From Styela clava (Eukaryota; Chordata; Ascidiacea; Stolidobranchia; Styelidae): a stretch of DNA of 64,000 nt. The notes under the pieces are model-generated. The model made no database searches and was not told the origin of the DNA. It saw only the letters and a list, made by a program, of their open reading frames with translations. Each line of letters starts with the position of its first letter. Position 1 is the stretch's first letter. The translations under genes were made by a program, and so were the position numbers. Of this stretch, positions 1 through 64,000 are shown piece after piece. Location of the stretch: positions 8,871,001 to 8,935,000 of the forward strand of contig NC_135254.1 of assembly GCF_964204865.1 (NCBI RefSeq), in the 5' to 3' direction.

Positions 1-326
1 CGACGATAATAAGCTTTTTAAGGACACATTAATGATGTTTTTGGCATTTTTGGCATTTGGTGAAATATTAAAAAAATTATGGAGGGGTGTCAAAATGACC
101 CAGGAACACCCGGGGTTAATTTACATTCAAAAAGATATCCAATCCAATCCAAAGACATACGATCCAATGACTTGCTGATGTAGATGTATTTCCCCCATTT
201 TTTTCGTTGGGTTTGTTTATTGCTTGTATGTAATATGCCGAAAGAAATGAATATTTGATTTGCTAAATACTGAAGAATTGTTTATTGTTACATATTGGCG
301 ATGCTTTTTTTTATAAATTCAATGGT
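1..326. other. noncoding left edge
   Basis: I see no gene here. The sequence is AT-rich and has no counterpart upstream of copy B, so it lies outside the segmental duplication that begins near 327. Confidence 0.4.
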
Positions 327-914
327 TCCAATATATTAATTGGAATATAAGAAAAATGGTCAGCCTCTACTAGTATCTCATCTTTTTCAACACCGTTGAA
401 TTATAATTAGAAAAGCAACAGTCATATTAGGAGTGAAGAATAATTGTGTAATACGTAAAACTTCAATTCTGCAAACAATTCGATCTATTAATTCGATTCT
501 TAGTTCTAATTACAGGTGAGCGAACCCAGATGTTGAAACGTTGATTTAACCCGTTGACATCACAGTTAGTACATTTTACTTCCCAAATTCATCACCTGCT
601 CACCCGGGGTGGTATAATTATGAGCAGGTAGAGCCGAAAAAGAACAAAAGTGTACTAAAGTCAACTAAAAAAAAAGATTTTTTTTGAAAAGACTCAAAGT
701 TCGCTTCATAATTAAAGCATATGTAAGAAGAATAAATGAATATAAAAAGTTCAAGAAAAAAAACTTTAACTTGTGAATTGGATACTGCTTCTACAAGATT
801 TGACACATTGATGTGATTTATGCAGGTAGTTAAAACACATAGCATTATTATCTTCAAATATATTTTAAGAAACAAAAAAAAAGAATATCACGAAATTTCA
901 TTCGCATTACGTAC

Positions 915-1011
915 AGCCTGTTGGTCCATGGCGATCGATCGCAATGACTTGTGTAAAAAACTGAAACATGCTGAACAGAATCGTGAGAAGAATGAAATTT
1001 GTATTTGCCAA
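915..1011 (-). pseudogene. relic signal-peptide exon of the secreted-peptide family (copy A)
   Basis: On the minus strand this 97-base stretch reads as a signal-peptide exon like those of the intact family members. It has 32 codons beginning Leu-Ala-Asn-Thr-Asn, a hydrophobic core, a likely cleavage site after VIA, then IDRHGPTG and a phase-1 donor (GGCT|gtacgt). The two intact minus-strand genes (24.9 and 31.0 kb) use the same gtacgt donor and phase. A good acceptor (ttttcacag) lies 20 bases upstream. The expected ATG is TTG, so the start is lost or supplied by an upstream exon; the frame upstream of the TTG is open to the acceptor. I could not find a convincing second exon. The gene is either dead or starts from an unseen exon. 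Confidence 0.55.
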
Positions 1012-2108
1012 TCTTGATATTTGGTTATTGACTGTGAAAATTGGCCTTTTCCTGAACAAAGAATCATTTTTTACGAAAAAATAAATCTTGTTAGAAATAT
1101 ATTGACTGAAGGTTTCTTCGAATATTTGTGAGAACTTCAAGTGGATATTATCATGTACCCTATTAGCTTGCATGGAGATCAATACAAGAAATTTATTTAT
1201 TGAAAAATTTTGGTTCAGTTGCTAGCATTAGGAAACAACTAAAGTGGTTATATATGGAATATTCTTAGTTTTTAGGTTTTTAAACTTCGTGTGTGTTAAA
1301 CAATAAAAGGTTTTAGCATTGGTCTTGAAAAAACATTTGAAACATTTTACAAATTTTCGTCTAGTAAAGACAATTACTTCAATCCTGATATATTTTATCC
1401 TGGATAACAAATACTATGTTCATATCTCACTTAAAGTTTCTGGTATTTGTAGAAATGCAGGCTGCAGATTCCGAAAATCTAGGCGACTTATGAATGATAG
1501 AAATAATATTATATTCCAGCATTATATATAGCTTTGAGATTCAGATAACTCAATTAATGAGGTAAAATACCCTCGCATTTTGAGGTAGTCAATCTCATAA
1601 AGCTGATAAAGGATATGAAATTTAACAGTATTTCCAGTTATAGTTTCAAATTTTTCTAATCGCATTCTTTATCCTTTCGAAATGAAGGTATGTGCTTGGA
1701 TTACACTGATTTGTGCAATTCGTCGCCATTAAGCTGTTTCCGTAACGCGTTGGTTTTCCGGTTTAATTTAGTCGTAAATATCAATCACAAATATAATTGA
1801 TAACGCTGTTGACGCTTTTGAGTTCCTGGAGGCTCCGAGGAGAAGTGAATAGGGTCGAAGTAGAGAGTTTTTTGAGGTTTAAGTTTGAAAGATTAAAAGC
1901 AGGGACTTGACGATGGATTTGAAAAAATAAATCTTAAAGTGTTGAGACAGTGGGTTCAGGATAAGTTTGTAAATATTTGACTTTAAGTAACAACTCGAGC
2001 AGCTTATACAACACGTTATCAGAGACAGATTTAGTACAATCGTTTTTTCTTCAAATTAAATTATATTTTTCAGTAAAATTCAATTTACAAGAAAAAGAAA
2101 AACTAACA

Positions 2109-2606
2109 ATGGCAAATAAAAATCTCTTTCTTCTTATGACTGGATTTCTGTTTGTTATATTTCTAATCATCATGCAAGACAATGCGCAAAGAAAAACCGC
2201 CTGCTGCAGGCAGTACGTAGTGGATGTTGGACTTTGTCAAATGCTGTGTGTATATTCGAATGTTTTCTCTAGATTTAAATGTTTTCTGTTTAAACAATAT
2301 CATTCGTAAGCGCAATATCTTGATAACATTTTGAAAAAATCATACCTTTTCATCTCTTTATACTTTTTTCACTAGTAACACAGGTGCTGGATGTTGTTTA
2401 ATTTATCCAGCGCTTATTATTCAAACAAACGTTGATCACTTTGAAAAAAAATTAAAACTCGTTTTATCTAATTTTAGTTGTTGATAGAGACATTTGAAAT
2501 CTACCGATTTTGGCTAGAAGTAAGTATATGAAAAGTTTGTTATTTATTACGTTCAAACAATTGATTCTTATCATTTTATTCACAGTACCTTGATGATATA
2601 GCCTGA
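2109..2606 (+). CDS. small secreted four-cysteine peptide precursor, copy A (3 exons)
   Basis: I do not recognise this gene. Exons are 2109-2249, 2478-2519 and 2586-2606, all phase 0, giving 67 residues and a TGA stop. Residues 1-27 are a signal peptide (long Phe/Leu/Ile core, likely cut after DNAQ). The mature part has Cys32, Cys33, Cys43 and Cys47 (CC-x9-C-x3-C), then a 14-residue acidic/aromatic segment from exon 2 and a YLDDIA tail from exon 3. Borders look strong: TGT|gtatat, ttttag|TTG, GAA|gtaagt, cacag|TAC. An acceptor (tatttttcag) lies 35 bases before the ATG. Exon 2 is 42 bases and phase-neutral, so skipping it would keep the frame and give a 53-residue form. The MANKNLFLL start resembles the relic exon at 1011 and the peptide genes at 24.9 and 31.0 kb. 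Function is unknown; a secreted defence or signalling peptide is an inference. Confidence 0.6.
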
Positions 2607-3220
2607 AACGTCATAGTTAGGCATTATTCACCCATATTATTACTACATAGGTGATCTGGAGAAAATGGGTTTTGAAACCGAGATGTCTTACCTTCCACGC
2701 CAAGATTGCAAAGATAAATGCTTTAATTGATATGACATCCGTTCAGCTTCTCTCAGAGGTGCTGCTTGTATTGATTGTCATCCATTACCTTTCAACCGTT
2801 TCCAGAGCGGACTTTTTCCGGTTTAAATCTTCAAGTTTCATTGCAGTCGATAAATCAAACGACCGGAAAGATCTCCTGCAGATCTTGTATTTTTCAATCC
2901 TTATATATGTAAAGGTAGTGAATTCACTGAGATATAGGTTCGAAAGCTGAATGAGAGATGCGGTAATGAATTCGAAAGTCTGGAAGACAAGTCAAATTTT
3001 ATTTTTCCAACCTGAACCTCGATGCTATCGATAATAAGGTTGCCGAGAGTGGAAGTCAGGTTTAAAGGTCAAATAGGAAGAATGCGCTTGTTTTTTCAGA
3101 AGAAGTTGTAATCTCAAAAAACAGATAAATAAAATTGTTAGAGCCTTTTGATGAGCAAATCATATCGTAATGTCGCTGTATAAATTTGGCGATCTAGTTC
3201 AAAATACTTTGATGAAGAGC

Positions 3221-3530
3221 GTCTATGGCCTAGCGGTGAAAGGGCGAGACTTATTCGCAGATTGAATTGATGTTGCATGCAATCAATCAAGCTTCAAATA
3301 TGGGATTCAAAAAAATATATTTTGATACCAGCGACGTAAGAGTTGAAAAAATTATTCTCTACAAATAGCACGGTTTCAAAATTGTTGTTGAAAAGCCGTA
3401 GCCTAATTTGTTTAAGATCTCAAAGGTCAGCTATATCCTAATGAAAAGGTTTTTGCTAAAAATCGACACGTATAATGGCACAAGTGATGACATCGCAGAT
3501 TAAAAATTTCGGGCTCAAATCCCTCCTCCT
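3221..3530 (+). repeat. tRNA-like SINE head, split by a 229-base insertion (copy A)
   Basis: A pol III A box TGGCCTAGCGG matches the consensus exactly and begins near 3229. A B-box-like GGCTCAAATCC lies near 3512. The two are a normal tRNA distance apart only after removing 3264-3492. That insert is flanked by the 9-base direct repeat tcgcagatt (3255-3263 and 3493-3501), so it is a target-site duplication inside a tRNA-derived SINE or tRNA relic. The SINE body may continue to about 3770. It is not a working tRNA. Confidence 0.6.
3264..3492 (+). pseudogene. NAT8-like last-exon fragment inserted in a SINE (copy A)
   Basis: The plus strand reads as the middle and end of the last exon of the acetyltransferase encoded at 5464-7399: LHAINQASNMGFKKI, DTSDVRVE, HGFKIVVEKP, then YILMKR. 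There are in-frame stops near 3367 and 3400. It begins abruptly inside the exon, carries no intron, and is bounded by 9-base target-site duplications. A truncated retrocopy or captured exon piece explains this. It predates the large duplication because copy B has it too. Confidence 0.8.
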
Positions 3531-3985
3531 CCACCCCACCCAGAGTATAATAAATTGGGTAAGTAATGCCGACCTGGAAAAATTCCGGTTCTTGTGAATA
3601 AATAGTAGATTCCTTACACATCCTTAGATATTAGTGGATCCTTGTACAGGGCTTTGTTTGGATCGAAAATCACATATGGTATACAATGCCTCCATGGCGA
3701 CTCTGACTGACTTTGGGACTTTACTAATGTTTCAGATTCCCTGCTATCCACTGGATAGTATCCAGCCATTTGGGCAAAAAATAATTGTATAATTTTGTAA
3801 AATTAACTTCGCCTATTACTTGAGAACATGCAAATAACATCATTTATTGCAACGAAAATTTTATAGATAGATACACAGACATTTGTGGTAACTTGCAGTT
3901 ATAATATTTGTTTAATAAACTGATGTTTTTGTTATAAATTTAAATTTAAGAGAAACTTTACATAAAATCAATAGTTTGTTCAACA

Positions 3986-4592
3986 ATGGCTAGTACTTAT
4001 CACCTGTATGCTGTGATTGCACTGATGCTTTTTACATTTATCTTCTTTGTGCAAGTTGACGCGAAACTTACAAGACTACCCAAACAAAGCTGTAAGGAAC
4101 CATGTATTATATTGTCTGTTGAACATATATATTTATTCTAATACATACTTTTAGAATTCCTAAAAAAATTGTTTAATTACGTAAATACATATGTCTGTTC
4201 AAACTACGTGCTGTAAATGCTTGTGAATAATTTTATTGTTTATTCCTAATATTCTGAAGCTTTTATAAAATCTCCAACATCATATATATACGACTGACTA
4301 GCGTTTAATTTCTCTATTTTGCGGATTCACTCATAACACGGAAAAATTACTGATACCATTTTCATTGACGATTAAACTTTAACACATGTTTTTATTTTAG
4401 TATCTGATTCAGATAATTGGCTCAGCTCCGACTCAATTCACGGATAGTACGTATTTTTTGTTTTGTATTTTTCAGTGTTTACATATTTAGTTGATACAAT
4501 AAAAATAGCATTAGTATATACATAATGAAACTATAAAACTTTTTTTATCACAATTATTTGTCACCAGTAACATAAAGATTTTTAATTTCAGG
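3986..4592 (+). CDS. small secreted peptide precursor with C-terminal Gly, copy A (3 exons)
   Basis: I do not recognise this gene. Exons are 3986-4091, 4401-4446 and a terminal exon from 4592; the TAG stop is formed at the second junction, and reading through the intron gives the same stop. The precursor has 50 residues. Residues 1-26 are a signal peptide cut after VDA. The mature peptide of about 24 residues starts KLTRLPKQ, continues with an SDSDNWLS segment and ends in Ser-Ile-His-Gly. A final Gly is the usual donor for C-terminal amidation. Exon 2 is 46 bases in phase 1, identical in length and phase to exon 2 of the genes at 24.9 and 31.0 kb, and shares the pattern SDxDxxLS...G. An AG acceptor sits 33-35 bases before the ATG. 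AATAAA follows near 4748. Function is unknown. Confidence 0.7.
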
Positions 4593-5463
4593 TAAACCTC
4601 GATTTTCTTCATGTTTTATCTTCATTCATCGTGCTAATAAAATTAAGTTAATAAATTAGCAGAATATTCTATATGAGATATAATTTGCATTGTCATTATA
4701 ATTGCAAACATGAACTATATTTAGACAATTTTGTAAAATGCGTTGCAAATAAACTTTCATTCTTACAATATTACAGGGCGGAATAAATCTATTTTGAATA
4801 TTTAACTTCATCCTGGCTTCAGATTATTGTTTGAAAGCAAATATATACAATTAATGTGAACGTTTCTTGCTTTTTTATTGTTATTCTAGTAGTATGCGGA
4901 CAAAAAACGCGATAATACTGAATATTTCCTCCATTACCGGAAATCCCATAATATGACGCTGACAAAAAATTTTCAAAATTTAATAAACATATTTTCAATT
5001 AACATACTAGTTTCAAAAAATCAGATAACACAAACCTATTTGAGCGTGACAGCTGCTTAAAAGTTGTCATACCAAAAATAAGCAATACATAATATCAATA
5101 TGAAAAAGAAAAGATTTAGTTACAATGGGCACTACATGCATTGACACTCATAACATATAAATTGTCTACATACTATATTGGTCAACTACAACAGTTTAAT
5201 TAATAAGATTACAGTTTTGATTTCACTAATATGATTTCATATCCTACTCGCAAATTGAAATTTGATATAGAACATTTCGGTATTGTTAAATTCGTTTTCA
5301 CCAATTATACAACAAAAAACAGAAAGCAATAATTTTTTAATTACTTTGACAAAAATAAATAAGATTTATTCAATGCTTGCATTTCTGTTTGTAAATGATT
5401 TTACCCCAATTTAATTTAGGACGCTTTGCTTGTTTTTTGGGTCACCTTGTACTATTAAACCTG
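4593..5463 (+). other. 3' UTR of peptide gene and AT-rich spacer
   Basis: The first about 160 bases are the likely 3' UTR of the peptide gene, ending after AATAAA near 4748. The remainder is AT-rich, without coding signal, up to the 3' end of the converging acetyltransferase gene. Part of this stretch (about 4658-5060) recurs at the A/B junction, 12697-13112. Confidence 0.5.
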
Positions 5464-7399
5464 TCAATTTTCAGAAAGGATCTTTTTCATTAGTATATAG
5501 TTGACTTTTGGAAACCTAAACAAATTAGGCCACGGCTTTTCAACCACAATTTTAAAACCGTTCTTTTTATACAGATTTATTGCTTCAACTCTAACGTCGC
5601 TGGTATCAAGAAATATTTCTTTGAATCCCATATTTAAAGCTTGATTGATTGCATGCAACATCAGTTCACTACCAATTCCACGACGTCTTGCATGATTCGC
5701 AACGTACATTCTCTGAAAATGAAAAAATTAGAATTCACATTGTGTAGTAAAGTTAAGTTAATAACGAAGTAGCTGACTTACTTGCGCAAAGTGCGAATGG
5801 AAGGTCAGGAAAATTTATACCGAGTCGCACAAGCATGAATAAGTACAACATAAATTTCGTATGCTTGGGATATTTGACTCATTTTTGCTAGGCTTGAACC
5901 TCCCCCTTTTTCATCTTAACATAGAAGGCAGTGTTTTAAAATTGCAAAATATGGATGATATCCAAAATTGACTAAAACTAAGACTGATTATGGAATGAGT
6001 TGTTTATACCAAGTTCTTTATCTTTTTTTGTCTAAATTCACACTCACTTCCAAAGATACTGCAGAAGACTTGCAATCCGGAAAGTATGACAAGATTGAAT
6101 CAGGTAAATGATAAAGTGCGATACATCCAGCTATTTTCCAATCTCGTTTTTCTTGCATTTCAGCAACCCAGAATCCTATATAGTCTGCTTTGCATCCAAT
6201 TTCCTTTTTTAAATCTTCTGGTAAATATCGCCTCATATATTTCCGAAACGAATATATTCCTGAAAGCATAACGGTATATATTAGATAGTTTCTTCCTTTG
6301 TTGACTATTTGACAGTTTTCAGTTGTGTTTCTGATTTGGATTTAGGTACAAATCTGAATTTAGGTACCATTTAAACATCTCAATGGTAATTTGTCTTGCG
6401 AGGATTTTCAGGAGTTTCAGTTTAGTTGCAACAATCAAAACTTGACTGGAACTAGCTAATAGCGAGCTTAAAAAACAAGCAGTTAAATATTTTAAATTAA
6501 ATGAAGGTAAGGGATAAACCAGTTTGAAAGCGCTATCACGAAAGAGCACTCTTAAAATAATAATAAACCTAAAATTGTTGCAACTGTAGTACAAGAAGAT
6601 GTTTCCTGCGGCCAAGGGTCTGGGAAACATCTTTCAATTCCACAGTTTTGCAGCTGGGTTAAGCTAATTTTTATCATCCAGAGCAATTTATATTTGAGTC
6701 ATATCTTTTAGCAAACGGCTTTTGACTATTTCAAGTTTACATTTGGAGAGAACAGCGAGAAAAATAAATGTTACTAAAATAGAAACATATCAAAGTATAA
6801 TCACATAGTCCTCGACTCACCTATTAGTATCAATATAGCAGTTTCAAAAGACCAAACTACAACAAAAGTCAATAAACTGTTTTTATCAATCATCCAAGAA
6901 GTGAGAAATGCAACAATAGATATCCATCCCTGAAGTTAAAACATTTTAAGTGCGTATGCATGTGTTTTTTAGTAATTGCTTATTACAGATTTTTTTTTGT
7001 GGCACTGTACATTCATTCATAAAGCTATTTTTGATGCTGTTTGCTCAAGAATACGGTCAGGATTATACCAACCATACAAGAATATTTGAAAAATATTTTG
7101 TCCATGTATAAGTATTCCAGTAAGTTGATCTTGCCATCGGACCTGTTTATTGCAATTGTAGTTCTCTCTAAAATAAATTCACTTGGCGATTTTGTAGGAA
7201 TGATAGTCTAAATTCTTGATAGTGTATTTAAAAATATCAGATACATTTAACTATATTTTCCACCAACTTGTAGCTTCCAACTGCCAAAAAGCGAAGACCT
7301 ACTGGCTGTACATCCACGATTAAACATAGAATCAACAATAAGTTTGTATATGAATTGTCTGTCCTCCGTCAGTAATGCACGAATACGGAAATCTACCAT
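5464..7399 (-). CDS. NAT8-like membrane N-acetyltransferase, copy A (5 exons)
   Basis: A GNAT-superfamily acetyltransferase of the NAT8 type, which moves acetyl from acetyl-CoA to an amine and sits in the endomembrane system. Exons (minus strand) are 7399-7264, 7167-7055, 6929-6821, 6259-6042 and 5712-5464; phases join cleanly to 274 residues. Residues 1-45 are the N-terminal strand-helix (MVDFRIRALLTEDRQ). Two hydrophobic segments follow (about 74-96 and 102-119), as in NAT8. The catalytic part has FWVAE, the acetyl-CoA loop RRRGIG (201-206), then LDTSDVRVEAINLYKKNGF, the classic GNAT motif-B end. The exon 2 donor (ACC|gtattc) is weak, so that border is the least certain. Substrate is unknown. 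It converges on the upstream peptide gene. Confidence 0.85.
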
Positions 7400-8050
7400 G
7401 ACGTTACAGGTGTTTTGTTAGATTTGGTTACTTAATTAAGTGACTGAAAGAATACCACGTATTTATATATAGTGTAGGGACCAACTGGTTGGATGAATTA
7501 TGTAAATAGACGGAAATTTTTGAAGTAAGTGGTCCGTTCTATGCTTGGTAGATACTTCTTGCAATATAGCCTATATTAGTATTCCTAATTAACACATTCA
7601 GGCGATGTTAAAATCGTGAATCGTATTCTATCGTGAAAATCTCTGTTATAACTTTCCACTCTTAGAAGTTTGTTAGCGTCCTGCACAGTTGTAACCCTGC
7701 TCGTAGACAAGCTGCTTATAATGCTTCAAATACTCTCTCTAAATATATATTGACAAATCCTTGCCATTTTACCATGCTTACATAGCGACATGTAAAATGC
7801 AGTTTGACATAAAGAACGGGCGTTAATCATTAACCAATACAAAGTCAAACACAAATGTAGTATAGAGCTCAAAATGATCAAATGGGGATTACTATTTTTG
7901 AGAATTTCGTTCATATTTGATGGTGAATCAAATCGTAGTTAGACTGTGACAATTTGATAATATATTAACTGAGAAATAAATAAAATATGAATTAAGGAAT
8001 AAAATATAAATTAAGGAATAAAAAAGAGTAGGCATCGGTAGTATATGACA
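7400..8050. other. noncoding, upstream of acetyltransferase A
   Basis: No gene is visible. The first few hundred bases are the presumed promoter of the minus-strand acetyltransferase. The sequence is shared with copy B, with small differences. Confidence 0.4.
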
Positions 8051-8575
8051 ACAAATATATAAGTCAGAAGATATCCATCCATCATAGTATACAAACTAAG
8101 TAAGTCCAGCGGTTCGTTGAAAACGGTGAACGTCATGAATCGATCTCAGATTTGGCAGAAGCTACACGAAATATTTGTTATGAAATAACTTCCTTGTGAC
8201 TAATTTAAGATGTTCCCAACTTCGCCAAACCACCAGATCGTCACCGCGCAACCCCAACGAGGGGCACATTTTTTAAAATTTAGATGACTTCATCGCACAC
8301 AAATAAAAATCCTTTATAACCCTCAGAAATCATTGAAATAGAGAAAAATACAATCTTTAATTACTAAAAATTTCAAAGCAATTGGTCCAGTGTTTAATGA
8401 AAGAGGCGATTTTTTATGTCAACGATAATGACATTGAGAAGAATTTCACTTGAAAGTGAAAACTTATTCCATAGAGCCCACGGATGTTTTTAAAACAATC
8501 TTTAACCACTGAAAGTAAATCCATAGGTAAAGAGAAAACGATTTCACAATAATACCTCAACTGCAAAACACGCAA
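8051..8575. mobile_element. dispersed repeat inserted in copy A only
   Basis: Copy B lacks about 525 bases at the corresponding point (near 20860), where flanking sequence is otherwise collinear. The insert contains the motif aaatttcaaagcaattggtc, also found at about 21314 and 30045, so it belongs to a dispersed family. Ends are approximate and I could not establish a target-site duplication. Confidence 0.5.
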
Positions 8576-9315
8576 AATTTCGTGTCCAATAAATAAATAG
8601 GACAAATAAAAACAGGTCATAATATGTCGCGAGTCATGTACAAACGACACGGTGGTATCTGTAAATAAGATCAACTGAACATGGTAAACAATTTCAAAAA
8701 AATCAAATAAAAACGGAATCTCATATAACTTTCCATGTTAAAATATATTACATGCTTTTTGTATTTAATAACAATAAATATGTATATATATATATATCGA
8801 TATTCCCTAATCCGGGGTACTAATCAGAAATACAAATTATAAGAAGATATATTCTTTAATAAAACTTTGGTCCCGAACCTGCATATTAAGACCCGGCAAT
8901 ATTTGACGGGATATTTTCTCCCGTAATGAACTCATGCAAGTACAACTTAAATGAACTTCCACTAATATTTAAAGTTATAATAATACAAAACATTTCTGAC
9001 ATCCGCAAAAGTCGAATCACAATATTTATAGTTATCTAAATGTATTGAAAATCAATTGTTATCTTAATGGAGATTTCAGATTTACGTGAACGTTTATAAA
9101 TAATACGCAAATATGCAGTGTAAGTAGAATGTGCTTGATAATTTTTGGCCAATATCTCTTAAGCCTTCCCACATTGATAAACGTTTCATATACAATCTGA
9201 CAAAACTTTAATCCCATCGTAATTCGTAAGTTAATAATATCTACTTGGAATAATCTTGGAAGCCACTATAAAAAATAAAAATAAATTCAGAATTTTGATA
9301 AATGGACCTTCTATA

Positions 9316-9915
9316 GATACAGCCATTGTACATATACATCCATCCTTGCGATACAGTCATTCAGTAGATAGACCCATACTGCAAGTACATCCATTCTGCA
9401 GATACAGCTATTCTAAAGATACTGCCATTTTGCAGATATAGTCATTCTGCCTATAAAGCTTTTCTACAGATACATCCATCTGCATGTACAGTGAATTTGC
9501 AGTTGCATCCATTCTGCAGATACAGTCACTCTTCAGATACTGTCAATATGCAGATACAATCGTTATGCAGAAACAACCCTTCTGCAGAGACAGCCACTCT
9601 GCAGGTAGAGCCATTTTACAAATATAGCCATTTTACAGATACAGACATTCTATCAACACAGCCATTCCGTATGTAGAGCCACTGTGCAAATACAGCCATT
9701 TTGTAGATACAGCTATTGTGCAGATATAGCCATTCTGCAGATACAGCCAATTCTTCAAATACCGCAATCTTCAGGTACACCAATCTGCAAATACAGCCAT
9801 CCTGCAGTTAAGGACATTTGCAGGTGTAGCCATTCTGCAGATATAGGTATTTATACAGCTGCAGTCATTTTGCAGGTACATCGATTCTTCAGATTCATTC
9901 ATTCTGTCTGTACAA
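9316..9915. repeat. 17-base minisatellite (copy A)
   Basis: Degenerate tandem repeats of a 17-base unit close to GCAGATACAGCCATTCT. Because 17 is not a multiple of three, open frames run through it with a 17-residue periodic pattern (QIQPFCRYSHS-like). These frames are by-products of the repeat and not genes. Confidence 0.9.
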
Positions 9916-10094
9916 ACCTATGTCTTACGTTTAATATCAACGCGTAGACGTTTGTTCTCTCGTTCTCTCGTATGACGCTTCTACGTTGTAAGTTTGTACT
10001 TTATTTTCTCGTAGTTTCAATCGTTACTTTATTCATTATATTCAATTCGTATGTATTGCTTCACTTGCACAGTACATAAACCTGAGTTGACTTG

Positions 10095-11723
10095 TATGGT
10101 GGCCCATCGTTGTCACGCTTAAAATTGAAAAAAATAAAATAAAAAACTTAAAATAAAAAAATAATTGTGAAAAAGCATTTAAATAAAATAAAAATAAAAT
10201 GCAAAAAAAAAATTAAAAATAAAAACGAAAATAAAATAAAATTATAAAAAAATTATGAAAAAAAAACGTGAATAAAAAAAAAATACGAATGTTGACAACG
10301 ATGGGCCGCCTCGTGGCCCATCGTTGTCACGCGTTTTTATTTTGAGAAAATTTGCTACGGCTTGGGACCAACGTTGTCATGCATAATTCTACTCGCACAA
10401 ACGGTGTTCCCTGGGTTTGTCATTGACATGGTGGTCGATATAATATATTTTGAAATATCGCAGACATCGATCCAAAGTACTCAAGCCCTAACCATATCGC
10501 GCATTGTCTCTTCTTAGGAAATTAAGCATTCCTTGTCTTTTTAATCCGTCTTGAACGTATCTCTTCACCGCAGCTTCCAACTGCTCATCATGTTTCTACT
10601 CGTCAGACATTTTTAGATATGATCTCAAATGTATCGATATATCTGTAAGTCTTTTAAATAAACAATCAACATGTTATTAAAGTAGTATATTCACTCTTGA
10701 TATGAAACCATTGGGCCTTGGACGTTGCCATAATATTCAAGCCTGTTTGTTGTCTACTAAAGATTATCACATCAGACATGCAGACATTTAACACAAGAGT
10801 GAGTTTGTTGGGTAATTTGAATATTGATGTTCGAACATTCAACTATTACGGTACTTGAATTTATTTAGTCTCGCGCACGGTAGGTAGTCTATCTGTCTAT
10901 AACAACATCTAACTTATAATTTATATATCCACAAAAATTTATTTTGAAGTTAGGTTTAAGGAGCATCATTATCAGCAAAAAAGTTTGACGCGCCATTGGC
11001 TGTACCCTCATGACAATTACAATAACCGGTACCATGCTGGTAATTAATATTACGCACAACCTGTAACTGGCTGCGATCAATCCATCCCTCGATTCACTAT
11101 ATTCTACTAGCTAGACTATCCGTATCTCCCATTCGTTTCTTGATTGATTGCATGGGTACAGGTACTGTCAGACGGTACCGGTATCGCGAGAGTGCCCGGC
11201 CAGCTGAGCAGCATTCTCCAATTCAATTACCTTCTACACGTGAAAACAAATTTCCCGTATTTTCGTACTCAATTCTATATTCTCTTATCATTATTATAAA
11301 TATATTACTTCTAGTTGAACTTGTAGCATGGACAATTTATGAATTTATAGAACATTTTCGTTTTGAATTTATTGAATATTGCTCAATAAAATCAGTAGTG
11401 AGTTAGAAAACCAGGAAACACCGTTTGTGCGCGTAGGATTATGCATGACAACGTTGGTCCCAAGCCGAAGCAAATTTTCTCAAAAATAAAACCGCGTGAC
11501 AATGATGGGCCACGAGGCGGCCCATCGTTGTCAACCTTTGTATATTTTTTTAAACACGTTTTTTTTTTTTTTTTTTATAATTTAGTTTTTATTTTATTTT
11601 CGTTTTTATTTTAAATTTTTTTTTTCTCATGTTTTTTTCACAACTATTTTTTTTATTTTACTTTTATTTTAATTTTTCATTTTTTTTTTTCAATTTTAAG
11701 CGTGACAACGATGGGCCACCATA
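10095..11723. mobile_element. 1.63-kb foldback DNA element, private to copy A
   Basis: Both ends carry long, nearly perfect inverted arms beginning tatggtggcccatcgttgtc and running about 300 bases. Inside each arm the GGCCCATCGTTGTCACGC motif recurs in both orientations, so arms are themselves palindromic. Copy B has the empty site (gagttgacttgtatctgaac near 22785). Comparison shows a direct duplication of gacttg (6 bases) at both ends; up to 9 if tat is counted with the target. The roughly 1-kb core has no convincing protein. Superfamily unassigned. Confidence 0.9.
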
Positions 11724-11799
11724 GACTTGTATCTGAACACTTGTAATACACAATTGCACCGTTAAAGCGTTGTTGATATTTCCGACGGTTCTATTACAT

Positions 11800-12010
11800 T
11801 TGTACATTTACAACATACGTACATTTGAACCCGTAATTTCAACCCAAGACAATTGCACCTGCATATTATTGAACCTATGGACATTTGTACCTACGTATAT
11901 TTGAACTATACTAACACTAACCCGTGAATTTTAGCACCCGCATATAGATTGAACCCGCGGAGGTACGGATGCAAATGTATGGGTTCAAATGTACGTGGGT
12001 TCAAATGTGC
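11800..12010. repeat. short degenerate repeat tract (copy A)
   Basis: The tract contains many variants of gtacatttgaaccc, in both orientations. It is matched at about 22850-23075 in copy B. It looks like a simple, partly palindromic satellite without coding content. Confidence 0.6.
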
Positions 12011-12480
12011 TGTCACCATTTTCGACTGTTTTATGTTGTATATTGGGACAACAGAAAAGCTGAGTATTTTGCCAGTATTTTAAAGACAGTTCAATAGTTG
12101 TTTAGCGAGGAAGACGGTCATTACTATTACTCTCGATCGCCGTCGCCTTTAAACCCCGCTACGTTACAAAATGTATTGACCAATGGGAACAGTGCAATCA
12201 AATATGATTGCAGTGTCCAATTGAGTAATATGAAACCTCATATTTTCGGGTTTATACTTGATATAGGAAAAGAAAAATTAAAATATACTTGAATAAAGAT
12301 GTATAATGCGCCATTAATTCTCATGGCGATTACAAGAATCTTGTTTGTTTTGTCAACCGCATCACCTAGTGGCGGTTTACTACTTCAGACATTCGACGGA
12401 GAGCGCTTACATTGTCGCCGCGATGTTCGCTTACTCCTGAATGAGGGAAGAGAAATTTTGAATTTATCTTGTTAGCTACT
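12010..12480. repeat. dispersed repeat segment (copy A)
   Basis: This segment is matched at 23080-23535 in copy B. A piece around cctagtggcggtttactact...gcttacattgtcgccgc also recurs in reverse complement at about 32236-32325, so it is a dispersed element. Type unknown. Confidence 0.5.
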
Positions 12481-12696
12481 TATCGCTGAATGATTTTGAA
12501 ATTCATTTTTTTAGGGTTTTGTTTTTTATTGTTATCGGCTTTAAACAATTTTCAATTTTACGACGTAATCGAAATGAATGTGTAAATTAGAATCCTTGCG
12601 AGGAAATGGCGGCGATGTCCACCACGCAACCGTGCAAAAGGTGTCGCAGCAATAAGTGACCCATGCATAAGATAAACCATGTCATAGAGCTAATGA

Positions 12697-13112
12697 ATGG
12701 GCAGAATATTCTATATGAGATATAATTTTTATTTTCATTATAATTGAAAACATGAACTATATTTATGACAAATTTTTGAAATGCGTTGCCAATAAACCCT
12801 TATTCTTACAATATTAAAGGGCGGAATAAATCTATTTTGAATAGTTAACTTTATTCTGGCTTTAGATTATTGTTCGTTTTCATGTTTGAAATCAAATGTA
12901 TACAATAAATGTTAATGTTTCTTGCTTGTTTTTCAATGGTATTCCAGTAGTATGCGGAAAAAGGGCGATAATACCGAATATTTCCTTCACAAGAAATGCC
13001 ATAATATGACACTGACAAGAAATTTTCTAAATTTAATAAACATATTTTCAATTAACATATTAGTTTCGAAAAATCAGATAACACAAACTTATGTGAGCGT
13101 GACAGCTTGTTT
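12697..13112 (+). repeat. junction fragment between copies A and B
   Basis: This stretch is a third copy of sequence found at about 4658-5060 and 17590-17945, namely the 3' UTR and downstream spacer of the KLTR-type peptide gene. It sits exactly between the end of copy A and the start of copy B, so it marks the recombination scar or the remnant of a further, deleted unit. Confidence 0.7.
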
Positions 13113-13861
13113 CCAATATATTCATTGGAAGAAAAAAAAACTGGTCACTTCTGGATATCTCATCTTTTCGAACACCTTTGGATCATAATCAGAGAAGCAA
13201 CAGACGTTTCTCTTCATCACACATTTATTGCTATGTATTATGAAAATTTGAATTCGTTATTCAATTATATTTGATAACAACTATTAGATTGTATATAACA
13301 TATTACTAGTTAGATGAGACAATGACAATATAATTCACAAAGACAGTGACGAAAATTGAAGTTTTATCTAAATTTAAAAAGTCATATTAGGAGTGAAAAA
13401 TAATTGTGACAAGTGAAATTTCAATTCTTTGATCAATTCGATCTATTAATTTGATTCTTAGTTCTAATTACAACTGAGCTAACCCAGATGTTGAAACGTT
13501 GATGTAACCCGTTGACATCACAGTTAGTACATTTTACTTTTAAAATTCATCACCTACTCACCTGGGGTGTTATAATCATGGTCAGGTAGAGCCGAACAAG
13601 AAAGAAATTGTACTTTTTAAAAAGAATTTTTTTTGAAAAGGCTCAAAGTTCGCTCCATAATTAGGGCATATGTAAGAAGAATAAATGAATATAATAAGTG
13701 CAAGAAAAAAACTTTAACTTGTGAATTGGATACTGCTTCTACAAGATTTTACTCAATGATGTGATTCAAGCAAGTAGTTGAAACACATAGCAATATTATC
13801 TTTCAGATATATTTAGGAAACAAAATAAAAAATATCACGAAATTTCATTCGCATTACGTAC

Positions 13862-13958
13862 AGCCTGGTGGTCCATGGCGATCGATCGCAATGACTTGTG
13901 TAAAGAACTGAAACATGCTGAACAGAATCGTGAGAAGAATGAAATTTGTATTTGCCAA
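13862..13958 (-). pseudogene. relic signal-peptide exon of the secreted-peptide family (copy B)
   Basis: This is the duplicate of the relic exon at 915-1011. It again has TTG in place of the start codon, the same gtacgt donor and acceptor, and Pro for Thr in the GPTG tail. The shared TTG shows the change came before the duplication. Confidence 0.55.
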
Positions 13959-15055
13959 TCTTGATATTTGGTTATTGACTGTGAAAATTGGCCTTTTCCT
14001 GAACAAAGAATCATTTTTTACGAAAAAATAAATCTTGTTAGAAATATATTGACTGAAGGTTTCTTCGAATATTTGTGAGAACTTCAAGTGGATATTATCA
14101 TGTACCCTATTAGCTTGCATGGAGATCAATACAAGAAATTTATTTATTGAAAAATTTTGGTTCAGTTGCTAGCATTAGGAAACAACTAAAGTGGTTATAT
14201 ATGGAATATTCTTAGTTTTTAGGTTTTTAAACCTCGTGTGTGTTAAACAATAAAAGGTTTTAGCATTGGTCTTGAAAAAACATTTGAAACATTTTACAAA
14301 TTTTCGTCTAGTAAAGACAATTACTTCAATCCTGATATATTTTATCCTGGATAACAAATACTATGTTCATATCTCACTTAAAGTTTCTGGTATTTGTAGA
14401 AATGCAGGCTGCAGATTCCGAAAATCTAGGCGACTTATGAATGATAGAAATAATATTATATTCCAGCATTATATATAGCTTTGAGATTCAGATAACTCAA
14501 TTAATGGGGTAAAATACCCTCGCATTTCGAAGTAGTCAATCTCATAAAGCTGATAAAGGATATGAAATTCAACAGTATTTCCAGTTATAGTTTCAAATTT
14601 TTCTCATCGCATTCTTTATCCTTTCGAAATGAAGGTATGTGCTTGGATTACACTGATTTGTGCAATTCGTCGCCATTAAGCTGTTTCCGTAACGCGTTGG
14701 TTTTCCGGTTTAATTTAGTCGTAAATATCAATCACAAATATAATTGATAACGCTGTTGACGCTTTTGAGTTCCTGGAGGCTCCGAGGAGAAGTGAATAGG
14801 GTCGAAGTAGAGAGTTTTTTGAGGTTTAAGTTTGAAAGATTAAAAGCAGGAACTTGACGATGGATTTGAAAAAATAAATCTTAAAGTGTTGAGACAGTGG
14901 GTTCAGGATAAGTTTGTAAATATTTGACTTTAAGTAACAACTCGAGCAGCTTATACAACACGTTATCAGAGACAGATTTAGTACAATCGTTTTTTCTTCA
15001 AATTAAATTATATTTTTCAGTAAAATTCAATTTACAAGAAAAAGAAAAACTAACA

Positions 15056-15553
15056 ATGGCAAATAAAAATCTCTTTCTTCTTATGACTGGATTTCTGTTT
15101 GTTATATTTCTAATCATCATGCAAGACAATGCGCAAAGAAAAACCGCCTGCTGCAGGCAGTACGTAGTGGATGTTAAACTTTGTCAAATGCTGTGTGTAT
15201 ATTCGAATGTTTTCTCTCGATTTAAATGTTTTCTGTTTAAACAATATCATTCGTAAGCGCAATATCTTGATAACATTTTGAAAAAATCATACCTTTTCAT
15301 CTCTTTATACTTTTTTCACTAGTAACACAGGTGCTGGATGTTGTTTAATTTATCCAGCGCTTATTATTCAAACAAACATTGATCACTTTGAAAAAAATTT
15401 AAAACTCGTTTTATCTAATTTTAGTTGTTGATAGAGACATTTGAAATCTACCGATTTTGGCTAGAAGTAAGTATATGAAAAGTTTGTTATTTATTACGTT
15501 CAAACAATTGATTCTTATCATTTTATTCACAGTACCTTGATGATATAGCCTGA
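15056..15553 (+). CDS. small secreted four-cysteine peptide precursor, copy B (3 exons)
   Basis: Exons are 15056-15196, 15425-15466 and 15533-15553, giving 67 residues with the same signal peptide, CC-x9-C-x3-C core and acidic tail as the copy at 2109. In exon 1 the only coding difference I see is codon 41: GGA (Gly) in copy A and AAA (Lys) here. Two adjacent base changes in one codon alter charge between the second and third cysteines, while signal peptide, splice sites and exon 2 are unchanged. The acceptor 35 bases before the ATG is kept. Function is unknown; expression of both copies would be needed to call this real divergence. Confidence 0.6.
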
Positions 15554-16164
15554 AACGTCATAGTTAGGCATTATTCACCCATATTATTACTACATAGGTG
15601 ATCTGGAGAAAATGGGTTTTGAAACCGAGATGTCTTACCTTCCACGCCAAGATTGCAAAGATAAATGCTTTAATTGATATGACATCCGTTCAGCTTCTCT
15701 CAGAGGTGCTGCTTGTATTGATTGTCATCCATTACCTTTCAACCGTTTCCAGAGCGGACTTTTTCCGGTTTCAATCTTCAAGTTTCATTGCAGTCGATAA
15801 ATCAAACGACTGGAAAGATCTCCTGCAGATCTTGTATTTTTCAATCCTTATATATGTAAAGGTAGTGAATTCACTGAGATATAGGTTCGAAAGCTGAATG
15901 AGAGATGCGGTAATGAATTCGAAAGTCTGGAAGACAAGTCAAATTTTATTTTTCTAACCTGAACCTCGATGCTATCGATAAGGTTGCCGAGAGTGGAAGT
16001 CAGGTTTAAAGGTCAAATAGGAAGAATGCGCTTGTTTTTTCAGAAGAAGTTGTAATCTCAAAAAACAGATAAATAAAATTGTTAGAGCCTTTTGATGAGC
16101 AAATCATATCGTAATGTCGCTGTATAAATTTGGCGATCTAGTTCAAAATACTTTGATGAAGAGC

Positions 16165-16474
16165 GTCTATGGCCTAGCGGTGAAAGGGCGAGACTTACTC
16201 GCAGATTGAATTGATGTTGCATGCAATCAATCAAGCTTCAAATATGGGATTCAAAAAAATATATTTTGATACCAGCGACGTAAGAGTTGAAACAATTAAT
16301 CTCTACAACTAGCACGGTTTCAAAATTGTTGTTGAAAAGCCGTAGCCTAATTTGTTTAAGATCTCAAAGGTCAGCTATATCCTAATGAAAAGGTTTTTGC
16401 TAAAAATCGACACGTATAATGGCACAAGTGATGACATCGCAGATTAAAAATTTCGGGCTCAAATCCCTCCTCCT
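16165..16474 (+). repeat. tRNA-like SINE head, split (copy B)
   Basis: Same structure as 3221-3530: A box TGGCCTAGCGG, B-box-like GGCTCAAATCC, and the acetyltransferase exon fragment between 9-base tcgcagatt repeats (16199-16207 and 16437-16445). Confidence 0.6.
16208..16436 (+). pseudogene. NAT8-like last-exon fragment inserted in a SINE (copy B)
   Basis: Duplicate of 3264-3492 with in-frame stops. It differs by a few bases (for example ETINLYN in place of EKIILYK) and is noncoding. Confidence 0.8.
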
Positions 16475-16929
16475 CCACCCCACCCAGAGTATAATAAATT
16501 GGGTAAGTAATGCCGACCTGGAAAAATTCCGGTTCTTGTTAATAAATAGTAGATTCCTTACACATCCTTAGATATTAGTGGATCCTTGTACAGGGCTTTG
16601 TTTGGATCGAAAATCACATATGGTATACAATGCCTCCATGGCGACTCTGACTGACTTTGGGACTTTACTAATGTTTCAGATTCCCTGCTATCCACTGGAT
16701 AGTATCCAGCCATTTGGGCAAAAAATAATTGTATAATTTTGTAAAATTAACTTCGCCTATTACTTGAGAACATGCAAATAACATCATTTATTGCAACGAA
16801 AATTTTATAGATAGATACACAGACATTTGTGGTAACTTGCAGTTATAATATTTGTTTAATAAACTGATGTTTTTGTTATAAATTTAAATTTACGAGAAAC
16901 TTTACATAAAATCAATAGTTTGTTCAACA

Positions 16930-17537
16930 ATGGCTAGTACTTATCACCTGTATGCTGTGATTGCACTGATGCTTTTTACATTTATCTTCTTTGTGCAAGT
17001 TGACGCGAAACTTACAAGACTACCCCAACAAGGCTGTAAGGAACCATGTATTATATTGTCTGTTGAACATATATATTTATTCTAATACATACTTTTAGAA
17101 TTCCTAAAAAATTTGTTTAATTACGTAAATACATACGTCTGTTCAAACTACGTGCTGTAAATGCTTGTGAATAATTTTATTGTTTATTCTTAATATTCTG
17201 AAGCTTTTATAAAATCTCCAACATCATATATATACGACTGACTAGCGTTTAATTTCTCTATTTTGCGGATTCACTCATAACACGGAAAAATTACTGATAC
17301 CATTTTCATTGACGATTAAACTTTAACACATGTTTTTATTTTAGTATCTGATTCAGATAATTGGCTCAGCTCCGACTCAATTCACGGATAGTACGTATTT
17401 TTTGTTTTGTTTATTTTAGTGTTTACATATTTAGTTGATACAATAAAAATAGCATTAGTATATACATAATAAAACTATAAAACTTTGCTTGTCACAATTA
17501 TTTGTCACCAGTAACATAAATATTTCTTAATTTCAGG
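16930..17537 (+). CDS. small secreted peptide precursor with C-terminal Gly, copy B (3 exons)
   Basis: Exons are 16930-17035, 17345-17390 and a terminal exon from 17537 that completes a TAG stop, giving 50 residues. The signal peptide is identical to copy A. The mature part reads KLTRLPQQG in place of KLTRLPKQS, then the same exon-2 segment ending Ser-Ile-His-Gly, so the C-terminal amidation signal is kept. Changes cluster at the end of exon 1. AATAAA follows near 17687. The acceptor before the ATG has shifted slightly (tttacgag here, tttaagag in copy A) but an AG remains. Confidence 0.7.
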
Positions 17538-18331
17538 TAAACCTCGATTTTCTTCATGTTTTATCTTCATTCATCGTGCTATGAGCTAATAAATCAGCAG
17601 AATATTCTATATGAGATATAATTTGCATTGTCATTATAATTGCAAACATGAACTATATTTAAGACAATTTTTTAAAATGCGTTGCAAATAAACTTTCATT
17701 CTTACAATATGACAGGGCGGAATAAATCCATTTTGAATATTTAACTTCATTCTGGCTTCAGATTATTGTTTGTTTCATGTTTGAAAGCAAATATATACAA
17801 TTAATGTGAACATTTCTTGCTTTTTTATTGTTATTCCAGTGATATGCGGACAAAATTTTCCAAATTTAATAAACATATTTTCAATTAACATACTATTTTC
17901 GAAAAATCAGATAACACGAACCTATTTGAGCGTGACAGCTGCTTAAAAGTTTTAACATAATCATACCAAAAATAGGCAATACATAATATCAATATGAAAA
18001 AAAAAATTAGTTACAATGGGCACTACATGCATTGACACTCATAACATATAAATGTCTACATACTATATTGGTCAACTACAACAGTTTAATTAATAAGATT
18101 ACAGTTTTGATTTCACTAATATGATTTCATATCCTACTCGCAAATTGAAATTTGATATAGAACATTTCAGTATTGTTAAATTCGTTTTCACCAATTATAC
18201 AACAAAAAACAGAATGCAATAATTTTTTAATTACTTTGACAAAAATAAATAAGATTTATTCAATGCTTGCATTTCTGTTTGTAAATGATTTTACCCCAAT
18301 TTAATTTAGGACGCTTTGCTTGTTGTTTGGG

Positions 18332-20235
18332 TCACTGTGTAAGGACCTTTTTCATTAGTATATAGTTGACTTTCGGAAACCTAAACAAATTAGGCCACGG
18401 CTTTTCAACCACAATTTCAAAACCGTTCTTTTTATATAGATTTATTGCTTCAACTTTTACGTCGCTGGTATCAAGAAATATTTCTTTGAATCCCATATTT
18501 GAAGCTTGATTGATTGCATGCAACATTAGTTCACTACCAATGCCACGGCGTCTTGCATGATTCGCAACATACATTCTCTGAAAATGAAAAAATTAGAATC
18601 CACATTGTGTAGTAAAGTTAATTTAATAACGAAGTAGCTGACTTACTTGCGCAAAGTGCGAATGGAAAGTCAGGAAAATTTTTACCGAGTCGCACAAGCA
18701 TGAATAAGTACAACATAAATTTCGTATTCTCGGGATATTTGAATCCGTTTTGCTAGGCTTGAACCCTCCCCCTTTTTCATCTTAACATAGTAGACAGTGT
18801 TTTAAAATTGCAAAATGTAGATAATATCCAAAATTGACTAAAACTAAGACTGATGATGGAATGTGCTGTTTACAAGTTCTTTATCTTTTTTTTGTCTAAA
18901 TTCACACTCACTTCCAAAGATACAGCATAAGACTTGCAATCCGGAAAGTATGACAAGATTGAATCAGGTAAATGATAAAGAGCGATACATCCAACTATTT
19001 TCCAATCTCGTTTTTCTTGCCTTTCAGCAACCCAGAATCCTATATAGTCTGATTTGCATCCAATTTCCTTTTTTAAATCTTCTGGTAAATATCGCCTCAT
19101 ATATTTCCGAAACGAATATATTCCTAAAAACATAACGGTATATATTAGGTAGTTTCTTCCTTTGTTGACTGTTTGACAGTTTTTAGTTGTGTTTCTGATT
19201 TTGGATTTAGATGCAAATCGGAATTCAGTTACCATTCAAACACCTCAATGGTCATTTGTCTTGCGAGGATTTTCAGGAGTTTTCAGTTTAGTTGCAATAA
19301 TCCAAACTTGATCCAAAAAATCTAGGCTGGAACTAGCTAATAGCGAGTTTAAATAGCAAGCAGTTAAATGTTTTAAATTAAATGAAGGTAAGGGATAAAC
19401 CAGTTTGAAAGCGGTAACGCGAAAGAGCACTCTTAAAATAGTAAAAAACTAAAATTGTTGCAACTGTAGTACAAGAAGATGTCTGAGAAACATTTTTCAA
19501 TTCCACAGTTTTGCAGCTGGGTTCAGCTAATCTTTATCATCAGGAGCAATTTATATTTGAGTCATATTTTTTAGCAAACGGCTTTTGACTATTTCAAGTT
19601 TACATTTGGAGAAAACACCCAGAAATATAAATGTTACTAAAACAGAAACATATCAAAGTATAATCACATGGTCCTCGACTCACCTATTAGTATCAATATA
19701 GCAGTTTCAAAAGACCAAACTACAACAAAAGTCAATAAACTGTTTTTATCAATCGTCCAAGAATTGAGAAATGCGACAATAAATATCCATCCCTGAAGTT
19801 AAGACATTGTAAGTGCGTATGCATGTGTTTGTTAGTCATTGCGTATTACAGATTTTTTTGTGACACTGTACATTCATTCATAAGGCTATTTTTTATGCTG
19901 TTTGCTCAAGAATACGTTCAGGATTATACCAACCATATAAGAATATTTGAAAAATATTTTGTTCATGTATAAGTATTCCAGTAAGTTGATCTTGCCATTG
20001 AACCTGTTCATTGCAATTATAGTTCTCTCTAAAATAAATTCACTTGGTGATTTTGTAGGAATAAAAGTCTAAATACTTGATGATAATTATATTTTTCACC
20101 AACTTGTAGCTTCCAACTGCCAAAAAGCGAAGACCTACTGGCTGTACATCCACGTTTAAACATAGAATCAACAATAAGTTTGTATATGAATTGTCTGTCC
20201 TCCGTCAGTAATGCACGAATACGGAAATCTACCAT
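18332..20235 (-). CDS. NAT8-like membrane N-acetyltransferase, copy B (5 exons)
   Basis: This is the paralogue of the gene at 5464-7399. Exons are 20235-20100, 20028-19916, 19792-19684, 19123-18906 and 18577-18332, giving 273 residues. All five exons are open with the same phases. Key elements are present: two hydrophobic segments, the RRRGIG acetyl-CoA loop and the NLYKKNGF motif. It differs from copy A by scattered substitutions and a changed C-terminus (KKVLTQ here, KKILSEN in A). The exon 4 acceptor is TAG where copy A has CAG. Both copies look intact, so this seems a young functional pair. The weak exon 2 donor (AAC|gtattc) is the least certain border. Confidence 0.85.
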
Positions 20236-21048
20236 GACGTTACAGGTGTTTTGTTAGATACGGTTACATAAGTGACTGAAAGAATACCACGTATTTATAT
20301 ATAGTGTAGGGACCAACTTGTTGGATGGGTTATGTAAATAGACGGAAATTTTTAAAGTAAGTAGTCCGTTCTATGCTTGGTAGATACTTCTTGCAATAAA
20401 GCCTATATTCGTATCGCTAATTAACATATTCGGGCAATGTTAGAATCGTGAATCGTTTTCTATCGTGAAGATCTCTGTTATTACTTCCCACTGTTAGAAG
20501 TTTGTTAGCGTCCTGCAAAGTTGTAACCCTGCTTGCAGACAAGCTGCTAATAATGCTCCAAATACTCCATCCCTATTTTAACAAACTCTTACCATTTTAT
20601 CATGCTTCTCTTCTCGGCTACTCTACAATGCGGCAAGTAAAATGCAGTTTGACATAGGGAACGGGGCGTTAATCATTAAACAATACCACAAGTCAAACAC
20701 AGATCTAGTGTAGAGCTCAAATTGATCAAATGGTGATTACTATTATTAAGAATTTCGTTCATATTCGATGGTGAATCAAATCGAATTTAGACAATGACAA
20801 CTTAATGATATTAACAAATAAATAAATAAAAAGAGTAATTATCGGTAGTATATGACAAAACTTCGTGTCCAATAAATAAATAGGACAAATAAAAACAGGT
20901 CATATTATGTCGCGAGTCATGTACAAACGACACGGTGGTATCTGTAAATAAGATCAACTGAACATGGTAAACGATTTCAAACAAAATCAAATAAAAACGG
21001 ATTTTCAAATAACTTTCCAAGTTAAATATATATTGCATGTTTTGTATG
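20236..21048. other. noncoding, upstream of acetyltransferase B
   Basis: No gene is seen. The stretch is collinear with 7400-8760 of copy A apart from the 8.0-kb insert found only in A. Confidence 0.4.
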
Positions 21049-21443
21049 TAACAAGAGAGCTACGTTCAAATATATGGACACGTCTGTTCGCAGTACAGTA
21101 CGGTTTACCGTACCGTCAGATCACAGTCTACAAATATATTCACACCAAGCGAAGCAGTACAGTAGGACACAAAATGGCGTCCGATGTCCGTAGAACGTTC
21201 AGTGACGTCATAGCAAACAAAAACAAATCTCACAGAGCTAACAGATATATTCGAAATAAATAAAAGTGATATCCTTCTGGAGAAAAATTTCGTCTTTAAC
21301 CACTAAAAATTTCAAAGCAATTGGTCCAGTGATCAAAGAGAAAAGCAGTTTTTTTATATTTCCACTAGGTGTCCAAAAAGTGTCAAAGATCAACAAGTAC
21401 AACATAACAACAAAACAATCGTTATGTCCACTAAACGTGTCAA
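21049..21443. mobile_element. dispersed repeat inserted in copy B only
   Basis: Copy A lacks this segment. It begins gagagctacgttcaaatata and ends with cgttatgtccactaaacgtg. Both ends and the aaatttcaaagcaattggtc motif recur at about 29520-30175, so these are two members of one element family of roughly 0.4 to 0.65 kb. No coding capacity or clear inverted ends were seen. Confidence 0.6.
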
Positions 21444-21974
21444 ATACCAATATATATATATATCGATATTCACTAATCCGGGGTTCTAGTCAGAGGTACA
21501 AATTATAAGAAGATATAATCTTTAATAAAACCTTGGTCGCAAACCTGCATATTATGACCCGACAATATTTGAAGGGATAATATCTCCCGTAATGAACTCA
21601 TGCAAGTACAACTTAAATGAACGTCCACTAATATTTAAAGTTACAATAGTACAAAATGTTTCTGACATCCGGAAAAGTCGAATCACAATATTAATAGTTA
21701 TCTAAATTTATTAAAAACCAATTATTATATGAATGGAGGTTTCAAATTTACGGAACAATTATAAACAATACGCAAATATGCAGTGTAAGTAGAATGTGCT
21801 TGATAATCTTTGTCCAATATCTCTCAAGCTTTCCCACATTGATGCACGTTTCATATACAATCTGACAAAACTTTAATCCCACCATAGTTCGTAAGTTAAT
21901 AATATCAACTTGGAAGAATCTTAGAAACCACTATAGAAAAAAATCTTTTCAGAATATTGATAAATGGACCTTCT

Positions 21975-22612
21975 ATAGATACAGCCATTCTGCAGGTACA
22001 GTAATTCGGCAGATACAGCCATTGTACATATACAGCCATGCTTGCGATACAGTCATTCTGTCGATAGACCCATTCTGTAGATACAGCCATTCTGCAGATA
22101 CTGCCATTCTGCAGATATAGCCATTTTGCCTATAAAGCTATTCTACAGATACATCCGGGCCATCTGTATGTACATATGTGAATTTGCAGTTGCATCCATT
22201 CTTCAGATACAGTCACTCTTCAGATACTGTCAATATGCAGATACAATCATTATGCAGAAACAACCCTTCTGCAGAGACAGCCACTCTGCAGGTAGAGCCA
22301 TTTTACAAATATAGCCATTTTACAGATACAGCCATTCTATCGACACAGCCATTCCGTATGTAGAGCCACTATACAAATACAGCCATTTTGCAGATATAGC
22401 CATTCTGCAGATACAGCCAATTCTTCAAATACAGCAATTTACACGCTATCTTCAGGTACACCAATCTGCCAATACAGCCATCCTGCAGTTAAGGACATTT
22501 GCAGGTGTAGCCATTCTGCAGATAAAGGTATTTATTTCTATTTACAGATTTATACAGCTGCAGTCATTTTGCAGGTACATCCATTCTGCAGATTCATCCA
22601 TTCTGTCTGTAT
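21975..22612. repeat. 17-base minisatellite (copy B)
   Basis: Same GCAGATACAGCCATTCT-like unit as 9316-9915, with a different number and order of units, as expected for a tract that slips after duplication. Confidence 0.9.
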
Positions 22613-22849
22613 AAACCTATGTCTTACGTTTAATATCAACGCGTATACGTTTGTTCTCTGGTTCTCTCGTATGACGCTTGTACGTTTGTACTTTATTATC
22701 TCGTAGTTTCAATCATTACTTTATTCATTATATTCAAATCGTATATTATATTGCTTCACTTGCACTGCACATAAACTTGAGTTGACTTGTATCTGAACAC
22801 TTGTAATACACAATTGCACCGTTTGAGCGTTGTTGATATTTACGGTTCC

Positions 22850-23075
22850 ATTACATTTGTACATTTACAACCCACGTACATTTGAACCCCTAATTTGGAT
22901 CCACGACAACTGCACCTGCATAATATTGCACCTATGGAAATTTTAACCTATGGATATTTGAACCATACTAACTCTAACCCATGGATTTTAGCATCCGCAT
23001 ATAGATTGAACCCGCGGATATACGGATGCAAATGTATGGGTTCAAATGTACGTGGGTTCAAATGTGCTGTCACCA
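22850..23075. repeat. short degenerate repeat tract (copy B)
   Basis: Counterpart of 11800-12010: variants of gtacatttgaaccc in both orientations. Noncoding. Confidence 0.6.
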
Positions 23076-23079
23076 TTTT

Positions 23080-23535
23080 CGACCGTTTTACGTTGTATAT
23101 TGGGACAACAGAAAAGCTGAGTATTTTGCCAGTATTCTAAACAAGTCAATAGTCGTTTAGCGAGGAAGACGGTCATTTCTATTACTCTCGATCGCCGTCG
23201 CCTTTAAACCCCGCTACGTTACACAATATATTGACCAATGGGAACAGTGCAATCAAATATGAGTATCCAATGTCCAAGTGTCCAATTCAATAATATGACT
23301 CATATTCTCGGGTTGAAATTTGATATGGGATAAGAAAAATTAAAAATATACTCGGATGAAGATGTATAATGCGCCAGTAATTCTCATAGCGATGACAAGA
23401 ATCTTGTTTGTTTTGTCAACCGCACCACCTAGTGGCGGTTTACTACTTCAGACATTCGACGGAGAGCGCTTACATTGTCGCCGCGATGTTCGCTTACTCC
23501 TGAATGAGGTAAGAGAAATTTTGCATTTATCTTGG
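23080..23535. repeat. dispersed repeat segment (copy B)
   Basis: Counterpart of 12010-12480. The cacctagtggcggtttacta part also occurs inverted near 32300. Confidence 0.5.
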
Positions 23536-23924
23536 TAGCTACTTTCGCTGAATGATTTTAAAATTCATTTGTTTAGGGTTTTGTTTTTTATTGTTTTCGG
23601 CTTTAAACAATTTTCAATTTTCCGACGTATTCGAAATGAATGTGTAAATTAGAATCCTTGCGAGGAAATGGCGGCAATGTCCACCACGCAACCGTGCAAA
23701 GGTGTCGCAGCAATAAGTGACGCACGCACAAGATAAACCATCAAAGTGCCGATTTAATTTCATCGTCACAATACGCGCAGACAAAGCGCAAAAATTCGCT
23801 TGAAGATTATCCTCGAAAACGAAACACCGTGCTAACGACGGAAATTGTTGAAAATTATTTTATTCGGAAATATTCGAAAAGGTATTCGAATGTATTTAAT
23901 TCGTTTTGGACAACTCTGCTTTCG

Positions 23925-24020
23925 AGCAAAATAATAAAATATCTCATTGTCTGATTTAAAAGTTAGAGTTTAACATGTAGTTTGAGGGCATATTGTAATC
24001 TTACTCCAGCGTACATGATC
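23925..24020 (+). repeat. dispersed repeat, also inverted at 28.5 kb
   Basis: The stretch containing ctcattgtctgatttaaaag and cttactccagcgtacatgat is found in reverse complement at about 28520-28765, and in part at 31890-31990. This makes a long-range inverted repeat enclosing the peptide gene at 24.3-24.9 kb. Confidence 0.6.
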
Positions 24021-24049
24021 CATACGCAAAACAAAACATGTCGTTCTAT

Positions 24050-24980
24050 CCATTTATTTTGTAACTTTGTAGAACTTGACAAAAATATTGACCATAAATC
24101 AAAAATAAGAAAAAGATTTTCTTGCGACAAAATTAGTCATATTAAGTATGCGAAAATGATTTTTTTTTTTAGTATTTAGTTTTCAATGTGATGATTTATT
24201 TAAAGTCAGTAATAACAATATCCACACAAATACATTTTTCGTAGATACTACCAGTTATACGATTCAGAATAATACAAGAACATTGAAAACGATGATGATA
24301 ATCGATATTTACCTGAATTATAAAAAAATATTTATGTTAGCTTCAATAAATAAATATTGCATCCGATAATAAAGAACTGTTTGAGGTAATGTGGCTGATG
24401 ATTCCAGATCACAAAATGTTTTCACAAATGTTGAAAATTTCAAAGATATTAATGAAGAAATAAAATTCAATTAATGTTACAAAAAAGAACGCTAATGCAT
24501 TTTTTAATATTCTAATGTAAGAGAAGAATTAAAAGTTTTGATATACGTACTTTCCTTCAGAATTGACGAAGCTGAGCAGTGTATCTATATCAGAAACTGA
24601 AATAAAATATTTTTTGCTAAGTATCTTAATTAGAATCAGTGCTTGGTTTTATAAGAAAATCGTTATCATCTATTATATCAGTAAGTACATCCGTTATCAG
24701 TAAGCAGTGAGCTTATCACAATTAGTGATGACGATGACGTATTTGAATTTTAAATTGAACATAAACAACTAAACCTAAATAGAATCAAAAATACGTACAT
24801 CCCAGGGGAAGGTGAGGTGGCCCCCGTATGGTTCTCGCAGTCACTTCCAAAGAAAAGAGAATTGTAAGGAACATCAATGCAATAACAAAATGAAGAAATA
24901 CACTTATATTCGCCATTGTCAAAATATAATTAAATGCAAATAGAGATTTCCTGAAAGAAATAATAAAGTTCCATGCCCCT
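24050..24980 (-). repeat. duplicated block around peptide gene C
   Basis: This block is collinear with about 30130-31020: introns, exons, the ttgcatccgataataaagaa 5'-flank and 3' flank all match with moderate divergence. So genes C and D arose by a local duplication, older than the A/B one judging by more mismatches and small gaps. Confidence 0.75.
24309..24916 (-). CDS. small secreted peptide precursor ending Gly-Lys, member C (3 exons)
   Basis: I do not recognise this gene. Minus-strand exons are 24916-24799, 24596-24551 and a terminal exon from 24312 that completes a Lys codon and supplies TAA (ends 24309), giving 55 residues. The signal peptide (MANISVFLHF..., cut after EVTA) is followed by RTIRGPPHLPLG, then the exon-2 segment FSDIDTLLSFVNSEG and a final Lys. 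Gly-Lys at the very end is a typical amidation plus basic-trimming signal. Splice sites are strong (gtacgt, tttcag, gtacgt, ttcag). A 5' acceptor lies 34 bases before the ATG. Exon sizes and phases after exon 1 equal those of the 4.0- and 16.9-kb genes. Minus-strand AATAAA lies near 24200. Confidence 0.75.
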
Positions 24981-25577
24981 CTCGCGCTTAGTTAAATTTG
25001 AAACCATTGATGTAATATTTGATAAATCTGTTATGCTTTAAATATGTATATAGCGTTATTTCATTTAAATTTCAACGGTATCTACCGTATTTATTGTATA
25101 TCATCAACATGGATAGAAAGTATAAAAACCCTATAATCATGGTATGGAAGTTTTTCTTATTCCTATCTAATTTATTGAAAACTTTTATTTTTCCATGCAA
25201 ATTGATTACTGATGGTAGTATAATTATAAATTAATAAAATGACACGGATCAACTATACTGAACTTCAAATGGACATAGATGTAATATGTATATATATGTG
25301 ATTGATAAACTGGTATTGTATGATTTTATAATTCGTATATACAATATGACTTTTTGAAATGGTGGTAATTAAAACCATGATATTCAAAATTCTAAAAAAA
25401 TGATTAATAATCTTGATCTAGTTCGGAAACTAATAATAATAATAATAAAAAAGACCTAGTTAGTCAATACTTTATTTACTGAATCTTCCGTTCTCACGTA
25501 CTTTTTAGTTCCCAAATTGTTTTATTTATTTTTGCTGATTTACTTCTGTTTTGTTTGACTTATCTGCTTCCATAATG

Positions 25578-25735
25578 GTGTCGCTGACATGATGACTTTT
25601 GATAGTCTTTTCGCGACCCCTCGTCCATTGCAGTTCAAACATTGTACTTTTTTCTTTTAATGAATTTATTTCATTTTTACCATTTGTTTAAATGTACAAT
25701 GTTTTTGCACGACGAAAAATAACTGTCTGAATCTG
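25578..25735. repeat. dispersed repeat fragment
   Basis: Reads ggtgtcgctgacatgatgac and onward, matching 49852-50085 in the DRAM-like gene. This copy is uninterrupted; the other carries a nested foldback element, so the pair reveals the empty and filled site. Confidence 0.6.
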
Positions 25736-28519
25736 TATCTACCGGTCATCCTGAACAACGCTTTATCATAAGATATTAGAATTAATGTCGGGCTGCCCAC
25801 AAAAGACAATACCTACTGCCGGTCCCGTTAGTTTGATTAGAATATTTGTAAACATAATCATGACTGATCGTGTGGCAGTTTACAGCGATTTAGCAAATTC
25901 GACAAATTTTATCAGTTTTCGCAACACCGACTCCGCCCCAGCGCAGGTTTGCTACTCAGATTCTCTTTAAACAAGATATCATCCTTTGAAAAATCCCAGG
26001 ATCTGGACAATATAGGAAAAATTGAAATTTATTTTATTGCAATAAAAAATTTATTGGTATACTTACTTACTACATAAATTATTATCTTATATATATATAT
26101 ATCGTCACATAACGAATATATATATATATATATATCGTCACATAACGAAAAAAGGCGCATGCGGTAGTTTCAGAATGGATAAAATGGTACACTACGCTAT
26201 AATTTCAAAAGAAAACCTGACATAACAGTAACACTAAGCTTTGTGATTTCCAATGTCTAAAAAGCGTTTTTAATCTGTCTCCAAGTCTTCTATAGCAAAA
26301 CTTATAGTGTTATCTTCCGTTTTAAGTTTTAGTTTAAATATTTTATGATGCCGCATTACAATCAAGAAATGAGGGTTGCGAATTCACCTCCTCGTCAATT
26401 AATTTTAGCATCTCGTCGCCGATGGTTATAATATAGCCTACTAACTTGTTTTTTCACACTAAACTTACAATTCCGTAATTATAATCGTCCTCGAGTAACA
26501 ATACATAAATATGACGAGAAAAAATTGTGATCCAGGGAAAATATATGCCGACGTGAAAATATATTCACGGTCTAAAAACACTTCACGCTGACGAAAATAA
26601 ACGGCGATTTCAACAAAATGCAATCACGTTCTTAGCGACTTTTATCTAAAGGGAGCGGGTTCGACACCAAATTAATTAATACGTTTGTCAAGTGTCAAAC
26701 TTACAGCCTTAATGTATATAATTTATCTGTAAAAGTTGGGTCTATTTATGGATTGTATTAACTCTATTAAAAGAGGTTTGACATTCAAATTAAGTATTGT
26801 TTTCAACTTACTCGGGAACAATAATCGGTGAGCAACAATGTGTTTTTTGTTGCTCCTTTTTGTAAATTTATTGTGGGTCTCCGTGTATAATAGTCAACTT
26901 CTTCACGGGCTTCGTGACACCAAAAGTTTGAGAACCCCCTGGTCTAGGTCCATAAACCTCGTCTTCCCCTGATCTGATGTGTCAAACGCCGAACAGTCCA
27001 CCAAACTTATATCTGCGCGAAACTAAACACACATATTAGCTAATTTATTAGTTGTAGAACGTTTATGTTTGAATATCTGCGATGAATCATAGTTTTTGCA
27101 TATTTAGTAGGCTAGGTAATAGAAAAGTCCCGTATATACAACTGTTTAAGAGGTTTCTCGTCGAACTCCTGGAACGGCTCCACCGAACCATAAAGTTTCG
27201 ATCGAACCCAGGTTAAGAACCACTAATTTAAAATAAGCGTGCGACCTAAAAAACATAACTTGGTTGACATAATAAGTATATATAATTCCAGATTACCTGG
27301 AAGCTAAGAAATAATCTCAAGAGGAAGTGTCTCGATAGGTGGCGAAATATCCTTAAAAGGATATCCTGGAAATGTGGGTCATGCGAAGAAGATTTCGGAA
27401 GTTTGGGTTTTGTTTTCAGTCGGAACAAATTTCATTTGCATATGAGCATCGCGACAAATAGTCGTATCTACGTTACATGGCGCCCATGGCGAAGTTAAAT
27501 AATGCGCCCCTCGATAATTGGTTAACGATTTATAATGACTGTTATTGAAATGCTATACCTGTACGATATTATTTCAGTAAATATGCGAGTTTCAGTTGTC
27601 TCAGATTTGAAATTATTCTATTGAAACATATTGCGATTAAAACTTTTCGCCGTTTTTGCGCCCCTGTCTAAACAGCGCCCATGGCACGAGCCATGGCTGC
27701 CACACCCTCGATACGCCACTGATACAAACGTAAAAACAAATCAACACAAAAATACAATAAATAAATAATCATACACAACTCGGCTTTTAGAAAGCCTACT
27801 CAAATCCAGGAAAACGTTTATCATAGTTAATTAACAAGTCCAACCAAATTACTATTAAATAACTTGCAGCCCTAAAAATCAGAAAAAGTTACAAATTATA
27901 ACATACCGAATTTGTCTGCTATTCCAGGCTTAAACTATGATAAGTTGAACATAAAATTATTCGTCAATGAAATCCGAACAAATCAATTAAATAAACTATA
28001 ACTGTAAAACTAATGACGAAGGCAATTCAATGCTCATAAAATGTGAAGCAGCTCTAATATACAATATTTAATCGTCTTAATGTAAAAACAGAAAGTCAAA
28101 GTCGCTAAACAAATTTCAACTCATTTACAAATTACAACGAAACAAACACCACTCTCTGCAAAAGTAAAGCGCCATTCAAGGCAAAATACCGAAACTGTCC
28201 CTGTCTAGGCGAGACGTGTCTTGGCAAGCAATTGCCACGAAGACTCTCTCAATTGTTTCGTAACAAAGTGTGTGTAAGCACACTGTCAATCAAGGGAAAT
28301 TACGGTGTCAACAATAACAAATAAATTACTACTACACAAGGTGGACGCAATGTTTAAGTCAATACAAAAATCAAGTGAATGCGAATGCGACTACAATTGA
28401 GTGCTGATTGACCGCCTAATGTTGTTTTCTTATTTTCAATTTGTCAATATCAAATTATTGCTAACCATTATTACGTATCGGCAGAATATGAATGTGTATG
28501 AGGCTTTATGAAATGAAAC

Positions 28520-28765
28520 ACGTATGGATCATGTACGCTGGAGTAAGATTTTAGGGAACATTGACGTCTAATTGTTACGTATTTTATGACTGAGAGATTG
28601 CTTCTAATTTTAAGATTAGTATGACTTTAAGTCTAAACACGTACCTTAACCAAAAGCAGCAAAATTACCCAATATCCTATAAGATTACTATATGCCCTTA
28701 AACTACATGTCGCCCTTTAACTTTTAAATCAGACAATGAGGTATTTTATTATTTTATCTGATCAA
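28520..28765 (-). repeat. inverted copy of the 23.9-kb repeat
   Basis: Reverse complement of about 23930-24010: ctcattgtctgatttaaaag and the acatgtagttt segment are recognisable. A related direct copy is at about 31845-31995. Confidence 0.6.
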
Positions 28766-29100
28766 AAGTGTTTTAATTTTATTCAACGAGTGTGCACCGT
28801 TGTAGAAATAACCCCAGAAGACGGTACATAATGTGAAAGCTAAATTTGCAGGAACTTGGAGGACAAATATGGTTGATAATATTTGTAAGTATTATGTTAG
28901 CTGGTAGGGGTTAATAGCTTTAAATAAAGATAGGTATATACACTTTAGAGTGAGTGTGGGACATACAGAAATGGATTTGTATTTAATTACGTTCAAATGC
29001 TTGAAGTGCTTAAAATTCAATCCTTTATCCAACTGAACACCACCTTCAAAATTTTACGTTTTCAAGTTCATTTCGTTTTTTTTTCAACTATTTGTAGTAG

Positions 29101-29233
29101 GTGTGAAGATACTCTCACGTATACTCGTTTGGGCAACCAAGCAGGAAAAGGATTTATTTCAAATCTCAGGCCAATTGTTAATCCGTTGGTCTACAGCTTG
29201 CAAAAGGCAAACTTTCTATGTATAATGAAATAA
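29101..29233 (+). pseudogene. possible GPCR seventh-helix relic
   Basis: A frame reads FISNLRPIVNPLVYSLQKAN before a stop. NPLVY followed by a helix-8-like stretch with Phe is what the end of transmembrane helix 7 of rhodopsin-family receptors looks like. No other receptor segments were found nearby, so this is at best an isolated exon or relic and may be chance. Confidence 0.2.
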
Positions 29234-29509
29234 GTAACATGAAGGTACCAGTTATGCATTCTCATTACTGTATTGTCAGACTAATGAGCCATTCGTCGAA
29301 AAAGCCAAAGATAATTTTTAACTCTGAAATGACGACTTTTTCATATTACTACCCAATAAGCCGAGGCAGAAAATTGCATTACTTTTTTTCTTTTCTCATT
29401 TTTTTAATTAGGCGCCAATAAGACTTCTGTTTTGGATAATATCAATTTTATTTTGTCTTCTCATTCATTTATTTTGTATCTTGGTATTACTTGACAAAAA
29501 TACTGACCA

Positions 29510-30180
29510 GATATCAAAAGCCAGAGAGCTATGCTCAAATATATGGAAACGTTTACCGATTCCAAGAAAAGCAGCAACATTTAAAGGCATCAGTTATAAC
29601 AGTGACTGCAAGCCCAGCTTTTACGAGACAGCTACGAGTTAGTGCAGTGTCACCGCGCTGTGTTACGGTACCGGAACTGCCCTATCTTCAGAAGTTCCTG
29701 TCTTGTGACAGCGTGTATTGAAATTGCAAGATGGTCCGACTCACAACTGTAGTAACACGAACGATCCGAGTTACTACTGTAATATAACACCAAGTACGGC
29801 ACTATTCGCCATTCACCATTCCTCAAATCTTAGCAAAGCCAGGATTTCGTTCGATGAACTATCGACGTTCGATGGCACGTGATCAAAAGAACATGAAGAG
29901 GAGTGCCAGCATACACGTCACAAGGTGTCGCTAATTTTTATTCTGACACATAAAAAACGAATCTCTTGAGTCCACAGAACTTTTTGAAATGGGTTAAAGT
30001 AATAGCCTTCTGGCGAAAAAATCAATCTTCAGCCACTGAAAATTTCAAAGCAATTGGTCCAGTATTCGAAGAAAAAAAGCGATTTTTTAATGATAGTGAC
30101 GAAGAATAATAAGAATAACAACAACATAATATTCAAACGATCGTTATGTCCACTACGTGTCCAAAAAGATTATCTTGCGA
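29510..30180. mobile_element. dispersed repeat, third copy of the 21.0-kb family
   Basis: Begins gagagctatgctcaaatata and ends cgatcgttatgtccactacg, matching both ends of the 21049-21443 insert, with a longer and different middle. It includes the aaatttcaaagcaattggtc motif near 30045. Confidence 0.6.
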
Positions 30181-31020
30181 CAAAATCAGTCATATTGAGT
30201 GTTCGAGTATATTTTTTTTTGTATATAGTTTTTATGCCATGCTTTATTTCATGCCAATAATCACAATATTCATAAATGCTACCAGTTATAAAATTAGGAA
30301 TAATACAAGAACATTGAGGACGTATGATGATAATCGATGTTTACCTGAATTATGAAAAAATACTTATGTTAGGTTCAATAAATAAATATTGCATCCAATA
30401 GTAAAGAACTGTTTGTGGGAATGTGGTTGATGTTTCCTGATCACAAAATGTTTTCACAAATGAATATTTTAATGTAAGAGAAGAAATAATTAAGTTTTGA
30501 TATACGTACTTTCCTTCAGAATTGACAAAGCTGAGAAGTGTATCTATATCAGAAACTGAAATAAAATATTTTTTTGCTAAGTGTATTCATTAGAATCAAT
30601 GCTTGGTTTTCTATAAAAATCGTTTTCGACTATTATCAGTAAGTACATCCTTTATCAGTAAGCAATGAGCTTATCACAATTGGTGATATTAATTCAGAAT
30701 GCTAGTAAACCATGAATTATGCATATTTAGAATAAACTAATTGTTTGTATGCATGTGAAGTTTTTAGACGATGAATTGAATTTTCAAAATTGAACATAAA
30801 CAACTAAACCTAAATATAATCAAAATTACGTACATCCCGGGGGAAGGGGGGGAGGAGGAGGTGGCCCCCCTATGGTTCTCGCTGTCACTTCCAAAGAGAA
30901 GAGAATTGTAAAGAACATCAACGCAATAACAAAATGATAAAATACACTTATATTCGCCATTGTCAAAATATAATTGAATGCAAATAGAGATTTTCTGGAA
31001 AAAACAATAAAGTTTAATTA
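30130..31020 (-). repeat. duplicated block around peptide gene D
   Basis: Partner of 24050-24980 (see that entry). It carries an extra insertion in intron 1 and a G-rich run on the plus strand at 30839-30862, which encodes the proline run. Confidence 0.75.
30341..30960 (-). CDS. small secreted peptide precursor ending Gly-Lys, member D (3 exons)
   Basis: Minus-strand exons are 30960-30834, 30556-30511 and a terminal exon from 30344 that completes Lys and TAA, giving 58 residues. The signal peptide is nearly identical to member C. The start of the mature peptide has become a proline run: RTIGGPP, six prolines in all, then LPPG. It is followed by the same exon-2 segment as C (FSDIDTLLSFVNSEG) and the final Gly-Lys. 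A 5' acceptor (ttttttccag) lies 34 bases before the ATG. Minus-strand AATAAA lies near 30248. Exon 2 is unchanged from C at the protein level while exon 1's mature part changed, so the C-terminal segment looks like the constrained part. Function is unknown. Confidence 0.75.
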
Positions 31021-31574
31021 AAGAAACAAATCATCCTAATGTCTGTTCACATCTGATTAAAAAAAAATTTTAGTTGTGACAACTGAAGTGAAAAGTTAAT
31101 AGTTATTAATGAAAGACCCAAAAGCTGCTATTTCGATCAGAAATAAAGCGGCGCCATGGATATCGATCAATGGGAGACTTATTGAATATTAAATTAATAT
31201 ACCCAATAACATGAGCTCGACATATTCTTGGTATAATAATTTTAGCACAAATAACCGTAATATTTACGATTACATGTGCATAATATGCTGCTTAATCATG
31301 GGATCACACGACCAAATACAATAAAACTTTGTGTCAATCGTTTGGTTATTTTAAGTGTTGAGCAGATGGATGAGTATCCATCGGAAACAATACATTTAAC
31401 ATTTCTTAGGCTATTTATCTAATTGTTTCTCATATATATATATATATATATATCTTATGCCTAGGTCTAAAAAAAGAAAGAAAACAGCTTATTTCAAATC
31501 TCACCGTCAATTCGTTTATTCTTGTTATTCGCGAAGACCCAAAGCTTCTGACGAGACGCCTTTTCCTGAATGAT

Positions 31575-31760
31575 GAAAATCTTCAACATGCTCCTGTATT
31601 ATACAGCATTACTACATTCAGATCAAACCATTCAATGCGGTAAAAATAACCTTATATCTTCAAGTAACTCTTATATACAACACTGAAAATGGATCAGAAT
31701 TTATGTCGTATTTCCAGTTAAATACTCTAATTTTCCTTAATATCGTAAAAAGCCATCTGT
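31575..31760 (+). CDS. possible tiny secreted peptide, uncertain
   Basis: An ATG at 31575 opens a short signal-peptide-like frame (MKIFNMLLYYTALLHSDQT...) that runs into a possible donor (TGCG|gtaaaa), with a possible acceptor (tatttccag) near 31719 and an early stop after it. The predicted product is about 29 residues. It does not share the family start seen in the other peptide genes. Support is weak. Confidence 0.2.
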
Positions 31761-32235
31761 CTGGAATTGTTTCCTTCTTCGTCACGCTTTTGTCTGGATC
31801 TTAGTATTGTTTTTGTTTTTTTCTTTTCTACATGTCGAAGTCTTGTCAGTCAATATTACGTATGGGGAATATATGAATGTAGGAAAATCTAAAATAAAAT
31901 AATGTATTGATCATGTACGCTGGGGTAAGAAAATATGACCTTAAATTCATGCCGTACTTTGAGGTATTGATATTGAGGTATTTTAAATTTTATCTCACTT
32001 GTTCAAATTTTTAGAACTTAGAGGACAAGTATGGTTGATTATATTTATAAGTATTTTGTTATTTGACCCTGGACCATGGATAATACGGTTAGGTGGTATA
32101 TTTGTATAAACCAATCCTATAAATTTGATACCAGCACGTGTTTTTCTTTACAGTTTTTAGGCTTTGACAAAATCATGAAAATTGATGAATTTTAAAAAAC
32201 ATTCAGCGATAAGAAGCTATCAAGATGAATGTAAA

Positions 32236-32325
32236 AAGTGTATCCCCTTATTCAGGAGACAGCGAAAATCCCGGCGACAACGTAAGCGCTCCCCGTCGAA
32301 TGTCTGAAATAGTATTCCACCACTA
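32236..32325 (-). repeat. inverted fragment of the 12.0/23.1-kb repeat
   Basis: Reverse complement of the 12340-12450 region (ttcgacgg, gcgcttac and tcctgaat blocks in order), so the element is dispersed and not specific to the A/B units. Confidence 0.6.
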
Positions 32326-32380
32326 GATGGTGTATTGGGCGGAAGGACAACTTGCTTGTCATCGCTATAAGACGGGGAGA

Positions 32381-32418
32381 TCTAAACTACGGCCCGCGGG
32401 CCAGACCCGGCCCGTGGC
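32381..32418. mobile_element. hAT-type element fragment
   Basis: Contains actacggcccgcgggccag, a motif I know from ends of non-autonomous hAT-type elements in many animals. The other end is not visible. Confidence 0.4.
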
Positions 32419-33993
32419 GTCCTTTCATCTGGACCGCAACAACACAAAAAAATATCGAAATTTTATACCAAGGGATGTTTCCCCGAGCATCGACTTTCTC
32501 ATTCATCGACAAATAAGTCAATCATCATTTTGCCTTCTTAGAAGTTGTAGTTAAATTGCACTAATCGAAAATTAGTCTAGAAATACCTGCGATAAAATAG
32601 GCTAAAATTCTCTACCGGTACCGGTGGAGTACTCGAGTTCTGTGCCGGACCTTTTGCTGCAATATATTTTCTAGTGAAAAAGCGCATACCAGCCACTTTT
32701 TGTCTCAAATGATCTAGATTTTATAATTGATGTGTGTTTACTCTGCTTATCTGATTCCATGAATAGTCTTTTTGGTATGTTTTCGGTATATAAAGACTAT
32801 CTGACTATACCGGTATATGCGCAAACACTACTGTAATGTATGGAATGTGTAGTTGGTGGTTACAGCAGATTTCATAGTGATGGATCTGTCTCGAAGGAGG
32901 AAACAAAGAGAAAACTATGAATACAATTTTCGCAAGTAACTTTTTCGGATTTCTCTCCATGGAACTAAAATAAGACCTCTAAGTTGAAGGATCGTTTCAC
33001 CCATAAAATTATGTTGGAATCCATGCAAACCTCCTACCCACATCCCAAAACAACAATACCTCACGCAGTTATTCAAATCAGTTTTTATTCATTTTTAACA
33101 TTTGATTACAAGTTTGCATCTCATATAATTCATTCATGCCAATAAATGTGTTGTCGCGAATCTCCATTAGTTGATCGATAACAGCTGGACTGTGTTGTTA
33201 ATAGCAGTGTGCACTGGAAAACAAAGTATACAAATTAAATTGATAGAACTGACATAAAAAAAGATCAGGATAATATCACCAGACAGTTTAGTAAAGTTCA
33301 ACATATAACAGTGTTTTGTTGCATGATAATGTGAAATGAATATAAAAAAAAAACTGAATCATTATTGGGATTCTACGTTTATCTGGTAGTAGACTATCAC
33401 TCTTTTGGTAAATGTACAAATTGGCAATTTGTATTTGGTTCATACAAAAGTGTGACTGGGACACTGGGTATCATCATGCTTTGACTAGATATTTTATCAA
33501 ACAGTCGATAAACGAAATAAAGTGGTAAATACTTACTTCAGGATCAGCTCTTCAAAGCCTTCTTACGGGCGGTCAGTACCGGTAGGCCTACTATCATTAC
33601 ATAAAACGCCGTGGCTTGATCCCCTCACATTCAGAACTTTTTATGCAATAGCATTTATGTTTGACAATACATTATTATTTCAATCTATATTGAACTACGC
33701 AATGAGAAACTGGATTTGAACGCCAAAAACAGAGGTTGAACACCTTACTCGCCAATGGCGAGGGAGCTAATTTCTGAAATGAGTTCTCACTACTAGCCTA
33801 CATCAGCACAGGCCGTTTCCGAACCTGGATCGATTTTCGTTAATACGGGTTTCAAAAATTCATAAGTAGAAAACTAAGTTCACTTTATGCAAGCGGTAAA
33901 CGTTAAAAATCTTAAAAAAATAAATAGAATCAAATTTTCCCACAAAAATGTTCGCGTGATAACCCACCTTTAAGTTTTGCAATGCCTCTAGAT

Positions 33994-34030
33994 CAGTGGT
34001 TCCCAAACTGTGGGTCGCGTGAAGATTTTC
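33994..34030. mobile_element. hAT-type 5' terminal fragment, present in each unit
   Basis: Starts cagtggttcccaaactgtgg gtcgcg, a familiar hAT-type end. Copies lie at about 36596 and 39198 in the other units. I could not find the other end, so the element is truncated or diverged. Confidence 0.45.
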
Positions 34031-35208
34031 CGGGGTCGCCTAATTTGTGTCAAACATTCGTACACAAGTGAATATAGGATTTGAATGGTCGGCTTGCGGC
34101 AGGTATCGTGAAAAAACTAATGTATTTTTCAGCAATAACTCGACATTCATTGTCCAATCGGCACCAAAATTGTTCAGTGAAACTTAACCTCTCTAGCTGG
34201 TCGGCAGGTACCGGTATTAGTAAATGTAATTGAGTGACAGTGTTACGAGCGTCAAAAATATTTTCCGTTTTGTAGCTTTTTTGATCATGTTACATCCGAA
34301 TGACTAGTTGACCTTCTGGTACGCGAATCGGATTTTTTGCCAGGCTGCGATAAATTATGTCGGTTTGTTATTGTGTACCAGTGTAGACACTTGGTTATCG
34401 AATATACGAAGCAAAGTTGCTTTATTTGGTGAATGGCCTTTAATTATGTGTTTGACAAGTATGCTATTGATTGCCTGACGGTGTCTTGGCCGGGTAATTA
34501 CACTTTAGGTTTCGATCAGTTGCGAAAGTAGTTTGTTAATTCGCGCACCTGTCTAAAATCTACGAGTAGGATAAAAGTGAATTTTCGTATTGCAATATCA
34601 CGTATTTAGACGTTTTTTACATAATTTCAAAGCGTTCCGAGCAGTCAAAAACGAAACCACAAATTTTAGCATAATATAAGGCACTCAAAAAATGTGATTC
34701 CGTAGACGTTTTTTCCTATTTTACTTTCAAATAAAAAATGGAGCAATCTGCAATATAGAATTAAAAATAATGAAGACACTGTTGGTATATACTAAATAAT
34801 ATTTTAGCTTTATGTATATTTAGAAGCATCTCACTATTTCCGAAGTATCGTACGCTTTCTTACAATCTACAACATTTTATTGATGCTTTTATGTATTGCC
34901 GGACTCGTTCATTATTTTTTTGGCTAATGTTCGCCGTAAACGTCCACTTGCTCTAGAATCTAGATGACACACTTACAGCCCTTGCCTCGCGATCAGCAGC
35001 TTACGATGGGCAATTCGGGATCTGACGAACCTGCTTCAACTGAGGTAATGACAGAGTGATACGACCATATGGTTTCAAAGTCCACTCCCACCTTAACCTG
35101 TTTTATGTGTAGCGTACCGACAGTCTTTGAAATAAATATCCATGTTCAAAATATCTTCTAATATGATCTGACGTCAAGTTTCTTCTCAATTTTCACTCTA
35201 CTTCGTGC

Positions 35209-35786
35209 CAGTGGCGGCGCGTCAATAGTGCCAACCGGGGCCATGCCCCGGTTGTTTTTTTGGTATAATAAAAATTATTCGAAAAGTACCTCAATATCGG
35301 TTGCACAGACTGTCTACACTAGCCATATTCTCCCGACATGGTTGATTTTTCGCTCACAAAGCCTTCGCCGAACGTCGACGGGGCGACGCCGATTTTGCCC
35401 CGGTTGCTCATTGTATATCGTATTCTCTCTTTTATCTTCCACTCGCCGCGTTTGTCTTCTGTTTCTTTTACTAAATCATCGGGGCTAGCCCCGAAATTAT
35501 GACGACACAATGCCGACGTTTCTTACAACAACGTGTTGACATATTCACGCATTCCTTCTCGTTCGTTGGTTGCTTGAAGAGTTGATAGTTTCCTCGCCTT
35601 CGTTTTTGTCGCTTGTTTCGCTATTTGAATCAGTTAGAGACCTTTAGTCCATTTGCTTTCGATTTTCCACATTCCTTTTGAGCTCCTCACTTCTTTCCGG
35701 CTTCGCATTTCTTAGCCTTAGACCTCATAATGAATAAGGTTGATGCACTACTTCGCACTCCGTTTTCGCAGCTGCCGCTGGAACAA
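35209..35786 (+). mobile_element. truncated hAT 5' end, unit 1
   Basis: Starts with the hAT terminal sequence cagtggcggcgcg preceded by the target sequence cttcgtgc, and stops inside the transposase start (ATG at 35730) at the tandem junction. The frame then reads a few foreign residues to a stop. It is not functional. Confidence 0.9.
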
Positions 35787-37810
35787 ACTTACAACATAGA
35801 TAATAGCAGTGTGCACTGGAAAACAAAGTATACAAATTAAATTGATAGAACTGACATAAAAAAAGATCAGGATAATATCACCAGACAGTTTAGTAAAGTT
35901 CAACATATAACAGTGTTTTGTTGCATGATAATGTGAAATGAATATAAAAAAAAAACTGAATCATTATTGGGATTCTACGTTTATCTGGTAGTAGACTATC
36001 ACTCTTTTGGTAAATGTACAAATTGGCAATTTGTATTTGGTTCATACAAAAGTGTGACTGGGACACTGGGTATCATCATGCTTTGACTAGATATTTTATC
36101 AAACAGTCGATAAACGAAATAAAGTGGTAAATACTTACTTCAGGATCAGCTCTTCAAAGCCTTCTTACGGGCGGTCAGTACCGGTAGGCCTACGATCATT
36201 ACATAAAACGCCGTGGCTTGATCCCCTCACATTCAGAACTTTTTATGCAATAGCATTTATGTTTGACAATACATTATTATTTCAATCTATATTGAACTAC
36301 GCAATGAGAAACTGGATTTGAACGCCAAAAACAGAGGTTGAACACCTTACTCGCCAATGGCGAGGGAGCTAATTTCTGAAATGAGTTCTCACTACTAGCC
36401 TACATCAGCACAGGCCGTTTCCGAACCTGGATCGATTTTCGTTAATACGGGTTTCAAAAATTCATAAGTAGAAAACTAAGTTCACTTTATGCAAGCGGTA
36501 AACGTTAAAAATCTTAAAAAAATAAATAGAATCAAATTTTCCCACAAAAATGTTCGCGTGATAACCCACCTTTAAGTTTTGCAATGCCTCTAGATCAGTG
36601 GTTCCCAAACTGTGGGTCGCGTGAAGATTTTCCGGGGTCGCCTAATTTGTGTCAAACATTCGTACACAAGTGAATATAGGATTTGAATGGTCGGCTTGCG
36701 GCAGGTATCGTGAAAAAACTAATGTATTTTTCAGCAATAACTCGACATTCATTGTCCAATCGGCACCAAAATTGTTCAGTGAAACTTAACCTCTCTAGCT
36801 GGTCGGCAGGTACCGGTATTAGTAAATGTAATTGAGTGACAGTGTTACGAGCGTCAAAAATATTTTCCGTTTTGTAGCTTTTTTGATCATGTTACATCCG
36901 AATGACTAGTTGACCTTCTGGTACGCGAATCGGATTTTTTGCCAGGCTGCGATAAATTATGTCGGTTTGTTATTGTGTACCAGTGTAGACACTTGGTTAT
37001 CGAATATACGAAGCAAAGTTGCTTTATTTGGTGAATGGCCTTTAATTATGTGTTTGACAAGTATGCTATTGATTGCCTGACGGTGTCTTGGCCGGGTAAT
37101 TACACTTTAGGTTTCGATCAGTTGCGAAAGTAGTTTGTTAATTCGCGCACCTGTCTAAAATCTACGAGTAGGATAAAAGTGAATTTTCGTATTGCAATAT
37201 CACGTATTTAGACGTTTTTTACATAATTTCAAAGCGTTCCGAGCAGTCAAAAACGAAACCACAAATTTTAGCATAATATAAGGCACTCAAAAAATGTGAT
37301 TCCGTAGACGTTTTTTCCTATTTTACTTTCAAATAAAAAATGGAGCAATCTGCAATATAGAATTAAAAATAATGAAGACACTGTTGGTATATACTAAATA
37401 ATATTTTAGCTTTATGTATATTTAGAAGCATCTCACTATTTCCGAAGTATCGTACGCTTTCTTACAATCTACAACATTTTATTGATGCTTTTATGTATTG
37501 CCGGACTCGTTCATTATTTTTTTGGCTAATGTTCGCCGTAAACGTCCACTTGCTCTAGAATCTAGATGACACACTTACAGCCCTTGCCTCGCGATCAGCA
37601 GCTTACGATGGGCAATTCGGGATCTGACGAACCTGCTTCAACTGAGGTAATGACAGAGTGATACGACCATATGGTTTCAAAGTCCACTCCCACCTTAACC
37701 TGTTTTATGTGTAGCGTACCGACAGTCTTTGAAATAAATATCCATGTTCAAAATATCTTCTAATATGATCTGACGTCAAGTTTCTTCTCAATTTTCACTC
37801 TACTTCGTGC

Positions 37811-38388
37811 CAGTGGCGGCGCGTCAATAGTGCCAACCGGGGCTATGCCCCGGTTGTTTTTTTGGTATAATAAAAATTATTCGAAAAGTACCTCAATATC
37901 GGTTGCACAGACTGTCTACACTAGCCATATTCTCCCGACATGGTTGATTTTTCGCTCACAAAGCCTTCGCCGAACGTCGACGGGGCGACGCCGATTTTGC
38001 CCCGGTTGCTCATTGTATATCGTATTCTCTCTTTTATCTTCCACTCGCCGCGTTTGTCTTCTGTTTCTTTTACTAAATCATCGGGGCTAGCCCCGAAATT
38101 ATGACGACACAATGCCGACGTTTCTTACAACAACGTGTTGACATATTCACGCATTCCTTCTCGTTCGTTGGTTGCTTGAAGAGTTGATAGTTTCCTCGCC
38201 TTCGTTTTTGTCGCTTGTTTCGCTATTTGAATCAGTTAGAGACCTTTAGTCCATTTGCTTTCGATTTTCCACATTCCTTTTGAGCTCCTCACTTCTTTCC
38301 GGCTTCGCATTTCTTAGCCTTAGACCTCATAATGAATAAGGTTGATGCACTACTTCGCACTCCGTTTTCGCAGCTGCCGCTGGAACAA
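37811..38388 (+). mobile_element. truncated hAT 5' end, unit 2
   Basis: As for 35209-35786. The aborted transposase start is at 38332. Confidence 0.9.
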
Positions 38389-40413
38389 ACTTACAACATA
38401 GATAATAGCAGTGTGCACTGGAAAACAAAGTATACAAATTAAATTGATAGAACTGACATAAAAAAAGATCAGGATAATATCACCAGACAGTTTAGTAAAG
38501 TTCAACATATAACAGTGTTTTGTTGCATGATAATGTGAAATGAATATAAAAAAAAAACTGAATCATTATTGGGATTCTACGTTTATCTGGTAGTAGACTA
38601 TCACTCTTTTGGTAAATGTACAAATTGGCAATTTGTATTTGGTTCATACAAAAGTGTGACTGGGACACTGGGTATCATCATGCTTTGACTAGATATTTTA
38701 TCAAACAGTCGATAAACGAAATAAAGTGGTAAATACTTACTTCAGGATCAGCTCTTCAAAGCCTTCTTACGGGCGGTCAGTACCGGTAGGCCTACGATCA
38801 TTACATAAAACGCCGTGGCTTGATCCCCTCACATTCAGAACTTTTTATGCAATAGCATTTATGTTTGACAATACATTATTATTTCAATCTATATTGAACT
38901 ACGCAATGAGAAACTGGATTTGAACGCCAAAAACAGAGGTTGAACACCTTACTCGCCAATGGCGAGGGAGCTAATTTCTGAAATGAGTTCTCACTACTAG
39001 CCTACATCAGCACAGGCCGTTTCCGAACCTGGATCGATTTTCGTTAATACGGGTTTCAAAAATTCATAAGTAGAAAACTAAGTTCACTTTATGCAAGCGG
39101 TAAACGTTAAAAATCTTAAAAAAATAAATAGAATCAAATTTTCCCACAAAAATGTTCGCGTGATAACCCACCTTTAAGTTTTGCAATGCCTCTAGATCAG
39201 TGGTTCCCAAACTGTGGGTCGCGTGAAGATTTTCCGGGGTCGCCTAATTTGTGTCAAACATTCGTACACAAGTGAATATAGGATTTGAATGGTCGGCTTG
39301 CGGCAGGTATCGTGAAAAAACTAATGTATTTTTCAGCAATAACTCGACATTCATTGTCCAATCGGCACCAAAATTGTTCAGTGAAACTTAACCTCTCTAG
39401 CTGGTCGGCAGGTACCGGTATTAGTAAATGTAATTGAGTGACAGTGTTACGAGCGTCAAAAATATTTTCCGTTTTGTAGCTTTTTTGATCATGTTACATC
39501 CGAATGACTAGTTGACCTTCTGGTACGCGAATCGGATTTTTTGCCAGGCTGCGATAAATTATGTCGGTTTGTTATTGTGTACCAGTGTAGACACTTGGTT
39601 ATCGAATATACGAAGCAAAGTTGCTTTATTTGGTGAATGGCCTTTAATTATGTGTTTGACAAGTATGCTATTGATTGCCTGACGGTGTCTTGGCCGGGTA
39701 ATTACACTTTAGGTTTCGATCAGTTGCGAAAGTAGTTTGTTAATTCGCGCACCTGTCTAAAATCTACGAGTAGGATAAAAGTGAATTTTCGTATTGCAAT
39801 ATCACGTATTTAGACGTTTTTTACATAATTTCAAAGCGTTCCGAGCAGTCAAAAACGAAACCACAAATTTTAGCATAATATAAGGCACTCAAAAAATGTG
39901 ATTCCGTAGACGTTTTTTCCTATTTTACTTTCAAATAAAAAATGGAGCAATCTGCAATATAGAATTAAAAATAATGAAGACACTGTTGGTATATACTAAA
40001 TAATATTTTAGCTTTATGTATATTTAGAAGCATCTCACTATTTCCAAAGTTTCGTACCCTTTCTTACAATCTACAACATTTTATTGATGCTTTTATGTAT
40101 TGCCGGACTCGTTCATTATTTTTTTTGGCTAATGTTCGCCGTAAACGTCCACTTGCTCTAGAATCTAGATGACACACTTACAGCCCTTGCCTCGCGATCA
40201 GCAGCTTACGATGGGCAATTCGGGATCTGACGAACCTGCTTCAACTGAGGTAATGACAGAGTGATACGACCATATGGTTTCAAAGTCCACTCCCACCTTA
40301 ACCTGTTTTATGTGTAGCGTACCGACAGTCTTTGAAATAAATATCCATGTTCAAAATATCTTCTAATATGATCTGACGTCAAGTTTCTTCTCAATTTTCA
40401 CTCTACTTCGTGC

Positions 40414-43250
40414 CAGTGGCGGCGCGTCAATAGTGCCAACCGGGGCCATGACCCGGTTGTTTTTTTGGTATAATAAAAATTATTCGAAAAGTACCTCAAT
40501 ATCGGTTGCACAGACTGTCTACACTAGCCATATTCTCCCGACATGGTTCATTTTTCGCTCACAAAGCCTTCGCCGAACGTCGACGGGGCGACGCCGATTT
40601 TGCCCCGGTTGCTCATTGTATATCGTATTCTCTCTTTTATCTTCCACTCGCCGCGTTTGTCTTCTGTTTCTTTTACTAAATCATCGGGGCTAGCCCCGAA
40701 ATTATGACGACACAATGCCGACGTTTCTTACAACAACGTGTTGACATATTCACGCATTCCTTCTCGTTCGTTGGTTGCTTGAAGAGTTGATAGTTTCCTC
40801 GCCTTCGTTTTTGTCGCTTGTTTCGCTATTTGAATCAGTTAGAGACCTTTAGTCCATTTGCTTTCGATTTTCCACATTCCTTTTGAGCTCCTCACTTCTT
40901 TCCGGCTTCGCATTTCTTAGCCTTAGACCTCATAATGAATAAGGTTGATGCACTACTTCGCACTCCGTTTTCGCAGCTGCCGCTGGAACAAAAATTAGAG
41001 GTACAACGTCTTGGGCCTTATCAACCAAAAAATTGTTCACTGGAACAATTCCATGACGGAGGAAAGCGTCGGCGTACATTCTGCGCAGAAACTTGGTATA
41101 AAAAACACGAATGGTTGTGTTACAGCGAGGACAAAAATGCACTTTTTTGTTTTTATTGCCTACTTTTTGCTACCGCCCGTGACTCACGTTGGTGTAAATT
41201 TGGTTTTAGAGATCTTAAACATCTTTCCGAGCGTGCCAGGGATCATCAATCTTCTATGGAGCATCTGAACAATGCAGTAAAATATCGAACATTCGGAAAT
41301 GTTAATATTGCAGCACAGTTGGATGAAGGACGCGCGGTTTCTATTCGTCGGCACAACCAAAACGTCGAGAAAAACCGCCATGTTCTCGGTCGATTGATAG
41401 ATGTTTTGAAGTTCATTGGTTGTCACGTCACGAGCTGTCCCTCCGTGGGCACGATGAACGGGCTGGCTCTTCTAATAGAGGGGTATTTTTGGATATGGTG
41501 GAATACACCGCGTCCCTATTTACAGTATTGAGAGATCATCTTGATGCCGCAACTGTTTCGAAAGGGACATCTAAGGATATCCAAAATGATTTGCTCGACT
41601 CAATGTATAAAATTTATTTACAACATTTGGCTCTGGAAATTGACGGCTCAAAGGCTCTTGGCTCAAACTTATGACGGCGCGGCAGTCGTGAGTGGGTCGA
41701 AACATGGTGTTCAAGTTTATATAAAAGAAGATTTTCCTCATGCGCATTTTTACATTGTTATGCACACCAATTTAACCTCGTTATTAAAAATATGTGTCTT
41801 GATACCCCTCTCGTCCGTATATTTTTTGCAAATGTTTCGGGGTTTTCTACAATTTTTTCCGTTTCGCCGAAGCACTCTGACCTCCTTCGCCAGATATGTA
41901 GCCGCCGTCTCCCAGCTTGTGCACCAACACGTTGGAACTTCCAATCACGCGTGGTGCAGGGCGTGTCCGAAATTAGGTCTGAGCTCATTGAGTGTTTCAA
42001 TGGCATTCAGAGCTCTCCGGTTTGGGACGAACGCTCTGTGAGGGAGGCGGCAGGTCTAAAGCGTCTGCTAGAAGATGGTGAGTTTTCATTTTTTCTCGCT
42101 TTTTTCTCCACAATATTCTATCACGTGGATGTATTATATGGCGCATTGCAGTCAAGGCTAATGGATGGAGCGTCTGTGCAGTCGTGTATTTCAGACTTCT
42201 GCGATGCTGTATCTCGTTTTCGGGAAACAATAAAATACGACGACACATGGGGTGCTTCGTTTACGCCGCGGGCAAACAACGCAGCGTTTGATTTTGTCTG
42301 CAAAGGAATGCTGTGACATTCTGGTGAAGCAAATAGGCGATCGTCTGCGCACTGAACACCTTGCCGCGTTCTCTTTGATGAACCCCAAAAATTTTTCAAA
42401 ATTTGCACGTCAATTTCCCATCCATTTGTTGGCTACTGTCTCCAAATTTTACCCCATGATAAACGTGGGTAAATTGGAAAATGAATTGCGATGTATATAC
42501 ACCAATCAAACTTTTTTGAACATCACATCAACTTGCGCGCTCTATGGGTTCCTCATAGATACCACTCTAGTAACTACCTTTGCGGCGTCTGCAAAATTTC
42601 TGGACATCATTTTGACGACGCCTACTTCTTCCGCCGACGCAGAGCGAACATTCAGCACGCTGAAGCGTATTAAAACGTATCTCAGAAACACAATGAAGCA
42701 AGATAGATTAAATTCCTTGGCTGTTTTATCCATTCACAGAGACGTTATTTCTGGGATGCATGACTTTAATCAGCGCGTTATTGTGCATTTTGCTTCCAAG
42801 AAACCGCGGCGTGTTGCATATATGCTCAAGCAGTAGAAGTATAGCAGCATATATATCTATGAGTGAGCGACGCATGTCCTTATCTTTGCATTACCGTTCC
42901 TTTCTTCATAGTAACGTTTTAAACCTTATTTTAGGTTTTGTCTGCTTTCCCGAAGTTTCTGTTAATATGTCATTGTATTTATCTGGGTAAATATTGCCTT
43001 TCCTTTTGAAAGAGGTTTCAAAATAAACTATGTCTATATTTATTAATCCCTTGACTTGGACCGGTTTTAAAGACACTTTCTTATCGTTAAAAATTGTCGC
43101 TTTTGCCGAGTGGTTGTTACCGATGGAATGGTTTTTATACTCATAAAATGATGGGAGAACTTACAGCGCTCATCCTGTCCCCGTAGATGGGGGTGACTTG
43201 GTCCCGCAGTAGCTTGCCCCGGTTGTCAAAATGACCACGCGCCGCCACTG
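40414..43250 (+). mobile_element. complete hAT transposon with perfect target-site duplication
   Basis: The 2837-base element has terminal inverted repeats cagtggcggcgcg / cgcgccgccactg and is flanked by identical 8-base direct repeats cttcgtgc (40406-40413 and 43251-43258), the hallmark size for hAT elements. It carries a broken transposase (40935-42836). The intact target duplication shows no later rearrangement at the outer ends of this copy. Confidence 0.97.
40935..42836 (+). pseudogene. hAT transposase, frameshifted
   Basis: The reading frame is spread over several phases. The N-terminal part (40935 to about 41426) has a TTF-type zinc finger (WYKKHEWLCYS ... FCFYCLLF). Frame 2 (41432 to about 41655) continues with ELSLRGHDE. 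Further pieces hold YDGAAVVSG...GVQ, then RWNFQSR, and the last piece (about 42300-42836) has the hAT dimerisation region (TTPTSSADAERTFSTLKRIKTYLR). The first break is a 5-base tandem duplication, gtcac-gtcac at 41422-41431. At least three other phase shifts follow (around 41650, 41790 and 42250-42310), and sequence seems missing before YDGAA. It cannot make an active enzyme. The closest relatives would be ZMYM1-like hAT transposases. Confidence 0.93.
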
Positions 43251-43258
43251 CTTCGTGC

Positions 43259-45549
43259 TATTTTACGTCATTTATTTACAACTCGAACAGTGAACGATCC
43301 AAAACAACCAAACACTCCCAAAGGAACGAAAAGCATAAAATAACAGATACCAGGCAGTAAAATACAAGAAAGACCATATACACAATGAAAACACTGACGA
43401 ACCCCGAAATGTAAAACAACTCTCAATAAAAGCCAAATGACCCCCAGAATCTGGTACAATAAATTAGCTACTACAATTTGCAAAACAGGCCGAAAATAAC
43501 TTATGACAGGCATTTTAAAAGACGATAAACAATTTTATATGTGGACAACATTTGAACAGTACTGAAAAGGGCTAATTCCCTGACAACAACCAAAAATGCA
43601 ACGGTAAATGAACTGCAATTGTACTGCACTCAAACAATAATATCATCCTACTGTGTAGCATGAAAATATCTAAAAAAATCCCCATCCCGCAATCACACAA
43701 CCACAAACAACATCTCTGATAACCCAACGGAGACCAGAGGCACTCACGACCAGAATCCAACTGTAAAACACACACGATTGCAACCTGCCCAAAGTGACTA
43801 TAACACTTATGCATCTTTTCCGTAAAACGTGCAGCTATTGGAAGTGGGACAACTAAGGAACATTTTAAAATCATTTTCATGTAGTTACCTTATGTGCGCT
43901 ACGAAACTGAAAGATAAACAGCCTCGTCTTGCGGCCTAATTGCTTTTGTCCCAATCCTGGCGTGTTCGCCATTGTCACAGTTTAGGTTTTGCTGCTGTGT
44001 TTAAATAAATCAGAAGACTAAACATTCCGGATTGGTTGTTTATTGTACGGCACACTTATAACAGCAAACACAACTCAAAAGCAGCCGACGACCAGCCTTT
44101 CTCGACGAGAAGAGACCGGAAAAATACTATTCTATCTCGCACCTTGTGCGTGCATGTAGTCCAGACCTGACTAAAACTGCCTAAATCATGGGCCTGGAAA
44201 ATAGTCAAATGGTTCAGAGAAATATAAAAAGATATTAACACAAACACGGACATATTCAACTTCGAATGAAATATTCAATTGTTTATTATTAGTTTATATC
44301 TTGATATTCTAGAGGGCGTTATTAACATAAGTAAAAAATCATATTGATCGCGAGATGTCGCAAAATATTCGAGAACAATTGAAAATTGAAACCGGAACGT
44401 CGATTACTATTCGCTCGCCTTGCGCCGCACATTTAGATATGATAATACGAATATATTTTGTTTGATTGAATTAATATCGGTTAAATATACACACTGTTCT
44501 AGAACAGTTTTCTCTAAATCTCAAATTAAAGGCGTCGAATGTTGGAAATGTCATTCCAATAAATTTATTACAAATCAGATACAGTAAAGTGTCGTTATAA
44601 ATTCCAAAGCAAATTTGCGCTAAGAAGTTTCATATACCGGTAGTGTTGAACCAACGCTGCCGGAAGACACAATTTGGTAAAATACTTAAATTCCAGAAAT
44701 GATCCATATTTCAAATAACTGCAGTCATATGCATGAGAAAATTTGACCGAATAGCCTGCTCATTAATGGCGTGTGATATTTGAATTTTTCAATATTATTC
44801 GAAACTTGGTACCGTATCAATCAATATTGGCTGTTAGCGGTAACATCAATTGGTGACTTTTTATCGAAAATTGAAACATATTAGTGACAGCGATTTATAA
44901 GGACTCGTTAGGTATCCCGTCAGTTAGTTCAATCAACAGCACAAATCATATCTGAAAGTTTGAGCGTCTATGCTTGTTGATAATCCATTTGACAATGCAT
45001 ATGCAATGAAACCATTTATCAATTTTAAGCTCAGTGAAGAGGGCTCAAAATTTTAATATTAATGCAAAAAGGCTGAACTGAAAAAAGGCTTTTGTCCAAA
45101 CGACTAAAGAATTGCAAATAAAATTTATATACAGGTACCGTAGTTAGCTGAAATAATGCGGATTTTATTTGGTTCTACAATTTATAAAATTTTGTGTAAT
45201 GCAGCCAGCTCTATTAGTATGATAAAACTATTACTGTATTAGAGTGCAGTATATTTTTGAATTCCTCATGTGGTTGGGTTTTCCTTAAATGAAGTCTTAA
45301 TGTGAAAGTAATTTGTTTTGAGCTCAGCCATGGCAGCATGGTACAAGACAAAACACATTAGATGGAAATTCAGAGAAGTGCCGGCAAATAGAATTACAAA
45401 ACACCTAATTATAAATCAATTCCTAAACTTGTTTCCAGTCTACAACCTTCTTTTGGTCCTAGCCTACTTCGGTATAGACTCCTTCACCCTTCCCTTTAAT
45501 ATTTAACCGTGATTGATGTCGTTTCACTTATCATATTATTGTTTCACAG
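43259..45549. other. noncoding spacer between hAT and DUSP12
   Basis: No gene is recognised. The open frames at 43.3-44.3 kb on the minus strand have no family signature. The final part is the presumed DUSP12 promoter and 5' region, ending at a splice acceptor (tgtttcacag) at 45549. Confidence 0.5.
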
Positions 45550-45552
45550 GAA

Positions 45553-46443
45553 ATGCATGTGATAGAAGATAATCTTTGTTTAGGGAGCATAAAGGATACA
45601 AATGAAGTTGACAACTTACAAAAGGAGGGAATTGGGTACATTTTGACATTGGATATTAAACCTCTGGCCTCCAACTTGACTGGTCATTTTTGCACAAAAT
45701 TTGTGCCTTTGGAAGACATTGAAGCTGCCGATATTTTGGGAAAACTTCCAGAGTGCTTAAGCTTTTGTGATAATGCAGTCAAAAATGGCAAACTTTTGGT
45801 ACATTGCCATGCGGGCGTGTCAAGAAGTGTATGTATTGTTACTGCCTATTTAATGAAAAAGTATTCAATAACTTTAATGGAAGCTGAAGAAAGAGTACGG
45901 GCAGTGAAAGGGGATATACAAATGAATGCTGGATTTGTTCACCAACTACTCCTTTTTGAAACTATGAAATGGAAGGTGGATGAGGATCACCCAGTTTATA
46001 AAAAGCACAAGTTCAAAATGTTAAAACATGAAATTGAGAACGAGGGTCACCAACAGTTATCTTCTTCTTTCATAGCTGACAACCCTATGATGTCTAGCAA
46101 CAAGAGCGGATCAAATAGCTGTGTCTACAAGTGCAAAAAATGCCGAAAACCGGTATTTGAACAAAGAAATATATATCCTCATGAAATTGATAGCTCAAAA
46201 GCATTTCATGCCAAACTTTCTGAAATAAACACTGTCATGAAATGCAGCTCATATTTTCTTGAACCCATCAAATGGATGGAAAAAAATATAACTTCAAATT
46301 TAAATGGCAGACTTGATTGTCCCTATTGCTCTTTTCGAATTGGAAGATTTAACTGGGCAGGAACTCAATGTTCATGTGGACGTTGGGTTACCCCAGCTTT
46401 ACAAATACATGCTAGCAATGTGGATAAAACTGCAATAAATTAA
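45553..46443 (+). CDS. DUSP12: dual specificity phosphatase 12
   Basis: A 296-residue atypical dual-specificity phosphatase of the DUSP12/Yvh1 family, which in other species binds zinc and helps release Mrt4 during late 60S ribosome maturation. The phosphatase domain covers about residues 1-150, with the signature HCHAGVSRS (His84, Cys85 nucleophile, Arg91) and a likely general-acid Asp55 in PLEDIE. The C-terminal zinc region has CKKCRKPVF, then the family's DCPYC and QCSCGRWVTPALQIH. The length is slightly under the vertebrate 340 because the N-terminal extension is absent. The coding region is one exon, with an acceptor ending 3 bases before the ATG, so the 5' end comes from an upstream exon or spliced leader. 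The stop overlaps an AATAAA-like string; another AATAAA is at 46949. Confidence 0.96.
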   Translation: MHVIEDNLCLGSIKDTNEVDNLQKEGIGYILTLDIKPLASNLTGHFCTKFVPLEDIEAADILGKLPECLSFCDNAVKNGKLLVHCHAGVSRSVCIVTAYLMKKYSITLMEAEERVRAVKGDIQMNAGFVHQLLLFETMKWKVDEDHPVYKKHKFKMLKHEIENEGHQQLSSSFIADNPMMSSNKSGSNSCVYKCKKCRKPVFEQRNIYPHEIDSSKAFHAKLSEINTVMKCSSYFLEPIKWMEKNITSNLNGRLDCPYCSFRIGRFNWAGTQCSCGRWVTPALQIHASNVDKTAIN

Positions 46444-46525
46444 AAACAAAATTTACCTGGATTGTTCAGTTTGATAATAAGGAGCTACATTCATTTGGAG
46501 GAGCCTTTATGGTTCAAAATGTACT

Positions 46526-46710
46526 AGAACCCATCAAATAGATGGAAAAAACTATCACTTCAAATTTAGGTGGAAGAATTGATTGCCCATATTGCTCTTT
46601 TCGAATTGGAAGATTATCTGGGCAGGAACTCAATGTTCATGCGGACATTGGGTTACCTCAGCTTTACACATACATGCTAAAAAATTCATCAAGATTGTAC
46701 AGTTTCGTAA
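46526..46710 (+). pseudogene. tandem partial duplicate of the DUSP12 3' end
   Basis: This repeats the last part of DUSP12 (from EPIKWME through the zinc-binding tail). It has an in-frame TAG (Lys-stop-Met) at the start, and a one-base loss after GRL throws the rest (QCSCGHWVTSALHIH in another phase) out of frame. It lies 80 bases past the real stop, so it sits in the likely 3' UTR. Without it DUSP12 keeps its own complete tail. Confidence 0.85.
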
Positions 46711-46799
46711 TAAGGTGCTGCGTTCATTTGGAAGAGCCTTTTTTGGTTCAAATGTTCTACACTCTGGTTGGCATTTGAGCCAAAGGCACAGCTGAATCT

Positions 46800-48420
46800 A
46801 CCTCCGTCTTGCCATTACTTCGAAGCAATGACAGAATTCAGTTGGGTATAGGCAAGCTTGACTGCTCAGAATAGCAAAATGCAAACCATCTTGAACCAGA
46901 GATGGACTTTCTTTGGTTCAAAGTTCCCCTTTAATGTATTTCCCTTTAAAATAAAGTACAAACTTGCGGTCAAATTAGACCCGACTCTACTAACTGTCTA
47001 AAGCTATGGCCTATTCTTTAATTTCATATCATGGAATAATTATAAGGTATCTAAATCATATTTATTTGAAATAACTCAATTGCAAATACATATGTTGTTC
47101 ATTTTATATATAGAGTCCCACAGACAAAGCCTGAAAATAGAATGAGTTTGAGTCGATAGAATTCTCAGAACTTACAGTTAAGTGATGACACACTGCCCTC
47201 TTCACCCACGTTTACCTTACGCTGGGGGAATGAAAGAATGATATTGTTTGTCCTGCGAGAAGATGCCCATATTGTACAATACAACTCTCAAGTGATTCAA
47301 CAATTTATATTCATGGATATTGCAGTCAGTGAAATCAAGTCAAAGGCACTTTAGTATATAATTTATATATAAACAAACAGTAAAGCCATGTAAGTTTGGA
47401 AAAATATAAACTGGGAAGATGAATTAAAATTACATGCAAATACCTGAAACTCACAAACAATACTTTCTTAGTTAAGACTCGAAATAGCATGTGTATCTAA
47501 TACAGAAAAAATTAGTGCCATGGAGTAAGTAATATTCTAATTGAAGCTGTAGTTGTATCATGATCTCACAGAAGGTTCTGTGACAGTCTACTAAAACGAA
47601 ATGGAATCTACTTAACCATGGTATAAGTGCGAATTTTGCACATGACAGATTTCTTGTTATATGCGAAATATGTCATCATTTTGCTAAAATACTGTAAGTA
47701 GAAAAATTATAAAAACTTAGCTGGACTAATGATATGAGCACAACGACATGGTAGCAAACTTGAACCATTGCTGTATATTCTTCCTAATAATACTGGTATG
47801 TTTCGAAAATACATATTTTTGATAAATGCGTGTCTGCGAGTCATGGCTTAGTTTGGCATTGAAGTGAAAGCAGCAAATTTTTGACAAGATATTCAGAAAA
47901 TAAGTTATTTAACAAAAATCGAATGCTGAATCGGTTCAGTGGAGTTCCAAATATACAGAGGCAAGTTTGGTTATCTCCTTCACACAATTCAACATATTGC
48001 ATAATATATAATAAACTGAATATACCAGGGTTCCAGAACCCACAGGTCTTGATTGTCTTTGATTTTGGAATGTGCATCTAATAAGAGGGTATACTGTAAT
48101 TTAATTGCTGAGGAAAGATAATTTTATATGTATGATTTTTAGTGCCTCTTCAGAAGCATCTTCCTTACGGCTCTTAGTACCAAATGAGAAAATGTACAGA
48201 CATGTATGCTACTATTTTGCTTCTGATAAAGATTGTTTCACTTGGGCTTCAGCTAAGCCGGAAAATATTTTAAAAATTATAGGATATTGCTTCATTGCCC
48301 CAAACATGTATATTCGGACATATCGATTGCGACTGGTCTACAGTAACAATCATTAGGTAAATCTCAATGGTTAATTAAAATTAGGGGATATGCTTTCCCT
48401 GAATAAAATCATGCTGCACT
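46800..48420. other. 3' flanks of DUSP12 and the DRAM-like gene
   Basis: The region is noncoding. It contains the probable 3' UTRs of two converging genes. Short open frames here are not supported by any motif. Confidence 0.5.
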
Positions 48421-51038
48421 TCACGCAATCAGCGGTGTTCTTTCCTCTTGGTGTGATTGTACGGGTATTGCACCATTTATTGAGTGATGTAGATTGTCAC
48501 ACCGATTGTTTGGCTCCACATCCATTGTTATGACTTGAAAATCTCTTATAAAAGTGTAAAAATATGATAGGAAAGTCGCTGCCAGAAGCCACTCTGCTAT
48601 TGTGCTTGCTAGATGAGCAGCATACCTGCAAATTTAATAAAGATATTCAACTCAAACACAGGAAAAGATGGTTTAAATATGCTGACTACAGTTGATGACG
48701 ACGCTTTAGCAGTAACATTTTTGTATAAATTTCAAATGATGTCACCTATAATTCAGTCTATTGATGGAATCATAGTCATGTGTTCGAGAACTGACTCAGA
48801 TCAGGTGCAAAATGCAAATTTTGGATTGTGGAAGATTTCTGAATCATCTTAGACCAAGTGCGATATCAGTATATTCATGACAGAATATACAGTTCTTTGT
48901 TGCAAAAAAAAGAGTAGACAAAATTGTTTTCGTTGGTGGTAAAATGTTCATCTTTGAAAAATCACTTTCATTTCATAAGGAATTTTATGTCTGCGAATGC
49001 ACAATTGATACCAATATATCATAAGAAACCATCATTTGACAAGACTGTTCATGAATAGCAAAGATAATGCTGTAACTGAATTACCCACCAGATCATAAAT
49101 CAAAATCTGATGAAACGGATTGATCCTTATTTTATAACAAAAAAAAAAAATTAAATATTGTTTTCACAACTTGACATATAAATGTCATTTGATATAAATC
49201 AAGGTCAAGTGCCCTACTTTGCGATGGATTATTGATTGATAACAGTATTGCAGGCCCAATAAAGATTCTTTTCATTACTACACCCATGTGTAAAACATAG
49301 ATTTTGGCGGTGAGTGCAACGAGTTGAGATCAGACTTGCCATCCAAGGTGCTAATTATGTGACCTTGTCTGCTTACAAGACTTAACAATGTAGCTGGCCA
49401 TTTTACAGGCTTCTATATTTTCAGAATAAATACAAAAAAAATGCTTTTTACCGATATAATTTGGAAGAGAGAAATGCATTTAAAACAATATTCAAAACGA
49501 TAACTAATCATACCCATGATCTTCAGGTGCCCAATGGAATTTGACAGGTACTTGGGCAATACTTGACGCAATGAAAGTAGTTGTAATAAAGACAACACTC
49601 AGTATTGAAATTCCAAGACGAACATGTGCAACGACCAATCCATTAACTTCAGGATGCATTTTATAAGTTATATAGGTTTGCATAAACTCATATACAGTGC
49701 CACCTCCAAATGTAAGCAAAGCCCCGAATAGATGGACTCCTAAGACACTCGTTTCCTGAATAGTAAGAATAGATTAGCATGAAAGCAAATGTTCACAGAT
49801 TTTTTAAAAGTCAACAAAGATTTTCCTATCCTGATAGATATGCTTTCTAGGTGTCGCTGACACAATGACTTTGGTAGTCTTTCGTGGCCCCTTGTCAATT
49901 GGGTGTTCCTGAAGTATGCGCACCAAGATGTCGCATAACCTGAACCCTAATCTGGTACACATTAACACATACTATGTTCAGGCTGTGCGCCATCTTGGTG
50001 TGCATACTTGAGGTCCGTCAATTGCAGCTGTTTAATTGTGTCATTACAATATTTCATGCACGACGAAACAAACATCTGAATCTAAATAATCAAATAAGAA
50101 GAGTTGAACTCTTATGTCGTTACCTGAAAATTCGCTACAAGAGACATTCCAAGACTTATTGCAATCCCGAAATACCAAGATATTTTATTCACCCGATAAA
50201 CTTTCCGTACATCATGGTCTGAGAGTTTAATGAGGAAGGATTCAACCTGCTTGTAACGAACATACAGACAAGCCAGAGCTGTGATAAAAATAGAAAAGTC
50301 GTTTATTTAAATACTAATCAACTGGCAACATTGAAATAAAAATACTAAACATCATGACGACATTAAAAAGTCCTTGCAAAATCTTGCTGATATAATTTTT
50401 GGAAAACCCTGCGCCTTCCCCATGTCAGACATGATTGAAACAGATAGAATTCCTCAGCTTAATCACATGGTGAACCACGGCCAGGTTACTAGTCCATGTC
50501 AGGTAAGGGAATACCAAATCACCTACTCATTTCAGATGCATGGACTTGATTTCGGAGCATTTTTTCAATTTGTACTCATTTGTAACAACACATGTTTTAC
50601 AGGCGCTCCCGTAGTATGTGAACCAAAATGGCAGACACCGGAACATAGCATGTGTACCAAGTTAGGCCATAATTTTATTCCAATTTTTCCTATTAGGAGT
50701 TTGTGGACTAGCCAAGTTACTCCCGTAGTATTTGTACCTGAAATTATGGCCTAACCGGGTACACATACTACCTTCCGGTGTCCGCCATCTTAGTTCACAT
50801 ACTAAGGAAGTACCCTTTTACCATTAGTAAACTCACCAAATGCAGCTGTAATATTCAACATCTGTCCAAATATTGAACTTTCTGGTCTTCTTGCACCAGT
50901 GTCGGATATGTATGGAAACCCTGGATCAACATCCCCACGAGAAACAGAGATTATATACGAAATGGTGAAGGTCAGGTATGTCCAGACAATAACGAATATT
51001 GGAAGAAAAGAAAGCCCACGTGTAAACCAGAAATCCAT
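48421..51038 (-). CDS. DRAM2-like autophagy modulator (4 exons)
   Basis: A DRAM/TMEM150-family lysosomal membrane protein; family members promote autophagy. Minus-strand exons are 51038-50837, 50278-50124, 49755-49514 and 48625-48421, which join in phase to 267 residues (human DRAM2 has 266). The N-terminus has the family pattern GLSFLPIFVIVWTYLTF and DPGFPYISDTG, then ALACLYVRYKQV, the membrane segments KISWYFGIAISLGMSLVANF and LGVHLFGALLTFGGGTVYEF, and the end AEWLLAATFLSYFYTFIRDFQ. The tail finishes EERTPLIA, which contains an ERTPLI acidic-dileucine-type sorting signal suited to lysosomes. The MITEs in introns 1 and 2 are described separately. Folliculin lies 790 bases upstream on the same strand. 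The choice of DRAM2 over DRAM1 rests on length and motif likeness. Confidence 0.92.
49852..50085. repeat. dispersed repeat in DRAM intron 2, split by a nested element
   Basis: Matches 25578-25735 (ggtgtcgctgac...) on both sides of the foldback insert at 49902-50016. The repeat is therefore older than its passenger. Confidence 0.7.
49902..50016. mobile_element. 115-base foldback MITE with 8-base target duplication
   Basis: The arms gaagtatgcgcaccaagatg and catcttggtgtgcatacttg are inverted copies with one or two mismatches. Identical gtcaattg direct repeats flank it (49894-49901 and 50017-50024). The undisturbed copy at 25.6 kb has a single gtccattg at this point. An 8-base duplication fits a non-autonomous hAT element. 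It sits in DRAM intron 2. Confidence 0.9.
50609..50806. mobile_element. palindromic MITE in DRAM intron 1
   Basis: Inverted arms gtagtatgtgaaccaaaatg and ccgccatcttagttcacata frame a middle with attatggcctaaccgggtac. Closely related copies are at 56848-57060 and (partial) 61740-61835. It ends about 30 bases from the exon 1 donor. No clear target duplication was found. Confidence 0.85.
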
Positions 51039-51569
51039 TATGTACGTGGTTCAGTAGAACAGTGAATAAAAATATTTTAATACTACATTGGAAGACCTAA
51101 TAGGAGAATTTACAGAAACAAGAATATGATCACCAATATAATTTCAATACAACATTAACAAAACATATCAAAAAACAAGAAGTTGAACAGCACATTATTT
51201 TTCAATTTCAACGTCTGCATCAACAGAAATTGCAGAAAGTACAAATATTGGAAGTAAGGTTGTAACATGATATAACTCAATTTTCCACCTGACAAATTAC
51301 ATGAGATAAATTCTCGACAATATTATATTGGTAGAAATGTTATTGCATCCAATTATAATACTGTAAAAATCAAAATAGTATAACACAAATAGAGCAATAA
51401 TGAAATGTATAAAGTATTAAAACAAAACAATTTTTAAAACATCCCTAGAATGATATTTTGAGACTAGCTCAACACAATTCAATTGATACTGAAAAAATCA
51501 CAGATATCAGTAACTGAGGGCATGCCAGTTTTACACTTGACAACTTATAATAATGTTTAACATCGTACC
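51039..51569. other. spacer between folliculin and DRAM-like gene
   Basis: AT-rich, without coding signal. It must contain the DRAM promoter or, if the two genes are co-transcribed, an intercistronic region. No polypyrimidine-AG acceptor stands out directly before the DRAM start. Confidence 0.5.
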
Positions 51570-51748
51570 CAGTGGTGGGAATCAGCCGGTTTGCACCGGT
51601 TCTATAGAACCGTCTCACGGAAATTTATGAGATCAGCAAACCGGTTAGCATTACTGGTTACTGTCAATGTTCTGTTTGTAACAGAATCGGCTGAAAAATA
51701 TGATTTTTGTGAAGGAACCAGCTGACAAAAATTTGAATTACACCACTG
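51570..51748. mobile_element. 179-base hAT-type MITE
   Basis: Ends cagtggtgggaat and attacaccactg are inverted repeats of the hAT type. Direct repeats atcgtacc (51562-51569) and accgtacc (51749-51756) match at 7 of 8 positions. It sits just past the folliculin stop. Confidence 0.9.
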
Positions 51749-51827
51749 ACCGTACCTCAATGTATATGAATTTACATGATAGAAAGAGAAATACAGTTCA
51801 TTTTATCTCTCATTCAGCCTGACACCA

Positions 51828-53306
51828 CTAAGAACTGGTCAACCAAAACTTCATCATTTTTACATCATCATCGTTACAGAATAAACAGTTCTGTAATAAA
51901 TCTGTTGTGTCATCTTTATTTCTTTTATCCGTCACAAATTTGCGAAGAATTTCAGTTTTATTGATCCATTCTTGTTTTAAACAAAGTAAACATTGCAAAA
52001 CAACCTCATTGGAAAGATTCTCATTCGCTAGAGCAACCTCCAGTTTTTCAAGAAGGCTTGGACCCTTTTCTGGAATAACACAACTGCTGTTCCATTTAAA
52101 TTCTATTCCATTCTTCCACAAGACTTCTACAATAACATAGTCTTTCGTTCTGACATTTTTGAAACTCAAAAGACAAGGCATTCCAATTAAATTTTTGTCC
52201 GTTGGTATTGTAGTTGTCCACTCTGCAATATTAGCACAGCCTTTTGGTAGGATATTTTTGAGGGTATGAATGGCTGATATAACAGCAGATTGCAATCCAT
52301 GCCAGATTACTTGATTACCAATAAGCAAATGCCAAACTATAGCTCTGAATCGTGGAGGTTGTAAAACTTCCCTCATGTGGCGTAGCGAAAGAAATTTGAA
52401 ACCCGACTCAATTGAAGAAGCAATAGTTTGGTCGTTCTCATCTAAAGATAATTTCTCTAAAGTGGGTGGATTATAAATGACATTTTCTTTCCAGCGTAGT
52501 TTACAAGCTCGTATTAACCATGTGAAAGATGAATGAAGATATGAATATAGTTTTTCATCGCCTGTTAGTTCAACAAGCGCTCTTGCATTAGAATGACTGC
52601 TCCGATTTGATCGAAAATTTTGCGGAGTTACGGTCTTCGATAGAGATGACTTTAGTCTCGTATTTCTCTGGGGACATTCAGCATGTTCATTGTTATACAC
52701 TGATACAGCACATTTTTGAAAATATGCTATTATCTTACTGATGCATTCTACAAGAAAAGGCCAGGACTGGATCAAATATATACGATCCATCATAACAACG
52801 ATTATGCTATATTGACGTTTAAAACCTCTTGCAAGACTGTCTTTGATTGGAAAAGTATAACTTAAGACGTAGCCTTCATTTTCATCACCATAAAAAATAG
52901 GTCCTTCCCTTCCAGGGCATACTTCGCTGCTGACACTCCTCACACAAGCTTGTCGAACTTTACCAAAAACATTTGGATTCTGCGGATGTTGAGAACTAAC
53001 AAAAACTTCTTCAGTTTTTCCATCATAGCTTATGAATCCTTTATGTCCATCTGGTAAAGATCGACACGCCTGACAAAGCGAACTTTTATTAACAGAGTTT
53101 TGTCTCGAACAAGGTCTTGAAAAATCCGCAGACATCACTGAATCTGGATAACTGGTTCCAAGTGGAATTTCTTGCGAAGAGCTCACTTCTGGCAACGCAT
53201 CCAGATTAGTTTCTTTTTGGGGGGGTAAGCCTCCTTTCTCTGTGCAGAACATCACGCTTGGACCATGTTGCTCACAGAAATGACAAAGGGCTATCACAGC
53301 GTTCAT
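51828..53306 (-). CDS. FLCN: folliculin, single-exon coding region
   Basis: The 492-residue product matches folliculin from end to end. Folliculin is a longin-DENN protein that acts with FNIP proteins as a GTPase activator for RagC/D in lysosomal amino-acid signalling to mTORC1. The start MNAVIALCHFCEQHGPSVMF is the family N-terminus. The longin domain covers roughly residues 1-210 (GREGPIFYGDENEGYVLSY; RQYSIIVVMMDRIYLIQSWP). A low-complexity stretch follows, then the DENN part with RFRAIVWHLLIGNQVIW and the end DDDVKMMKFWLTSS. It is shorter than human (579). The GAP arginine could not be placed by eye. The vertebrate gene is split into many exons; this one is uninterrupted. An acceptor (ttttttacag) lies about 59 bases before the ATG. 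Confidence 0.96.
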   Translation of the reverse strand: MNAVIALCHFCEQHGPSVMFCTEKGGLPPQKETNLDALPEVSSSQEIPLGTSYPDSVMSADFSRPCSRQNSVNKSSLCQACRSLPDGHKGFISYDGKTEEVFVSSQHPQNPNVFGKVRQACVRSVSSEVCPGREGPIFYGDENEGYVLSYTFPIKDSLARGFKRQYSIIVVMMDRIYLIQSWPFLVECISKIIAYFQKCAVSVYNNEHAECPQRNTRLKSSLSKTVTPQNFRSNRSSHSNARALVELTGDEKLYSYLHSSFTWLIRACKLRWKENVIYNPPTLEKLSLDENDQTIASSIESGFKFLSLRHMREVLQPPRFRAIVWHLLIGNQVIWHGLQSAVISAIHTLKNILPKGCANIAEWTTTIPTDKNLIGMPCLLSFKNVRTKDYVIVEVLWKNGIEFKWNSSCVIPEKGPSLLEKLEVALANENLSNEVVLQCLLCLKQEWINKTEILRKFVTDKRNKDDTTDLLQNCLFCNDDDVKMMKFWLTSS

Positions 53307-55331
53307 TGCAAGGAATATATATTTAAGCGAAACTCTTATTAGAAAATAGTATATCGATTTAGTCCTGTAAAAAATTCCAAATGTTTAAAGATTTAAATAT
53401 AACAAATAAAACACTACTCATTGCACCATTTCATAGTATCAAAACTAGGATGGTGTAGCCAGTCTGCGGACGATTTCATTCAAACCGCTATAAAACAAAA
53501 ACCAATATTTCTAACCCGTTAATTTTTCCACCGTAGGTGCATTGGCATTTATTCTACACGCTGAACTTCGAATTAACTTTCTACGACCAGGGGTTAAAGC
53601 TATACAAACCACCAAAGTACGACACTCTGAAGACGTATTTGCGACCGAACGACCAGTGTGCGATCACGGATTTCAAGCCTTGAACATTGTTTCTGCTGCG
53701 TCGAGACTAGGGCATACGCAGCCATGCGTGAAAAAATGGGCTTCTAATTGCATTTCTGACCGTCATATATTTTAAGAACACGGTTATTTCAAACAAAATT
53801 CTTCAAATTATAAACAAAGCACCGCATCACAGCAATCAAACAGACAAAAACACGGTGGTCGCAAATTAGTTGACAAAGATTTTATTGACGTATTGGAAAT
53901 GCGCACCCCCCTACTCCCCCTCCTTTAAAGGTAGAAACGCGAAACTTTAAAGATGGTTAAAAGAAACACAACTCTACCCACCTGCCAAGTTTCATCTCTT
54001 TATCTTTTATATTTGTATGGATTTTCAAGCTTCTTTGAGGGAACAATGGGTAGTTGGCGACATGGTAAAATGGTCCGTTTTTTTTCTTCGGTCAGGTTTT
54101 CGGTCGTAACTTTTTTATTTGTGGCCGCATTTTAGTGTAATTTCGCAGAGCTACGAGGGATAAGTGGACGATAACGTGTGAGAAATATCGTCGCGGTTCG
54201 TTAATTTTTTCGGCATTAATTTAATCGATGAAGTTGATGGTCGCAGATAGGTCATGGCCGCAAAGTGGGTAAGCCACCCTATATGTTTTTTTCCAGAGGA
54301 ATCTGATGGTGACGTTTTTTAGATTGCACTTCCATTTAGTATATTGCTCATTACGGTACCGATTTGTGCCAATATTGAGGCCCAGACTCGTAGAGGAGGG
54401 GTACCGGTATATTCTAGTTGTTATAATTCAGTAATTGATGTCTGTGAATGTGAGGGTTATTCTTGGAATCAAAAAACTGTGCCGTACCAAAATACTGGTA
54501 TGGCTGTATGATGCTTAATTGGTTACCGGAATTGCGACCACTACACTCTACAGTCATTAACTTGCCACCCACCTTTCTACATAATCTCAAAAAACTGGCA
54601 TATAACAGTATATATTAATGATAATACTGCTAGATGACATGCAATAATATGACAAATATTACGAATCGCCGGCATCGTGCTAAGCAATAGATATACGCTC
54701 CCCTCCGCACCTATGATTACTCTGCGTGATTACTCTCCACTCAGGACTCAGACACTGACACTGCTCCACCACCAAGTCCATGCTGCCGAAAAATAATTAC
54801 CTAATCCCATACAGGTACCCGATACAGTGATATGGAATGGTAACCGGACGAGAGGCCGGGTAATCGACTTTCCTCTCCCCCGGGATAAATATGTAAATCC
54901 TATCCTGAACGTTAGCGAACACCGAGATAAACCAAGCGCTTTCACAGACTGCTGGACACAAGAAAATGATCGACAAAAGGGATTCCCCTAAATTGTCACA
55001 AGACTAGTCACGTGAAGTGGACTGACACAAAAACGCCATTGACCTGTTTTTCCGATTATAACACGAAACGCTTAACTTGAATCGAGGTCACACGATCACA
55101 TGATTTTGAAGAGGATCATTTGATCTTTTTATGAGAGAGCTTTGTGATAGTTATGTATTTTATATACTGCTCTTCCGACGTAAAATAACAACATATCAAA
55201 CGTCTCAGTATATCAAACTTCCATTTATTAAGCTGGCAGTTATAAAAGCGGGAGTGATATATACAAGAAGGTGACATTGACTATTTTGCAAGATATCCTT
55301 CCCATCACGTGATATACACCGATATCTATCT
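53307..55331. other. spacer between folliculin and astacin 1
   Basis: It contains the folliculin 5' leader and promoter and the astacin 1 3' UTR. Small open frames at 53.5 and 54.7 kb have no recognisable motif. GGTACCGGTA-type strings near 54355 and 54410 recur elsewhere in the window (32.6, 34.2 kb) and look like a scattered short repeat. Confidence 0.45.
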
Positions 55332-58300
55332 TCATGTACACTGGCCACAAGTTCTTTTGCAGATATTGCGGACAACGACAGTGGCTTTACAAAGTCGCTT
55401 GAGAGTTGCGCATGCATTTCCACTCAGATCGAAACACGCGAGTGCTGGAAAACAAGAAATAATATTTAGCAAATATCTTCGACTGATTTGAAGAAATATT
55501 CGAATTCGCGGTAGTTCCATTTTTTATATAACCGCATTTAGGGACTATTATGCGCAGAGTCTTATAAGGCGCACTGTCAATGAATGGCTTACAATCGGTT
55601 TCTATCCATACACAATATGCATCGGGCAACAAGGTACATCGATTTTTAAAACGGTACTTATTTTGAAAGTGGGCAGTAAATCACTACCGGCTTATAAAGC
55701 ACATGATCGATTTTGAAGGGAAAAAAGTGCGCCTTATGATTAGTAATATACAATTTCACCAATATGAAGCCAACTTACTTCCTGACGCAGTGCAATATCC
55801 GCAACTTTTTTGACACTTCTTTCTCATCATTCTTATATATCCCGCAGAACTGCATCTTCCTGTTGCTGCCCAGTACTGGCATTCCGTCAGCTTATCCGCA
55901 CATGTCGGGTTTGGGACTGTTGTTGGACTGACAGTAGTGGTAGTTGTGGTAATAGCTGTAGGTAAGAAACGTAAAATTTGTTAACACAATGGCGTAAAAT
56001 GAATTCCAGTGTATTTTCGTAAGAAAAGAGTTCGTATAGTCAAATCCTATATTTTCTATTTTATCCTAGAAGTAGCCTACCTGAACACTTGTAAAGCAAG
56101 TTGATCTGATCAATGTCCGTCTGCACTAGTCCAGCTTCCTGAAAACGAAATAAAATAGTGTTATATATGTAGGCTACATTTAAGCATCGTTCTTTTCGAA
56201 ATAAGACAGTTAGGGCGCAAGCAATTAGAATGGCATCACTATTAACTTCAAAGATGAATCGAAAGATATATAAAGTATACCTGGTATCCAACGAGATCAG
56301 TTCCATCGGGCATCGTGATAGTTTTCGAAGTGTCGTCTTTAGAGAAAGCTGTTCCAAAGTAGTGCATAATCGATGTATAATCGTATGGTGACCCGAGCGA
56401 ATCAATTGTTGATATTTTTTCAAAGTTGCCCTCCTTACCTGAAAAATATAAAGTTGTTAAGTGAATTTGAATCAAATGTATTCAAATGTATTTGAATTGT
56501 ATTTGAATTGTATTTGTATTTGAATTTGTATTTGAATTGTATTTGAATTGTATTCAATTGTATTTGAATCATTTGTATTCAAGTCAATATTTTTTTTTTA
56601 AAAAATCGCGTTTTGGGAATTTTTGTCAAGGGGGGAATTAGACGATTAATGATGTATTTTTGCGAAGTAAAAAACGTAATTCAACAGGATACCCTCAGAA
56701 AATAAATATGCTCCAGCTATAATTTCGTTACCATATCAGATGAAATTATGGATTTTTGCACGTGAGTAGAAACTTGAAGCCGATTGGATCTTTGATAAGT
56801 AATTTAGGAATAACAAACTTGCAAAATTTTTGGTATGGCCACTTCCCGAGGTATGTGAACCATGGTGACGGACACCGGAACGTATGTGTACCGGGTTATG
56901 GTTAGGCCAGGATTTTTTTCCAATTTTTCTTATTTTATTTCTATTACGAGTTCGGCGACTAGCCAAGTGACTCTCGTAGTATTTGTATCTGAAATTATGG
57001 CCTAAACTTAACCTGACACATACTACGTTCCGGTGTCCGCCATCTTTGTTCACATAATAAACTTATAAATAATTTGTAATTACCTGGTTCCACATTTGTT
57101 AAGATGATATTGACGTAAGCATCGCGATCCGGTCGTTGATGCTCGTGGAAGAAGCCTAGACTGTGCATTATTTCATGAATCGCAATACCTTTGGTCTGAC
57201 AGCCGTCACCTAGAGAAATCTGAAAAAAAAAAATTTATATCAGTGGTTCAATTATTTTGTCAGTCAGAAGATGAGGTAGATATATTGATGAATTTCCAAT
57301 ATGATTTGAAAATACCGCAAGGGTTCAATTTCACTTCACACCCTGAAACTGTTGTCAACCAGCAGTAACCAAAGCCGAGTATGCTTTAATACTGAATAGA
57401 CGGAGGTATTTGAAATTCATGTACGTCTCAGTTTTGAATTATTACCAGAGTGAAGCCGCAACCCGATTTGGGTTGTTTTTTACATTTCAGTGGTCGACTG
57501 CGACTTTGCGAAAATTAGTTTAATAAGATTTAAGAGCATATGTATTTTTGCTATTTAGTCGCACCCTATTTATCCCAGTGTTACGTCCGATCGGTGCAAA
57601 ACAGCCACTATCAGCGTAAAACTGCATGTAGTCTGATTGTGAAGTCCTTGGAATAAATCGTAAGCAAGTTGAGGCTTCCAGGTCGACAATGCTTTGCTGA
57701 ACGGCGGTTTGTCCTGCGCTGGCTGCAAGGTAAAATTATAAATACTTATTATTCAAATATAAATTGCACGCGTGGTAATTGTTGTTGAGAGAGAAAGTCC
57801 TTTTTATTCAGTTAAGCCCTTCGCTTTTAATGTTCAAGAGTGATTACAGATGTAAATCGTTTTATAAGTCTATTACTGGCACCATTTTATGCCATTTATT
57901 TGTGCTGCTTTGCTGTTTATCATAGACGAGGTCTGTGTGTAAACTGCTGTGACGATTTGCAGTCGTAAAGAAATGTTGAACTCTCATAGACAATATTGAA
58001 GTTTAATATTTGAAAAAAAATACTAAATTTTTAACTCTTGTGCAGTACTCACCGAACCCCGAAGCAAACTCGTAAGGAATGAGATATGTGGTCCCAGATG
58101 GAATGTTGTTCCAAAGCGGGAAACTAATGCTGGCGCCCTTCGATGGCCGGCCTGGTCTGAAGCCAGCGTCAATAAATCTGGCAACCGTTGGAGAGAGTAT
58201 CATGTCATCCATACGAGCTGAAAATATTGAAATGTATTGTTACTTGTACATTCGTAAAACTGATTTATCGGTAAGACGATTTCTCCAAAAGAAGCACTTA

Positions 58301-58681
58301 CTTGGGTTTGGGTTACAGGCGCAAGTGAGACATCCATAGCTATCTAACAGTCTTTCAATGCATTTCGTACCAGGACATTCTACAGCAACATTCTGCACTC
58401 CACATGTTTTACTTGGTGTCCGAGGAATCCGCACTGCTGATACGGCACACGCACCGACGATAAGAATAAATGCTGAAAAAGACGAGTAAGAACAACTTGG
58501 AAACAATCGATCATATAATATATATATAACAAAAAATACTTCATAAGCTTTTTGCAAGGTGATCATGTTTTTATTTTAAAAATTATAGGAGTAAAACATT
58601 AAGTTTCATTTACGAAAAATAGGACACAGGTTAACGATAATAGAAATGAAAGTTTTAAATTGACTTACCGAATTTCAACAT
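55332..58681 (-). CDS. secreted astacin metalloprotease with two ShKT domains (9 exons)
   Basis: A zinc endopeptidase of the astacin family. Minus-strand exons are 58681-58669, 58472-58302, 58217-58053, 57722-57565, 57219-57084, 56438-56281, 56138-56081, 55955-55779 and 55444-55332; all phases join, giving 382 residues. A signal peptide (1-17) precedes an antistasin-like cysteine cluster (28-57). MDDMILSP (64-71) fits the astacin pro-region, with an Asp as zinc switch. The catalytic domain has [19 protein letters not shown] with zinc ligands His184, His188, His194 and base Glu185, and the Met-turn SIMHY (Met239, Tyr241). A Thr-rich linker leads to two ShKT domains (Cys305-Cys341 and Cys349-Cys381), each with six cysteines. 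It is head-to-head with astacin 2, 694 bases apart. Confidence 0.94.
56474..56586. repeat. AT-rich simple repeat in astacin 1 intron 6/5
   Basis: Repeats of gtatttgaatt-like words fill the sequence just upstream (on the minus strand) of exon 6. Noncoding. Confidence 0.75.
56848..57060. mobile_element. palindromic MITE in an astacin 1 intron
   Basis: Same family as 50609-50806: gtatgtgaaccatggtgacg at one end, ccgccatctttgttcacata at the other, and attatggcctaa inside. It lies in the intron between the zinc-motif exon and the Met-turn exon, ending 24 bases from the donor. Confidence 0.85.
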
Positions 58682-59375
58682 TGTGCTCAAATATAACAAA
58701 CTGTTGGCTCGACTTAAAATACAGTGAATGAAGTTCAGGACCCATCTCTGCACTTTTATACAGTTTTCGATAATTATTTGTAAATTGTTTCCAAAAACGC
58801 GTAATAAGATTTAATTGTTTATTAGTTTTTTTGTTATTATAATTTTCAATTCTAATTACGTTGATTATAAAGTAGTGATTGTTATTGCGGCTGTGATATC
58901 ACACTTGGTCTGGTGCAAAAGTATAATTGTTCTGAAGAAATATAAACAATACCTGGCAAATATATCTTTCTAAAATGGTTGATCCCTCCCATTGTTAAGG
59001 AATCTGAATTTTGCTTCGGTAATTACTACCGCCATTTTCCATTAGATTAAATATTTGCCATGCCAAGTCCAAGATGAGTCGCGTCAATCAACAAGTGTCG
59101 AAACGTGGTCGTATATCAGACATGAAATTCTGAGAAGATTTGGCCAATATACGGATTTTAATTATTTGTATAACATTTGTTACAATCAAGTAATTTGCTA
59201 AAATAAACAGTGTCATGGATTCGTAATAATCCTTCGAATGCAATGAGAAACGATTTTCTTGCTATTTCAAAGAATCGGACTGAACTATTCAATGCAAGTT
59301 AGTGATTTTGAGAATAAGTTATAATCTGAATCAGAAATATTTATTTAAATATTTGTTCAAGGAAGGAATTCAACA
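58682..59375. promoter_or_regulatory. shared divergent promoter region of two astacins
   Basis: The 694 bases lie between the two start codons and must hold the promoters of both genes unless far upstream exons exist. I could not pick a convincing TATA or initiator on either strand. Confidence 0.5.
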
Positions 59376-62156
59376 ATGAACAACAGTAAGTAGTTTGTTT
59401 TATGTTATCTCAAAGAATAACAAAATTTGCTTTTTTACGACTTATCCTTTTAAATAGTAAACTTAATGTATATATTTTCTATAGATTTAATCGAAGTTTG
59501 TTTTACTGTATTTTTGCTGGTATGGCCGTATCCAGTTTGTTTGTTGTTTTTAAAAGCACCTTAACTGTCTGGGGTATTGTACGACTTGAAGCATGGTTCC
59601 CAATAAGTAAAACAAAAGGAGAAGCAAGTAATCACTAGGGACTAAATGTTACAATTAAATTCATGATAGGCAGCAAATCATACCTTCCAGAAGAGTCATT
59701 CGAAGGACTTAATGCTTTGTTGTTTCAGTGAATAATTAGTTAAAAATCGAAAATGTTTAAAATTGATATTCAGATATACTCGTCACATCATTCCTGATTT
59801 GCTTGACGCTACGATATTCTAGCTGCTCAATTATCCGTCGCTCTGTTCAAGGAAGGGCGAGTGCGAGAGATGCAACGAAGTGGATGAATCTTCCTGATGG
59901 AGACAATTGGAACATTCCTTATGTGATGGAAGGAGTCAGTAAGTCAATCAATGATTCAGATCCATACTTTTATGGAATAATCCGAAAACTACATTTTTAT
60001 CACCCATTCGCGTAATTGTGAAATATTTTTTATTTCCGATTTATAGTATTTGTATTGCGAAGTTTGGCCATGCACATCACATCGAAAAGGGTGTTATAAA
60101 TTTTGCTATGCCGAGCACACTAGCATGAAGTCACGATTGATACCCTATTACCCTACCTCCAGAATATGTCTACTGATCGTAGCGATATTTCGTCAAACAT
60201 GACCGGTACTCTCTTATGTAACTTGACTTGAACTTAACATTTCTCTGGGTTACTTTCAGGTAGCACTTTGATCATTTTATCATGCACAGCTTGACATTGT
60301 TGTTTAGATATAAATGCTCAAGTTGCGATAAGATATGCAATCAATGATTTTCATGAAACCACCTGTCTGAGATTTATTCCAAGAACAACGGAAAAGTATT
60401 TCGTGAAGTTTGTTGACGATCGTGGTTGCTACGCACAAATTGGACGACGGGTGGATAAACCGAATACGGTAAATTTTATATAAATAATCAATCTTGACAA
60501 TGTTCTGTACACACGACCTATATATTTGAGTATTCGTAACATCCAACAAGCTATAATTAATCTGAATCCTTTTTATCGAATTCATAATCAAAATTTATCG
60601 AGTGCTTTTCATCCAGCAATATTCATAGAATCTTTTACCATAACAGATTTAACCCTTTGCTCTCAATTATTGTAAATAAAGTACAATTTTGTGCCAAAAA
60701 TAATTGTAGTCTTGCGCAAGTTATATTCACCAGCTAAGTTGCAACTTTTTGCCTTATTTGATTGGCAATTCTCGAATTTACCACTAGTCAGGAGTGCATT
60801 TAGCTTCACTCAACTTTGTTTAAATGCCATAAACTAGATGTCTAATATAGAGAACCGAGTGAATATATTGGCGATGTTGTATACATGTAAGTAGCTCGCG
60901 TAAATTTGGCAGAATCAGAACCCATGATTTTTTTTAATATTTTTACGGTCGAAAAAACAGAAAATTTATTTATTACTTGAAATTCTTTTCGTGTATTGTT
61001 GCGCCCAATTGTCCCAGTTAACTACGACTCTTTGTATAAAAGTAAAATTCTGAATTCTATTGTTTATATGGATAACAGTAATCACCAACGACACCTTGTT
61101 TCTGTTTCATCTTGTTTAAATTTCGATTTCTTTTAGTTATCGGTTAGCGAAGGATGTGAACACAAAGGAATTGTACTACATGAATTGATGCACACAATTG
61201 GATTCTACCACGAACAAGCGAGACCGGATAGAGATGATTACATCTCCATCGTGAAAGAAAATATCATGGAATGTGAGTTTGATTGTAAACAGTTCATTGA
61301 GTAGGAGAGATATTTCAAGAATATGTAGTTGAATCATTTTTGCTTCACAATCATCACTATTATAGCCTGGAGCATATATTACATCGCCAAAGTATAGGGT
61401 GTCCATAAAGTCCTAAAAAAATTCTAAATTAAAATTGCAAAGGGAATTTATCGATACCATATAATATTTTGGCCTTCACAGATGTATTAAATGACGTAAA
61501 AATGATTAAACTGATTGAAAAACAACAAACTTGGTTGAGATATATTGAGAATTGACTTCATAACAAAATTTAAACTGTAAAAGGATTTTATGGACACCCT
61601 CTGGTGATTTGTTGAAATTTCGGCGCTCCAGAAATATGTGTACCAATATGAGGTTACTTATTTTGTTTGCCTACTTTACATCAAGTTGTGTAAAGGGACT
61701 GAAACCTATGGGCAGAGGGTTATATTCACTTGACTAACAAAGACAGTCCCGAACTAGTAATAGAACTAAAATAACGAAAATCGGAATAAAATTATGGCCT
61801 AACCCTAATATGGTACACATACTACGGGGGTACCAAAATTTCATATATCTGACTTGCTTGCTTTTACACCATTTGAAACCTATAAACTAACTTCCTAGTC
61901 TAGTCCTTCCTACTAGTCCTTCGTTTCACTCGTTTTTCCTAAATTAAAAAAATTATTTAAATAAAAATTAGTCGTATTTTTACTCACTGTTTCAGATCAA
62001 GAACATAATTTTAAAAAATTGGATGAATCTAAAGTGGAAAGTTTTGGAATTCCGTATGACGTCTTATCAATTATGCATTATCCGTCAGGAGCGTTCTCGA
62101 GCAACGGGAAAGACACGATTCAAGGAGTGAATGGTGAAAAACTAACTGGCATGCAG
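59376..62156 (+). CDS. secreted astacin metalloprotease, 5 exons seen, 3' part missing
   Basis: A second astacin. Exons are 59376-59385, 59774-59938, 60308-60468, 61137-61272 and 61996-62156, all in phase, giving 211 residues before the last visible donor (CAG|gtcaaa). Exon 1 is only 10 bases; the signal peptide continues in exon 2 ([13 protein letters not shown]...). The catalytic domain begins near [10 protein letters not shown]. Zinc motif [20 protein letters not shown] and Met-turn SIMHY are present. The zinc exon is 136 bases, the same as in astacin 1. Between signal peptide and catalytic domain there is almost no pro-region and no Asp-switch motif, unlike astacin 1. The expected ending (DIxQIxxLYxC and any ShKT domains) was not found before the terminal transposon, so it lies beyond the window or is lost. 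Confidence 0.9.
61740..61835. mobile_element. fragment of the palindromic MITE family
   Basis: Contains aaaattatggcctaacccta and ggtacacatactacgg, as in 50609-50806. Only one half is recognisable. It is in the intron before the Met-turn exon of astacin 2. Confidence 0.7.
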
Positions 62157-62228
62157 GTCAAAAGCATTTAGTTTTACTAAAGCATTTAGTGTGTGGAAGT
62201 TTAATTTAAGAGAGGGTGTTGCTTAGAT

Positions 62229-64000
62229 CAGTGGTTCCCAACCTTTCTACCCTGGCGGACCGGTAAAATTAGTTAATATTTACTCGCGGACCGGCAAAAA
62301 TTGAAATGAGTTGAACAGAAAATAATAACATTTATTTGCGTAATGTCGAGCAATCACTATGCTTTTAGAAGAAAAACTATCAAATAATGGGCCGACCAAA
62401 AAATTGAAATGGGTGGAATATAAAATAATAACATATATTTGCGTAATAAAATGCAGTGCTGGGCACCCATCATGCGTAAAAAAGCACACATCTCACATAA
62501 AAACATGTACATGCCAAATCATGTACAGATATAATTATATATCTCCAGCAATAATTTTGCTTTGTTTCATTTCCAATACAGGATTGCAAGCGGGGCATCA
62601 AAAAAAGGTTTTGTAACACTTAGCTCTACAGCGGCTCGCTGTTGATTTATTTGCTTCGTTTTAATTGAAGCTAGAATTAACTGGTTGAAAATTCGGACAA
62701 CAGTTTGATTGCTCGATAACTTAGCGATGGGTATTCGTTTTCAAGAGAGCTCAAGAATGAGTTGTGACGATGATTTCTTTGTAAATCTGGACTGTAAAAT
62801 ATATGTTTAATCGGGTTCATCATATCCATTCTTCTGCAGTTGATCGGCGCCCCAAATAAATTGATTATCTATTACAATGATAAATTCGTTGCTAACTTGC
62901 TCAAAATCCTGCTGTGAATCACTTGGAAAGGATCTCAGCGGCCAGTGCTTTTATTGCGCGTCTTGTGATCATCTGCATGGTCGTAACAAGTTCAGATCTA
63001 GCTGGGTGTCAAGGTGAAGCTCTGGAATATTATACTGTTCTTGACAGTTTTCGGGTTTTAACAAATAAATATTCATAACCTTTTATTTGGATGGTAATAT
63101 TAATCATGAAAAGCATGCAAAACGGAAAAAGCACACATGCTGATTTTCAGGTTTCTGAATTCCGCGAGCTTTGACGGGGCGCTTTCGAATCGCAACCGAA
63201 AAAGCGAAAAGTGTGATTACTCGGCGCCAAGACGTCGCCAGGCCATTAATACCGAACTTATCAAACAGCAATATGACGGCGGAAGTGAAATTGCGCAATA
63301 AACCAACGTAACTTCGTCTTATTAATCAGGAAAAGCATGCAGAAGGGAAAAAGCACACATGCTGATTTTCAGGTTTCGGATTCTTGCGAGATTTGACGGA
63401 GCGCTTTCGCGAATCGCGATGAATCGGAACCGAAAAAACGAAAAGTGTGATTACCCGGCGCCAGGACGTCGCCAGGCCATTAATACCGAACTTATCAAAC
63501 AGCAATATGACGGCGGAAGTGAAATTGCGCAATAAACCAACGTAACTTCGTCTTATTAATCAGGAAAAGCATGCAGAAGGGAAAAGCACACATGCTGATT
63601 TTCAGGTTTCGGATTCTTGCGAGATTTGACGGAGCGCTTTCGCGAATCGCGATGAATCGGGACCGAAAAAACGAAAAGTGTGATTACTCGGCGCCAGGAC
63701 GTCGCCAGGCCATTAATACCGAACTTATCAAACAGCAATATGGATTCGGATTCTTGCGACATTTGACGGAGCGCTTTCGCGATGAATCGGAACCGGGAAA
63801 GCGAAAAGTGTGAATACACGGCGCCAAGACGTCGCCAGGCCGCACTTATCAAACAGAAATATGACGACGGAAGAGTAATTGCGTAATAAAGCAACGCAAC
63901 TTCATCGTTTCGGTATCGGTAAATCAATTGAGACGGCAGAGAAACGAAATGACGAAATCTCTGGCGGACCGGAAAAAAAGCTTCGCGGATCGCTGCTGCC
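62229..64000. mobile_element. non-autonomous hAT-like element, right end outside window
   Basis: Starts cagtggttcccaacctttct followed by cctggcggaccgg, a known type of hAT terminal sequence. A related ctggcggaccgg string occurs at 63961-63972 near the window end. No transposase is seen. The element contains the 222-base tandem repeats below and interrupts the astacin 2 gene after its fifth exon. Confidence 0.6.
63102..63900. repeat. about 222-base tandem repeats, 3 units plus a partial
   Basis: Units start at 63102, 63324 and 63559 (each near taatcaggaaaagcatgc), with a fourth, shorter one spliced on near 63741. Spacing is 222 and 235; the 13-base difference includes an extra gaatcgcgat. The minus-strand open frames (AVILLFDKFGINGLATSWRR...) repeat with the units and are not independent genes. 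Confidence 0.85.

Follow-up and report, generated by a model that had tools for sequence, protein, structure and literature searches.

Does a 64,000-nt stretch of the Styela clava genome (the window, that is, the whole stretch analyzed) carry a family of tiny secreted-peptide genes, and if it does, what are the peptides for? Folliculin, 99% identical, places the window in this ascidian. A preliminary description had proposed a cluster of such genes, each split into three exons, and we find the family to be real and larger than first stated, with 23 loci. At the level of sequence, the gene family, the gene structure and the contrast between leader and head are established. Each gene would specify a signal peptide, then a proline-containing head of 5 to 15 residues and, beyond a phase-1 intron, a tail of acidic character. 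The reading that we moderately favor is a lineage-specific family of short prepropeptides in a tandem array under birth-and-death evolution, with defense as the leading function; host defense taken by itself is unproven and put forward tentatively.

Gene structure and homology of the types

The start codons at 2109 and 15056 (type A), 3986 and 16930 (type B), and 24916 and 30960 on the reverse strand (type C) lie where they had been placed (Table 1). The 46-nt phase-1 second exon holds for types B and C, where donors read GT and acceptors AG. The stop does fall at or just past the last junction. Two relic first exons at 1011 and 13958 on the reverse strand (type R) also stand: exon 1 is kept, TTG replaces the start, and a search for exon 2 found none. 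In contrast, the "six intact genes" reduce to three types, doubled by duplication, and 4 of the 8 copies in the window appear intact.

Table 1. Predicted gene parts and duplicated tracts, in window positions
Feature	Positions	Strand	Description
Tandem duplication unit, in blocks	417..12680		second copy 13377-23741
Near-identical tract	891..4453		R1 to end of B1 exon 2; counterpart ~13838-17397
R1 relic exon 1	915..1011	-	start TTG; head IDRHGPTG; no exon 2 found
A1 exon 1	2109..2212	+	ends at homologous donor GTACGT; one extra base relative to A3/A4 breaks the frame
A1 exon 2	2478..2519	+	42 nt; homologues 4 nt longer
B1 exon 1	3986..4091	+	26-residue leader, head KLTRLPKQS; phase-1 end
B1 exon 2	4401..4446	+	46 nt; acidic tail LSDSDNWLSSDSIHG; stop TA/G split at last junction
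B1 exon 3 start	4592..4641	+	3' UTR; first ~20 nt conserved; AATAAA/ATTAAA-type signal from +44
R2 relic exon 1	13862..13958	-	start TTG; head IDRHGPPG; no exon 2 found
A2 exon 1	15056..15159	+	sequence and frame break as in A1
A2 exon 2	15425..15466	+	
B2 exon 1	16930..17035	+	head KLTRLPQQG
B2 exon 2	17345..17390	+	identical to B1 exon 2
B2 exon 3 start and 3' UTR	17537..17590	+	
C1 exon 3 start	24240..24312	-	completes last codon; stop TAA; 3' UTR; AATAAA/ATTAAA-type signal ~112 nt from exon start
C1 exon 2	24551..24596	-	tail FSDIDTLLSFVNSEGK; exon 3 supplies the rest of the last codon and the stop
C1 exon 1	24799..24916	-	27-residue leader, head RTIRGPPHLPLG
C1 5' UTR	24917..24950	-	follows Y-tract/CAG acceptor, 34 nt before ATG
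C2 exon 3 start	30270..30344	-	
C2 exon 2	30510..30555	-	two silent changes from C1
C2 exon 1	30834..30960	-	head RTIGGPPPPPPLPPG

Exon 1 ranges from 94 to 127 nt, yet its length is 1 mod 3 in 19 of the 23 loci (a count that includes R5, whose donor is lost), and head length changes come in multiples of three, which keeps the frame. Bases 2 to 4 of exon 3 form a stop triplet in all eight sequences examined (subfamilies B, C, E, F and R), TGA taking the place of TAA in F. Because exon 2, the start of exon 3 and the splice sites are conserved together, a single-exon reading was dropped.

In their sequences, types A, B and C have exons and splice sites in common, but not introns, and the resemblance is not due to chance. 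For exon 1, the pairs A-B, A-C, A-R and B-C scored above all 1,000 resamplings, whereas B-R (668/1,000 as good) and C-R (39/1,000) did not surpass every resampling. For exon 2 the same was true of A-C and B-C, with 26/1,000 resamplings as good for A-B, and for exon 3 of B-C, with 374/1,000 and 842/1,000 as good for A-B and A-C. The introns of A, B and C showed no similarity (206 to 485 of 500 resamplings scored at least as high as observed), unlike A and R, whose alignment continues through intron 1.

An acceptor 33 to 35 nt before the ATG had been described as a common trait; C has a good one and A a fair one, but in B it is degenerate, with AAG in one copy and GAG in the other. In the relics it does lie 20 nt out. 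In a scan of ATG sites with a strict acceptor pattern (the TTG-starting relics being left out), only the two C copies pass among the six ATG-starting loci of the window; in all, 5/120 ATGGC sites and 121/2,358 ATGs (~5%) pass. Styela and Botryllus are members of one family. Spliced-leader trans-splicing is in use in tunicates, as outlined in one account (PMC2760879), and has been described in Botryllus (PMC3691228). The Y-tract/CAG site of C1 is a probable spliced-leader acceptor, and transcripts of the family probably begin at such acceptor-like sites ~20 to 35 nt before the ATG. The Ciona spliced leader, a 16-mer, had no match in the window at up to 2 mismatches; the gene of that leader is thus not in the window.

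Extent and duplication of the array

The cluster limits first given (915 to 30960) are too narrow, as the array extends ~85 kb upstream of the window. It spans C5:8786536-8901960 (115 kb) and holds 23 homologous first exons, 8 of them inside the window. DNA profiles built with one of the eight subfamilies left out at a time recovered 23/23 loci, with a worst E of 8e-7 and a best other match of 0.006. Three queries were used genome-wide. The DNA stretches of an A gene and of a B gene matched only inside the array span. Of the 12 places matched by the exon 1 protein of D3 at E<=10, ten belong to the array; the other two lie elsewhere, at C17:5103799-5103882 (E 0.0016) and C5:13907637-13907726 (E 0.15). 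Both outside loci also match the exon 1 DNA profile (C5 at 4e-12; C17 at 2e-5, over part of the profile), and profiles of exons 2 and 3 found nothing convincing beside them. Searches of the window for tRNAs and against Rfam returned no match.

Both the A pair and the B pair lie within one tandem duplication. Inside its first block, the near-identical tract differs from its counterpart at 28 of 3,560 bases, compared to 245 of 3,834 outside the tract, which may reflect gene conversion or recent copying. The window duplicates of A and of B are nearly identical, without diversification: the two A products are the same whichever donor is used, and the two B products are two residues apart.

Every structural test applied was passed by 8 of the 23 copies, and 15 fail at least one (13 if D1 and D3 are counted as intact); subfamilies A, F, G and R include copies with a broken frame or without a start codon or splice site. 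Together with the degenerate 5' acceptor of B, the low number of fully passing copies counts against the prepropeptide reading. At the same time, the broken copies and the near-identical tract fit an array evolving by birth, death and probably conversion, as arrays of defense peptides do.

Leader, head and tail

Under the prepropeptide reading, exon 1 would encode a signal peptide ending in alanine (judged by hydrophobicity and the -3/-1 residues only), followed by a short head that contains proline, changes fast and in most cases has glycine as its last residue, at the phase-1 junction, and the 46-nt exon 2 would add the acidic tail. The peptide would be secreted, with the tail probably serving as a pro-region that holds the head in an inactive state before cleavage; the junction glycine could then become an amide donor.

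Three chemical classes of mature part had been proposed, one of them cysteine-framed, and this division did not survive: all 21 heads tabulated (the frame-broken A1 and A2 left out) contain proline, none contains cysteine, and 17 end in glycine. Net charge is above 0 in nine, at most +3, and 0 or -1 in the other 12, as in EPRGPHSNG (0), IDLPGAPG (-1) and PPPAG (0). Many heads are very short and noncationic, making them weak candidates for an antimicrobial role. The 13 tails tabulated are all acidic (net -1 to -5); LSSD occurs in those of most B copies, E and F, and tails of B, C and F have a C-terminal G or GK. The spliced products examined have no dibasic site at the head/tail boundary; the B4 head contains Arg-Lys internally.

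The contrast between leader and head is also one of rate, although the substitution counts are small and the sequence pairs not all independent. Within subfamilies, nonsynonymous change in the head (pN 0.150, pS 0.083) is about four times that in the leader (pN 0.038, pS 0.101; Fisher P = 0.0005 on rounded counts). The excess of nonsynonymous over synonymous change in the head is not significant (P = 0.76), so positive selection is not demonstrated. Of the earlier claim that leaders are alike while mature parts differ, the conserved leader and diverging middle hold, but the acidic tail, there counted as part of the mature region, is at a pN of 0.039 as conserved as the leader within subfamilies.

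These tails raise the alternative that the uncut acidic peptide is itself the product, the tail doing the work, for example by binding cations or a matrix, and the head being a free spacer. The uniform acidity, the recurrent LSSD, the leader-like pN and the absence of a dibasic site between head and tail all point this way. However, the tails of A3 and A4 stop after six codons of exon 2, and we regard this alternative as unlikely. Comparisons between subfamilies, in which purifying selection leaves no mark on the tail (pN 0.31, pS 0.29, compared to 0.33 and 0.57 for the leader), speak against it and against the prepropeptide reading as well.

Known peptide families and the question of function

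No relative of the B1, C, A or R types was found among 5.8 billion proteins, and Pfam gave nothing above its curated cutoff for six sequences of types A, B and C. Two matches in a PDB profile search (E 1.6 and 3.5) were taken as chance, and 21 pattern matches of the C1 product to viral contigs included no relative. Literature searches with six peptide stretches returned no papers, and topic searches, mostly at the level of listings, no description of this Styela family. With this array, a chordate genome gains a family of secreted peptides that appears to be an orphan. The closest relatives of vertebrates are the tunicates, and immune or signaling peptides confined to one lineage are hard to detect by similarity. 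Tiny exon-split genes like these are easily missed, both protein searches having given no relative; 23 copies are enough to tell conserved from changing parts, and the intact ones are open to direct testing.

In layout, as described rather than by sequence, the family resembles the myticalins of Mytilus, which have a signal peptide, a Pro/Arg-rich mature part, an anionic C-terminal extension and a phase-1 intron, and whose genes form clusters that include pseudogenes (PMC12294457). Both have tripartite precursors with a variable mature part and an anionic extension, a coding sequence split by a phase-1 intron, and lineage-specific clusters with pseudogenes. The mature parts of myticalins, however, are described as 17 to 47 residues long and strongly cationic (PMC12294457), against heads of 5 to 15 residues that are often neutral, and a dibasic site precedes their extension, unlike at the Styela head/tail boundary. 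Since two defining traits, the strong positive charge and the dibasic site, fail here, membership is not claimed. Myticalin exon 1 is 5' UTR and a single intron cuts the coding sequence, whereas the Styela genes have two in it or at its end.

Closer to home, the clavanins of Styela clava are 23-residue helical peptides whose precursor also comprises a signal peptide of 19 residues and a propeptide of 10 (PMC8719109). Clavanins and clavaspirin (PMC8719109) are like the array in species and in conserved precursor parts around diverging mature peptides, and also in the small secreted precursors and C-terminal amidation that the array would have; by eye, the printed clavanin sequences and the array heads have no evident stretch in common. 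Styelins and botryllin, likewise prepropeptides of ascidians, also release their mature peptide from a longer chain, but they are described with a larger precursor (158 residues for botryllin) and a strongly positive, partly helical 37-residue mature peptide (PMC9966394). A conserved cysteine frame, as in cysteine-framed defense or venom-like peptides, was not found. Of the earlier "defense, venom-like or pheromone" reading, the secreted-peptide gene family stands, the function stays conjectural, and nothing favors venom.

The peptides might instead act in signaling, in gamete recognition or as pheromones, with the head, or head plus tail, as ligand and the variable heads setting receptor or partner specificity. 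Short proline heads, mostly glycine-ended, and the C-terminal G or GK of some tails would suit amidated ligands, and the variable heads do sit between a conserved leader and tail. We give this a minor chance, as low as that of an uncut product: neither a dibasic site that could release the head from the tail, a repeated common ligand core nor a Pfam match above cutoff in the six sequences scanned was seen, and a hormone that the animal needs would not usually have so many structurally failing loci.

An array in decay, maintained by duplication and conversion and doing little or nothing today, would account for the many broken copies and the lack of database proteins for types B, A, C and R. 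Against this stand the leader pN/pS of 0.38 (N versus S, P = 0.019), the frame preserved through head length changes, and the stop triplet with which exon 3 still opens in five subfamilies, and we consider decay somewhat less probable again than signaling.

Just past the normal stop, conservation covers the initial ~20 nt of exon 3 but not the remainder of the 3' end. Skipping of exon 2 would explain this: joining exon 1 directly to exon 3 in phase-1 copies of B, C, E and F gives a tail beginning CKPR, CKAQ, CEPR, CKYR or CKHR, and exon 2 would then be a switch giving each gene a second peptide with another tail, an idea that we hold to be improbable.

Least probable of all is a true cysteine type among the A copies, either as the earlier spliced model or as an intron-retained peptide from 2109 or 15056, even though the unspliced frame at 2109 stays open for 66 residues with five cysteines (15056 is alike). 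The 42-nt phase-0 model relies on a weak donor at 2217 that 47% of all GTs equal or beat, whereas the donor homologous to those of other copies is GTACGT at 2213 (9% of GTs equal or better), with a stop two codons on. The upstream copies A3 and A4, whose exon 1 is one base shorter, read QMKPPAAG and QRESPAAG up to that donor, without cysteine. We therefore take the window A copies to be frame-broken, and the apparent cysteines of A1 to result from its one extra base.

Exon conservation and the extent of the array

When exons with short flanks were aligned type against type, using 1000 order-1 resamplings as the null, exon 1 scored above 1000/1000 resamplings for A-B, A-C, A-R and B-C, where A, B and C are the three types of peptide gene in the window and R the relic first exons. 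The C-R score was reached by 39/1000 resamplings and that of B-R by 668/1000. For exon 2, B-C and A-C again exceeded 1000/1000, with A-B reached by 26/1000; for exon 3, B-C did so as well, with A-B reached by 374/1000 and A-C by 842/1000. All six comparisons of the A, B and C introns gave scores reached by 206 to 485 of 500 resamplings, so what these types have in common is their exons and splice sites. The closer types A and R can be aligned through intron 1 too.

Searching exon profiles derived from the window over 314 kb (200 kb upstream, the window at C5:8871001-8935000 and 50 kb downstream) revealed 23 exon-1 loci within C5:8786536-8901960, every one with E < 5e-12; weaker hits were discarded (C5:8869229, E 0.04; 8773850, E 0.11; 8716001, E 2.9; and all with E > 3). 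Grouped by eye, the loci comprise subfamilies A (4), B (4), C (2), D (3), E (2), F (1), G (2) and R (5), and an R-A-B module, with R and A divergent, is present four times. With each subfamily left out of the profile in turn, and six near-duplicates also removed from training, 23/23 loci were recovered (E 9e-22 to 8e-7); the best non-member match over the eight runs was again C5:8869229, at E 0.006.

Gene models, intactness and duplication

Exon 1 is 94-127 nt long and 1 mod 3 in 19/23 loci, the exceptions being A1 and A2 (104 nt) and the upstream R copies R3 and R4 (95 nt). Exon 2 has the 46-nt length in B, C, E, F and R3/R4; that of D, at 37 nt, is nine shorter and preserves the frame, and that of A, at 42 nt, does not. 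A stop triplet, TAA or, in F1, TGA, occupies bases 2-4 of exon 3 in B1, B3, B4, C1, C2, E2, F1 and R4. The first AATAAA or ATTAAA follows 44-112 nt from the exon 3 start in B1, B2, C1 and C2; for A1 and A2 this distance is about 540 nt. In the E copies, reading into the intron-2 donor GTAAGT gives the same stop as reading into the exon-3 start GTAA, and the protein is therefore unchanged with or without removal of intron 2.

In rebuilt models of B1 (start at 3986; 50 residues), B2 (16930; 50), C1 (24916; 55) and C2 (30960; 58), the preliminary description holds for the start codons, for an exon 2 of 46 nt and for a stop at the last junction or just past it. We scored a locus as intact if it opened with ATG, its exon 1 was 1 mod 3 in length and closed by a GT donor, its exon 2 was in frame and flanked by AG and GT, and a profile detected its exon 3; the 5' acceptor, degenerate in B, was left out. 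Eight of the 23 loci are structurally intact (B1-B4, C1, C2, E1 and E2), four of them in the window. D1 and D3 fail solely because the profile gave no convincing exon 3 for them; by eye, one can be seen just after a Y-tract and AG. A3 and A4 meet an early stop in exon 2, F1 has TG instead of AG at its exon-2 acceptor, G2 starts with GTG, R3 and R4 have lost the frame, and R5 has lost one acceptor and one donor (CT after exon 1). No exon 2 was found for D2 or G1, nor for R1 and R2, which start with TTG.

The window had been credited with six intact genes. B1, B2, C1 and C2 pass the structural tests; A1 and A2 drop out, and the pairs are not independent. A tandem duplication relates 417-12680 to 13377-23741 in blocks, and C1/C2 form a second duplicate pair, whose BLAST similarity starts about 20 nt before the ATG-bearing exon, at the Y-tract. 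Within the first block, the tract 891-4453, which runs from relic R1 to where B1 exon 2 ends, has 28/3560 differing bases and the remainder 245/3834. The log-likelihood gain for this tract was 94, the maximum over 50 permutations, scanned on a coarser grid, being 8. Gene conversion or recent re-copying would explain the near-identity; an assembly artefact is possible.

The loss of A1 and A2 also removes the proposed cysteine type. Their homologues A3 and A4 have an exon 1 of 103 nt, reading ...QMKPPAAG and ...QRESPAAG before a GTACGT donor. A1 and A2 are one base longer, and the same DNA there translates with cysteines; joined to exon 2, they reach a stop after two codons. Of the window's GTs, 47% score as high as or higher than the donor originally chosen, 2217, compared with 9% for 2213, the site homologous to the other copies (scored with approximate frequencies). 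Given the extra base, the early stop and the weak donor, we conclude that A1 and A2 are frame-broken. The tail of A3 and A4 itself ends after six residues.

As for the splice acceptor reported ahead of the ATG, a Y-tract and AG do stand 34-35 nt upstream in C and A1/A2, and R has an AG 20 nt before its start; B is degenerate at this position (AAG or GAG). By eye, E, F and G have similar acceptor-like sites, D has CTACAG and A3/A4 have GAG. Since an acceptor-like CAG also precedes the window's phosphatase gene, which we take to be DUSP12-like (3 nt before the ATG), and folliculin (about 58 nt), the site is not special to the peptide family; a 5' UTR intron is a possible origin. Single cases carry little weight, because about 5% of all ATGs satisfy the strict pattern. 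At the other end, exon 3 begins with ~20 nt past the stop that B and C have kept and that can still be recognised in E, F and, in part, R; beyond them, B versus C1 and C2 is at chance level (reached by 386 and 430/500 shuffles). Skipping of exon 2 would bring the exon 3 start into frame, CKPR-like; its conservation could equally be due to a splicing or UTR element.

Protein anatomy and the nature of the family

The predicted signal peptides (leaders), judged by hydrophobicity and the residues at -3 and -1, are built around a hydrophobic core and carry alanine where cleavage would be expected; the -3 residue is valine in B, C and R but aspartate in A1. Among the 21 heads tabulated, that is, the variable ends of exon 1 with A1 and A2 left out, proline occurs in all, 17 end in glycine and none contains cysteine; net charge is positive in nine, zero in eight and -1 in four. 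The exon-2 tails are acidic in 13/13 tabulated (net -1 to -5, D tails cut at 12 residues).

Nei-Gojobori proportions for six within-subfamily pairs (B3 entering two of them; heads compared in five, since C1 and C2 differ in length; the A3-A4 tail pair taking in codons beyond the stop) gave pN 0.038 and pS 0.101 for leaders, 0.150 and 0.083 for heads, and 0.039 and 0.073 for tails. On rounded counts, heads differ from leaders (p=0.0005) and tails (p=0.0025), tails do not differ from leaders (p=1), and N versus S gives p=0.019 in leaders and p=0.76 in heads. By these two contrasts heads evolve faster, under relaxed or positive selection. The earlier picture of similar leaders and diverged mature parts fits the heads; within subfamilies, the tail is as slow as the leader. 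Between subfamilies (six pairs), leader pN/pS is 0.58, and tail pN 0.31 versus pS 0.29 reveals no constraint. At the protein level, leaders among B, C, A and R were matched by 0-25/1000 shuffles, heads by 85-874/1000, and the B-C tail by 15/1000.

The B1 product had no protein-database candidate with three shared words; an alignment of C1, C2, A (in two readings) and R yielded 22 candidates, none at E<=10, and Pfam gave no match above cut-off for six type A, B and C sequences. Across the S. clava assembly (376.6 Mb, 379 contigs), A and B gene stretches match only inside the array span. Two matches of the D3 exon-1 protein, C5:13907637 and C17:5103799, fall outside it. The former has leader MINTKCCRFMIALMIMTILFFLQVSA and head ISAPPSG, followed by GTAAGT as a phase-1 donor, so it may be a distant family member 5 Mb away; the latter is doubtful, and exon-2 and exon-3 profiles found no convincing match beside either.

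Most likely, these loci encode a lineage-specific family of prepropeptides, predicted to be secreted, that evolves through duplication and loss and probably also conversion. Secretion, cutting, amidation and function are all inferred. Host defence is our leading, tentative reading of the function, which we think somewhat less likely than not; live alternatives are that the uncut acidic peptide is the product, or that the product is a signalling or recognition peptide. In plan, with a leader, a variable head containing proline, an acidic tail, a phase-1 intron and a tandem array in which many copies are dead, the family resembles mussel myticalins (PMC12294457), but their defining strong positive charge and dibasic site are not found here.

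Other features of the window

Features outside the peptide genes, by window position
Feature	Position	Strand	Remark
Tandem repeat, three copies	33199-40992		unit ~2602 nt, 99.7-99.8% identical
Transposase-like remains, several frames	40887-42836		end of the 2602-nt array; Pfam hAT dimerisation match at 42234-42836
Dual-specificity phosphatase, uninterrupted single exon	45553-46443	+	Pfam DSPc
Folliculin, uninterrupted single exon	51831-53306	-	99% full-length identity to S. clava 'folliculin-like'
Cysteine-rich open frame	58240-58575	-	antistasin-like by eye; no Pfam match at 0.001
Acetyltransferase-like exon fragments, repeated, inverted (by eye)	5464-5727, 3263-3484, 16207-16428, 18349-18533	-, +, +, -	between peptide genes
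Degenerate 17-nt minisatellite	9315-9906, 21977-22524		one in each duplication copy

The three near-identical repeats either arose by tandem duplication very recently or are an assembly artefact. Below its best match, folliculin has three protein matches at 57-66%, followed by other ascidians at 44-48%. Frames in the minisatellite are open for ~100-136 codons.
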